Shown: positions 1 to 41,093 of the stretch, one piece after another | Position numbering within the stretch: the first letter of the stretch is position 1 | Layout of the letters: every line of letters starts with the position of its first letter | Made by a program: the position numbers and the translations under genes | Assembly: GCA_017463245.1 (NCBI GenBank) | Contig: JAFTPN010000037.1 | Coordinates: 1 to 41,093, forward strand | Source of the DNA: Clostridia bacterium | Lineage (GTDB): Bacteria; Bacillota; Clostridia; Christensenellales; Aristaeellaceae | Reading direction: 5' to 3' | DNA length: 41,093 nt | Notes under the pieces: generated by a model | The model's input: only the letters and a program-made list of their open reading frames with translations | Told to the model about the DNA's origin: nothing | Database searches by the model: none

Positions 1-30
1 ATGAAAAAATTATAGCAAAAAACGTTGCTG

Positions 31-70
31 ATGTAAAGAAAGGAACCAGTCTCTTGCGAAACTGGCTCCT
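31..70 (-). terminator. Rho-independent terminator of glgB
   Basis: Read on the minus strand, a 10-bp stem (61-70 with 41-50, one G-U pair) encloses a 10-nt loop and is followed by a T-rich tract. It begins 5 nt after the glgB stop codon. Positions 1-30 hold nothing I can recognise. Confidence 0.75.
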
Positions 71-74
71 CTGA

Positions 75-2060
75 TCAATGAATACACCCTTCCTTTAATA
101 CGATAGCAGTACGTGTCGGAATATACAATTCTACGAAATATTGATCGTCGAATTTCTTTACAGGGTATGTCATGTGTGCTACACGCCCATCGCCACCGTA
201 TTGGAAATCATCGCTGCAAAGGGCAACGGTATAATCCGCATTGTGTGGAACAGGGACAAGTACATTTGTCAGGGACTGACTTGGACTGAAGTTGAACGCA
301 AACAGCAGTCCCCTGCGATAGAACACGATTGTCTTTTCAGGCGCTTTATAGAGCGAAAGATCAGCCATTCTCTGCTCAAAAATACGGCTTTCTTTTGTCA
401 CTTTGATCATGTCTTTATCAAAATCACCCAACCAGCCATATTTCAAGGCCTTGTTATGATATAGACTCCATTGACGGCGACAATAGTGGAAACTCCAGCC
501 ATTTCCTTCACGTGGGAAATCGATCCATTCCGGATGTCCAAATTCATTACCCATGAAGTTGAGATACGCTTCTCCTCCGCCAGCCAAAGTGAAAAGACGA
601 ATCATTTTGTGGAGTGCGACGGCACGGTCGATGACGGGATTATGGCAATCCTTGTTCATATCGGTGTACATGGCAGCATCTGCAAGCCGGAAGATCATCG
701 TTTTATCTCCCACAAGTGCCTGATCATGACTTTCTACATACGATACCGTTCCTTCTCCCGGACGCCTTAGGCACATATCGCCCCACATAGCTCCGATATC
801 CCATTCTGCGTCATGCTTTTCCTTTACTGTGCGGATCCACATATCCGGGATCCCCATTGCAAGACGATAATCAAAACCAATACCGCCATCTTCGATGGGG
901 AGACACATACCAGGCATGCCGGACATATCCTCTGATATGGTAATTGCTTTAGGGTTTACCTGACGAATCAACTCATTAGCAAGCTGAAGATATGTAATGG
1001 CTTCTACATCCGTGTTTTCTGAAAAATATTTATGATTGCTGTCAAAAGATACGCCTAATCCATGGTCATGATAAAGCATGGATGTTACGCCGTCAAAACG
1101 GAACCCGTCAAAATGATATTCGGTCATCCAGAATTTCAAATTGGAAAGAAGAAAGTGAATCACTTCGTCTTTGCCGTAATTAAAACATTTCGTCTTCCAT
1201 GCAGGATGCTCTCCCTTCTCACCATCGTGGAAGAACTGCCATGTGGTTCCGTCAAACATATTGATGCCTTCTGCTGTATTTTTAACAGCGTGGGAGTGAA
1301 CTACATCAAGAAGCACACGAATTCCCATTTTGTGAGCTTTGTTAATCAAATATTTTAAATCTTCCGGTTTTCCAAACCAACTTGATGCAGCGTAGAAGTT
1401 AGATACCTGATATCCAAAGCTTCCATAGTAAGGATGCTCCATAATAGCCATGAGCTGGATCGTGTTATAGCCACATTCTTTAATCCACGGTAAAGTTTTA
1501 TCAGCAAATTCACGGTAGGTGCCAACTTTGCCTTCTTCCTGAGCCATACCAACATGAGCTTCGTATATGTAAAGGGAATCTTCCGGTTCAAAATTCTGAT
1601 CTGTCCATTCAAATGCTTTTCTGTCATCAACCACTTCGGCAGTCCAGACAATCGTTTTGGGATCCTGTACGACTCTTCTTGCATAAAGAGGAATGTGCTC
1701 TGTACGAGTCATATTCACATCAACGATCGTCTTGATTTTGCAGCCATCCCATAATGCTTCATCCGGAAGTTTTAACTCCCAAATGCCATTTTCCAATCTC
1801 TTCATCGGATGATCTGTCCAATGCCAATGATTAAATTCGCCTGTCAGGTAGAGCTGATAGGCATTTGGCGCCCACTCGCGATAAACCCAGCCATCATTTA
1901 CATGATGTATGCCGAAGTAGTCATGAGCATTGGCAAAATCACTTAATGTCATTTTGTCACCTAAAAGGCGCCATTTGGTATGATGATAAAGATGCATACG
2001 AAGATCGATGTCACCTGAAAAAGGCATCAATTGTGGGTTTAATTCCAAAACTCTATACAT
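75..2060 (-). CDS. glgB: 1,4-alpha-glucan branching enzyme, eukaryote-type (GH13_8)
   Basis: Makes alpha-1,6 branches in glycogen by cutting an alpha-1,4 glucan chain and transferring it, in the cytoplasm. The protein has an N-terminal CBM48-like beta-sandwich (about residues 40-140), a GH13 barrel and a C-terminal all-beta domain. The catalytic triad is visible: Asp323 in GFRFDG, Glu377 in ISEDMSG, Asp446 in ESHDQAL. Motifs such as IMEHPYYGSFGYQVSNF and DVVHSHAVKN match the eukaryotic/GH13_8 branch rather than the usual bacterial GlgB (GH13_9). The start at 2060 is chosen because an AGGAGGT site (2067-2073) lies 6 nt upstream; a longer frame to 2105 has no such site. It gives 661 aa, normal for GH13_8. 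Codon use is AT-rich, unlike the genes after 3 kb. No other glycogen gene is in the window. Confidence 0.95.
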   Translation of the reverse strand: MYRVLELNPQLMPFSGDIDLRMHLYHHTKWRLLGDKMTLSDFANAHDYFGIHHVNDGWVYREWAPNAYQLYLTGEFNHWHWTDHPMKRLENGIWELKLPDEALWDGCKIKTIVDVNMTRTEHIPLYARRVVQDPKTIVWTAEVVDDRKAFEWTDQNFEPEDSLYIYEAHVGMAQEEGKVGTYREFADKTLPWIKECGYNTIQLMAIMEHPYYGSFGYQVSNFYAASSWFGKPEDLKYLINKAHKMGIRVLLDVVHSHAVKNTAEGINMFDGTTWQFFHDGEKGEHPAWKTKCFNYGKDEVIHFLLSNLKFWMTEYHFDGFRFDGVTSMLYHDHGLGVSFDSNHKYFSENTDVEAITYLQLANELIRQVNPKAITISEDMSGMPGMCLPIEDGGIGFDYRLAMGIPDMWIRTVKEKHDAEWDIGAMWGDMCLRRPGEGTVSYVESHDQALVGDKTMIFRLADAAMYTDMNKDCHNPVIDRAVALHKMIRLFTLAGGGEAYLNFMGNEFGHPEWIDFPREGNGWSFHYCRRQWSLYHNKALKYGWLGDFDKDMIKVTKESRIFEQRMADLSLYKAPEKTIVFYRRGLLFAFNFSPSQSLTNVLVPVPHNADYTVALCSDDFQYGGDGRVAHMTYPVKKFDDQYFVELYIPTRTAIVLKEGCIH

Positions 2061-2111
2061 TGAAATACCTCCTGATATATAATCTATTTCCATCTGGTTC
2101 CACAAAAATAA

Positions 2112-2140
2112 TGGACATCAGTGGTTTTTCTAACTATAAT
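2112..2140 (+). promoter_or_regulatory. Promoter of the TetR-family gene
   Basis: A TGGACA -35 (2112-2117) and a perfect TATAAT -10 (2135-2140) are separated by 17 bp, about 95 nt before the regulator's start codon. Confidence 0.6.
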
Positions 2141-2167
2141 AATAACCGGATAAAATAATTATTTCCA

Positions 2168-2191
2168 CCAACGATTTTCTTCATCCGTTGG
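2168..2191. promoter_or_regulatory. Inverted repeat between glgB and the TetR-family gene, possible operator
   Basis: CCAACG (2168-2173) and CGTTGG (2186-2191) form 6-bp arms around 12 bp, downstream of the predicted TetR-gene promoter and between two divergent genes. TetR proteins usually bind palindromes in such regions and often repress themselves. The arms are short, so this is only a candidate. Confidence 0.35.
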
Positions 2192-2234
2192 ATAAACAAC
2201 TTATCGTCAATTCCGTTGCTTTGTGGAGGTTTAT

Positions 2235-2768
2235 ATGGATAAAAGAATTGAGAAAACAGAAAAAGCAATCAAAGAAGCCTTTATGGAGCTTCGCAAAATA
2301 AAACCTTTAGAAAAAATTTCAATTAAAGAATTGTGTGAAATGGCTTATATCAATAAGTCTACATTTTATTCGCACTATGAAAATATTTACGCATTATCAG
2401 ATGCCATAGAATATGAAACGGTTCTCTCGATCGTCTCAAGTATTCCTAAGGATTTTGATTATACCTTTACCAACCCTGAACTATTTACACGAGAGGTCAC
2501 CTTAGCATTTGCCAAGCATATGCCGCAAATCAAAATGATGTTCTCCGGCAAGAACCAAACGCACCTGGCCATCCATTTGGAAATAATTATAAAAAAATTA
2601 ATTTATGCAAAATATCCTGAATATGAAAATGATATTGAAAAAAACATTCTGCTCTCTTACTGTATTCACGGTGCCTACAATGCCAGTCTTAGTAATCCAA
2701 CTGCGGATCCTGCTACCATCATTCGTGTTTTGGAAAATGCAGTTAAAGCATTGAAACCTTTATACTAA
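2235..2768 (+). CDS. TetR/AcrR-family transcriptional regulator
   Basis: A DNA-binding repressor of 177 aa, the usual size of the family. The N-terminal helix-turn-helix is clear: a KTEKAIKEAFMEL helix followed by ISIKELCEMAYINKSTFYSHY (about residues 30-50), where STFYSHY is the typical TetR recognition helix. The C-terminal ligand domain is not assignable to a known inducer; it resembles the divergent Firmicute type (TetR_C_8-like). The ATG at 2235 is preferred over a GTG at 2223 because GGAGG (2225-2229) sits 5 nt before it. It is divergent from glgB and shares its AT-rich composition, so the two may have arrived together. A role in controlling glgB is possible but not shown. Confidence 0.85.
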   Translation: MDKRIEKTEKAIKEAFMELRKIKPLEKISIKELCEMAYINKSTFYSHYENIYALSDAIEYETVLSIVSSIPKDFDYTFTNPELFTREVTLAFAKHMPQIKMMFSGKNQTHLAIHLEIIIKKLIYAKYPEYENDIEKNILLSYCIHGAYNASLSNPTADPATIIRVLENAVKALKPLY

Positions 2769-2910
2769 ATAAAAGCACCATTTTTCTCTATATTATATAT
2801 AGGCAGGGTTTTAAGGAAAAAGTTTGATTTTTGCAGAAAAAGTTCCCCGCAAAAAGCCCGGACAGGGATGATTCCCATTCAGCCCAATGACGCCGCGCAT
2901 TCGACTTTTT

Positions 2911-2930
2911 GCGCCATAAGGGGCGCTTTT
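2911..2930 (+). terminator. Possible weak terminator after the TetR-family gene
   Basis: GCGCC (2911-2915) and GGCGC (2922-2926) form a short stem followed by TTTT. It lies 140 nt after the stop codon. The rest of the 2769-2967 gap shows no gene; base composition shifts from AT-rich to GC-rich near 2820-2860. Confidence 0.35.
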
Positions 2931-2967
2931 GTCGTTATACTTTGACGCTTTATCAGTCTATAAGTGC

Positions 2968-3010
2968 AAAAAATAATCACCCATGCTTTGTAGCAAAACA
3001 TGGGTGATTA
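2968..3010 (-). terminator. Terminator of tRNA-Arg
   Basis: A perfect 12-bp stem (2999-3010 with 2974-2985) is followed on the minus strand by TTTTTT. It starts 3 nt after the tRNA's encoded CCA. Confidence 0.85.
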
Positions 3011-3012
3011 GG

Positions 3013-3089
3013 TGGCACGCCCGGCGGGAGTCGAACCCACGGCCTACCGCTTAGGAGGCGGTCGCTCTATCCTACTGAGCTACGGGCGC
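3013..3089 (-). tRNA. tRNA-Arg(CCU)
   Basis: A 77-nt cloverleaf is readable on the minus strand. It has a GCGCCCG acceptor arm, a D arm with AGCTCAG, and an anticodon stem ACCGC/GCGGT around loop CTCCTAA, giving anticodon CCU (reads AGG). The T arm is GTGGG-TTCGACT-CCCGC, and CCA is encoded. The first acceptor pair is a G-U wobble. The gene lies exactly at the change from AT-rich to GC-rich DNA, with its 3' end facing the AT-rich side, the usual geometry for integration at a tRNA. Confidence 0.95.
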
Positions 3090-3101
3090 ACAGCATGATA
3101 A

Positions 3102-3130
3102 ATTATAGCACAGGCGGGGGAAAAGTGCAA
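3102..3130 (-). promoter_or_regulatory. Promoter of tRNA-Arg
   Basis: On the minus strand TTGCAC (3125-3130) and a perfect TATAAT (3102-3107) are 17 bp apart, about 12 bp before the mature tRNA. Confidence 0.75.
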
Positions 3131-3141
3131 CGGAAAATGCG

Positions 3142-3942
3142 TCAGTCCGAGCAAAGAAATGCCAGGATGCGCTGGTTGAAGTCCCTGGCCTCGTCGTAGG
3201 CGGCATGGCCAAGATGGTCGTAGAGGTGGAGCGGGCAATTCAGCCGGGCGGCGATCTCCTGCGAGGCTTCGCCGGTCACGATCTTGTCCTGCTTTCCTCC
3301 CAGCACCAGCGTGGGACAGCGGAGCTGAGGCAGCTCGTCCCAGACGTCGAAGGTCAGGATGGAGCTGGCCAGGTGGATGAAGCGCTGGCCGTCGGCGGGC
3401 TTCACCAGGCGCTCCAGCAGAGGCAGCAGCAGACGGTAGCGGCGCACATAGGCTTCGGAATAGCCCAGGGTGATGCTCTCGCGGTTGATGGTGTGCCAGT
3501 CGCTGTTTTCTGCCGCACGAACCCAGCCGCCCACCACCCGCTGGATGGTAGGATTGACCCTTGCAGCCGTAACGCCCAGCACCAGCTTGTTCACCAGCGC
3601 CGGGTGGCGGATCGCCAGTGCCTGGGCGATCATGCCGCCCTGGGATATGCCGATCACATCGGCGCAGGGGAGGTGCAGGGCAGCCATGGCGCTGGCGATA
3701 TCCTCGGCCAGATCCCAGATGGTGCAGCCTGCGGCGATCTTCTCCTTGCGGTCAAAGACATACACGCGATAGTCCTTTGCAAAGAGGCGGTACATCCACG
3801 CCAGGGAGAGCCCTGCACCCTTTACGCCCCGCAGGGTCAGACCGGGGATCAGCAGAAGAACCTGCTTGCCCTTGCCAAAGGCGACGTAGTCCATAAAGGT
3901 ATCGCCCAGGGGAAGGCGGCCTTCCGTTGCATGATACAGCAT
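3142..3942 (-). CDS. Alpha/beta hydrolase
   Basis: A 266-aa alpha/beta-hydrolase-fold protein, probably a cytoplasmic esterase or lipase-like enzyme; the substrate cannot be read from the sequence. The triad is complete: Ser100 in the nucleophile elbow GISQGG, Asp219 in GGKQDK, His246 in DHLGHAAYD. The LLLIPGLTLRG stretch near residue 30 fits the oxyanion loop. The start ATG at 3942 has AAAGGAG just upstream. That site directly abuts the T-tract of the gdhA terminator, leaving no room for a separate promoter, so expression may depend on read-through from gdhA. The stop lies 12 nt from the tRNA promoter. Confidence 0.9.
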   Translation of the reverse strand: MLYHATEGRLPLGDTFMDYVAFGKGKQVLLLIPGLTLRGVKGAGLSLAWMYRLFAKDYRVYVFDRKEKIAAGCTIWDLAEDIASAMAALHLPCADVIGISQGGMIAQALAIRHPALVNKLVLGVTAARVNPTIQRVVGGWVRAAENSDWHTINRESITLGYSEAYVRRYRLLLPLLERLVKPADGQRFIHLASSILTFDVWDELPQLRCPTLVLGGKQDKIVTGEASQEIAARLNCPLHLYDHLGHAAYDEARDFNQRILAFLCSD

Positions 3943-3954
3943 GTTTCTCCTTTG

Positions 3955-3989
3955 AAAAAAGGAGCTGCTCCAATGAACAGAGCAGCTCC
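3955..3989 (-). terminator. Terminator of gdhA
   Basis: A perfect 10-bp stem, GGAGCTGCTC (3961-3970) with GAGCAGCTCC (3980-3989), is followed on the minus strand by six T (3955-3960). It begins 16 nt after the gdhA stop and ends at the ribosome-binding site of the hydrolase gene. Confidence 0.9.
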
Positions 3990-4004
3990 GTGATATGGTT
4001 CCGA

Positions 4005-5351
4005 TTACACCGCGCCCTGAGCCATCATGGCGTCGGCCACCTTCAGGAAGCCAGCGATGTTGGCACCGGCGATCAGGTCGCCTTCCATGCCGTATTCCTT
4101 GGCGGCATTGTAGCAGGCCTCGTAGATGCCCTTCATGATCTGCTGCAGCTTGGCGTCCACCTCTTCGGCGGTCCAGCTGTAGTGCATGGCGTTCTGGCTC
4201 ATTTCCAGGCCGGACACGGCAACGCCGCCGGCGTTCACAGCCTTGGAGGGAGCAACCACAACGCCGTTCTCGCGCAGGTATTCCACAGCGTCCAGGGTGG
4301 TGGGCATGTTGGAAACCTCAACGTAGTACTTGGTGCCGTTGGCAACGATGTTCTTGGCGTCGTCCAGGCGGACTTCGTTCTGGGTGGCGCAGGGCATGGC
4401 CACGTCCACCTTGACTTCCCAGGGCTTCTTGCCAGCGAAGAAGGGCACGCCGAACTTGTCAGCATAGTCCTGCACCTTGTCGCGGCAGGAGGCACGCATT
4501 TCCAGCAGGTAGCCGATCTTCTCGGGGGTGTTGATGCCGTCGGCATCGTAGATGTAGCCATCGGGGCCGGAGATGGTGACGACCTTGCCGCCCAGCTCGG
4601 TGACCTTCAGGGCAGTACCCCAGGCCACGTTGCCGAAGCCGGAGACCGCAAAGGTCTTGCCCTTGATGTCCTCACCGAAGGACTTGAGCATTTCCACGGT
4701 GTAATACACAGCGCCGAAGCCGGTGGCCTCAGGACGGATCAGGGAGCCGCCGAAGGAGCGCCCCTTGCCGGTGAGAACGCCGGTGAACTCGTCGCGCAGG
4801 CGCTTGTACTGGCCGAAGAAGTAGCCCACCTCGCGGGCGCCCACGCCGATGTCGCCAGCGGGCACGTCGGTATCGGCGCCGATGTACTTGGCCAGCTCGG
4901 TCATGAAGCTCTGGCAGAAGCGCATCACTTCCATGTCGGACTTGCCGCGGGGATCGAAGTCAGCGCCGCCCTTGCCGCCGCCCATGGGCAGGCCGGTGAG
5001 GGAATTCTTGAGGGTCTGCTCCAGGCCCAGGAACTTCAGGATGGACTGGTTCACAGAGGGGTGCAGGCGCAGGCCGCCCTTGTAGGGGCCGATGGCGCTG
5101 TTGTACTGCACACGATAGCCGCGGTTCACGCGGACAACGCCCTGGTCATCGATCCACGGCACGCGGAAGGAGATGATGCGCTCGGGCTCCACAAAGCGCT
5201 CCAGCAGGCCGGCCTTCTCATACTTGTCGGCATTCTTGTCGATAACGGGCTTCAGGGTGGTCAGGATCTCGGTAGCGGCCTGGAGGAACTCGGGCTCGCT
5301 GGCATAACGGACTTTCAGATCGTCCAAAACTCTCTGGGCATAATCGCTCAT
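4005..5351 (-). CDS. gdhA: NADP-type glutamate dehydrogenase
   Basis: Catalyses 2-oxoglutarate + NH4+ + NAD(P)H to glutamate, the ammonium-assimilation route used by many anaerobes; works as a cytoplasmic hexamer. At 448 aa it has the standard length of hexameric family I enzymes. Lys91 in GPYKGG and catalytic Lys127 in LPMGGGKGGADFDP are present. The Rossmann domain carries GFGNVA (about residue 240). The C-terminal region, with SKAVNAGGVAVSGLEMSQN, is typical. Family resemblance suggests NADP(H), but cofactor choice is not proved. The start at 5351 has AAAGGAG 10 nt upstream. It has its own promoter with a palindrome over the -35 box, and a strong terminator. Confidence 0.96.
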   Translation of the reverse strand: MSDYAQRVLDDLKVRYASEPEFLQAATEILTTLKPVIDKNADKYEKAGLLERFVEPERIISFRVPWIDDQGVVRVNRGYRVQYNSAIGPYKGGLRLHPSVNQSILKFLGLEQTLKNSLTGLPMGGGKGGADFDPRGKSDMEVMRFCQSFMTELAKYIGADTDVPAGDIGVGAREVGYFFGQYKRLRDEFTGVLTGKGRSFGGSLIRPEATGFGAVYYTVEMLKSFGEDIKGKTFAVSGFGNVAWGTALKVTELGGKVVTISGPDGYIYDADGINTPEKIGYLLEMRASCRDKVQDYADKFGVPFFAGKKPWEVKVDVAMPCATQNEVRLDDAKNIVANGTKYYVEVSNMPTTLDAVEYLRENGVVVAPSKAVNAGGVAVSGLEMSQNAMHYSWTAEEVDAKLQQIMKGIYEACYNAAKEYGMEGDLIAGANIAGFLKVADAMMAQGAV

Positions 5352-5396
5352 GGTAGTAATCTCCTTTCAAAATCACAGTCTCGCTGTTCGACACTT

Positions 5397-5425
5397 ATTT
5401 TACTGCCCAATTTGCAGGATGACAA
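5397..5425 (-). promoter_or_regulatory. gdhA promoter
   Basis: On the minus strand TTGTCA (5420-5425) and TAAAAT (5397-5402) are separated by 17 bp, 46 nt before the gdhA start codon. Confidence 0.7.
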
Positions 5426-5438
5426 CCCCAATCCTGCA
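5413..5438. promoter_or_regulatory. Palindrome over the gdhA -35 box, candidate operator
   Basis: TGCAGGAT (5413-5420) and ATCCTGCA (5431-5438) are perfect 8-bp arms around 10 bp. The gdhA -35 hexamer lies inside. Position and symmetry fit binding of a dimeric regulator; the regulator is unknown. Confidence 0.5.
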
Positions 5439-5464
5439 TTCTTTATGTTTTTTCAAGGGGCGCT

Positions 5465-5499
5465 ATGAGAATTAGGAATTATGAATTCGGAATTCGGAA
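5465..5499. repeat. GAATTCG-type heptamer tract
   Basis: Imperfect tandem copies of a 7-bp unit related to GAATTCG or GAATTAG. The same unit forms a longer tract at 39872-39974. Confidence 0.7.
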
Positions 5500-5510
5500 T
5501 TAAGTGTGGC

Positions 5511-5529
5511 GGGCGATCACAGATCGCCC
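5511..5529. repeat. GGGCGATC hairpin repeat, copy 1
   Basis: GGGCGATC-ACA-GATCGCCC is a perfect 8-bp hairpin with a 3-nt loop, followed by a shared CCTACAT..GC.. tail. Other copies are at 31584-31602 and 33582-33600. Confidence 0.85.
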
Positions 5530-5569
5530 CTACATATGCATAGCCAAGTGGCTGGGCGCGTAAGCGGCT

Positions 5570-5687
5570 TTCCACCTCATCAGTCGCCTTGCGGCGACAG
5601 CTTCCCCTCAAGGGGAAGCCATGGTGCATGGCCACGCAAGAGCCTTCCCCTTGAGGGGAAGGTGGACGAAGGCCGGATGAGGTGGAA
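5570..5687. repeat. 118-bp MITE-like palindromic element
   Basis: Perfect 12-bp terminal inverted repeats, TTCCACCTCATC (5570-5581) and GATGAGGTGGAA (5676-5687), enclose internal hairpins. These are GTCGCC-TTGC-GGCGAC, CTTCCCCT-CA-AGGGGAAG (5601-5618) and CCTTCCCCT-TG-AGGGGAAGG (5643-5662). There is no open frame of note and no clear target duplication. It lies between the gdhA promoter region and the end of pheT. Confidence 0.75.
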
Positions 5688-5740
5688 TGCTGCTTGCCCT
5701 GCGTCGCGGTGCGCCTGTTGCGCACCGTGACCCCTGCAAA

Positions 5741-5775
5741 GTAAAAACCCATCTTCCAATACAGAAGATGGGTTT
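5741..5775 (-). terminator. Terminator of pheS-pheT
   Basis: On the minus strand a perfect 12-bp stem, AAACCCATCTTC with GAAGATGGGTTT (5745-5775), has a 7-nt loop and a T-run. It lies 80 nt after the pheT stop, beyond hairpin array A. Confidence 0.8.
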
Positions 5776-5859
5776 CGAAAGGGTCGAAGACCCTTCGCGG
5801 GATTCCCAAGGGCAGAGCCCTTGGGTAGGGGATCCCTAAGGGGACGAAGTCCCCTTAGG
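5776..5859. repeat. Hairpin array A (3 hairpins)
   Basis: Three perfect hairpins with 3-nt loops lie in a row: AAGGGTC-GAA-GACCCTT (5779-5795), CCCAAGGGC-AGA-GCCCTTGGG (5805-5825) and CCTAAGGGGAC-GAA-GTCCCCTTAGG (5835-5859). A GCGGGAT linker follows the first. The last hairpin contains the pheT stop codon. Confidence 0.85.
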
Positions 5860-8248
5860 CGCGGATGACGGCGTTGTATTTTTCGGCGGCGATCTTTTGG
5901 ATCTTTTCCATGGCTTTGGCGACTTCGGCCTCGGTGAGGGTGCGGTCGGCACCGCGGAGGACGAAGGAGAAGGCCACGGACTTCATGTTCTCGCCCAGGG
6001 CGGCGGAACGGTAGATATCGAACATCTTGGCGTCCTCCAGGATGGAACCGGCGGCCTTGGCCATGTCAGCCAGCAGGGGGCCGACGTGGGTGTCCTCGCT
6101 CATCACCAGGGAGAGGTCGCGGGTCACGGCGGGGTAGCGGGGCATGGGCTTCACGGCGCCCATGGGCTTGCTCAGGCGGGCAAGCTGCGCCATGTCCAGC
6201 TCGGCAATGTAGGCACGGGCGGTCATGTCGAACTCCTCGCGCACGGCGGGATGCACCTCGCCCAGGCAGCACACGCGCTCGTCGCCGGCCATCAGCACGG
6301 CACGGCGGCCGGGATGCAGGTAGCTCTCGCCGCGGGCTTCCACGGTGGTCTCGATGCCCAGGGCAGCCAGCAGACGCTCCACCACGCCGCGCAGGGTGAA
6401 GAAATCCTCCTCCTTGCCATACACGCCCAGGCAGAGCTTCTGGGTCTCGGTGGGCAGGTTTTCTTCGGTGCGGTTCTCAGCATCGAACACGGCGGCGATC
6501 TCAAACAGGCGGGCGGATTCGTTGTTGTGGTTCATGTTCAGGGCCAGGGTGGAGAGCATGTCGGGGGTCAGGGTGGTGCGCATCACGCTGGTATCCTCGC
6601 CCAGGGGGTTGCGGATGGGCAGCTGGCACAGGCGGGGATCATCCTCACCCATGTCCAGCTTCAGCACCGTTTTGGGGCTGACGAAGGAGAAGTTCATGAT
6701 CTCATAGAAGCCCATGCCGGTGAGGCAGGCAGAGACCTTGTCCTTCAGGCGCATACGCTCGGAGCGGCCACCCGGGGTGGTTTCGCCGCGCAGCAGGGTA
6801 GAGGGGATCTTGTCGTAGCCGTAAACGCGCAGGGCTTCTTCGGACAGGTCGGCCTCGCCGTCCACATCCTGGCGGTAGTCAGGCACGGTGACGGTCAGCT
6901 TGTCGCCATCGCGCACCACGCCGAAGTGCAGGCTTTCCAGAATGCGCACGATATCGTCAGCGGGGATGTCCACGCCGGTGCGGCGGGCAATGCGCTGGCA
7001 GGAGGCGGTGATGACCTGCTCCTGGGCGGGATTGGGATAGATGTCGATGATGCCGGAGACCACATCGCCAGCGTCCAGCTCGTTGATCATCTGGCAGGCG
7101 CGCTGCATGGCTTCCATGGCGGTCTTGACGGACACGCCCTTCTCAAAGCGGCCGGAGGACTCGGTGCGGATGCCCAGGGCGCGGCTGGTGACGCGGGTGG
7201 CGGCACGGTCGAACACGGCGCACTCGAACATCATGGTGTGGGTCTTTTCGGTGATCTCGGATTCCTCGCCGCCCATGATACCAGCCACGCAGGAGGGCTT
7301 GCTGGCATCGCAGATCACCAGCTGGCCGGGGGTCAGGTCGTGCTGCTTGCCGTCCAGGGTGGTGATATGCTCACCCTCGGTGGCCTTGCGCACGATGATG
7401 TGGTGACCTTCCACCATGTCCAGGTCGAAGGCGTGCATGGGGTGGCCGGTTTCCAGCATGATGAAGTTGGTGATGTCAACCACATTGTTGATGGAGCGCA
7501 TACCGGCGCCGTGGAGGTACTTGCGCAGCCACATGGGGCTGGGGCCGACGCGCACATCCTTGATCACGCGGGCAATGTAGCGGGGGCAGAGGTCGGTGTC
7601 CTTCACTTCCACCTTCACATAATCGTGGATGTCGCCACCGGCTTCCTTCACGGTGATCTCGGGCTTTTTGAAGGTGGTGCCGCAGGCCACGGCAGTCTCG
7701 CGGGCAATGCCCCACACGCTGAGGCAGTCCGGGCGGTTGGCCAGCACTTCAAAGTCCATCACGGTGTCGTCAATGCCCAGAATGGGCTTCACATCAGCGC
7801 CCAGGGGGTGATCCTCGTTGAATTCAAGAATGCCCGCCGCGCCAATGGAGGGATACAGCTCCACCGGCACACCCAGCTCGTCGCTGGAGCAGAGCATACC
7901 CTCGGAGACCTCGCCGCGCATCTTGCCCTTCTTGATCTTCACGCCGCCGGGCAGCTTGGCACCGTTGAGCGCCACGGGGGTCAGGATACCCTCGCGGCAG
8001 TTGGGTGCGCCGCAGACGATGTGCAGGGGTTCTTCGCCGCCCACATCCACGGTGGTGCAGTGCAGGTGATCGGAATTGGGGTGATCGGCACAGGTCAGCA
8101 CCTTGCCCACCACCACGTTCTCGATCTCGGCGCCCAGCTCTTCGTAGCCTTCCACGCCGTTGCCGATCATGATCATTTTATTCTGATATTCTTCGGCAGA
8201 AACAGGAATATCCGCATATTCCTTGATCCATTGCATAGGTACCTTCAT
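5855..8248 (-). CDS. pheT: Phenylalanyl-tRNA synthetase beta subunit
   Basis: The beta subunit of the alpha2-beta2 PheRS, which charges tRNA-Phe; it contributes tRNA binding and editing. Visible domains in order are an N-terminal tRNA-binding OB-fold (about residues 40-150), B3/B4 editing domain (about 210-390), B5 domain (about 400-475), a core synthetase-like fold and a C-terminal FDX-ACB anticodon-binding domain (about 700-797). The 797-aa length is normal. The start at 8248 (MKVPMQWIKEY) is chosen over an upstream ATG at 8278 because of a GGAGGAG site and family N-termini. The stop TAA falls inside the last hairpin of repeat array A. It is the second gene of pheST, 180 nt behind pheS, with hairpin array B in between. 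Confidence 0.95.
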   Translation of the reverse strand: MKVPMQWIKEYADIPVSAEEYQNKMIMIGNGVEGYEELGAEIENVVVGKVLTCADHPNSDHLHCTTVDVGGEEPLHIVCGAPNCREGILTPVALNGAKLPGGVKIKKGKMRGEVSEGMLCSSDELGVPVELYPSIGAAGILEFNEDHPLGADVKPILGIDDTVMDFEVLANRPDCLSVWGIARETAVACGTTFKKPEITVKEAGGDIHDYVKVEVKDTDLCPRYIARVIKDVRVGPSPMWLRKYLHGAGMRSINNVVDITNFIMLETGHPMHAFDLDMVEGHHIIVRKATEGEHITTLDGKQHDLTPGQLVICDASKPSCVAGIMGGEESEITEKTHTMMFECAVFDRAATRVTSRALGIRTESSGRFEKGVSVKTAMEAMQRACQMINELDAGDVVSGIIDIYPNPAQEQVITASCQRIARRTGVDIPADDIVRILESLHFGVVRDGDKLTVTVPDYRQDVDGEADLSEEALRVYGYDKIPSTLLRGETTPGGRSERMRLKDKVSACLTGMGFYEIMNFSFVSPKTVLKLDMGEDDPRLCQLPIRNPLGEDTSVMRTTLTPDMLSTLALNMNHNNESARLFEIAAVFDAENRTEENLPTETQKLCLGVYGKEEDFFTLRGVVERLLAALGIETTVEARGESYLHPGRRAVLMAGDERVCCLGEVHPAVREEFDMTARAYIAELDMAQLARLSKPMGAVKPMPRYPAVTRDLSLVMSEDTHVGPLLADMAKAAGSILEDAKMFDIYRSAALGENMKSVAFSFVLRGADRTLTEAEVAKAMEKIQKIAAEKYNAVIRA

Positions 8249-8314
8249 CGGTACTCCTCCTTTATGTTCCATGCGCAATCAGCCCCAAAGGAACCAAAGC
8301 GCAACATCGCAGAA

Positions 8315-8422
8315 TGGGATTCTTAAGGGTCGAAGACCCTTAAGCGGGTTGTCAGGGCAGAGCCCTGACCGGAGTCCAGAGGCAGAGCCTCTGGCGGGTT
8401 TCCAAAGGGCAGCGCCCTTTGG
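8315..8422. repeat. Hairpin array B (4 hairpins) between pheS and pheT
   Basis: Four perfect hairpins with 3-nt loops: TTAAGGGTC-GAA-GACCCTTAA (8323-8343), GTCAGGGC-AGA-GCCCTGAC (8351-8369), CCAGAGGC-AGA-GCCTCTGG (8376-8394) and CCAAAGGGC-AGC-GCCCTTTGG (8402-8422). GCGGGTT, CGGAGT and CGGGTTT linkers join them. The array ends 6 nt from the pheS stop and is transcribed within the operon. Confidence 0.85.
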
Positions 8423-8428
8423 CGTGGC

Positions 8429-9451
8429 TCAACGGAACTGACCCAGGAAACGGACGTCGCCCTCGAAGAGGAGGCGCAGGTCGGGGATGCCGTAGCGCTG
8501 CATGGTGATGCGCTCGATGCCGATGCCGAAGGCGAAGCCGGAGTACTCGTTGGGGTCGATGCCGCACATTTCCAGCACGTGGGGGTTCACCATGCCGCAG
8601 CCCAGCACCTCGATCCAGCCGGTGCCCTTGCACACGCGGCAGCCCTTGCCGTGGCAGGCCACGCAGGTCAGGTCAACCTCGGCAGAGGGTTCGGTGAAGG
8701 GGAAGAAGCTGGGGCGGAAGCGGGTGGTGATGCCCTTGCCGTACAGGCGCTCGGCAAAGGCGTTCAGGGTGCCGCGCAGGTCGGCCATGGTCACGTCCTT
8801 GTCGATCACCAGGCCTTCCATCTGGTGGAACACGGGGCTGTGGGTGGCGTCCATCTCGTCGGCGCGGTACACGCGGCCGGGGCAGATGACGCGGATGGGC
8901 GGCTTGCGGGTGAGCATGGTGCGCGCCTGCACCGGGCTGGTGTGGGTGCGCAGCACAATGTTGTCATCCACATAGAAGGTGTCCTGCGCATCGCGGGCAG
9001 GGTGGTTCTTGGGGATGTTCATCAGCTCGAAGTTGTAGTGATCCAGCTCCACTTCGGGGCCTTCCACCACCTCGAAGCCCATGCCGGTGAAGCAGTCGAT
9101 GACTTCGTTCAGCACCAGGGTCATAGGGTGGACGGAGCCAGCCTTGGGCGTGGCGGCGGGCTGGGTCACGTCGATGGTCTCGCGCTTCAGGGCTTCTTCC
9201 TGCGCCTGCTTCTTCAGCAGCGCCTGCTTGTCCTCCAGCAGGGCGGTGAACTTTTCGCGAGCCTCGTTGATCATCTGACCGGCGGCGGGGCGCTCCTCGG
9301 GGGAGAGCTGACCCATGCCGCGCAAAAGGGCGGTCAGTTCGCCCTTCTTGCCCAGCACCTTCACGCGCAGGGCGTCCAAGGCCTGCAGGTTATCGCAGCC
9401 AGCCAGTTCGCTCACCAGCAGCTGCTCGATCTGCGCAATCTTTTCCTTCAT
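8429..9451 (-). CDS. pheS: Phenylalanyl-tRNA synthetase alpha subunit
   Basis: The catalytic alpha subunit of PheRS. At 340 aa it matches the bacterial family. It has an N-terminal coiled-coil arm (about residues 1-100) and a class II catalytic core. Motif 2 is seen around HTSPVQARTM and RVYRADEMDATHSPVFHQMEGL; motif 3 is GFAFGIGIERITM near the C-terminus. A CVACHGKGCRVCKGTGW insertion with four cysteines may be a small zinc knuckle. The start at 9451 (MKEKIAQ) is set by the AAGGAAGGA site; an ATG at 9499 lies inside the T-box terminator region. It is the first gene of pheST, controlled by the T-box leader upstream. Confidence 0.96.
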   Translation of the reverse strand: MKEKIAQIEQLLVSELAGCDNLQALDALRVKVLGKKGELTALLRGMGQLSPEERPAAGQMINEAREKFTALLEDKQALLKKQAQEEALKRETIDVTQPAATPKAGSVHPMTLVLNEVIDCFTGMGFEVVEGPEVELDHYNFELMNIPKNHPARDAQDTFYVDDNIVLRTHTSPVQARTMLTRKPPIRVICPGRVYRADEMDATHSPVFHQMEGLVIDKDVTMADLRGTLNAFAERLYGKGITTRFRPSFFPFTEPSAEVDLTCVACHGKGCRVCKGTGWIEVLGCGMVNPHVLEMCGIDPNEYSGFAFGIGIERITMQRYGIPDLRLLFEGDVRFLGQFR

Positions 9452-9473
9452 GGTATTCCTTCCTTTCTTTTGC

Positions 9474-9744
9474 CAACAAAAAACCTTCGTCCCCCGCAAA
9501 AAGGGACGAAGGCGAATTGCCGCGTGTTACCACCCTAATTCCATACAATGGGCATCGCCCATGATATGCTCGTTGCCGATTACGGGGCCGATCCGTCGCC
9601 GCCTACTGAGGCATATGCCCGTTCCGCAGCGCAGCTCAGGAGGGAATTTCCGGAAGGCTCGTCAGGACGCTTGCACCATTCGCGCCCCTCTCTTAGGCCA
9701 GCCTCGGCTCCGGCATTGTCTCCGTCGTCGCCTTTGATGATATT
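9474..9744 (-). promoter_or_regulatory. T-box riboswitch leader of pheST (Phe)
   Basis: The leader RNA senses uncharged tRNA-Phe and lets transcription proceed only when charging is low. On the minus strand the distal stem I loop GAATGGTGCAAG (near 9680), the GAGTAGGCG-like stem III region and the T-box AGGGTGGTAACACGCGG (near 9520-9537) are present. TGGT there can pair with the ACCA end of tRNA-Phe. The best specifier candidate is TTC at 9644-9646, a Phe codon placed 5' of CCTCCTGAG; another TTC lies at 9653-9655. A strong terminator follows. Confidence 0.93.
9478..9512 (-). terminator. T-box terminator before pheS
   Basis: On the minus strand CCTTCGTCCC (9503-9512) pairs with GGGACGAAGG (9484-9493), then comes TTTTTT. 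It is mutually exclusive with the antiterminator formed by the T-box sequence. Confidence 0.92.
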
Positions 9745-9750
9745 GAATGC

Positions 9751-9779
9751 ATTATAGCACGGCGCAGTACAATTTGCAA
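9751..9779 (-). promoter_or_regulatory. pheST promoter
   Basis: TTGCAA (9774-9779) and perfect TATAAT (9751-9756) are 17 bp apart on the minus strand, giving a start near 9744. A perfect ATTTGCA-AG-TGCAAAT palindrome (9772-9787) overlaps the -35 box; its meaning is unknown. Confidence 0.85.
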
Positions 9780-9787
9780 GTGCAAAT

Positions 9788-9850
9788 TGCAGGGGTTCCA
9801 CCCCTGCACCCTGCCAGAGGGATTTCATCCCTCTGGACTCCCTTTCGGGG
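9788..9850 (-). repeat. Hairpin array F (2 hairpins, minus orientation)
   Basis: On the minus strand GGAGT precedes CCAGAGGGAT-GAA-ATCCCTCTGG (9814-9836), followed by CAGGG and TGCAGGGGT-GGA-ACCCCTGCA (9788-9808). The order and flanks match hairpins 3-4 of array B, but with different stem bases. Another hairpin, CGGCGCGA-N6-TCGCGCCG (9883-9904), lies in the same GC-rich gap. Confidence 0.75.
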
Positions 9851-9945
9851 ATGGCGCTTCGGACGCACATAAGCGGGGGTCACGGCGCGAGTACGGTCGC
9901 GCCGCGACGCGGGGGATGGGGCGGCGCTTGTTGCGGCGGGGTGGT

Positions 9946-9979
9946 AAAAAAGAGCAGCCTTTCATTTGAAAGGCTGCTC
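9946..9979 (-). terminator. Terminator of the secreted flavoprotein gene
   Basis: A perfect 13-bp stem (9967-9979 with 9952-9964) and six T follow on the minus strand, 17 nt after the stop codon. Confidence 0.92.
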
Positions 9980-9995
9980 GGGGTGCTTGATTGGA

Positions 9996-11855
9996 TTAGT
10001 CGGCCAGAGCCAGATCGGCGGCTTCTTCGCCAGCGATGCGGCCAAAGACCACGAAGTCGGACACAGCGTTGCCGCCCAGACGGTTGGCACCGTGGACGCC
10101 GCCGGTGACCTCACCAGCCGCATACAGGCCGGGGATGGCAGTGCCGTCAGCAGTCAGCACCTGGGTCTCGGTGTTGATCTTCACGCCGCCCATGGTGTGG
10201 TGGATGCCAGCGGTAACCTTGATGGCATAGTAGGGGGCGGTGTCCAGGGGATTGGTGAAGTTCACGCGGCCGAACTCGGGGTCGTTCTTGGCGGCCACAT
10301 AGGAGTTCCAGTTGTTCATGGTCTCGGCGAAGGCTTCGGCGGGCATGCCGGTGGCAGCGGCCAGCTCTTCGTAGGTGGCGCCGGTCAGGGTCAGGTTCTT
10401 CGTCACATAGCCAGCGATGGTAGCGGAAGCATCCACCATGGCCTGGTCAACGATCAGCCAGGAGTAGGAACCGGTCTGAGCGATCTCAGCAGCGGAAACC
10501 ACGTCGCGGGTGCCAACTTCGTCGGTGAAGCGCTTGCCCTCGGCATTGACCAGGATAGCGCCGTCGCCGCGCAGGCCTTCGGTGATCAGGGAAGCGGTGT
10601 TGGCTTCAACGGTGGGGTGGATCTGGATCTGCTCCATGTCCACCAGGGCAGCGCCCACAGCCTCGGCCATGGCGATACCCTGACCCAGCAGGCCAGCAGC
10701 GTTGGTGGTCATAAAGCCTTCCAGCTCGGGCTTGTAGGAGGCAACCATTTCCAGGTTGGCGCCGAAGCCGCCGGTGGCCAGGATCACAGCATCAGCATTC
10801 ACGGTCACGGTGTTGCCGGTCTTGCCGGTGGCCTTCACGCCCTTGGCAGCGCCGTCCACCATAACGATCTCGTTGGCGGTGGTCTCGAACAGGATGGTGA
10901 TGTTCTCGTTGGCCTCGCAGGCGTCCTCCAGCAGGGGGATCATGTAAGCACCCACGGAAACCTTCTTGCCATCCACCTTGGGCCAGTGGATACGGTTGAC
11001 GGAAGCACCGCCGAAGGCGCCGGTGTTCACCAGCTCGATGTTGTAGTTGCGCAGCCACTCAATGCCCTCGGCAGAGTTTTCGGCCAGCACTTCGACCAGC
11101 GCGGGATCGTTGATGCCCTTGCCGCCGATCATGGTATCCAGCTGCATCAGCTCAACAGAGTCGAAGTAGCCCTCAGCATTCTGCTGATAAGCAGTCCACT
11201 GCACCTCCACCTCGTCAGCCAGCTGATTGATCACAGCGTGGTCAGCATAGGTGGTGTCGATGGAGTCCAGGGTCTTCTCAACGCCGGCGCTCTGGGCGAA
11301 CTCGGCATTGTCCTGGTAGGGGGTGTCGCCAGCGTTCATGCCGCCGGTGGCACGCACGGAGTTGCCGCCCACAGCAGCCTGGGACTCCAGGATAACCACC
11401 TTGGCGCCCTTTTCGGCAGCGGTCAGGGCGGAGGTCATGCCAGCGCCGCCAGCACCGATGATCACAACATCGGCTTCCAGCACGGCATCCTCAGCGACTT
11501 CGGCCTTGATCTCGGCCATGTAGTCGTCGGGATTCAGGCCAGCGGAGGTCAGGGCAGCCTTGGCGGCGTCGATCACGCCGTTGGAAGTGAAGGTGGCGCC
11601 GGACAACACGTCCACATTCACGGTGTTGTACTGCGCCATCAGGGCGGGCAGCTGCTCCAGGGCGGGGGTACCCACGCCGGGAGTCTCATTGGCGCCCTCG
11701 GCCTTGGCGGCGGTAATCACGCCGTTTTCCACGGTCAGGGTCACGGTCACATCGCCGCCAAAGCCCTTGGCGGTGCCGGTCACTTCGTCGGCCATGGCGG
11801 GAACCACGGTCAGCATCATGACCAGCGCGAGCAGCAGAGCAGAAATACGCTTCAT
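9996..11855 (-). CDS. Secreted FMN/FAD-dependent fumarate reductase-like flavoprotein
   Basis: A 619-aa extracytoplasmic reductase of the fumarate/urocanate reductase family. A Sec signal peptide (residues 1-22, cut after AMA) has no lipobox cysteine. An FMN-binding domain (about 25-100) has the covalent flavinylation motif DVLSGATFTS, with Thr88 as the likely FMN site; an ApbE-type transferase would be required but none is in the window. A FAD/NAD-type domain starts at GAGGAG (134-139) and continues to the C-terminus. Catalytic-type elements are EGLRGDGA, GIHHTMGG and HGANRLGGNA. Such proteins pass electrons to fumarate, urocanate, cinnamates or similar acceptors; which one here is unknown. 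GGGGAGGA precedes the ATG. It is monocistronic with its own terminator. Confidence 0.9.
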   Translation of the reverse strand: MKRISALLLALVMMLTVVPAMADEVTGTAKGFGGDVTVTLTVENGVITAAKAEGANETPGVGTPALEQLPALMAQYNTVNVDVLSGATFTSNGVIDAAKAALTSAGLNPDDYMAEIKAEVAEDAVLEADVVIIGAGGAGMTSALTAAEKGAKVVILESQAAVGGNSVRATGGMNAGDTPYQDNAEFAQSAGVEKTLDSIDTTYADHAVINQLADEVEVQWTAYQQNAEGYFDSVELMQLDTMIGGKGINDPALVEVLAENSAEGIEWLRNYNIELVNTGAFGGASVNRIHWPKVDGKKVSVGAYMIPLLEDACEANENITILFETTANEIVMVDGAAKGVKATGKTGNTVTVNADAVILATGGFGANLEMVASYKPELEGFMTTNAAGLLGQGIAMAEAVGAALVDMEQIQIHPTVEANTASLITEGLRGDGAILVNAEGKRFTDEVGTRDVVSAAEIAQTGSYSWLIVDQAMVDASATIAGYVTKNLTLTGATYEELAAATGMPAEAFAETMNNWNSYVAAKNDPEFGRVNFTNPLDTAPYYAIKVTAGIHHTMGGVKINTETQVLTADGTAIPGLYAAGEVTGGVHGANRLGGNAVSDFVVFGRIAGEEAADLALAD

Positions 11856-11902
11856 GTTCAGGAATCCTCCCCAATAATGATCTGCGTTATGCAGTCATGT
11901 AT

Positions 11903-11911
11903 ATCATACCA
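11903..11911 (-). promoter_or_regulatory. Possible extended -10 of the flavoprotein gene
   Basis: On the minus strand TGG-TATGAT forms an extended -10 element in an AT-rich gap (11856-11987), 48 nt before the start codon. No convincing -35 box was found at the right distance. Confidence 0.45.
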
Positions 11912-11987
11912 CAAGTCAAGAGAAAATGAAACACATTTTGTGAAATTTTTATCATTTTGTTTGAAACTTTTACACCTGCTGCGACCA

Positions 11988-12743
11988 TCACAGCTCTGTG
12001 AGGAAATCGGCATACTTTTCCTGGTCGCAGCCGTCCGGGGTGAGGAAGGTGCAGGTGATGTGCCCCTTGGCCAGCAGATCCTGGTCGCTGCCGGGGGTGT
12101 ATTCGTAGTCCTGCTCCAGGGGCGTGAGCCAGAAGTAGTCGTCGCCCCGGGGGCTCTTGCGGCGCTCATAGCTGTCCTTGTAGAGGTTATAGGTGATGTC
12201 GCACATCCGGGGTTCCTTCAATTCATACATGGGGATGGGCGGCACGTTCAGGTTGCACACGGAGAAGGCGGGGGCGGGGGAGTTCACCAGGCGCTCGGCC
12301 AGGGTCACCGCCCAGTCGGCAAAGAAGGAAAGCGTCTCCGGGGGCGTGTGGTATTCGGCGCTGAGCGCCATGGCCGGAATGCCCTGGAAGGCGGCCTCCC
12401 GCGCAGCACCCACGGTGCCGGAAACATACACCGCAAAGCCGGTGTTGTAGCCGTGGTTGATGCCGCTGATCACCAGATCCGGCCGCTGTTCGCAGATGCT
12501 CATAAAGCCGATGCGGCAGCAGTCCACCGGCGTACCCTCGATGGCCCAGGCCTCGGCAGCGCCGTCCATTTCGCGCCTCTTGGCCAGCAGCGGCTGGAAC
12601 ACCGTGTAGGCGTGGGACTTGGCGCTCTGCTGGGTGGCGGGGGCGCACACCGTTACATGATGACCCCGGGCGGCGGTGGCGCGGCACAAAAGCTGCAGGA
12701 AGGGGCTGTCGAAGCCGTCGTCGTTCACAAGCAGGATATTCAT
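11988..12743 (-). CDS. surE: 5'/3'-nucleotidase SurE
   Basis: A metal-dependent phosphatase that removes phosphate from nucleoside monophosphates; associated with survival in stationary phase. The N-terminal NDDGFDSP motif (Asp8, Asp9) binds the divalent metal, and SGINHGYN is the second signature. At 251 aa it has normal length. The start at 12743 follows TAAGGAGGA, which overlaps the stop codon of the metal-binding protein gene 10 nt upstream, so the two are co-transcribed and probably translationally coupled. Confidence 0.95.
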   Translation of the reverse strand: MNILLVNDDGFDSPFLQLLCRATAARGHHVTVCAPATQQSAKSHAYTVFQPLLAKRREMDGAAEAWAIEGTPVDCCRIGFMSICEQRPDLVISGINHGYNTGFAVYVSGTVGAAREAAFQGIPAMALSAEYHTPPETLSFFADWAVTLAERLVNSPAPAFSVCNLNVPPIPMYELKEPRMCDITYNLYKDSYERRKSPRGDDYFWLTPLEQDYEYTPGSDQDLLAKGHITCTFLTPDGCDQEKYADFLTEL

Positions 12744-12753
12744 GGCGTCCTCC

Positions 12754-13656
12754 TTAGTCGGCAGTCAGGGCGGTGAGCAGCACCTGCACATTGGCGCGCA
12801 TCACGTCCTCGTAATAGGTCAGGGGGATGTCCGTCACCGGGCCGGTCACGATGGGATCCAGCGTGTAGAGCTGCGCCCCGGTCTCACGCGCCAGGGTCTG
12901 GGCGGCCATGTCCTGGTACTGGGGTTCCACAAACAGGGGCGGCACGCCCAGGCTGCGCAGGGTTTTCACCAGCTCGGCCAGCTTGGCGGGGGAGAGGGCG
13001 TCGCTGGGCTCCCGGTTCACCACGGCGGCCACGTTCAGCCCATAGGCCTGGGCGAAATAGGGGAAGGCCTCGTGGAAGGTCACGATGTCCTTGCGGGGCA
13101 ATTCCGCCAGCGCGGCGGTCAGCTCCTGATCCAGCGCAGTCAGGCGGGCGACGTAGGTATCCCGGTTGGCGGCGATCTGCTCAGCGGATGCCGGGCAGGC
13201 GGTCATCAGGCCATCGGCCAGATTGCGCACCATGGTCTGGGCGTTCTTCGCATCAAGCCACACATGGGCGTTGTATTCGCCATGATCGTGATCGTGATCA
13301 TGCTCATGGTCGTGTTCCTCTTCGGCGCAGAGCAGCTCAATGCCCGCAGAGGCGTCCACCACCGGCAGGTTGGGGAAGGCCTCCATCACGCCGGAAAGGT
13401 AGCTCTCCATGCCCGCGCCGTTGATGAGGAAGGCGTCGGCCTCGGCCAGCTTCTTCATGTCGCCGGTCTGCAGCTGGTAATCATGCAGGCAGCCGGTGTC
13501 CGGGGCGGCCAGGTTGCGCACCTCGATGCCCTCAAGGCCCTCGGTGAGGTTCAGGGTGAAGAGGTAAATGGGGTAGAAGCTGGTGACGATGGTCTCGGCC
13601 ACCGCGCCCAGGGGGAGCAGCATGGCCGCCAGAAGAAGCGCCAGTAACCTTTTCAT
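12754..13656 (-). CDS. Zinc-type ABC transporter substrate-binding protein (ZnuA/AdcA-like)
   Basis: Binds Zn2+ (or Mn2+) outside the membrane for an ABC importer, cluster A-I family. The 300-aa protein has a signal peptide (about 1-20, cut after AVA) without a lipobox cysteine. Metal ligands expected from the family are His58 (GCLHDY), His131 (NAHVW), His195 (TFHEAF) and an acidic residue near EPQYQD. A His/Asp-rich loop at 115-125 is typical of zinc rather than manganese receptors. The matching ATPase and permease genes are absent from the window, so it is an orphan here. It lies just upstream of surE and 54 nt downstream of an unknown gene. Confidence 0.9.
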   Translation of the reverse strand: MKRLLALLLAAMLLPLGAVAETIVTSFYPIYLFTLNLTEGLEGIEVRNLAAPDTGCLHDYQLQTGDMKKLAEADAFLINGAGMESYLSGVMEAFPNLPVVDASAGIELLCAEEEHDHEHDHDHDHGEYNAHVWLDAKNAQTMVRNLADGLMTACPASAEQIAANRDTYVARLTALDQELTAALAELPRKDIVTFHEAFPYFAQAYGLNVAAVVNREPSDALSPAKLAELVKTLRSLGVPPLFVEPQYQDMAAQTLARETGAQLYTLDPIVTGPVTDIPLTYYEDVMRANVQVLLTALTAD

Positions 13657-13709
13657 AGCAGTTTCCTTTCAGTATGTTCTCATTCACGAAACGAAGGACA
13701 AGACATTAT

Positions 13710-14204
13710 TCATGCCTCGTCCTTCAGCCAAGACTGATATCGTTCTCTTGGGTGGTTATCCCGGATGATCCGCGCCATCAGCGCCTTTTCCTCCGGGGAC
13801 TGGAAATCGTCGTATTGCTGATACAGCACCCGCATGGCGCTGAGGCTGCCAGTGCGCAGGGAGTAGTCCTTCAGGGTCTGGTAGTTGACGGAATAGACGG
13901 TCATGCCGTCGAACATCACGCCCAGCACCGCATCGGCAATGTCCGGCAGATCCTGCATGTGGATGCGCACCATGTCGCCATTGTCCAGCCGCAGGGTCAT
14001 GCGGGGCCCCAGGGTGGAATACAAAACGTCGAACAGGGCGTTGGCCACCCGCTGGGCAAGATCCTCCAGGCTGTCCTTGTAGGGGGCATAGGAGCGCAGG
14101 GCGTGGGCGGCTTCATCGGCCACGGGGGTACCGTCCACCATGTCCGACCCCAGGTAGGGCCGCAGGGCGCATTTCACGCTGTAGGTGCTGATGGCCACCG
14201 GCAT
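13710..14204 (-). CDS. Protein of unknown function, 164 aa
   Basis: I do not recognise a family. The protein is soluble and acidic to neutral, without signal peptide or membrane segment. It has a helical stretch DSLEDLAQRVANALFDVLYS, a beta-like MTLRLDNGDMVRIHM, and a charged C-terminus. The start at 14204 (MPVAISTY) is preferred over ATGs at 14222 and 14237 because GGGAGG lies 8 nt before it. It sits between the C39-like gene upstream and the metal-binding protein gene downstream, all on the same strand. An imperfect hairpin (GAAGGAC with GTCCTTC) near 13691-13725 spans its end and may be a weak terminator. Confidence 0.65.
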   Translation of the reverse strand: MPVAISTYSVKCALRPYLGSDMVDGTPVADEAAHALRSYAPYKDSLEDLAQRVANALFDVLYSTLGPRMTLRLDNGDMVRIHMQDLPDIADAVLGVMFDGMTVYSVNYQTLKDYSLRTGSLSAMRVLYQQYDDFQSPEEKALMARIIRDNHPRERYQSWLKDEA

Positions 14205-14285
14205 TGCTCTCGCCTCCCGCATTGCTTTTCTGCACATTTCGACACGAATGCTGCTTTATCCTGTTTTTTCAGGGAAAAAGTGGCT

Positions 14286-16043
14286 TTATTCCGGCTGGAT
14301 CAGCCGCACGCCGCGCTTGGCCACATAGCTGGCCTCCAGCCAGTAGTCCGCGCCGCCGAAAGCGCCGTTTTCGATGTAATAGCGGATGCCCTCCAGCTCT
14401 GTGAGGGAGGTGATGGGCGCAAAGCTGCCATCGTCCTCCTGGCGGTAGAGCTGGGCGTTCTTGATGCGCTCCATGGTGGCGGAGGGTGCGGAATCGATGA
14501 TGCGGAACATGGTGCCGTCCTCATTCTGTTCGGCCACCATGGCGATGTGGCCGTTGACCACCGCAAAGGAGAACACCGCGCCGTCAGCCAGCTTCTGCCG
14601 GATGGTGGGCAGGCTTTCGTACAGCTCAAACCGGGTCTTGTAGCCCAGGTCGTCGCCCACATTGCCCACCAGGGTGCTGTTCATGGTGCCGCCCTCCCGC
14701 AGGGCAAAGGAATAGTTGGCCGCCAGGTATTCGGGGGTGATCTCCTCACCCTCAAAGCCCAGGTATTGCAGCGCATGGGACAGGGCGAAAATGGCGCAGC
14801 CGGAGACTTCCAGCGTGCTGCGGCCATAGGGGGCGTCCTTCCATTGGCCGCTGGACTGGCTGTAGAGCGTGAAGCCCCTGGCCTCCTGGGCAGACAGGGA
14901 CACAGGCTCGGCGGCGGCTTCGGCCACAGCGGCGCCGGGCTGGTACACATGGATGTAGGCGCTGGTCACGCCGTCGGTAATGGTGGCCAGGCCGCTGCGG
15001 GCGGTGGCGATGGGGAAGTCCACCGTCAGGGTCAGCTGGTCGGCGCTTTGCTCGGTATGGAAGAAATCCGCATCGGTCTGCACCGTCCATTCAGCGCCGG
15101 AGGTGACGGAGAAGGTCTTGCTGCCCTCGGCGTCGAGCCAGGCGGCGTGGGTGCTGCCGTCTACCTGCAAGGGGGCGGAAGCAGGCAGCAGGGAGATTTC
15201 CTCGTCCACGCCGTGGCTGGCGGACTGGAGGACGGTGTGGGTCAGCTCCCTGCCGCCGCTGGTGATGGTGATGCTGCCACGGCGGGCGGCGGCGGTGGGG
15301 GTATCCACGGTGGCGGTCAGCACCTGGCCGGAAACGCCCTGGGTCACGCTCAGGGTGATGAAATCATCGCTGGTGGCGGCCGTCCATTCGCCAGGGGCGT
15401 AGACGATCCAGCTCTGCTGGCCGCCGTGGGCGCGCAGCGCGCCGCCGCAGCTCTTGAGGCTGATGCCCGCACCTTCGCCCACGGAGAAGGCCGCCTGCGT
15501 CGTGGCGCTGGCACCGGTGCTGTCGGTGACCTGTACGGTCACGGCATAGTCGCCCGCCTCAGCAGGGACGTAGTGCCAGTCGCCCTCAGCCGCCCAGGCA
15601 GAGGTCTCCCCCTGGGGCGTGGTGATGGCATATATATAGCTGTAAACACCCGTGCCGCCGGTGACCTGGGGGCGCACCAGCAGCGGCTCTCCGGCCTTCA
15701 GGCGGGGGATATCGCCCAGGGCGCAGGTCAGCTCGTCCGTCACGGTAAAGGCAGCCTGCACGGCGGCGGCTTCGTCCTCCACCGGGGCGACCTGCAGGGT
15801 GTAGCTGCCGCTGGTACGAGGGATGTAGGAGCCGAAGGCCAGTTCCGTATCGTGGGTGAAAAGCTGCTTGTCCCCCTGGAAAAGGGTATAGCGATACCCG
15901 CCGGGTGCCTCGCCGGAAACGGTGAAGTCCAGCACGCTGTCCGCAGCCAGGCATTCGGTGCTGAGGGTCAGCTCCAGCTCGGCCATGGCGGCGCAGGGCA
16001 GGAGCAGAAGCAGCAGAAACAGGCAGAAACGAGATCGAATCAT
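14286..16043 (-). CDS. Secreted protein with BACON-like repeats and a C39-like peptidase domain
   Basis: A 585-aa exported protein with a Sec signal peptide (about 1-21). The first 190 residues look like two Ig-type beta-sandwich domains. Two BACON-like domains follow (about 205-275 and 305-368), each with the alternating W-x-A/V... and RxGxxTIT pattern. The C-terminal domain (about 390-585) resembles Peptidase_C39_2/papain-like folds. It has QWKDAPYG...SGCAIFALSHALQYLG with Cys416, NGHIAMV with His499 and IIDSA with Asp517, a plausible Cys-His-Asp triad. The role may be cell-wall or protein processing, or adhesion. It starts 20 nt after the GH43 gene, so the two form an operon. GGAAGGA precedes the ATG. 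Confidence 0.8.
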   Translation of the reverse strand: MIRSRFCLFLLLLLLPCAAMAELELTLSTECLAADSVLDFTVSGEAPGGYRYTLFQGDKQLFTHDTELAFGSYIPRTSGSYTLQVAPVEDEAAAVQAAFTVTDELTCALGDIPRLKAGEPLLVRPQVTGGTGVYSYIYAITTPQGETSAWAAEGDWHYVPAEAGDYAVTVQVTDSTGASATTQAAFSVGEGAGISLKSCGGALRAHGGQQSWIVYAPGEWTAATSDDFITLSVTQGVSGQVLTATVDTPTAAARRGSITITSGGRELTHTVLQSASHGVDEEISLLPASAPLQVDGSTHAAWLDAEGSKTFSVTSGAEWTVQTDADFFHTEQSADQLTLTVDFPIATARSGLATITDGVTSAYIHVYQPGAAVAEAAAEPVSLSAQEARGFTLYSQSSGQWKDAPYGRSTLEVSGCAIFALSHALQYLGFEGEEITPEYLAANYSFALREGGTMNSTLVGNVGDDLGYKTRFELYESLPTIRQKLADGAVFSFAVVNGHIAMVAEQNEDGTMFRIIDSAPSATMERIKNAQLYRQEDDGSFAPITSLTELEGIRYYIENGAFGGADYWLEASYVAKRGVRLIQPE

Positions 16044-16063
16044 AGGCGTCCTTCCAATTTGGT

Positions 16064-17398
16064 TTACTTGGTGAACACGAATTTCTCCAGGTGGAGCAGC
16101 TCGCGCTCGTTCAGACCGCCCCAGGAAACATGGGGGCGGGGATCGCTGAAGACAAAGTACAGCGCGTGCCGCCCGGTGATGCAGGGCGTTTTGATGCGCA
16201 GCAGGGCGTCATCGCCATAGAAGGTGGTCTCGCCGATGCACTGGCCGTTTTCGGCGTCGTCCAGCATCACGCGCAGCTTGCCGCTTTCGCCCAGACCGCG
16301 GACTTCCATCACCAGCTCCATGGAGGTGGTGGAGTCGTCCTGGCCAAAGTCGAAATACTTGTAGCCGATCACGGTACCGGCATAAATATCGGCCACCACG
16401 GTGCGCAGGGGATTCATGTACTTCACCATGCCCTTGCCTCGGATCACGCAGCAATGGTGGGCAGGGGTGGCCACATAGGGGTTCAGGGATTCCTGGAAGC
16501 CCAGGGAGGTCATTTCCACCTGGGGAATGGTGCCATCGGGCAGGATGGTGATGCGCTCGGCACAGGCCTGGCGGGAATACACGGTGCCGTTGGTCATGCG
16601 GTGGTAGAAGATGTACCATTGGTCGCCGATCTTGGCGATGGAGCCATGGTCGTTGCCGCCGGGATAGTCCACGCCGTTGTCCACGATGCAGCCGCGATAT
16701 TCAAAGGGGCCTGTGGGGGACTTGCTGGTGGCGTACACCAATTGGCTGCCACGGCGGGGAGAATAGATGAGGTAGTAGGTATCGCCGATCTTGCGGGGGG
16801 AGCAGGCCTCGTAGAAAGAGAAGGGTGCTTCCTTAGGGATGATGTCGGTCTGGTAGGTCTCCGGCAGCACGGTGACCATGTCGGTGGGATCCACCTGCAC
16901 CACATAGCTCCACTCAAAGCCGCAGTAGACGTACACCTTGCCGTCGTCGTCCACCAGCACGCCGGGATCGACAAAAACGCCGTTGTTGCAGAAGTCCTTG
17001 GGCAGGGCGGCCTTTTCATCATACTGATAGGTGCTGATGAGCTTGAAGGGGCCTTCGGGCTTGTCGCTCACGGCCACGCAGCCCTTGCCGTAGAACAGGT
17101 AAACGTAGAGGTAATACTTGCCGTCCTTCTCCACCACGTCGGGGGCGTAGCAGATGCCGTTGTCATACCAAGTCACATCGGCGGGATGGTCGGCATCGGC
17201 CTGGGCGTGGAAGCAATCGCCGTGGCAGGTCCAGTTGTTCAGGTCATTGACGGGAGCCGACCAGACCTTCAGACGGATATCGCAGAACTCGCCGGAAAGG
17301 GCGTTGTCGTGGGAGCCATAAAGATACACGCGGTCGCCAAAGACACGGGGTTCGCCATCGGGAATGTGTTCCCATAGGGGGAGGATGGGATTCGGCAT
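16064..17398 (-). CDS. Glycoside hydrolase family 43 (beta-xylosidase / alpha-L-arabinofuranosidase type)
   Basis: Hydrolyses xylo- or arabino-oligosaccharides; it lacks a signal peptide and so acts in the cytoplasm. The five-bladed propeller spans about residues 1-310, with the three catalytic acids in place: Asp14 (IPDGEPR), Asp87 (CYAPDVVEKDGKYYL) and Glu197 (FYEACSPRKIGD). The C-terminal 130 residues look like a CBM6-type beta-sandwich. The start at 17398 (MPNPILP) fits the family and leaves AGGA at good distance; an in-frame ATG at 17407 has its site too close. It is first gene of an operon with the BACON/C39-like gene and divergent from the permease. Substrate specificity cannot be fixed. 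Confidence 0.9.
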   Translation of the reverse strand: MPNPILPLWEHIPDGEPRVFGDRVYLYGSHDNALSGEFCDIRLKVWSAPVNDLNNWTCHGDCFHAQADADHPADVTWYDNGICYAPDVVEKDGKYYLYVYLFYGKGCVAVSDKPEGPFKLISTYQYDEKAALPKDFCNNGVFVDPGVLVDDDGKVYVYCGFEWSYVVQVDPTDMVTVLPETYQTDIIPKEAPFSFYEACSPRKIGDTYYLIYSPRRGSQLVYATSKSPTGPFEYRGCIVDNGVDYPGGNDHGSIAKIGDQWYIFYHRMTNGTVYSRQACAERITILPDGTIPQVEMTSLGFQESLNPYVATPAHHCCVIRGKGMVKYMNPLRTVVADIYAGTVIGYKYFDFGQDDSTTSMELVMEVRGLGESGKLRVMLDDAENGQCIGETTFYGDDALLRIKTPCITGRHALYFVFSDPRPHVSWGGLNERELLHLEKFVFTK

Positions 17399-17433
17399 TC
17401 GTATCATCCTGCTTTCTGGTTTGGATTGCCTCC

Positions 17434-17439
17434 ATTATA
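17434..17439 (-). promoter_or_regulatory. -10 box of the GH43 operon
   Basis: A perfect TATAAT on the minus strand 36 nt before the start; the hexamer 17 bp upstream is a weak TGGAAA. Confidence 0.55.
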
Positions 17440-17480
17440 GCAGGAAGCAGCGATTATTTCCATAAAAAAGCGCAGAAAAC

Positions 17481-17509
17481 TTGGAAAGTACGGAAAGATG
17501 GAGTATAAT
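17481..17509 (+). promoter_or_regulatory. Promoter of the anion permease gene
   Basis: TTGGAA (17481-17486) and perfect TATAAT (17504-17509) are 17 bp apart, about 33 bp before the start codon. Confidence 0.75.
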
Positions 17510-17541
17510 CTCCTGCGGAACAAGAGATGGAGGCAATACGC

Positions 17542-18651
17542 ATGAAGAAGCTGGTGGCTTTTTTCAAGAAGGAGATCGTGTTCACGGTGGCGCTGTGTGC
17601 GGCGCTTTTGTCTTTTCTCATGGTGCCGCCGGGGCTGCACACCCTGCAGGGCATCGATACCACCACGCTGATGATGCTCTTTGCCCTGATGACCGTGGTG
17701 GCGGGCTTGCGTGCCATTGGCCTGTTTGACCGCCTGGGCGCAGCCATGACGGGGCGCATCCGCAGCCTGCGGGGCCTGAGCTTTGCGCTGGTGACGGCCT
17801 GCTTTTTCCTGGCCATGGTGGCCACCAACGATGTGGCGCTGATCACCCTGGTGCCCTTCACCCTGCTTTTGATGCGGGGCGCCTCCCAGAAGGACGTGGT
17901 GCTGGCGGTGGTGCTGGAGACCATTGCGGCCAATCTGGGCAGCATGGTGACGCCCATCGGCAATCCCCAGAACCTGTACCTGTATTCCAGCGGCCAGCTG
18001 GCCTTGATGGACTTCCCCCGGCTGACCTGGCCTTACGCGCTGGTGAGCTTCCTGCTGCTCTCGGCGGGCACGCTGCTGATCAGCTCCGGCAGGGTGGAGG
18101 CGGCCATGGGCGAAACCCGGGCGATCCCCCGCAGGCAGGCCTGGCTCTATGGCGTGCTGGGTGTGATCGCCCTGCTGGCGGTGGCGAAGGTCATCCCGGC
18201 GTGGCTGGCGGCGCTGTGTGTGCTGGCGGGCGTGGCGGTGATGGATCGCCCCATCCTCAGGGAGATCGACTTTGTGCTGCTGGGCACCTTCGTGTGCTTC
18301 TTCGTGTTCGTGGCCAGCATCAAGGAATACGCCCCCGTGCGCACCTGGCTGGAAGGCCTGATGGCGCAGTCGCCGCTGGCGGTGTCGCTGCTCACCAGTC
18401 AGGTGATCAGCAATGTGCCTGCGTGCCTGCTGCTCTCACCCTTCACCACCAACACCGGGGCGCTGATGCTGGGCGTGAACCTGGGCGGCCTGGGCACGCT
18501 GGTGGCCTCCCTGGCCAGCCTGATCTCCTTCAAGCTCTACGGCGCGGCAGAGGGTGCGAAGAAGGGCAGCTTTATGCTCTGGTTCACCCTGCTGAACGTG
18601 GCCATGCTGGCTGTTTTGATGGTCATGGCCTGGCTGCTGGGTGCGATTTGA
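17542..18651 (+). CDS. SLC13/ArsB/CitM-type anion permease
   Basis: A polytopic membrane protein of 369 aa with about 10 hydrophobic segments, from the ion-transporter superfamily that includes DASS/SLC13, CitMHS and ArsB. The signature MVTPIGNPQNLYL lies about residue 140 and the mirrored SNVPACLLLSPFT about 295, the two ligand-binding hairpins of this fold. The substrate may be a di- or tricarboxylate, sulfate, or arsenite; it cannot be chosen from sequence. It is shorter than typical SLC13 members. The start at 17542 is used because GGAGG (17529-17533) precedes it; an ATG at 17527 overlaps that site. It is divergent from GH43 and probably monocistronic. Confidence 0.85.
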   Translation: MKKLVAFFKKEIVFTVALCAALLSFLMVPPGLHTLQGIDTTTLMMLFALMTVVAGLRAIGLFDRLGAAMTGRIRSLRGLSFALVTACFFLAMVATNDVALITLVPFTLLLMRGASQKDVVLAVVLETIAANLGSMVTPIGNPQNLYLYSSGQLALMDFPRLTWPYALVSFLLLSAGTLLISSGRVEAAMGETRAIPRRQAWLYGVLGVIALLAVAKVIPAWLAALCVLAGVAVMDRPILREIDFVLLGTFVCFFVFVASIKEYAPVRTWLEGLMAQSPLAVSLLTSQVISNVPACLLLSPFTTNTGALMLGVNLGGLGTLVASLASLISFKLYGAAEGAKKGSFMLWFTLLNVAMLAVLMVMAWLLGAI

Positions 18652-18712
18652 TGGCCTGACTTGCAAAAAACACGGTTATTACAGTAAAAAATGCAGTTTT
18701 GCGGGATAGACC

Positions 18713-18741
18713 TTGCAAATTGCGGCGTGTTCCTATATAAT
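18713..18741 (+). promoter_or_regulatory. Promoter of the rpiR-type gene cluster
   Basis: TTGCAA (18713-18718) and TATAAT (18736-18741) have a 17-bp spacer, giving a start near 18748. Confidence 0.8.
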
Positions 18742-18747
18742 ATTCCA

Positions 18748-18774
18748 TTGGTATGCATTCGGAAAGAATACCAA
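18748..18774. promoter_or_regulatory. Palindrome at the transcription start of the rpiR-type gene, candidate operator
   Basis: TTGGTAT (18748-18754) and ATACCAA (18768-18774) form a perfect 7-bp inverted repeat around 13 bp, starting at the predicted +1. This is a good position for autorepression by the RpiR-family protein encoded just downstream. Confidence 0.5.
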
Positions 18775-18794
18775 AACAAGAAGATGGTGAGATC

Positions 18795-19667
18795 ATGCAG
18801 GATATGCAGGATATGATCGACCGGCTGAACCAGTCCGGCAAGCGGCTGAGCAAGGGTCACCGGAAGATCGCGCAATATATCGTGGAGCATTACGACAAGG
18901 CGGTGTTCATGACCGCCAGCCGCCTGGGCGAAAGCGTGGGGGTGAGCGAATCCACCGTGGTGCGCTTTGCCTCCGCCATGGGCTACGAGGGCTACCCCCA
19001 ATTGCAGCGCTCCCTGCAGGAATTGGTGAGCCACCGCCTCACCGCCAACCAGCGCATCGAAATGTCCACGGATATCGATCCCCACGCCGCGCTGCCCTTT
19101 GTGCTGAAGAGCGATATGCAGAACCTGCGCGCCACCCTGGAGGGCATGGACAACCAGGTGTTCGAGGATGTGGTGCAGCGGCTGCTGAGTGCCAAGGCCA
19201 TTTATGTGATGGGTCTGCGCTCGGCGGCTCCGCTGGCGCAGTTCATGGGGTATTACCTCAACTATATTTTCGACGATGTGCATCTGGTGTCCAGCGGCGC
19301 GACGGACGTGTTTGAGGAGATCGCCAAGCTGAACCAGGACGACGTGCTGGTGGGCATCAGCTTCCCCCGCTATTCCACCCGCACCCTGGAGGCCATGCGC
19401 TTTGCCAAGCGCTGCGGCGCCCAGGTGGTGGCCATCACCGATGGCCCCATGTCTCCCCTGCACGAAAGCGCCGATGTGACCCTCACCGCCCGCACGGACA
19501 TGGCTTCCTTTGTGGACTCCCTGGCCGCGCCCCTGAGCGTGATCAACGCGCTGCTGGTGTCCCTGGGTCTGCACCGCAAGGAGGCGCTGACCGAGCATTT
19601 CCGCAAGCTGGAGACCATCTGGGATACCTACGAGGTCTATCTGGAGGAAGAAGGTCACCATGGGTAA
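18795..19667 (+). CDS. RpiR/MurR-family transcriptional regulator
   Basis: A sugar-phosphate-responsive regulator of 290 aa. The N-terminal HTH_6 domain (about 1-77) shows SKGHRKIAQYIVEH and the recognition region GVSESTVVRFASAMGYEGYPQLQ, very typical of the family. The C-terminal SIS domain (about 115-255) binds a phosphosugar. An ATG at 18753 is inside the predicted operator only 5 nt after the predicted +1, so the ATG at 18795 with GGTGAG ahead is the likely start. It is the first gene of a tight cluster; its last 8 nt overlap the flavoprotein gene. The inducer is not deducible: no sugar gene is in the cluster. Confidence 0.9.
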   Translation: MQDMQDMIDRLNQSGKRLSKGHRKIAQYIVEHYDKAVFMTASRLGESVGVSESTVVRFASAMGYEGYPQLQRSLQELVSHRLTANQRIEMSTDIDPHAALPFVLKSDMQNLRATLEGMDNQVFEDVVQRLLSAKAIYVMGLRSAAPLAQFMGYYLNYIFDDVHLVSSGATDVFEEIAKLNQDDVLVGISFPRYSTRTLEAMRFAKRCGAQVVAITDGPMSPLHESADVTLTARTDMASFVDSLAAPLSVINALLVSLGLHRKEALTEHFRKLETIWDTYEVYLEEEGHHG

Positions 19668-20904
19668 GATCATTGTGATCGGCGGCGGTGCAGGCGGCAT
19701 GATGGCCGCCATCTTCGCTGCTCGCGCCGGGGCGCAGGTAACGCTCCTGGAGCGCAACGAAAAGCTGGGCAAGAAGGTGTACATCACCGGCAAGGGTCGC
19801 TGCAATGTGACCAACGACTGCACCCTGGACGAGTTCCTGCGGGAGGTGCCGCGGAATCCCCGATTCCTGTACAGCGCGCTGAATTTCTTCTCCCCTCAGG
19901 ACATGATGGCGCTGCTGGAGGACGCAGGCTGCCCAGTGGTGGTGCAGCGGGGCAGGCGGGTGTTCCCGTCAACGGAAAAGGCCAGCGATGTGAACCGCAC
20001 CCTGACCCGCCTGATGCAGCAGCATGGCGTGAAGGTGCTGCTGGACTGCCGGGTGAAGGGCATCCATGTGGTGGACGGCCGTGTTGCCGGTGTGGTGATG
20101 CAGGATGGCACCACCATGGCTGCCGATGCGGTGATCCTGGCCACCGGCGGCAAGAGCTACCCCATGACCGGCTCCACCGGCGACGGCTATGCCATGGCGG
20201 AGGGCGTGGGGCACAGCATTCAGCCCATCAAGGCGGCGCTGAGCGCTATTGAGACCAGGGAAAGCTGGCCTTGCGATTTGCAGGGACTTTCCCTGCGGAA
20301 CGTGAGCCTGACGCTGAAAAAGGGCAAGAAGACCCTGTATACCGAGCTGGGGGAGATGCTCTTCACCCATTTCGGCATTTCCGGCCCCCTGGCGCTGACC
20401 ATGAGCTGCCACCTGCCCGACGACCTGAATGAAGCCAGCGTGACCCTGAACCTGAAGCCCGGCCTCACCGCCCAGCAGCTGGATGCACGGCTCCAGCGGG
20501 ACTTTGAGGAGCAGAGCCGCAAGCAGCTGCGCAACGTGATGCCCGGCCTGCTGCCCGGCAGGCTGGCGGAGATCTTCCCCGGCCTGTGCGGCATCGACAG
20601 CGCCAAGCAATGCTGCCAGATCACCCGGCAGGAACGGGAGAACCTCTGCACCATGATGCAGGCGCTGCCCATCACCCTCAGCCGCCTGGCGCCCCTGGAC
20701 GAGGCCATTGTGACCCGGGGCGGCGTGACGGTGAAGGAGATCAACCCCGCCACCATGGAGAGCAAGCTGCTCCCCGGGCTGTACTTTGCAGGCGAGGTGA
20801 TGGACGTGGACGCCCACACCGGAGGCTATAATTTGCAGATCGCCTGGTCCACCGGTGCCCTGGCGGGACAGTCCGCCGCTGAATATGAAGGAGATTATAC
20901 CTGA
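19660..20904 (+). CDS. BaiN/HI0933-like NAD(P)/FAD-dependent oxidoreductase
   Basis: A 414-aa flavoprotein of the HI0933 family (PF03486), which includes BaiN, proposed to reduce bile-acid intermediates; most members have no proven substrate. The N-terminal Rossmann GGGAGG (8-13), the family motif KVYITGKGRCNVTN, RRVFPSTEKASDV, LATGGKSYP and the C-terminal LYFAGEVMDVDAHTGGYNLQ are all present. Length is normal. It overlaps the regulator by 8 nt and shares one base with the next gene (TGATG), so translation is coupled on both sides. A bile-acid role should not be assumed. Confidence 0.92.
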   Translation: MGKIIVIGGGAGGMMAAIFAARAGAQVTLLERNEKLGKKVYITGKGRCNVTNDCTLDEFLREVPRNPRFLYSALNFFSPQDMMALLEDAGCPVVVQRGRRVFPSTEKASDVNRTLTRLMQQHGVKVLLDCRVKGIHVVDGRVAGVVMQDGTTMAADAVILATGGKSYPMTGSTGDGYAMAEGVGHSIQPIKAALSAIETRESWPCDLQGLSLRNVSLTLKKGKKTLYTELGEMLFTHFGISGPLALTMSCHLPDDLNEASVTLNLKPGLTAQQLDARLQRDFEEQSRKQLRNVMPGLLPGRLAEIFPGLCGIDSAKQCCQITRQERENLCTMMQALPITLSRLAPLDEAIVTRGGVTVKEINPATMESKLLPGLYFAGEVMDVDAHTGGYNLQIAWSTGALAGQSAAEYEGDYT

Positions 20905-21905
20905 TGCAATACATTGTGATTGACCTTGAATGGAACCAGCCCATGTCCTATGAAAGCGCTGTGTACAAGCAGGTGGGCGACAGGCTCATCTTCGAGATGA
21001 TCCAGATCGGCGCGGTGAAGCTGGACGAGAAGCTGAACGTGGTGGACAGCATTTCCATCCCGATCCGCCCCGTGCATTATGTGAAGATCCACCCCCGCAT
21101 CCGCAAGATGACCCAGCTGGGCAACGAGGAGCTGGCTGATGCGCTGACCTTCCTGCCGGCCATGGAGCAGTTTGTGGACTGGTGCGGCGAGGATTACACC
21201 CTGCTGACCTGGGGCTGCGACGACGTGAGCGTGCTGAAGCAGAACATGGATTTCTTTGAGTGCAAGGCTGTGCTGCCGCCCCTGTGCGACATCCAGCGCC
21301 TGTTCAGCGATGTGTACAAGTGCAAGGATCGCAAGGGTCTCAAGGCTGCCATGGAAATGCTGGAGATCGAGCCGGACGAGGATCGCTTCTTCCACAACGC
21401 CCTGAACGACGCTTACTACACCGCCCTGGTCTTTGCCAAGATGCCCGATCCGGCGGCGGTGCTGAAGTATCCCCAGCAGCCCAAGCAGCTGATCCATGCG
21501 GATCACCACAGCCGCAGAAAAATGAAGGGCGAGACCTTCGATAGCCTGGCCGACGCCCTGGGCAGCGAGACCGCCCAGCAGCCCCGCTGCCCGGTCTGCG
21601 GCAAAAAAACGCCCCTGGAGGATGCCTACGTCAAGCAATGCGCGGATAAGTACATCGCATTGAGCAAATGCCCCCATCACGGCGATCTGATGATCCGCCT
21701 GCGCTTCGTTCCCACGGGGGATGGCAAGCGGGTGATGAACATGAGCATCGGCAAGGCCACCGCCATGAACAAGGCCTATGTCCACACCAAGAAGATCCAG
21801 GTGCAGGAAAAGGAAGCACGCTACCTGGCTGAGCATGGGTGCCTGCCCGATCCGGAGCAGGAGCTGATGGAGGCCGACCGCACCAGCATGCCTTTTGAGG
21901 ACTGA
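20904..21905 (+). CDS. DEDDh 3'-5' exonuclease (KapD-like) with a C-terminal zinc ribbon
   Basis: A nuclease-fold protein of 333 aa. The exonuclease domain (about 1-185) carries the DEDDh residues: Asp7 and Glu9 (VIDLEW), Asp106/107 (WGCDD), His164 and Asp169 (HNALNDA). This group resembles KapD, an inhibitor of the sporulation kinase pathway in Bacillus, and other Firmicute exonucleases. The C-terminal 100 residues add four cysteines in a zinc-ribbon layout (229, 232, 246, 256). The substrate, RNA or DNA, is unknown. It starts within the stop codon of the preceding gene. Confidence 0.88.
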   Translation: MQYIVIDLEWNQPMSYESAVYKQVGDRLIFEMIQIGAVKLDEKLNVVDSISIPIRPVHYVKIHPRIRKMTQLGNEELADALTFLPAMEQFVDWCGEDYTLLTWGCDDVSVLKQNMDFFECKAVLPPLCDIQRLFSDVYKCKDRKGLKAAMEMLEIEPDEDRFFHNALNDAYYTALVFAKMPDPAAVLKYPQQPKQLIHADHHSRRKMKGETFDSLADALGSETAQQPRCPVCGKKTPLEDAYVKQCADKYIALSKCPHHGDLMIRLRFVPTGDGKRVMNMSIGKATAMNKAYVHTKKIQVQEKEARYLAEHGCLPDPEQELMEADRTSMPFED

Positions 21906-21939
21906 GGCAGCATAGAATATGCGGCAAGGAGGGGATACC

Positions 21940-23532
21940 ATGACGGTGAAGGAACGCTTGCACGATGAGGATAAGCGCATCCTGGCTGCCCTTTGCGGCG
22001 GCAGGGTGCTGGAATTGAACGATGCAGCGCCGGACGCTGCCGCCCTGATCCCCCTGACCTTGCAGGATGACGAGGGGCGGCGCATCTACGAGCGGTCGCT
22101 GCGGTTCGTGATGCTGCTGGCGCTTAGGGAAATGTTCCCCGGCCAGCAGGTGCGCATTGAGTATTCCGTGGGCTACGGCGTGTTCGTCCGCCTGCCCGGC
22201 CTGGTGCTGGGGGAGGACGATCTGAAACGGCTGGAGACCATCATGCGCAGGCTGATCGCTGCCGATCTGCCCTTTGAAAAGAAAACCTGGCGGCTGGAAG
22301 AAGCCATCCGCTATTACGAGCAGGACGGCCAGCAGGATAAGGTCGCGCTTTTGCAGCGCAGGTCTTTTTCCTATTTCCAGATGTACCATTGCAACGGCAT
22401 GTGGGAGTATTTCTACGGCGCCATGGCACCCTCCACGGGCTATGTGCCCGTGTTTGGCCTGCAGCCCTATGCGGGCGGCTTTGTGCTGATGCTCCCCACC
22501 GCCGACAAGCCCGACGCTCCCGCGGCCTATGTCCACCGCCCCAAGCATTTGCAGGTGTTTGGCCAAAGCGCCCGCTGGTGCGAGATACTGGGCGTGGTGA
22601 ATGCTGCGGACGTGGCGCAGCTGATGGAAGCAAAGCGGATGCGCGCCTTCATCCGCGTGAACGAAGCCCTACACGATAAGGCCATTGCCGCCATTGCGGA
22701 CAGCATTGTGGCGGGAGGCAAGCGCATCGTGCTGGTGGCGGGGCCTTCCTCCAGCGGCAAGACCACCTTCTCCGGCAGGCTGGCGGTGCATTTGCAGGTG
22801 CTGGGCTGCCATGCGCGGGTCATCAGCCTGGACAATTACTACCGCAACCGGGACGAACTGCCCCTGGAGGACGATGGCAGCGTTGACCTGGAAGCCCTGC
22901 ACACCATTGACGTGCCGCTCCTGCGCCAGCAGCTGGCGGCGCTCTTGCGGGGCGAAGGGGTGGAGGTGCCGGAGTTCGACTTCGTCACCGCCCGGCGCAA
23001 GGCAACGGGCATGCCGCTGACCCTGGGGGAGAAGGATATCCTGATCATCGAGGGCATTCACGGCCTGAACCCGGCGCTGAGCGAAGGTCTGCCGGTGGAG
23101 CGCATCCACCGGGTGTTCGTCAGCGCGCTGACCTGCATCAATCTGGACGACCACAACCGCATCCGCACCACCGATGTGCGGCTCCTGCGGCGCATTGTGC
23201 GGGACAATCAGTTCCGCGGCACTCTGCCGGAAAAAACGCTGGCCATGTGGGACAGCGTGCGCCGGGGCGAGGAAAAGTGGATCTTCCCCTATCAGGAGCA
23301 GGCGGACAGCGTGTTCAACACCGCCTTGCACTATGAACTGCCCATTTTGAAGCACTTTGCCTCGGAGCTGCTGGAGGCCATTGCGCCGGAGAATCCTTAT
23401 TTCCACATGGCGCGGCGGCTGTGCAAAACCCTGCACTATTTTCCGGAGATCGACCCCGCCATTCTGGATGAGATTCCGCCGCTGTCGCTTTTGCGGGAGT
23501 TCGTGGGCGGCAGCACCATGGAGAAGGAATAA
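21940..23532 (+). CDS. Nucleoside (uridine) kinase-like protein with a ThrRS-like N-terminal half
   Basis: A 530-aa cytoplasmic protein. The C-terminal half is a P-loop kinase of the phosphoribulokinase/uridine kinase family: GPSSSGKTT (268-276), SLDNYYRNRDELP, and IIEGIHGLNP. The N-terminal half (about 1-240) resembles the second additional domain of threonyl-tRNA synthetase, an arrangement known in clostridial putative nucleoside kinases; a full TGS domain at the very N-terminus seems shortened. The start at 21940 has AAGGAGG, so the in-frame ATG at 21919 is not used. It is 34 nt after the exonuclease gene and 15 nt before the esterase gene. Uridine as substrate is a family inference. Confidence 0.85.
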   Translation: MTVKERLHDEDKRILAALCGGRVLELNDAAPDAAALIPLTLQDDEGRRIYERSLRFVMLLALREMFPGQQVRIEYSVGYGVFVRLPGLVLGEDDLKRLETIMRRLIAADLPFEKKTWRLEEAIRYYEQDGQQDKVALLQRRSFSYFQMYHCNGMWEYFYGAMAPSTGYVPVFGLQPYAGGFVLMLPTADKPDAPAAYVHRPKHLQVFGQSARWCEILGVVNAADVAQLMEAKRMRAFIRVNEALHDKAIAAIADSIVAGGKRIVLVAGPSSSGKTTFSGRLAVHLQVLGCHARVISLDNYYRNRDELPLEDDGSVDLEALHTIDVPLLRQQLAALLRGEGVEVPEFDFVTARRKATGMPLTLGEKDILIIEGIHGLNPALSEGLPVERIHRVFVSALTCINLDDHNRIRTTDVRLLRRIVRDNQFRGTLPEKTLAMWDSVRRGEEKWIFPYQEQADSVFNTALHYELPILKHFASELLEAIAPENPYFHMARRLCKTLHYFPEIDPAILDEIPPLSLLREFVGGSTMEKE

Positions 23533-23547
23533 CAGGAGGGAAAAAAG

Positions 23548-24459
23548 ATGGAACGCACCATTCTTCCACCCTACACGCCGGAGACTTTTCCGGAAAACAT
23601 CACCCTGCCCGAGGGCGCCAAGTCCGTGCGCTGGCAGGACAGCTTCGGCTATGGGGTGGCCTTCAAGCCCAATATCGTGTATGCCCAGCGGGATGGCAAG
23701 GAGCTGCACATCCACTGCCTCACGCCCCGCAACGATCGCACCGATAACCCGCTGATCGTGTATGTGCAGGGCAGCGCCTGGTTCCAGCAGGACTTGTTCA
23801 TCCACCTGCCGGAAATGCTGCGCATGTGCCAGAAGGGCTACTGCGTGGCGCTGGTGGAGTATCGCCCCTCCACCACGGCCAGGTTCCCCGCCCAGGCCGA
23901 GGACGCCAAAACGGCCATCCGCTTCCTGCGGGCAAATGCGGAAAAGTACCGCTTTGACCCGGAGCGTGTGGCGCTGTGGGGCGATTCCAGCGGCGGGCAT
24001 ACGGTGCTGATGGCGGGCATCACCGGCGACGGGTGGCCGAACCACCCGGAGGACGAGAAGCAGTCTGCCCAGGTGAAGTGCATCGTGGACTGGTACGGCC
24101 CCACGGTGGTCAGCGAAATGGCCTACGAACCCAGCGCGTTTGAGCATACCAGTCCGGATTGCCCGGAAGGCTGGCTCATCGGTCATCTGCCGGTACACGA
24201 GCATCTTGATCTGGCGGAGGCCACCATTCCCCAGCGCTACCTGCGGGAGGACATGCCCACGCCGCCCATCCTGATCATGCACGGCAGCCGGGACATGACG
24301 GTGAACTTCCAGCAGAGCGTGCATCTCTACGAGGCGCTGCGGAAGATGGGTAAGGAGTGTGAGTTCATCCGGCTGGAGGGTGCCGACCACGGCTGGCGCG
24401 GCTTTGCCTGCGATGCGGCGCTGGATGCGGTGGATGAATTCCTGAAAAAGCATCTGTAA
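23548..24459 (+). CDS. Alpha/beta hydrolase, carboxylesterase-like
   Basis: A 303-aa esterase-type enzyme without signal peptide. The nucleophile is Ser147 in WGDSSGGH, with Asp249 (MHGSRDMTVN) and His281 (GADHGW) completing the triad. VYVQGSAWF replaces the usual HGGGW oxyanion motif, so the HGG element of the hormone-sensitive-lipase group is altered. It is similar to acetyl-xylan/feruloyl esterase-like and BD-FAE proteins, but no substrate can be named. AGGAGGG precedes the ATG, 15 nt after the kinase gene; it is last in the rpiR cluster. No clear terminator separates it from the ileS promoter. Confidence 0.85.
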   Translation: MERTILPPYTPETFPENITLPEGAKSVRWQDSFGYGVAFKPNIVYAQRDGKELHIHCLTPRNDRTDNPLIVYVQGSAWFQQDLFIHLPEMLRMCQKGYCVALVEYRPSTTARFPAQAEDAKTAIRFLRANAEKYRFDPERVALWGDSSGGHTVLMAGITGDGWPNHPEDEKQSAQVKCIVDWYGPTVVSEMAYEPSAFEHTSPDCPEGWLIGHLPVHEHLDLAEATIPQRYLREDMPTPPILIMHGSRDMTVNFQQSVHLYEALRKMGKECEFIRLEGADHGWRGFACDAALDAVDEFLKKHL

Positions 24460-24472
24460 CGCAAAGTTTTGC

Positions 24473-24501
24473 TTGCTTTTTTATGCAAAGCTGGATATAA
24501 T
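24473..24501 (+). promoter_or_regulatory. ileS promoter
   Basis: TTGCTT (24473-24478) and perfect TATAAT (24496-24501) with a 17-bp spacer, just after the esterase stop codon. Confidence 0.8.
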
Positions 24502-24507
24502 AGCTTT

Positions 24508-24790
24508 GTTACGTTCACAGCGATGGGGACGGCCTTGGCAGGATGCCTGAAGCGAGCCGGGAGGCGGTGCAAGCCCGGTAGGATAGTGCCAACGCGGATC
24601 ACCCCGGAGTGAGACGGCCTGAAATCATCAGGGCTGTCCGGGCGCTCCCGATACAGGGCAGGCAAGCCATTGCGTTTGCCGATGAGTGGGCGGCTTGCGC
24701 CGTCAACATGGGTGGTACCGCGGATATGTGTTTTATCCGTCCCAGACAATGTTCCTGGGGCGGATTTTTTCTGTCCCCGAAGACTTACAG
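24508..24790 (+). promoter_or_regulatory. T-box riboswitch leader of ileS (Ile)
   Basis: The leader senses uncharged tRNA-Ile. Present are the stem I distal loop GAGGCGGTGCAAG (near 24561-24573), specifier ATC at 24598-24600 (an Ile codon), stem III region GATGAGTGGGCGG, and the T-box sequence ATGGGTGGTACCGCGG (24708-24723). TGGT can pair with the ACCA end of tRNA-Ile. The terminator follows at 24734-24770. Confidence 0.95.
24734..24770 (+). terminator. T-box terminator before ileS
   Basis: ATCCGTCCCAG (24734-24744) pairs with CTGGGGCGGAT (24755-24765, one G-U pair), followed by TTTTT. It alternates with the antiterminator. Confidence 0.92.
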
Positions 24791-24801
24791 GAGGGTACAT
24801 C

Positions 24802-27800
24802 ATGGCATTGTACAACAAGGTTGCAACCGACATGAATTTCGTCCAGCGCGAAAAGGAAGTCGCGCAGATGTGGAAGGAAAAGGACATCATCCGCAAGTCC
24901 TTCCACCACCGCGAGGGTGCGGAGAACTTCACCTTCTTCGATGGGCCGCCCACCGCCAACGGCAAGCCCCACATCGGCCACATCGAGACCCGCGTCATCA
25001 AGGATCTGATCCCCCGCTATCACACCATGAAGGGCAAGAACGTGCTGCGCAAGGCCGGCTGGGACACCCACGGCCTGCCCGTGGAGCTGGAAGTGGAAAA
25101 GATCCTGGGTCTGGACGGTAAGCCTCAGATCGAACAGTACGGCATCGAGCCTTTCATCGGCGAGTGCAAGAAGAGCGTGTGGAAGTACCTGCACGAGTGG
25201 GAGAAGATGTCCGAGCAGGTGGGCTACTGGGTGGACATGGAGCATCCCTACATCACCTACGAGGATAACTACATCGAGTCCGAGTGGTGGAGCCTCAAAA
25301 CGATCTACGACAAGGGTCTGCTCTATCAGGGTCACAAGATCGTGCCCTATTGCCCCCGCTGCGGCACCGCGCTTTCCTCCCACGAGGTGGCGCAGGGCTA
25401 CAAGAACGTGAAGGAGACCTCTGCCTTTGTGCGCTTTGAGGTGAAGGGCGAGGAGAACACCTACCTCCTGGCCTGGACCACCACCCCCTGGACGCTGCCC
25501 AGCAACCTGGCGCTGTGCGTGAATCCCCGGGATACCTACGCCAAGTTCGTGGTGGAAGGCCAGACCTACATCATGGCCAAGGCGCTGATCGAGAGCGTGT
25601 TCTCCGGCAAGGAAGTCAATATCCTGGCCGAAATGCCTGGCTGCGAGCTGAAGGGCATGGAATATGTGCCGCTGTTCGACTTTGCTGTTGGCAAGCTGGA
25701 TAAGCCCGCCTGGTTCGTGGTGTGCGATGATTACGTCACCATGTCCGACGGTACCGGCATCGTGCATATCGCCCCCGCCTTCGGTGAGGACGACAACCGC
25801 GTGTGCCGCGAGAACGATATGCCCTTTGTCAACTTTGTGGACAATCAGGGCTGCATGACCGAAGACACCAAGTGGCCTGGCGTGTTTGTGAAGGACGCCG
25901 ACAAGCTGGTGCTGGAGGACCTGAAGGAGCGGGGTCTGCTGTTTGCCGCGGTGCCCTTCGCCCATGATTACCCCTTCTGCTGGCGCTGCGATACCCCCCT
26001 GCTGTACTACGCCCGCCCCACCTGGTTCATCAAGATGACCGCCCTGCGGGATCAGCTGGTTAACAACAACCGCACCATCAACTGGATGCCCGATAACATC
26101 AAGGAAGGCCGTATGGGCACCTGGCTGGAGAACGTCCACGACTGGGGCCTGAGCCGCGAGCGCTATTGGGGTACGCCCCTGCCCGTGTGGGTCTGCGAGG
26201 ACGGCCACATGCACGCCATCGGCTCCCGTGCCGAACTCCGTGAGATGGCCATCGAAGACCCCGGCGAGAATATCGAGCTGCACCGTCCCTTCATCGACGA
26301 GGTGCTGATCAAGTGCCCCGAGTGCGGCAAGCCCATGCACCGCGTGAAGGAAGTGATCGACTGCTGGTACGATTCCGGCTCCATGCCCTTCGCCCAGTGG
26401 CACTATCCCTTTGAGAACAAGGAGATCTTTGAGCAGCGCTTCCCCGCTGATTTCATCTCCGAGGCCGTTGACCAGACCCGTGGCTGGTTCTACACCCTGG
26501 AGGCCATCTCCACCCTGCTGTTCGACAAGGCGCCCTTCCAGAACTGCATCGTGATGGGTCACGTGCAGGACGCCGAGGGTCACAAGATGTCCAAGCACCT
26601 GGGCAATGTGGTGGATCCCTTCCAGATGTTGGATAAGTTCGGCGCGGACGCCCTGCGCTGGTACTTCTACACCACCTCCGCCCCCTGGCTGCCCAAGCGC
26701 TTCTCCGAGGAAGCGGTGCAGGAAGGTCAGCGCAAGTTCCTGGCAACCTTGCAGAACGTGTACGCCTTCTTCGCCATGTATGCCCAGATCGACGGCTTCG
26801 ATCCCGTGGCTCATCCCATCGAAAAGGTGGAGAAGAGCCTGATGGACAAGTGGATCCTGTCCAAGCTGAACAGCCTCATCGCCAAGGTGGATGAGGATCT
26901 GGCTGCCTACCGCATCTGCGAGCCTGCCGCCGCCATCGAGGCCTTTGTGGACGAGCTGTCCAACTGGTATGTGCGCCGCGGCCGCGAGCGCTTCTGGGGC
27001 AAGGGCATGGCTGGCGACAAGGAAGCCGCCTTCGCCACCCTGTACCATGTGCTGGTGACCCTGAGCAAGGTGATCGCTCCCTTCGTGCCCTTCATGGCCG
27101 AGGAGATCTACCAGAACCTGGTGGTGAACAACGTGCCCGGCGCCATCGAGTCCGTGCACCTGTGCGATTTCCCCGTGGTGGATGCTTCCGCCATCGACAA
27201 GGAAATGGAAGAGCAGATGGACGCCCTGGTGGAGGTGGTGCAGCTGGGTCGTGCCTGCCGCAACCTGGCCAACATGAAGACCCGCCAGCCCGCCGCCAAG
27301 CTCTATGTGAAGGGCGCGGCCTTCGGTGCTGACTATCAGGCGCTGTGCGAGGACGAGCTGAACGTGAAGGAAGTGGTGTTCACCGAGAGCGCCCGCGACT
27401 TTACCACCTATCAGCTCAAGCCCCAGATGCGCACCCTGGGCCCGAAGTACGGAAAGCTGCTGGGCAAGATCGGCCAGCAGCTGGCCACCATGGACGGCAA
27501 CGACGTGGTGGATGCCTTTGAAAAGGGCGAGACCGTGTCTTTCCAGATCGACGACACCACCGTGACCCTGGGCAAGGACGATGTGCTGACCTCTCCCATG
27601 CAGAAGGCTGGCTATGTGGCCCAGGAAGACCGCGGCGTGACCGTGGTGCTGGACACCAACCTCACCGAGGAACTGGTGCAGGAGGGCTACGTCCGCGAGG
27701 TGATCAGCAAGATCCAGACCATGCGCAAGGAGAACGGCTTCGACGTGACCGACCGCATCGACGTGCTGTATGCCTGCAAGGAGAAGCTGCACGCAGCCAT

Positions 27801-27939
27801 CCAGTCCGGCACGGAGATGATCATGAACGGTACGCTGGCGCTGACTGTGGCCATGGGCTACATCGACGATTCCTACACCGTGCAGGAATGGAAGATCAAC
27901 GACCAGAAGGCTACCATCGCTATCCGTAAGCATCAGTAA
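24802..27939 (+). CDS. ileS: Isoleucyl-tRNA synthetase, type 2
   Basis: Charges tRNA-Ile with isoleucine; a class I synthetase of 1045 aa. The signature HIGH is His57-His60 (KPHIGH) and KMSKH is at 595-599. The CP1 editing region includes TTTPWTLPSN. Cysteine pairs CPRCG and CPECG resemble the zinc elements, and DCWYDSGSMP is conserved. Length and the FFDGPPTANGKPHIGH start place it with the type 2 (eukaryote-like, IleS2) enzymes, which tend to be less sensitive to mupirocin; that is family knowledge, not tested here. The ATG at 24802 has GGAGGG 7 nt upstream, and upstream in-frame ATGs lie within the riboswitch. Controlled by the Ile T-box. Confidence 0.97.
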   Translation: MALYNKVATDMNFVQREKEVAQMWKEKDIIRKSFHHREGAENFTFFDGPPTANGKPHIGHIETRVIKDLIPRYHTMKGKNVLRKAGWDTHGLPVELEVEKILGLDGKPQIEQYGIEPFIGECKKSVWKYLHEWEKMSEQVGYWVDMEHPYITYEDNYIESEWWSLKTIYDKGLLYQGHKIVPYCPRCGTALSSHEVAQGYKNVKETSAFVRFEVKGEENTYLLAWTTTPWTLPSNLALCVNPRDTYAKFVVEGQTYIMAKALIESVFSGKEVNILAEMPGCELKGMEYVPLFDFAVGKLDKPAWFVVCDDYVTMSDGTGIVHIAPAFGEDDNRVCRENDMPFVNFVDNQGCMTEDTKWPGVFVKDADKLVLEDLKERGLLFAAVPFAHDYPFCWRCDTPLLYYARPTWFIKMTALRDQLVNNNRTINWMPDNIKEGRMGTWLENVHDWGLSRERYWGTPLPVWVCEDGHMHAIGSRAELREMAIEDPGENIELHRPFIDEVLIKCPECGKPMHRVKEVIDCWYDSGSMPFAQWHYPFENKEIFEQRFPADFISEAVDQTRGWFYTLEAISTLLFDKAPFQNCIVMGHVQDAEGHKMSKHLGNVVDPFQMLDKFGADALRWYFYTTSAPWLPKRFSEEAVQEGQRKFLATLQNVYAFFAMYAQIDGFDPVAHPIEKVEKSLMDKWILSKLNSLIAKVDEDLAAYRICEPAAAIEAFVDELSNWYVRRGRERFWGKGMAGDKEAAFATLYHVLVTLSKVIAPFVPFMAEEIYQNLVVNNVPGAIESVHLCDFPVVDASAIDKEMEEQMDALVEVVQLGRACRNLANMKTRQPAAKLYVKGAAFGADYQALCEDELNVKEVVFTESARDFTTYQLKPQMRTLGPKYGKLLGKIGQQLATMDGNDVVDAFEKGETVSFQIDDTTVTLGKDDVLTSPMQKAGYVAQEDRGVTVVLDTNLTEELVQEGYVREVISKIQTMRKENGFDVTDRIDVLYACKEKLHAAIQSGTEMIMNGTLALTVAMGYIDDSYTVQEWKINDQKATIAIRKHQ

Positions 27940-27947
27940 TCAACAGC

Positions 27948-27981
27948 GGAGGAGGTTCCAACTGAGCCTCCTCCTTGTTTC
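27948..27981 (+). terminator. Terminator of ileS
   Basis: GGAGGAGG (27948-27955) pairs with CCTCCTCC (27967-27974), then TTGTTT. It begins 8 nt after the stop codon. Confidence 0.75.
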
Positions 27982-27984
27982 AAG

Positions 27985-28081
27985 TTAATGCACAAAAAAT
28001 GGGTTTCGAAAGGGCCGAAGGGCCCTTCGCGGGATCCTTAAGGGCAGCGCCCTTAAGCGGGTTCAGGGCGGAGCCCTGACC
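27985..28081 (+). repeat. Hairpin array C (3 hairpins)
   Basis: AAGGGCC-GAAG-GGCCCTT (28010-28027), TTAAGGGC-AGC-GCCCTTAA (28038-28056) and TCAGGGC-GGA-GCCCTGA (28063-28079) are joined by CGCGGGAT and GCGGGT linkers. The head CACAAAAAATGGGTTTCGAA is shared with array D. The array ends at the ribosome-binding site of the next gene. Confidence 0.85.
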
Positions 28082-28091
28082 GGAGGTCATT

Positions 28092-29387
28092 ATGAAATTT
28101 GCTCTGATTGGTCAAGATATCCCGGCGCTCATCCCCACGCTGCTGGCTGACCTGCTCTTTGCGGGCAAGCAGGCCGCGGATGTGTGGGTGGAAGAAAAGA
28201 ACCAGGCCATGCAGGATGTTTTGCAGCGCTACGGCAAAGCTATCATTGAAAAAAGCGGCCTGGCTGCCAGTCTCACGGCGGAGGGCGACCGCGCGGCGGT
28301 GCTTTCCGGCGCGGACTGCGTGATTTACGCGGGCGACTGCATGGCTGCCAGCCGCTTCCGGCAGGATCGGGAGGCGCTCTCCGGCACAGGGGAGGATGAC
28401 CCCGGCCTGACGGATCAGGCTCGCGTGAACGGCGGCATTGAGGGGCTTCTGCACACGCTGCGCCAGGGCGAGGTGGTCATGACGCTTTGCGAGGCCATGC
28501 AGCAGCATTGCCCCCAGGCGCTGGTGATCAACCTCGGTCAGCCGATGGCGAGAACGACGGCCATTTTCGAGGCGCAGGGCTTCCGCTGCCTTGGGCTGGG
28601 ACGCACGCCCCTGCGCGGCGCCAACGGCCTGGACAGCCTGTGCAAGAAGCTCCATGTGCCGGAAAAGGACGTGCAGGCCACCATTGCGGGTCTGCCGGGC
28701 TTTGCATTCCTGCTGGGGCTGAAAAAGGACGGCGCTGACCTTTTGCCCAAGCTGCGCAAGCTTGCCCAGAAGGACGAGCTGGGTCGCCTGACCCGCCGCT
28801 GGCTGGACTGGTACGAGGCCATTGCCGTGGGCGATGTCACCGACCATGCGGAGTTCCTGCCCGCCCAGGAGGACTACATCCCCGAAGAGGAACCTACCTT
28901 TGGCGAGAGCGTGGAGCAGCGCAAGGAGCGCATCCTGCACATGAACACCGTGGGCGACAAGGGCGCTGCCGACCGTGAAGGCATGATGGCGCAGCTGGTG
29001 CTGCTCTCCAAGGCGCCGCCCATCCGCCCCATGCAGCTGGCGCTGGCGGTGCTCCGTGGCGACAGCCTCACCGTGGACGGCGTGACCCGCCGCAATGATG
29101 GGGAGTTGCCCCAACTGCCGAAATATGCTATCATAGAGGCGCGGCTCACGCTGCAAAAGGGGCAGGTCATGCCCCACCTGACGCAGCTGCCTGCGCCGCT
29201 GGTAGAGATCTGCGGCGAGATCGACGAGACCAACCGCCTGGCGGCCAAGGCTGCCATGGGCGACAGGTCTGCCCTGCGGGAGTGCATCGAGATCGACCCG
29301 GCGCTTTCCGGGCTGGATCGGCTGTACTGCCAGGAGCTGGTGGACAGGCTGATTGAGCTGCACGATGATGTGATCACGCGACTGTAA
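28092..29387 (+). CDS. Divergent GH4-like (LhA/MelA superfamily) protein lacking metal ligands
   Basis: A 431-aa protein that follows the outline of glycoside hydrolase family 4 (NAD+- and Mn2+-dependent glycosidases). It has an N-terminal Rossmann-like start (MKFALIG), GDRAAVLSGADCVIYAG, TDQARVNGGIEGLLHTLRQG, and CPQALVINLGQPMARTT in place of the GH4 INxTNPxG segment. The residues that make GH4 enzymes work are altered: the glycine-rich NAD loop reads GQDIP (7-11), the GLCH metal cysteine is replaced in CLGLGRTP (166-173), and the metal histidine of the GLNH motif is replaced in GLPGF (200-204). It is probably not an active GH4 glycosidase. GGAGG (28082-28086) precedes the ATG. First gene of a four-gene cluster. 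Confidence 0.7.
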   Translation: MKFALIGQDIPALIPTLLADLLFAGKQAADVWVEEKNQAMQDVLQRYGKAIIEKSGLAASLTAEGDRAAVLSGADCVIYAGDCMAASRFRQDREALSGTGEDDPGLTDQARVNGGIEGLLHTLRQGEVVMTLCEAMQQHCPQALVINLGQPMARTTAIFEAQGFRCLGLGRTPLRGANGLDSLCKKLHVPEKDVQATIAGLPGFAFLLGLKKDGADLLPKLRKLAQKDELGRLTRRWLDWYEAIAVGDVTDHAEFLPAQEDYIPEEEPTFGESVEQRKERILHMNTVGDKGAADREGMMAQLVLLSKAPPIRPMQLALAVLRGDSLTVDGVTRRNDGELPQLPKYAIIEARLTLQKGQVMPHLTQLPAPLVEICGEIDETNRLAAKAAMGDRSALRECIEIDPALSGLDRLYCQELVDRLIELHDDVITRL

Positions 29388-29398
29388 GAAAGAGGTGC

Positions 29399-29926
29399 AT
29401 GGTGATGCCTAACATGGGTTTTCTGGCGCTGGCCGAGCAGCGCTATTCGGTGCGCAAGTTTGCTGCCAAGCAGGTAGAACAGGTGGCGCTGGAGCGCATT
29501 CTGCGGGCTGGCCAGGTGGCTCCCACCGCCTGCAACAAGCAGCCCCAGATGACCTATGTGCTGCGCAGCGCTCCGGCCATGGAAAAGCTGCGCAAGTGCA
29601 CCACCAGCCATTTCAATGCGCCCATGGCGCTGCTGGTCTGCTACGACAGCGAGCAGAGCTGGAAGCGCAGCTTTGACGGGCAGGACAGCGGCTGGGTGGA
29701 CGCCAGCATCGTGACCACCCAGATGATGCTGGAGGCCTACGCCCAGGGCGTGGGCACCACCTGGGTGATGCATTTCGACCCGGCCAAGGTGCGGGAGGAG
29801 TTTGCCCTGCCGGAGAAGCAGATTCCTGTGGCCATTCTGGTGATGGGCTACCCGGCCGACGACGTGCAGGCCAGCCCCATGCACAACCAGAACAAGGCCA
29901 TGGACGAGATCGTGAAATACCTGTAA
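29399..29926 (+). CDS. Small nitroreductase-family protein
   Basis: A 175-aa FMN-dependent oxidoreductase of the nitroreductase fold, likely a homodimer in the cytoplasm. RYSVRKFAAKQV near the N-terminus, APTACNKQPQ (FMN contact) and the C-terminal IPVAILVMGYPADD are typical. Natural substrates of such proteins are mostly unknown. The start may be ATG 29399 (GAGG only 3 nt away) or ATG 29405 (better spacing); the difference is two residues. It follows the GH4-like gene by 11 nt and precedes the methyltransferase by 21 nt. Confidence 0.9.
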   Translation: MVMPNMGFLALAEQRYSVRKFAAKQVEQVALERILRAGQVAPTACNKQPQMTYVLRSAPAMEKLRKCTTSHFNAPMALLVCYDSEQSWKRSFDGQDSGWVDASIVTTQMMLEAYAQGVGTTWVMHFDPAKVREEFALPEKQIPVAILVMGYPADDVQASPMHNQNKAMDEIVKYL

Positions 29927-29947
29927 ATTCCCTTTGCGGAGGACACT

Positions 29948-30811
29948 ATGTTTTTAGCCGATACCTGGAAGGACTATGAAGTGCTGGACACCGGCGACGG
30001 TGAAAAGCTGGAACGCTGGGGCGATGTGATCCTGCGCCGCCCCGACCCGCAGACCATTTGGCCCAAGGCCGATCCCGAACTGTGGAAGAAAGCCCAGGCG
30101 CATTACCACCGCTCCGAGCGGGGCGGCGGCGAGTGGGAGTTCCTCACCAAGCTGCCGGAGAGGTGGGTCATCAGCCATGGGGACTGGCAGTTCTACGTGC
30201 GCCCCACGGGCTTCAAGCACACGGGACTGTTCCCGGAGCAGGCGGCCAACTGGGTGTGGATGAGCGAGCTGATCAAGAAAAGCGGCCGCAAGGACGTGAA
30301 GGTGCTGAACCTGTTTGGCTACACGGGCGCGGCCACGGTGGCCTGCGCTGCTGCGGGCGCCCATGTGACCCACGTGGACGCCGCCAAGGGCATGGTGCAG
30401 TGGGCGAAGGAGAACCGGGAACTGACCGACCTGCCGGAAACCAGCTGCCGGTGGATCGTGGAGGATGCGCTGCGGTTTGTGCAGCGGGAGATCCGCCGCG
30501 GCAACCACTACGACGGCATCCTGATGGACCCTCCCAGCTATGGCCGCGGGCCTTCCGGTGAGGTGTGGAAGCTGGAGAACGAGCTGTTCGGCCTGGTGGA
30601 CACCTGCGCCCAGGTGCTGAGCGACGAGCCGCTGTTCTACCTCATCAACAGCTACACCACGGGCTTCCAGGCCAGCGTGCTGAGCAATATGCTGGAGAAG
30701 TGCGTGGTGAGCCGCCACGGCGGCAAGGTGGACAGCCAGGAGCTGTGCCTGCCGGTGACCAGCGGCGGCGTGCTGCCCTGCGGCGCCAGCGGAAGGTGGT
30801 TCCATGCCTAA
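29948..30811 (+). CDS. Class I SAM-dependent methyltransferase (RlmI/K-like, PF10672)
   Basis: A 287-aa methyltransferase. Motif I is VLNLFGYTGAAT (119-130), the acidic motif II end is THVDA, and motif IV is DPPSYGRG (194-201). These match the catalytic domain of the 23S rRNA m5C methyltransferases of the RlmI/RlmK type, but the N-terminal PUA domain is absent and the usual catalytic cysteine motif after motif IV is replaced by LINSYTTG, so m5C chemistry is doubtful. The next gene, an RNA pseudouridine synthase, starts within its last 8 nt, which supports an RNA-modification role. A GCGGAGGA site precedes the ATG. Confidence 0.85.
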   Translation: MFLADTWKDYEVLDTGDGEKLERWGDVILRRPDPQTIWPKADPELWKKAQAHYHRSERGGGEWEFLTKLPERWVISHGDWQFYVRPTGFKHTGLFPEQAANWVWMSELIKKSGRKDVKVLNLFGYTGAATVACAAAGAHVTHVDAAKGMVQWAKENRELTDLPETSCRWIVEDALRFVQREIRRGNHYDGILMDPPSYGRGPSGEVWKLENELFGLVDTCAQVLSDEPLFYLINSYTTGFQASVLSNMLEKCVVSRHGGKVDSQELCLPVTSGGVLPCGASGRWFHA

Positions 30812-31508
30812 GATCATTTATGAAGACAACCATGTGCTGGTGGCCGTGAAGCCCCCGAACATGCTCTCCCAGGCCGACAATACCGGCGACACGGATATCC
30901 TGACCTGGCTGAAGGATGACATCAAGGTGCGCTACAACAAGCCCGGCCGGGTGTACCTGGGCTTGGTGCATCGTCTTGACCGTCCCGTGGGCGGGCTGAT
31001 GGTGTTTGCCCGCACCAGCAAGGCGGCCTCCCGCCTCAGCGCTCAGATGCAGCAGCACCTGATGGGTCGGGAGTACCTGTGCATCGTGACCGGCGAGGTG
31101 AAGGACAGCTTCACCCTGACGGACTACCTGGTGAAGGACGAGAAGCTGAACCGGGTCACCGTGTGCGACTCCGACACCAAGGGCGCCCAGAATGCCATTC
31201 TCCACGGCGAGTGCATCGCCCGGCGCAATGGCACCGCGCTGTGCGCCATCAAGCTGGAAACAGGCCGCAATCATCAAATTCGCGTGCAAATGAGCCACGC
31301 CGGAGCGCCCCTGTGGGGGGACAACCGCTACGGCAGCGGCATCCCCGGCCAGCAGATCGCCCTGTGGGGCTACAAGCTGAGCTTTGAGCATCCCACCACC
31401 CACGAGATCATGACCTTCTACGACGTGCCGAAGGGCTCGGTGTGGGAGAACTATGCTGATCTGCTGGACATGGAGGAGAAGGAAGAAGCGGCGGAGAGTG
31501 CGGAGTAA
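30804..31508 (+). CDS. RluA-family pseudouridine synthase
   Basis: Converts uridine to pseudouridine in rRNA or tRNA. The catalytic Asp59 is in the family signature HRLDRPVGG (56-64); GREYLCIVTG, LETGRNHQIRVQMSHAG and GDNRYG are the other RluA blocks. At 234 aa it lacks an S4 domain and is the short type. It overlaps the methyltransferase gene by 8 nt (ATGCCTAA), so translation is coupled. The C-terminus ends in a Glu/Ala-rich tail (EEKEEAAESAE). The exact target position cannot be read. Confidence 0.93.
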   Translation: MPKIIYEDNHVLVAVKPPNMLSQADNTGDTDILTWLKDDIKVRYNKPGRVYLGLVHRLDRPVGGLMVFARTSKAASRLSAQMQQHLMGREYLCIVTGEVKDSFTLTDYLVKDEKLNRVTVCDSDTKGAQNAILHGECIARRNGTALCAIKLETGRNHQIRVQMSHAGAPLWGDNRYGSGIPGQQIALWGYKLSFEHPTTHEIMTFYDVPKGSVWENYADLLDMEEKEEAAESAE

Positions 31509-31525
31509 GCGGCAGAACCACTCCT

Positions 31526-31570
31526 TCCGTCAGCCGCAAGCGGCTGCCACCTCCCTCGGGGAGGGAGGCT
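31526..31570. repeat. Two-hairpin repeat related to half of the 5570 element
   Basis: CAGCCGC-AA-GCGGCTG (31531-31546) and CCTCCCTC-GGG-GAGGGAGG (31550-31568) follow a CTCCTTCCGT head. The layout matches one half of the element at 5570-5687, with different stem bases. Confidence 0.6.
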
Positions 31571-31583
31571 AAGTAAGTGGCGC

Positions 31584-31602
31584 GGGCGATCGCAGATCGC
31601 CC
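31584..31602. repeat. GGGCGATC hairpin repeat, copy 2
   Basis: GGGCGATC-GCA-GATCGCCC followed by CCTACATTTGCACAGCCAAGTA, which runs into hairpin array D. Confidence 0.85.
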
Positions 31603-31625
31603 CTACATTTGCACAGCCAAGTAAC

Positions 31626-31721
31626 AATGCACAAAAAATGGGTTTCGAAAGGGCCGAATGGCCCTTCGCGGGGTTTCCAAAGGGGCGGCGCCCCTTTGGC
31701 GGGTCCAGGGCAGAGCCCTGG
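31626..31721 (+). repeat. Hairpin array D (3 hairpins)
   Basis: AAGGGCC-GAAT-GGCCCTT (31649-31666), CCAAAGGGGC-GGC-GCCCCTTTGG (31677-31699) and CCAGGGC-AGA-GCCCTGG (31705-31721), with CGCGGGGTTT and CGGGT linkers. It ends 25 nt before the tgt start codon. Confidence 0.85.
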
Positions 31722-31737
31722 CTGGCGTTCCCCTTAA

Positions 31738-32871
<1,134 letters not shown>

Positions 32872-32882
32872 GCATAGCAAAA

Positions 32883-32897
32883 CGCCCGTTTCGGGCG
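32883..32897. terminator. Short terminator-like hairpin after tgt
   Basis: CGCCCG-TTT-CGGGCG. On the minus strand it is followed by TTTT, so it may serve the GNAT gene rather than tgt. Confidence 0.5.
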
Positions 32898-32908
32898 GTG
32901 TTCGTCAA

Positions 32909-32949
32909 ACAAGAAAGCCAAGCTGCATCTTGCAGCTTGGCTTTCTTGT
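32909..32949. terminator. Bidirectional terminator between tgt and the GNAT gene
   Basis: A perfect 18-bp stem (32909-32926 with 32932-32949) and 5-nt loop; the outer stem is AAGAAAG/CTTTCTT, so both strands end in a T-rich arm. It separates two convergent genes. Confidence 0.8.
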
Positions 32950-32962
32950 CGTTCGCAGGACA

Positions 32963-33463
32963 TCACAATTTAACAGACGGATCAGCAACAGCGATAAAGA
33001 GAGGATCACCGTTTTCGGCATGGCCGTAATGCCGCATACCGCCCTTCACCAGCATTTTAGCAGAAGCGATGTTCTGCTTGTCGCAGCCGCCATGCACGCT
33101 GGCTAAACCCACAACATCGAAGGCGTATGCAAGCAAGGCTTTCACGCATTGTGTTCCATATCCTTTGCTTCGGATGGTTTCGTGCAAAAGAACATAAATC
33201 TCTGGGCGTTCAGGATGCTCTTTGCCATCCAGGCCGCACCAACCCCATATATGAAGCGGGTCATTCTTTTTGCAGACGGCCAGGCACAGGTGATAGAATG
33301 GTCCGGCTTCATTGCGGGCATGGTTTTCCGTCATATAAGCCAGTGCATCATAAGCCTCTTCAATGGACACACCGCCCTGAAAGAAGTTCCACATGCGGGA
33401 TATTTCATGGATGTCGCTGCTTGTTACTGTTCTCAAGGTCAAATCATCGGTTAGAAGATTCAT
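32963..33463 (-). CDS. GNAT-family N-acetyltransferase
   Basis: A 166-aa acetyl-CoA-dependent acetyltransferase of the RimJ/RimL-like type. LTLRTVTSSDIHEI is the typical N-terminus, LHETIRSKGYGTQCVKALLAYAF is the acetyl-CoA-binding motif A (R/Q-x-x-G-x-G/A as RSKGYG), and NIASAKMLVKGGMRHYG is motif B. The substrate is unknown. Composition is more AT-rich than its neighbours. An AGGAAG site lies 14 nt before the ATG, so it is weakly placed. It is bounded by strong hairpins on one side and repeats on the other, which suggests a separately acquired cassette. Confidence 0.88.
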   Translation of the reverse strand: MNLLTDDLTLRTVTSSDIHEISRMWNFFQGGVSIEEAYDALAYMTENHARNEAGPFYHLCLAVCKKNDPLHIWGWCGLDGKEHPERPEIYVLLHETIRSKGYGTQCVKALLAYAFDVVGLASVHGGCDKQNIASAKMLVKGGMRHYGHAENGDPLFIAVADPSVKL

Positions 33464-33581
33464 GCGGTGTGGTCACTTCCTATGAATGAATAGGGGGATA
33501 TCCTCATTTCTGCTGCTCCCTGCGCAGCACGCATTCGGCAAAATCCCGGTAGAAGTAGTCCTTCATGCGTTGTGTCGCGGC

Positions 33582-33600
33582 GGGCGAACACAGTTCGCCC
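33582..33600. repeat. GGGCGAAC hairpin repeat, copy 3
   Basis: GGGCGAAC-ACA-GTTCGCCC followed by CCTACATATGTACAGCCATGTAG. The T-A to A-T change in one stem pair is compensated on the other arm. Confidence 0.85.
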
Positions 33601-33625
33601 CTACATATGTACAGCCATGTAGCAA

Positions 33626-33716
33626 AACAAAAATGGGTTTCGAAAGGGCCGAACGGCCCTTCGCGGGATTCTTAAGGGCAGAGCCCTTAAGCGGGTTGTC
33701 AGGGCAGCGCCCTGAC
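33626..33716. repeat. Hairpin array E (3 hairpins)
   Basis: AAGGGCC-GAAC-GGCCCTT (33644-33661), TTAAGGGC-AGA-GCCCTTAA (33672-33690) and GTCAGGGC-AGC-GCCCTGAC (33698-33716), with CGCGGGAT and GCGGGTT linkers. The last hairpin encodes the C-terminus and stop codon of the minus-strand nitroreductase gene. Confidence 0.85.
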
Positions 33717-34448
33717 CCACGCCAGCGGTTCTCTCTTCCCATCCCCAAAGTGCCATTGATGGGGCGCTTCCATAGCCAGCTCTGCATGGCACACAGCAAT
33801 GCCCAGATCCAGCTGCTGGCGCTCGGGGGCGTCGAGGATGAAGCGGTCGGCGGTCAGCTCCATCGTCCAGGGCTGCAGGTTGATGGCGGAGGGTGCGATC
33901 TGCACGGCTTCGGCTACGCGGCGCAGCTCCTGCGGCCACAGGCGGATGTCCCCCTTGCAGATGCGATCCAGGGATTTGCGCTTGCGGGCGTCCGGCGGGG
34001 CGGCCTTTTCCGGCACGCCCACGGCGATGATGGAAAGCACGGTCTCGTCGGCCTGGAGGGGAAGCTCCAGCAGCTTTTTCTTGTAGGTGCCGGCCACCCA
34101 GCAGGTGCCAAGGCCAAGGGCGGTGGCCTCCAGGCAGAAGGCCTCGCCCAGAATGCCCGCGTGGATGCGGCTGTGGGGCGTGGCGATGGAGGCCGCCAGC
34201 ACCGCAATGGTGGTGCAGCCGGTGATCTTGCCATAGCCCAGCACAATGCCGGTGAAGATGTCCGGCGAAACCGTGTGCAGGAAGAGCTGTGCGCCGGGCA
34301 GGGCGAAACGCTCTGCGGCATAGCTCAGGGACGCCCAGTCCGCCGTGGAGGGCGCACCGGCATAGCTGCGGCAGGAATAGCGGGCGGGGATGGCCTCGTA
34401 CAGGCGGGTGCGCTGGGCGGGGTTGAACAGCTTTTCCAGGGTGGTCAT
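33699..34448 (-). CDS. Nitroreductase-family protein (TM1586-like)
   Basis: A 249-aa protein of the nitroreductase superfamily, closest to the TM1586 type (PF14512) in which two half-domains form the fold within one chain. IPARYSCRSYAGAP is the N-terminal FMN phosphate site, GEAFCLEATALGLGTCWVAGTY the central helix, and VQIAPSAINLQPW the second FMN segment. The substrate is unknown. Its start overlaps the sirtuin stop by 4 nt (ATGA), so the two are coupled. The last residues (VRALP) and the stop codon are encoded by the last hairpin of repeat array E. Confidence 0.87.
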   Translation of the reverse strand: MTTLEKLFNPAQRTRLYEAIPARYSCRSYAGAPSTADWASLSYAAERFALPGAQLFLHTVSPDIFTGIVLGYGKITGCTTIAVLAASIATPHSRIHAGILGEAFCLEATALGLGTCWVAGTYKKKLLELPLQADETVLSIIAVGVPEKAAPPDARKRKSLDRICKGDIRLWPQELRRVAEAVQIAPSAINLQPWTMELTADRFILDAPERQQLDLGIAVCHAELAMEAPHQWHFGDGKREPLAWVRALP

Positions 34449-35167
34449 GCGTCGGCTCCTTTCACTTGCAGGCAGGATAGCACCTGGCCTACGTTTTCAC
34501 GGATGATCAGCGTGGCCAGGCCGTCCATGGGCGTAGCGTCCCGGTTGATGAGGACAAGGTGCTTGCCCTTGAAGTAGCGGATCAGCCCCGCAGCGGGATA
34601 CACGGTGAGACTGGTGCCAGCCACGATGAGGGTGTCCGCCAGGCGCAGGTGGTGGATGGAAGCGGCCAGCACGTCCTCGTCCAGACCTTCCTCGTAGAGC
34701 ACCACGTCCGGCTTGATGCGCCCGCCGCAGCTGCACAGGGGCACGCCCTGGCTGTCCCGGATATGCTCCGGGCCGTAGAACTTGCCGCAGGCCTGGCAAT
34801 AGTTGCGCCAGATGCTGCCGTGCAGCTCCAGCACGTTCCGGCTGCCCGCTTTTTGATGCAGGCCGTCGATGTTCTGGGTAATGACGGCGGTGAGCTTGCC
34901 TGCCGCTTCCAGCTCGGCCAGCTTCAGGTGGGCGGCATTGGGCTGGGCGGCCAGGGGGAGCATCTTGTCCCGGTAGAAGCGGAAGAACTCCTCGCTCTGG
35001 CGGTAGAAAAAGGTGCGGGAGAGGATCTCCTCCGGCGGGTAACGATAGTGCTGGTTGTACAGGCCATCCACGCTGCGGAAGTCTGGAATGCCCGACTCCG
35101 TGCTCACGCCCGCGCCGCCGAAGAACACGATGCGCTGGCTTTCGTCAATGATGCGCTGCAGCTCCAT
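34445..35167 (-). CDS. Sir2-family NAD-dependent protein deacylase
   Basis: Removes acetyl or other acyl groups from lysines using NAD+, releasing nicotinamide and O-acyl-ADP-ribose. At 240 aa it is a normal bacterial sirtuin. It shows GAGVSTESGIPDFRS (18-32), TQNIDGLHQKAG (97-108), catalytic His116 in LELHGS, zinc Cys124, 127, 145 and 147, and GTSLTVYPAAGLIRY for NAD binding. AAAGGAG precedes the ATG, 13 nt after the carboxypeptidase gene. The symbol cobB is often given to such genes, but substrate preference here is not known. Confidence 0.95.
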   Translation of the reverse strand: MELQRIIDESQRIVFFGGAGVSTESGIPDFRSVDGLYNQHYRYPPEEILSRTFFYRQSEEFFRFYRDKMLPLAAQPNAAHLKLAELEAAGKLTAVITQNIDGLHQKAGSRNVLELHGSIWRNYCQACGKFYGPEHIRDSQGVPLCSCGGRIKPDVVLYEEGLDEDVLAASIHHLRLADTLIVAGTSLTVYPAAGLIRYFKGKHLVLINRDATPMDGLATLIIRENVGQVLSCLQVKGADA

Positions 35168-35180
35168 GGCGTTGCTCCTT

Positions 35181-36680
35181 TTACAGGTTGTACAGGGCAG
35201 AGAACTTCTTCACCAGGTAATCCACATAGTAGTTGGGGTCGAAGGGAGCGCCCATGGCCTGCTCCAGCAGCTGATTGGGCTTGAGGAAGCGGCCGTGGCG
35301 GTGGATCTTCTCGCCCAGCCAGGCGGTGATGGGGGTCAAATCGCCCTTCTCGGCAATGCCCCACACGTCGATGTCCTTCTCCATGGCGGCGAGCATCTGC
35401 ACGCCGTAAGCGCTGCCCAGGGCATAGCTGGGGAAATAGCCAATGCTGCCGCCGGACCAATGCACATCCTGCAAAATGCCCTCGCGGTCGTTGGGGACAT
35501 CCACGCCCAGGTAGTCCTTGTACATCTTGTTCCACAGGGCGGGGAGGTCGGCCACCTTCACGTCGCCGGCCATCATCAGCTTTTCCATTTCGTAGCGAAC
35601 CATCACATGGTGGGCGTAGGTCAGTTCGTCCGCTTCCGTGCGGATGAGAGAGGGCTTGGCCTCGTTCACGGCGGCGTAGAGCATTTCCGGGGTCACGCCG
35701 AAAAGCTGGGTGGGGAAGATCTCCTGCGCCACGGGCAGCAGCGCCTTGCAGAAGGGCAGGCTGCGGCCGATGAGGTTCTCGTAGAAGCGGGACTGGCTTT
35801 CATGGATGCCCATGGTGGAGCCGCTGGCCAGGCAGGTGAACTGCAATTCGTCGGCGGTGCCCAATTCGTAGAGGGCATGGCCGCCCTCGTGGATCACGCT
35901 GTACAGGCTGGAGGCCAGGTCATTTTCGTTGTAATTGGTGGTGATGCGCACGTCCCACTTGTTGAAGCCGTCGGTGAAAGGGTGTTCCGTTTCCGCAATG
36001 GCGCAGCAGTCGCGATCCATGCCCATCATGGCCATGACCTTATCGGAGAAGATACGCTGCTGATGCACGGGGAACGTCTGACGCAGGAAGTCCGCGGGCG
36101 GCGCGGGGCGCTTGGCCACCTCCAGGATCACGGGGGTCAGCTTCTCCCGCAGAAGGCCGAAGAAATTGTCCAGGGTGGCCATGGAGGCGCCCTTCTCGTA
36201 GTCGTCCAGCAGCACGTCGTAGGCGGGCTTATCGGCATTCTTATAGCCTGCAAAGCGGCGGTTGAAGTCGATGATCTTCTCCAGGTAGGGGGCGAACAGG
36301 CTGTAGTCGCTCTTCTCCTTGGCCTCGTGCCACACGGCGTCGGCGTCGCTGGTCAGGGTCTGGAAGGCCACGTATTCATCCATGGGGATGCGGGTCATGT
36401 CGTCCAGGTCTTCCTTGAGCAGCTCGGCGCGGCGGGCGATGAGGGGATCCACCTGATCCCGCTGGTCAAGAATGGTGGTCAGCACCTCCCGGGTCTCGTC
36501 GTTCACCATGAGCTGGTAGGTCACGCCGGACAGCACGCCCAGGGTCTTGCCGCGTCCCAGGGCAGAGCGCTTGGGGGCGGCGGTGGCGCCGTCCAGGGAG
36601 AGGACGCTCATGGCATGATAATAGGCCTTCTGGGTGGCTTCCAGGGTGTTGAGCTTGTCAATGGCTTGCTGGATGGTCAT
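35181..36680 (-). CDS. M32-family metallocarboxypeptidase
   Basis: Removes C-terminal amino acids from peptides in the cytoplasm; a Zn- or Co-dependent enzyme (thermostable carboxypeptidase 1 family). The 499-aa length is typical. The HEXXH motif is HEGGH at 264-268, followed by the conserved GIHESQSRFYEN segment that supplies the third ligand, and VRYEMEKLMM further on. The start at 36680 (MTIQQAIDKL) is set by AAAAGGAGGA 7 nt upstream; an ATG at 36716 falls in the preceding hairpin. First gene of an operon with the sirtuin and nitroreductase. Confidence 0.95.
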   Translation of the reverse strand: MTIQQAIDKLNTLEATQKAYYHAMSVLSLDGATAAPKRSALGRGKTLGVLSGVTYQLMVNDETREVLTTILDQRDQVDPLIARRAELLKEDLDDMTRIPMDEYVAFQTLTSDADAVWHEAKEKSDYSLFAPYLEKIIDFNRRFAGYKNADKPAYDVLLDDYEKGASMATLDNFFGLLREKLTPVILEVAKRPAPPADFLRQTFPVHQQRIFSDKVMAMMGMDRDCCAIAETEHPFTDGFNKWDVRITTNYNENDLASSLYSVIHEGGHALYELGTADELQFTCLASGSTMGIHESQSRFYENLIGRSLPFCKALLPVAQEIFPTQLFGVTPEMLYAAVNEAKPSLIRTEADELTYAHHVMVRYEMEKLMMAGDVKVADLPALWNKMYKDYLGVDVPNDREGILQDVHWSGGSIGYFPSYALGSAYGVQMLAAMEKDIDVWGIAEKGDLTPITAWLGEKIHRHGRFLKPNQLLEQAMGAPFDPNYYVDYLVKKFSALYNL

Positions 36681-36705
36681 GGGGATTCCTCCTTTTTTGC
36701 AAAAG

Positions 36706-36734
36706 GCGCGTGCCACCGGGACAGCAGCACGCGC
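36706..36734 (-). terminator. Possible terminator of the MATE gene
   Basis: A perfect 8-bp stem, GCGCGTGC with GCACGCGC, loop of 13 nt, followed on the minus strand by CTTTTGC. The T-run is short. It is 10 nt after the MATE stop and just before the ribosome-binding site of the M32 gene. Confidence 0.55.
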
Positions 36735-36743
36735 ATATAAGGT

Positions 36744-38153
36744 TTACAGTTCGTTGCCCAGGGTGCCGGGGAGCTTCCTGCGCCACCACTTCATGCGGTA
36801 GGAGATGATGCTCAGGATCATGCCCACCACCCAGGACACCAGCAGCGATACGAACAGCGCCGCAGGCTGGCCGTTGGGCCACTCGGGGGTGCGGGTCAGG
36901 AAGGCCAGCAGGTAGGCCAGGGGCATACGCAGGATAACCGTGGTGAGAATGGAGATGTACATGGGCACGGCAGTCTCGCCAGCGCCGCGCATGGAGCCCT
37001 GCAGCACCTGGGAAACGCTGAAGCAGATGTAGCCGAAGGCCAGCGTGTTCAGCCCCTGCACGCCCAGCTGCATGGTCAGCTCCGTTTCGGTGAACATGCC
37101 GATGAGCTGATGGCCGAAGAGCAGGATGCCCGCTACCAGCACGGAGGAGGAAATGAGACTCAGCTTCAGCATGGCCTTGATGCCGGGCTTGAGGCGATCA
37201 CCCCGGCCTGCGCCCACGTTCTGACCGATGTAGGTGGTGGCGGCGGTGCCGAAGGTGAAGTTGGGCATCATGGCAAAGCCGTCCACGCGCATCACGGCGG
37301 TGTTGGCGGCCACCATGGCCTCGCCCAGGGTGTTGGTGAGGGACTGCACAATGATGGCGGACATGGAGAAGATGGCCTGGGTGATGCCGGAGGGCAGACC
37401 CAGCGCGCCGATGCGCAGCATCAGGGGCTTATCGGGGTGGATGATGTGCTTGACCTTCACATCGCACACATTGCGGATGTGGCACAGCCGCCACAGGCAC
37501 AAAACAGCGGACACGCCCTGCGCCAGAATGGTGGCCAGCGCCACGCCGGCAACGCCCATGCTGTTCACAAAGGCCAGATCCAGGAAGATATTCAGCACGC
37601 AGGCCACCACCAGGTAGAGCAGGGGCATCATGCTGTCGCCCAGGCCGCGGAGGATACCGGAAATAATGTTGTACATACCGCTGCCGATGATGCCCAGAAA
37701 GAAGATCTGCAGATAGTCGATGGCGCCGCTGCGCACCTCAGGGGAGGGCGGGGTGGTCAGGTCGATGAGCATGGGGGAGAGGAAATAGCCCGCCACCATC
37801 ATGATCAGGCCGGAGACCACGATCAGGAACAGGGAGGCGCCCACGCAGCGGTTCAGCATGGGACGATCCTTAGCGCCGAAATACTGGGCAGACAGGATGG
37901 AGGCGCCGGTGGAAATACCCATGAACAGCACCAGCAGAAGGTTCACAATGGGGCCAGCCAGACCCACGGCGGCCAAGCCCTGATCGCCCCAGGCGGAGTT
38001 GCCGATCACAATGGCGTCCACGGTGTTGTACATCTGCTGCGCCAGGTTGCCGATCAATAGCGGGATGGAGAACTTCAGCAGGCCGGTCATGGGCTTGCCC
38101 ACCGTCATATCCTGCACGCCAAAGAAGTTCTTAAGGCGGTTCATCATGGTCAT
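36744..38153 (-). CDS. MATE-family efflux transporter
   Basis: A 469-aa inner-membrane exporter with about 12 hydrophobic helices in two MatE halves, driven by Na+ or H+. PLLIGNLAQQMYNTVDAIVIGN in helix 1 and the matching LPSGITQAIFSMSAIIVQS in the second half are typical of the family's NorM/DinF-like branch. Substrates of such pumps include cationic drugs and flavins; none can be named here. The ATG at 38153 is followed by in-frame ATGs at 38147 and 38144; the AAGGGG site is 13 nt before the first, so the start is slightly uncertain. It has its own promoter. Confidence 0.94.
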   Translation of the reverse strand: MTMMNRLKNFFGVQDMTVGKPMTGLLKFSIPLLIGNLAQQMYNTVDAIVIGNSAWGDQGLAAVGLAGPIVNLLLVLFMGISTGASILSAQYFGAKDRPMLNRCVGASLFLIVVSGLIMMVAGYFLSPMLIDLTTPPSPEVRSGAIDYLQIFFLGIIGSGMYNIISGILRGLGDSMMPLLYLVVACVLNIFLDLAFVNSMGVAGVALATILAQGVSAVLCLWRLCHIRNVCDVKVKHIIHPDKPLMLRIGALGLPSGITQAIFSMSAIIVQSLTNTLGEAMVAANTAVMRVDGFAMMPNFTFGTAATTYIGQNVGAGRGDRLKPGIKAMLKLSLISSSVLVAGILLFGHQLIGMFTETELTMQLGVQGLNTLAFGYICFSVSQVLQGSMRGAGETAVPMYISILTTVILRMPLAYLLAFLTRTPEWPNGQPAALFVSLLVSWVVGMILSIISYRMKWWRRKLPGTLGNEL

Positions 38154-38192
38154 AAAATGTGTTCTACCCCTTTTTGTTGTTCTATCCGGACT

Positions 38193-38221
38193 ATTGTATC
38201 AGTTTTTGCCGCAATGCGCAA
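38193..38221 (-). promoter_or_regulatory. Promoter of the MATE gene
   Basis: On the minus strand TTGCGC (38216-38221) and TACAAT (38193-38198) have a 17-bp spacer. Confidence 0.65.
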
Positions 38222-38262
38222 GAGATAAAGCATGATTCACAACAGGTGATAAGGCGTATAGC

Positions 38263-38291
38263 TTGACAAAATGGCTGCCAGACGGTAAGAT
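38263..38291 (+). promoter_or_regulatory. Promoter of xylB
   Basis: A perfect TTGACA (38263-38268) and TAAGAT (38286-38291), spacer 17 bp, about 55 bp before the start codon. Confidence 0.8.
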
Positions 38292-38345
38292 AATTACATC
38301 TATGGTTCCTGGTGAGCCAGACTATATGGAAAAGAGGAAATTGTT

Positions 38346-39869
38346 ATGAAATACGTGCTTGGTATTGACCTGGGTACCTCCGGTACCAAAACGGTTCTGT
38401 TCCAGCAGGACGGCGTGGGCATTTGCTCTGCCACGGTGGAATATCCCATGTCCCAGCCCCAGAATGGCTGGGCTGAGCAGGATCCCAAGGACTGGTGGAA
38501 TGCTGCGGTTTCCACCGTGAAGACCGTTTTGACCAAGAGCGGCGTGGATGCCAAGGACGTGGTGTCCCTGGGCATTTCCGGCCAGATGCACGGCCTGGTG
38601 ATGCTGGACGAAAACGGCGAAGTGCTGCGCCCCTCCATCATCTGGTGCGACCAGCGCACCCAGGTGGAATGCGACGAGATCACCGAGAAGGTGGGCTACG
38701 ACAACCTGATCCGCATCACCGCCAACCCCGCGCTGACCGGCTTCACCCTGAGTAAGATCATGTGGGTGCGCAAGCATCAGCCCGAGATCTACGCCAAGTG
38801 CCGCCACATCCTGCTGCCCAAGGACTATGTGCGCTACATGCTCACCGGCGACTACGCCACCGAGGTCAGCGACGCCAGCGGCATGCAGCTGCTGGACGTG
38901 CCCAACCGCTGCTGGAGCGAAGAGCTGCTGCAGATCCTGGACATCGATAAGTCCCTGCTGGCCAAGGTTTACGAGAGCTGCGAGGTCACTGGCCATGTGT
39001 CCGAGGAAGCTGCTGCCCTCACCGGCCTGACCCCCGATACCCTGGTGGTTGGCGGCGCTGGCGACAATGCCGCTGCTGCTGTGGGCACCGGCGTGGTGGA
39101 AGATGGCAAGGCCTTCACCACCATTGGCACCTCCGGCGTGATCTTCGCCCATACCGACAAGCTGTCCATCGACCCCAAGGGTCGTGTGCACACCTTCTGC
39201 TGCGCCGTTCCCGGTGCCTGGCATGTGATGGGCGTGACCCAGGCTGCCGGCCTGAGCCTTAAGTGGTTCCGCGACAACTTCTGCGCTGCTGAAAAGGAAA
39301 CCGCCGCTGCCATGGGCGTGGATGCCTACGAGCTGACCAACCAGGAAGCTGCCCAGAGCCCCATCGGCGCCAACAAGCTGATCTACGCCCCCTACCTGAT
39401 GGGCGAGCGTACCCCCCACCTGGACGCTGACTGCCGCGGCATCTTCTTCGGCCTGAGCGCCATGCACCAGCGCCGCGACCTGCTCCGCGCTGTGATGGAG
39501 GGCGTGACCTACTCCTTGAAGGATTGCCTGGGCGTGCTGAACGGCATGGGCGTTGATCCTGCCCAGATGCTGGCCTGCGGCGGCGGCGGCAAGAGCCCCC
39601 TGTGGCGCCAGATGCTGGCTGACGTGTTCAACTGCCCCGTGGCCACCACCGTGAACACCGAAGGTCCCGCCCTGGGCGTGGCCATCCTGGCCGGTGTGGG
39701 CGCTGGCCTGTATCCCTCCGTGCAGGAGGCCTGCCGCGCCATGATCCATGTCAACGAGCCCCAGCTGCCCATCGAGGAGAATGTGCCCCAGTACGCCAAG
39801 GTGTACGAGGTGTTCCAGAAGATCTATCCCGCCAACAAGGAAGTCTTCAAGGAGCTGGGACGAATCTAA
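38346..39869 (+). CDS. xylB: Xylulokinase
   Basis: Phosphorylates D-xylulose to xylulose 5-phosphate for the pentose phosphate pathway; FGGY carbohydrate kinase family. The 507-aa length is normal. GIDLGTSGTKTVLF (6-19) is the first phosphate loop, ISGQMHGLV (77-85) is the xylulokinase-type substrate motif, the catalytic base is Asp240 in GGAGDNAAAAVG, and ACGGGGKSPLWRQMLAD is the second ATP motif. GAGGAAAT precedes the ATG. It is monocistronic, and no xylose isomerase or transporter lies nearby; the GH43 enzyme at 16-17 kb would supply its sugar if it is a xylosidase. Confidence 0.93.
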   Translation: MKYVLGIDLGTSGTKTVLFQQDGVGICSATVEYPMSQPQNGWAEQDPKDWWNAAVSTVKTVLTKSGVDAKDVVSLGISGQMHGLVMLDENGEVLRPSIIWCDQRTQVECDEITEKVGYDNLIRITANPALTGFTLSKIMWVRKHQPEIYAKCRHILLPKDYVRYMLTGDYATEVSDASGMQLLDVPNRCWSEELLQILDIDKSLLAKVYESCEVTGHVSEEAAALTGLTPDTLVVGGAGDNAAAAVGTGVVEDGKAFTTIGTSGVIFAHTDKLSIDPKGRVHTFCCAVPGAWHVMGVTQAAGLSLKWFRDNFCAAEKETAAAMGVDAYELTNQEAAQSPIGANKLIYAPYLMGERTPHLDADCRGIFFGLSAMHQRRDLLRAVMEGVTYSLKDCLGVLNGMGVDPAQMLACGGGGKSPLWRQMLADVFNCPVATTVNTEGPALGVAILAGVGAGLYPSVQEACRAMIHVNEPQLPIEENVPQYAKVYEVFQKIYPANKEVFKELGRI

Positions 39870-39871
39870 TG

Positions 39872-39997
<126 letters not shown>

Positions 39998-40007
<10 letters not shown>

Positions 40008-41041
40008 CTGCAATATCGGTTGAGGATGTACTGGATGTAGTCGTCCCTGGCAAATAGGCGCTGGCTGTGGGGATCGCCCAGAGCCTTCACCATGGTGCCC
40101 ACGGGGACGGTCAGCCGGGTGTGCTGGGCGGGGGTGAGGTTTTCCGAAAAGCTGCGGAGAATGGCCGCCGCGCCGTCGGTTTTCAGGTTGCCCAGGCACC
40201 AGGAAGGCTCCATGGCGCCGAAGTTGGGGTAGGCGTTGAAGTCCTTGTCGATGTACAGCACCGGGTCGCTGTCGGCCAGGTTCTCGGTTTCGGTGCTGGA
40301 GGACAGGTGCGCCACCAGGTCGGCTTCCATCAGGCCAAAGACCTGCACAAGGTTTTCCGCCTGCCAATGCCGCAGGCTCATGGCCACCAGCCGGGGCGGG
40401 AGCTTGGCCAGGTCGTCGGGCGTAACGCGGATGGGGTAGAGCTTCTCGTTCTCGCCGTCGCAGGAGCCCTGGTGCATGAAGCACGCGAACTCCTGGCCGA
40501 TCTCGGCACAGCGGCGGGGCAGCTCCATATCGTCAATGAGCTGATCGATGAGGGGCAGCTCGTCCACGTTATCCTTGTTGACGAAAATCTGGAGGCGGGG
40601 CGCCATGCCGTGAGCCAGCAGGGTGTCCATGGCGTGGAGAATGTCGTCGTAGGCGCCGCGGCGGCCGGTGTAGTAGTCGGTCTTCTCGCGTCCGCCAAAC
40701 AGGGTGAGCTGGGCGATCTTGATGCCCAGGGAGGCCACCCAGGGGGCATAGTCCTGGTCGCGTGCCATGCGCCATGCGCTGATCAATTCAAAGTGATCCC
40801 GCTGGCCGTCGGAAAGCTCATTGCACAGCGCCCAGCGCTGGCGGTAGTCGTCGGTGTAGTCCGGCTCACGTGTCCAGTCGTACACGGTGAGCTTTTCCGC
40901 ATGGGGGCGGAACTGCGCCGCGGCGTAGCGGAGGTCATCCTCTGTGAGATGTCCGTTGGGGGAATGCCCGATCCAGCAATGCTTGCAGCGGTTGGGGCAG
41001 CCCGCCATGTCCAACACGATGGAAATATGGGGGTAAAGCAT
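39998..41041 (-). CDS. Radical SAM protein of unknown function
   Basis: A 347-aa radical SAM enzyme. CPNRCKHC near the N-terminus gives the CxxxCxxC cluster ligands Cys15, Cys19 and Cys22 for the 4Fe-4S centre that cleaves S-adenosylmethionine. The barrel follows, with GIKIAQLTLFGGREKTDY and RLQIFVNKDN. Further cysteines (CFMHQGSCDG, PSWCLGNL) might hold an extra cluster, and the DPVLYIDKDFNAYPNFGAM segment resembles SPASM-like extensions, but I cannot place the subfamily or the substrate. GAGGGA precedes the ATG. The last residues are KK before a stop within the terminator. The 52 nt upstream, at the window end, show no gene. Confidence 0.85.
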
Positions 41042-41093
41042 AGGAATCCCTCGATATCAGGTGGTGAGATTTTTGTTCTCATTCACCAGCTTC

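Follow-up and report, generated by a model that had tools for sequence, protein, structure and literature searches.

Arrays of modular hairpins with stem-matched linkers in an uncultured gut bacterium of the Aristaeellaceae

Hairpin arrays in the window and across the genus

The window, i.e., the whole stretch of DNA that was analysed (41,093 nt; GCA_017463245.1, contig JAFTPN010000037.1, positions 1-41,093, forward strand), belongs to an uncultured gut bacterium (Clostridia bacterium; Christensenellales; Aristaeellaceae). It holds six arrays of short hairpins, listed here with the features that touch them:

5738..5775, minus strand: intrinsic-terminator-like hairpin, AAACCCATCTTC / GAAGATGGGTTTTT, with an inverted repeat at 5745-5756/5764-5775
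5776..5859, minus strand: array 1, between the end of pheT and its terminator-like hairpin; in sense order, CCTAAGGGGAC module 5835-5859, CCCAAGGGC module 5805-5825, leader hairpin 5776-5797
5855-5857: pheT stop codon, inside the stem of the CCTAAGGGGAC module of array 1
5827..5856, plus strand: class I intrastrand-triplex motif, AGGGGAT / AAGGGGA, 7 triplets
8322..8422, minus strand: array 2, between pheS and pheT; modules CCAAAGGGC 8402-8422, CCAGAGGC 8376-8394, GTCAGGGC 8351-8369, CTTAAGGGTC 8322-8344
8396..8420, plus strand: class I motif, GGGTTT / AAAGGG, 6 triplets
9789..9850, plus strand: array 3, oriented opposite to the other arrays of the window; modules GCAGGGGT 9789-9807, CCAGAGGGAT 9814-9836, then ACTCCCTTTCGGGG
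9816..9843, minus strand: class I motif, AGGGAGT / AGAGGGA, 7 triplets
27985..28081, minus strand: array 4, upstream of a family-4 glycosyl hydrolase-like gene (28092-29387, plus strand); TCAGGGC hairpin 28063-28079, CTTAAGGGC module 28037-28057, leader 28007-28029
31626..31721, minus strand: array 5, upstream of tgt (31747-32871, plus strand); CCAGGGC 31705-31721, CCAAAGGGGC 31677-31699, leader 31646-31668
31670..31697, plus strand: class I motif, GGGGTTT / AAAGGGG, 7 triplets
33626..33716, minus strand: array 6; GTCAGGGC 33698-33716, CTTAAGGGC 33671-33691, leader 33641-33663; its first module overlaps a nitroreductase-like gene (33699-34448, minus strand) and encodes the last codons and TGA (33699-33701) of that gene

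The window holds 25 hairpins with a stem of at least 8 and a loop of 3-6, where 10 Markov replicates averaged 4.5; those with a 3-nt loop numbered 18 against 1.3. Array 1 alone, used as a BLAST query, gave 42 matches genome-wide, and 522,347 nt of the same genome held 39 arrays, comprising 104 modules if leaders are counted, in a sample for which several of the contigs had been picked because they held matches. Copies were also present in 18/18 genomes searched from the genus (this one included). The arrays are a genuine repeat, genome-wide and genus-wide, far above chance. Beyond the genus, matches occurred in 2/18 genomes of the family's other genera and in 0/24 of the order's other families, and a search with a single exact module pattern hit 1/391 genomes of the class, the present one; a wide clostridial distribution is not borne out by this exact-pattern search. 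The phage and plasmid search returned two matches, short and partial, to 'Bacteriophage sp.' records from faeces that carry no annotation, and no plasmid hit. An Rfam covariance-model search gave no match overlapping the arrays of the window up to E 1, and none of the literature matches listed, drawn from open-licence papers, describes such arrays.

One unit of ~25-37 nt consists of a palindromic hairpin plus a linker. An earlier note on this DNA had reported the six arrays, all of which were found where it placed them, and had predicted further copies, which exist; array 3 does belong with the other five and reads on the opposite strand. Its description of the hairpins needs several amendments: the length of 17-25 bp is correct as total hairpin length in nt and not as stem length (stems are 7-11 bp), the first hairpin of arrays 1, 4, 5 and 6 is the leader, which has a one-base bulge and so is not perfect, and the leaders of arrays 4-6 carry a 4-nt loop where 3-nt loops were said to be the rule. 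Stems do differ, as it claimed, and there are several types (CCAGAGGGC, CCAGAGAGGGC and CCAGAGGAGGC alongside CCAAAGGGGC), but they do not vary freely, being built from about ten foot types (named CCAGAG, GCAGAG, CCAAAG, CCCAAG, CTTAAG, CCTAAG, GTCAG, GCAGGG and CCAGGG) with a variable apex. Likewise the GCGGGAT/GCGGGTT-like linkers exist, but their sequence changes with the stem. The suggestion that similar repeats occur in other clostridial genomes is weakly supported by the counts above.

The leader is a near-constant hairpin with a bulge, standing at one end of many arrays and occupying the last place in 65/65 arrays that have one. The bulge was present in 65/66 leaders from stretches not chosen by the leader pattern; 76 of the 106 leaders in a larger set belong to loci retrieved by a pattern in which the bulge is fixed, and therefore the 106-leader count says little on this point. 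The leader's outer apex pair was Watson-Crick in 105/106 leaders, with all four pair types and one mismatch. A looser leader pattern (one substitution) gave 69 leaders of which the run lengths could not be read, and these were left out of the counts. By inspection, what follows a module is an A..CCC linker, without the T run of an intrinsic terminator. Some leaders are followed by a separate intrinsic-terminator-like hairpin that has the last linker as its 5' arm; at 5738..5775 that arm starts with the leader's linker AAACCC.

The linker and the G-rich strand

Read from the gene end, the linker after each hairpin runs parallel to the purine tract of the stem and follows it base by base (G to C, A to A/T). 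Read from the letters, this is how a purine-motif intrastrand triplex would be encoded on the opposite strand, the G-rich one, and it suggests that a triplex may form there. The full tract was matched in 229/260 modules, against 173.2 +/- 3.6 when linkers were permuted within the same foot class. At the level of tract types, 25/28 matched fully, against 3.95 +/- 1.63 under permutation (maximum 11 in 10,000); as modules share descent, the module counts are not independent events, a dependence that the type-level test lessens and does not remove. Support was weaker in six more genomes of the genus, which gave 13/21 fitting distinct units against 7.6 +/- 1.5 (units came from three of them), and G007 alone 8/13 against 5.7 +/- 1.2, a set not wholly held out, the pheT array of G007 having been seen earlier. 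A module at pheST in sister species G015 speaks against linker-stem coupling: both its stem arms are altered and the linker is not.

The parallel code fits 155/161 positions, antiparallel Watson-Crick copying only 60/161, which rules out Watson-Crick pairing between the linker and the 5' arm; Watson-Crick copying cannot write the linker, because the latter is a mirror repeat and not an inverted repeat. The apical A is faced by both A and T, as the purine motif allows. A pyrimidine-motif triplex on the sense strand is disfavoured, since A faces A at many of the positions and the consecutive C+.GC triplets that it would need also weigh against it. Stem mismatches in 354 modules, in the sense reading, comprised 25 A.C/C.A, 1 G.T and 3 others (14 A.C-type versus 1 G.T as distinct mismatch sequences), i.e., in most cases a wobble pair when the G-rich strand is read. 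A single subfamily in which an A.C mismatch is fixed (CCAAAG..CTCTGG) accounts for 14 of these 25 cases and for 6 of the 14 distinct sequences.

Published criteria for intrastrand triplexes place third, purine and pyrimidine strands consecutively on one strand, with 6-15 triplets and loops of 1-6. They yielded the four class I motifs listed for the window, every one within an array. The 522,347 nt held 42 G-rich class I motifs, of which 40 lay in arrays (45 with loops up to 7), and five Markov replicates together held one class I and one class II motif; about 60 of the 104 modules in this sample fall short of the strict 6-triplet threshold. The array motifs are class I and lack the class II order (pyrimidine - purine - third strand); the single G-rich class II motif in the 522 kb lay outside the arrays.

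Module turnover, gene context and rival explanations

Modules have been gained, lost and swapped between sister species at orthologous loci. Between the present genome and G012, module content differed at 12/15 loci compared (hand count), with flanks 85-97% identical, and some differences amounted to one clean module (L017, L020:6184, array 6). At the array 2 locus, sister species G012, G008, G015 and G004 carry different modules or a different order. Among five clean one-module differences picked by eye, too few to test the polarity of module gain, four lay beside the leader or terminal module (tgt in G012/G015, array 6, L017 and L020:6184) and one on the gene side (pheST between this genome and G012).

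Arrays often abut gene ends: of those with called neighbours, 39/52 follow a stop codon in sense, 31 of these 39 within 30 nt, and 15 abut or overlap the stop codon. Only 1/98 arrays lies between divergent genes, compared with 113/537 spacers of 60 nt or more (the 98 being 124 arrays minus 15 at edges and 11 within genes). Such placement, together with the terminator-like hairpins that share an arm with the last linker, would suit RNA-level 3'-UTR elements, transcribed after the stop codon and acting as mRNA 3'-end stabilisers or part of a terminator. On the other hand, 21/98 arrays are reversed relative to both neighbours, and the mismatches are A.C rather than G.U in the sense transcript. 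Moreover, orientation follows GC skew rather than gene direction: the G-rich strand lies on the positive-skew strand in 85/124 arrays (p 4e-5, orthologous arrays of sister species being counted more than once), 23/30 contigs with a majority point in the skew direction (p 0.005), as do 28/39 arrays of the present genome (own sum), while 60/124 arrays match the gene majority. Markers of the replication strand were mixed, as ribosomal-protein and rpoB strands disagree, and tRNAs split 22:7 when counted by gene and about 5:7 when counted by locus. RNA hairpins would leave the linker code unexplained, and the Rfam search found nothing at the arrays; we regard an RNA-level role as rather unlikely.

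A purely mutational origin, in which hairpin-templated repair or template switching keeps the arms complementary with no structural selection, is consistent with the change of both arms at orthologous modules and leaders and with the four pair types at the leader's apex. Template switching cannot write the linker, however, because its copies are inverted and not mirror copies, and we judge this explanation unlikely. REP elements mobilised by a RAYT (TnpA-REP) transposase would share the clustered short palindromes at gene ends, the strand-linked orientation and the leader bulge, which E. coli REPs also have according to PMC8266576. However, the GTAG or CGTC tag that marks most REPs (PMC3733652) is rare here (GTAG/CTAC within 8 nt of 3/354 modules, CGTC/GACG of 8/354), 12/18 genus genomes, which are drafts, gave no Y1 transposase hit, and modules or leaders occurred in 0/18 Y1_Tnp loci (flanks up to 1.5 kb; 7 loci from this genus), so that repeats flanking a RAYT gene, as in a REPtron, were not seen. 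The tag, the neighbouring genes and the absence of the transposase gene all lead us to reject RAYT/REP membership, which is largely refuted and appears very improbable. The region of this genome's own Y1 gene has a different palindrome inside it, tagged with GTAGGGGCG.

Relation to known repeats and a proposed mechanism

The three-way match, the leader, the gene-end placement, the skew-linked orientation, the module turnover and the wobble bias are read directly from sequence. To account for them we lean, with somewhat better than even confidence, towards a reading in which the intrastrand-triplex repeats of bacteria (PIT/BoxC/TM) have a variant here that is modular and forms arrays, has been shaped as DNA and has spread as its modules were copied. 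The linker of the G-rich strand would fold back, antiparallel to the purine arm, and provide the third strand (G.GC, A.AT, T.AT), and this folded single strand, exposed during replication, may be the entity that is maintained and copied. New or replacement modules would be copied in from other arrays, either by template switching at stalled forks via the C-run ends of linkers or by a putative single-strand enzyme; no module-copying enzyme was found in this analysis. Gene ends would be sites that tolerate insertion, and therefore no gene-specific regulatory role need be invoked.

Integron attC sites are conserved in structure more than in sequence and fold as single strands, and the BOX elements of pneumococcus are modular with a distinct end module. 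The arrays resemble both in these respects and differ in having units of ~25-37 nt without cassette genes. An improbable reading would have them as gene-less micro-cassette arrays, in which units folded from one strand (a hairpin and its third strand) are acquired beside the fixed leader by a putative single-strand recombinase or fork template switching, perhaps growing from one end as integrons and CRISPR arrays do. Hints of this are the constant position of the leader and the four of five one-module differences that lie beside the leader or terminal module.

The triplex-repeat reading finds its closest counterpart in the intrastrand triplex motifs, or PIT elements, BoxC and TMECO, of Holder et al. 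2015 (PMC4666352), in which TMECO loci are tied to instability between strains and the motif from E. coli folds into a triplex in vitro, with in vivo footprinting giving no stable formation; the words 'clostridi', 'Firmicutes', 'array' and 'stop codon' do not occur in its main text. TMECO/PIT elements are likewise intergenic and repeated, with a G-rich purine-motif intrastrand triplex code on one strand. The arrays differ from TMECO in that i) they are class I and TMECO class II; ii) their modules vary, whereas TMECO is a highly conserved 37-nt motif; and iii) they carry a terminal leader, directly adjoin gene ends and exchange modules. REP/BIME elements and RAYTs, as described in PMC3733652, PMC8266576 and PMC6006769, are also short palindromes, clustered, mostly downstream of genes and governed by a single-strand logic, but the modules here lack the GTAG/CGTC tag and an adjacent RAYT and have several stem types and a stem-coded linker.

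The earlier proposal of selection or copying acting on structure is supported, because copies occur throughout the genome and genus and covariation goes beyond palindromic duplication, both in the three-strand match and in the leader's outer apex pair. As a whole that reading held in part, having missed that the linker belongs to the pattern, that the G-rich strand, rather than the transcript of the gene before the array, is apparently what matters and that modules are exchanged between orthologous loci. With linkers following the triplex code in 25/28 tract types, evolution itself has apparently kept a record of the third strand. The arrays offer a series of mutants made by nature, orthologous loci that either have or lack a given module, and a prediction of the strand; thus the debated question whether intrastrand triplexes form and matter in bacterial cells can be tested, with oligonucleotides and a reporter plasmid.

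Hairpin arrays, their modules and their distribution

The six hairpin arrays claimed by the earlier note were all found in the window where it had placed them:

array 1, 5776-5859
array 2, 8322-8422
array 3, 9789-9850
array 4, 27985-28081
array 5, 31626-31721
array 6, 33626-33716

Read in sense (from the gene end), a module is a 7-12 bp hairpin, usually perfect, with a pyrimidine-rich triloop and then a linker (e.g., CCAGAGGGC-tct-GCCCTCTGG-ACTCCC-G); its stem starts from a two-base foot, continues as a purine tract and has a closing step of C (or TC, AC, AT). Many arrays are terminated by a leader, a near-constant hairpin (CGAAGGG...CCCTTTCGAAACCC) with a one-base bulge, which was the last module in 65 of 65 leader-bearing arrays. 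The bulge was present in 65 of 66 leaders from stretches chosen without a leader pattern. In a larger set (n=106, 76 from loci fetched by a bulge-fixing pattern), the outer apex pair, left free in that pattern, was Watson-Crick in 105 (54 C-G, 37 T-A, 13 A-T, 1 G-C; 1 mismatch). Some arrays seem to end not in the leader but in a second type of terminal module, CCAAAGGGTC-ttc-GACCCTCTGG-ACTCCC, which has a single fixed A.C mismatch (loci L054, L061, L080, L190, L221, L222, L226, L236).

When 60 genomes were searched with a 91-base array query, matches came from all 18 of the genus (own genome included), from 2 of 18 in other genera of the same family and from none of 24 in the order's other families. 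A leader-pattern search of a public species set returned 70 stretches, every one titled as a Clostridia or Clostridiales metagenome assembly and most, by title, from ruminant gut samples. The genome from which the window comes is a 2.70 Mb draft of 92 contigs, and 522,347 nt of it held 39 arrays (34 with at least two hairpins) and 104 modules including leaders, a density that is probably overestimated because several sampled contigs were chosen for holding matches.

Other palindromes occur in the same genome: i) a GTAG-tagged, REP-like family, GTAGGGGCGAnC..GnTCGCCC (5511-5529, 31584-31602, 33582-33600), also found twice in the region of this genome's only Y1 transposase match (locus L029, about 1637-1660 and 1811-1833); ii) a repeat of about 150 bp with TTCCACCTCATC ends and the hairpins CCTTCCCC-tcaa-GGGGAAGG and GCTTCCCC-ttga-GGGGAAGC (5600-5662 and several own-genome stretches); iii) GTTTTCAGC-aga-GCTGAAAAC or similar, adjoining a hairpin of the CCGGCGGC-aaa-GCCGCCGG type (L017 10343-10483, L020 11357-11441, L021 13037-13084). 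Y1 transposase had no match in 12 of the 18 genus genomes, which are drafts, and none of 18 Y1 loci (7 from this genus) held a module.

The linker as a putative third strand

Stems and their linkers
Stem: linker
CCAGAGG: ACTCC
CCAGAGGG: ACTCCC
CCAGAGAGGG: ACTCTCCC
CCAGAGGAGG: ACTCCACC or ACTCCTCC
CCAGAGGGAGG: ACTCCCACC
CCAAAGGGAGG: AAACCCTCC

In the purine-motif triplex code, as set out in the introduction of PMC4666352, G is matched by G, and A by either A or T; the linker, judged by its sequence, is a third strand in this code. In sense it runs parallel to the purine arm, and hence antiparallel on the G-rich strand, making a mirror rather than an inverted repeat. The rule held over the full tract in 229 of 260 modules, vs 173.2 +/- 3.6 (maximum 185 in 1000) when linkers were permuted among modules of the same foot, with each module oriented from its loop, independently of the linker. 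When each tract type was counted once, by the linker most often found with it, 25 of 28 conformed, vs 3.95 +/- 1.63 (maximum 11 in 10,000). Modules breaking the rule often had a linker one C too short. Among six further genus members, sampled without a foot list and with clustered units in three, the match was weaker than in the main set (13 of 21 distinct units vs 7.6 +/- 1.5).

The published intrastrand-triplex search was rebuilt with perfect triplets only, 6-15 triplets and loops of 1-6. In the own-genome sample 40 of 42 G-rich class I motifs lay inside arrays, while five Markov replicates of that sample together contained a single class I and a single class II motif; the four G-rich motifs of the window all lay within arrays, and its one A-rich class II motif lay outside. 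Because motifs by the published criteria concentrate in them, the arrays qualify as putative class I intrastrand-triplex elements, although about 60 of 104 single modules miss the strict length criterion. The motifs described in PMC4666352 are the closest precedent; its E. coli motif TMECO is class II, whereas the arrays here are class I by sequence. Among the matches listed from open-licence PMC papers, no description of these arrays was found.

Module turnover and neighbouring genes

Modules in the pheS-pheT spacer of genus members
Own genome: CCAAAG-CCAGAG-GTCAG-CTTAAG
G012 (sister species, as are G008, G015 and G004): CCAGAG-GTCAG-CTCAAG
G008: CCAGAG-CCAAAG-CTTAAG
G015: CCAAG-GTCAG-CCAGAG-CTCAAG
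G004: one GCAGGG module and CTTAAG
G007: no array
G003: array running into contig end
G013 and G014: diverged hairpins only

The shared last module carried two both-arm changes (G015, G004). By hand count, module content differed between the own genome and G012 at 12 of 15 comparable loci, with flanks 85-97% identical. At clean one-module differences (L017, L020:6184, array 6) each border showed a C-run followed by G or A, the pattern that copying or slippage from one linker to another would be expected to leave. PheS/PheT themselves (5855-9499; loci L120-L174) occur as two sequence types in a single genus (identity to those of the window about 80-100% vs 28-50%), which suggests replacement through horizontal transfer.

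With genes called by a purpose-written codon-bias script, both neighbours could be assigned for 98 arrays; of these, 57 followed one gene in sense and preceded another on the same strand, 21 were reversed to both neighbours, 19 were convergent and 1 was divergent; 113 of 537 spacers of at least 60 nt are divergent. Stop codons sometimes lie inside the first stem (array 1 holds the TAA of pheT), and the gene next to array 6 has its end encoded within that array. Other elements near genes in the window were:

9499-9737 (-), T-box leader upstream of pheS, below the Rfam gathering score
24511-24747 (+), T-box leader upstream of an ileS-like synthetase gene, below the Rfam gathering score
32909-32949, perfect hairpin (19 bp, 3-nt loop) immediately downstream of tgt and possibly the terminator of that gene

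Strand preference and level of action

A single stem mismatch occurred in 29 of 354 modules; in sense, 25 were A.C or C.A (wobble pairs on the G-rich strand), one was G.T and three were other. As distinct sequences the ratio was 14 A.C/C.A vs 1 G.T. A fixed-mismatch subfamily accounts for 14 of the 25, and without it 8 distinct sequences vs 1 remain, some of the 8 related by descent. Array orientation follows GC skew rather than gene majority: with arrays masked, the G-rich strand was the positive-skew strand in 85 of 124 arrays (p 4e-5), in 28 of 39 in the own genome alone, and by contig in 23 of the 30 with a majority (p 0.005), while the gene-majority strand accounts for 60 of 124. These p-values are optimistic because the set includes orthologous arrays of sister species. 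Calling the G-rich strand the lagging-strand template follows the usual convention only, because the markers used to tie the sign of the skew to the leading strand disagree; coding-strand skew was 0.005 to 0.028 over rplB-holding stretches and -0.048 to -0.025 over rpoB-holding stretches, and tRNAs split 22:7 by gene but about 5:7 by locus.

A role in the transcript is less likely as the main driver of the arrays, because three observations count against it: the mismatch bias (A.C/C.A over G.T in sense), the arrays reversed to both neighbours and an orientation linked to skew. The arrays may well have a secondary effect at 3' ends. To account for the mirror linker, one needs selection on a triplex-like fold or else founder modules that once met the demands of such a fold and were inherited as a set; whole-module exchange would then keep stem and linker together. 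We favour a reading in which the units would act at the DNA level and the maintained entity would be the folded G-rich strand.
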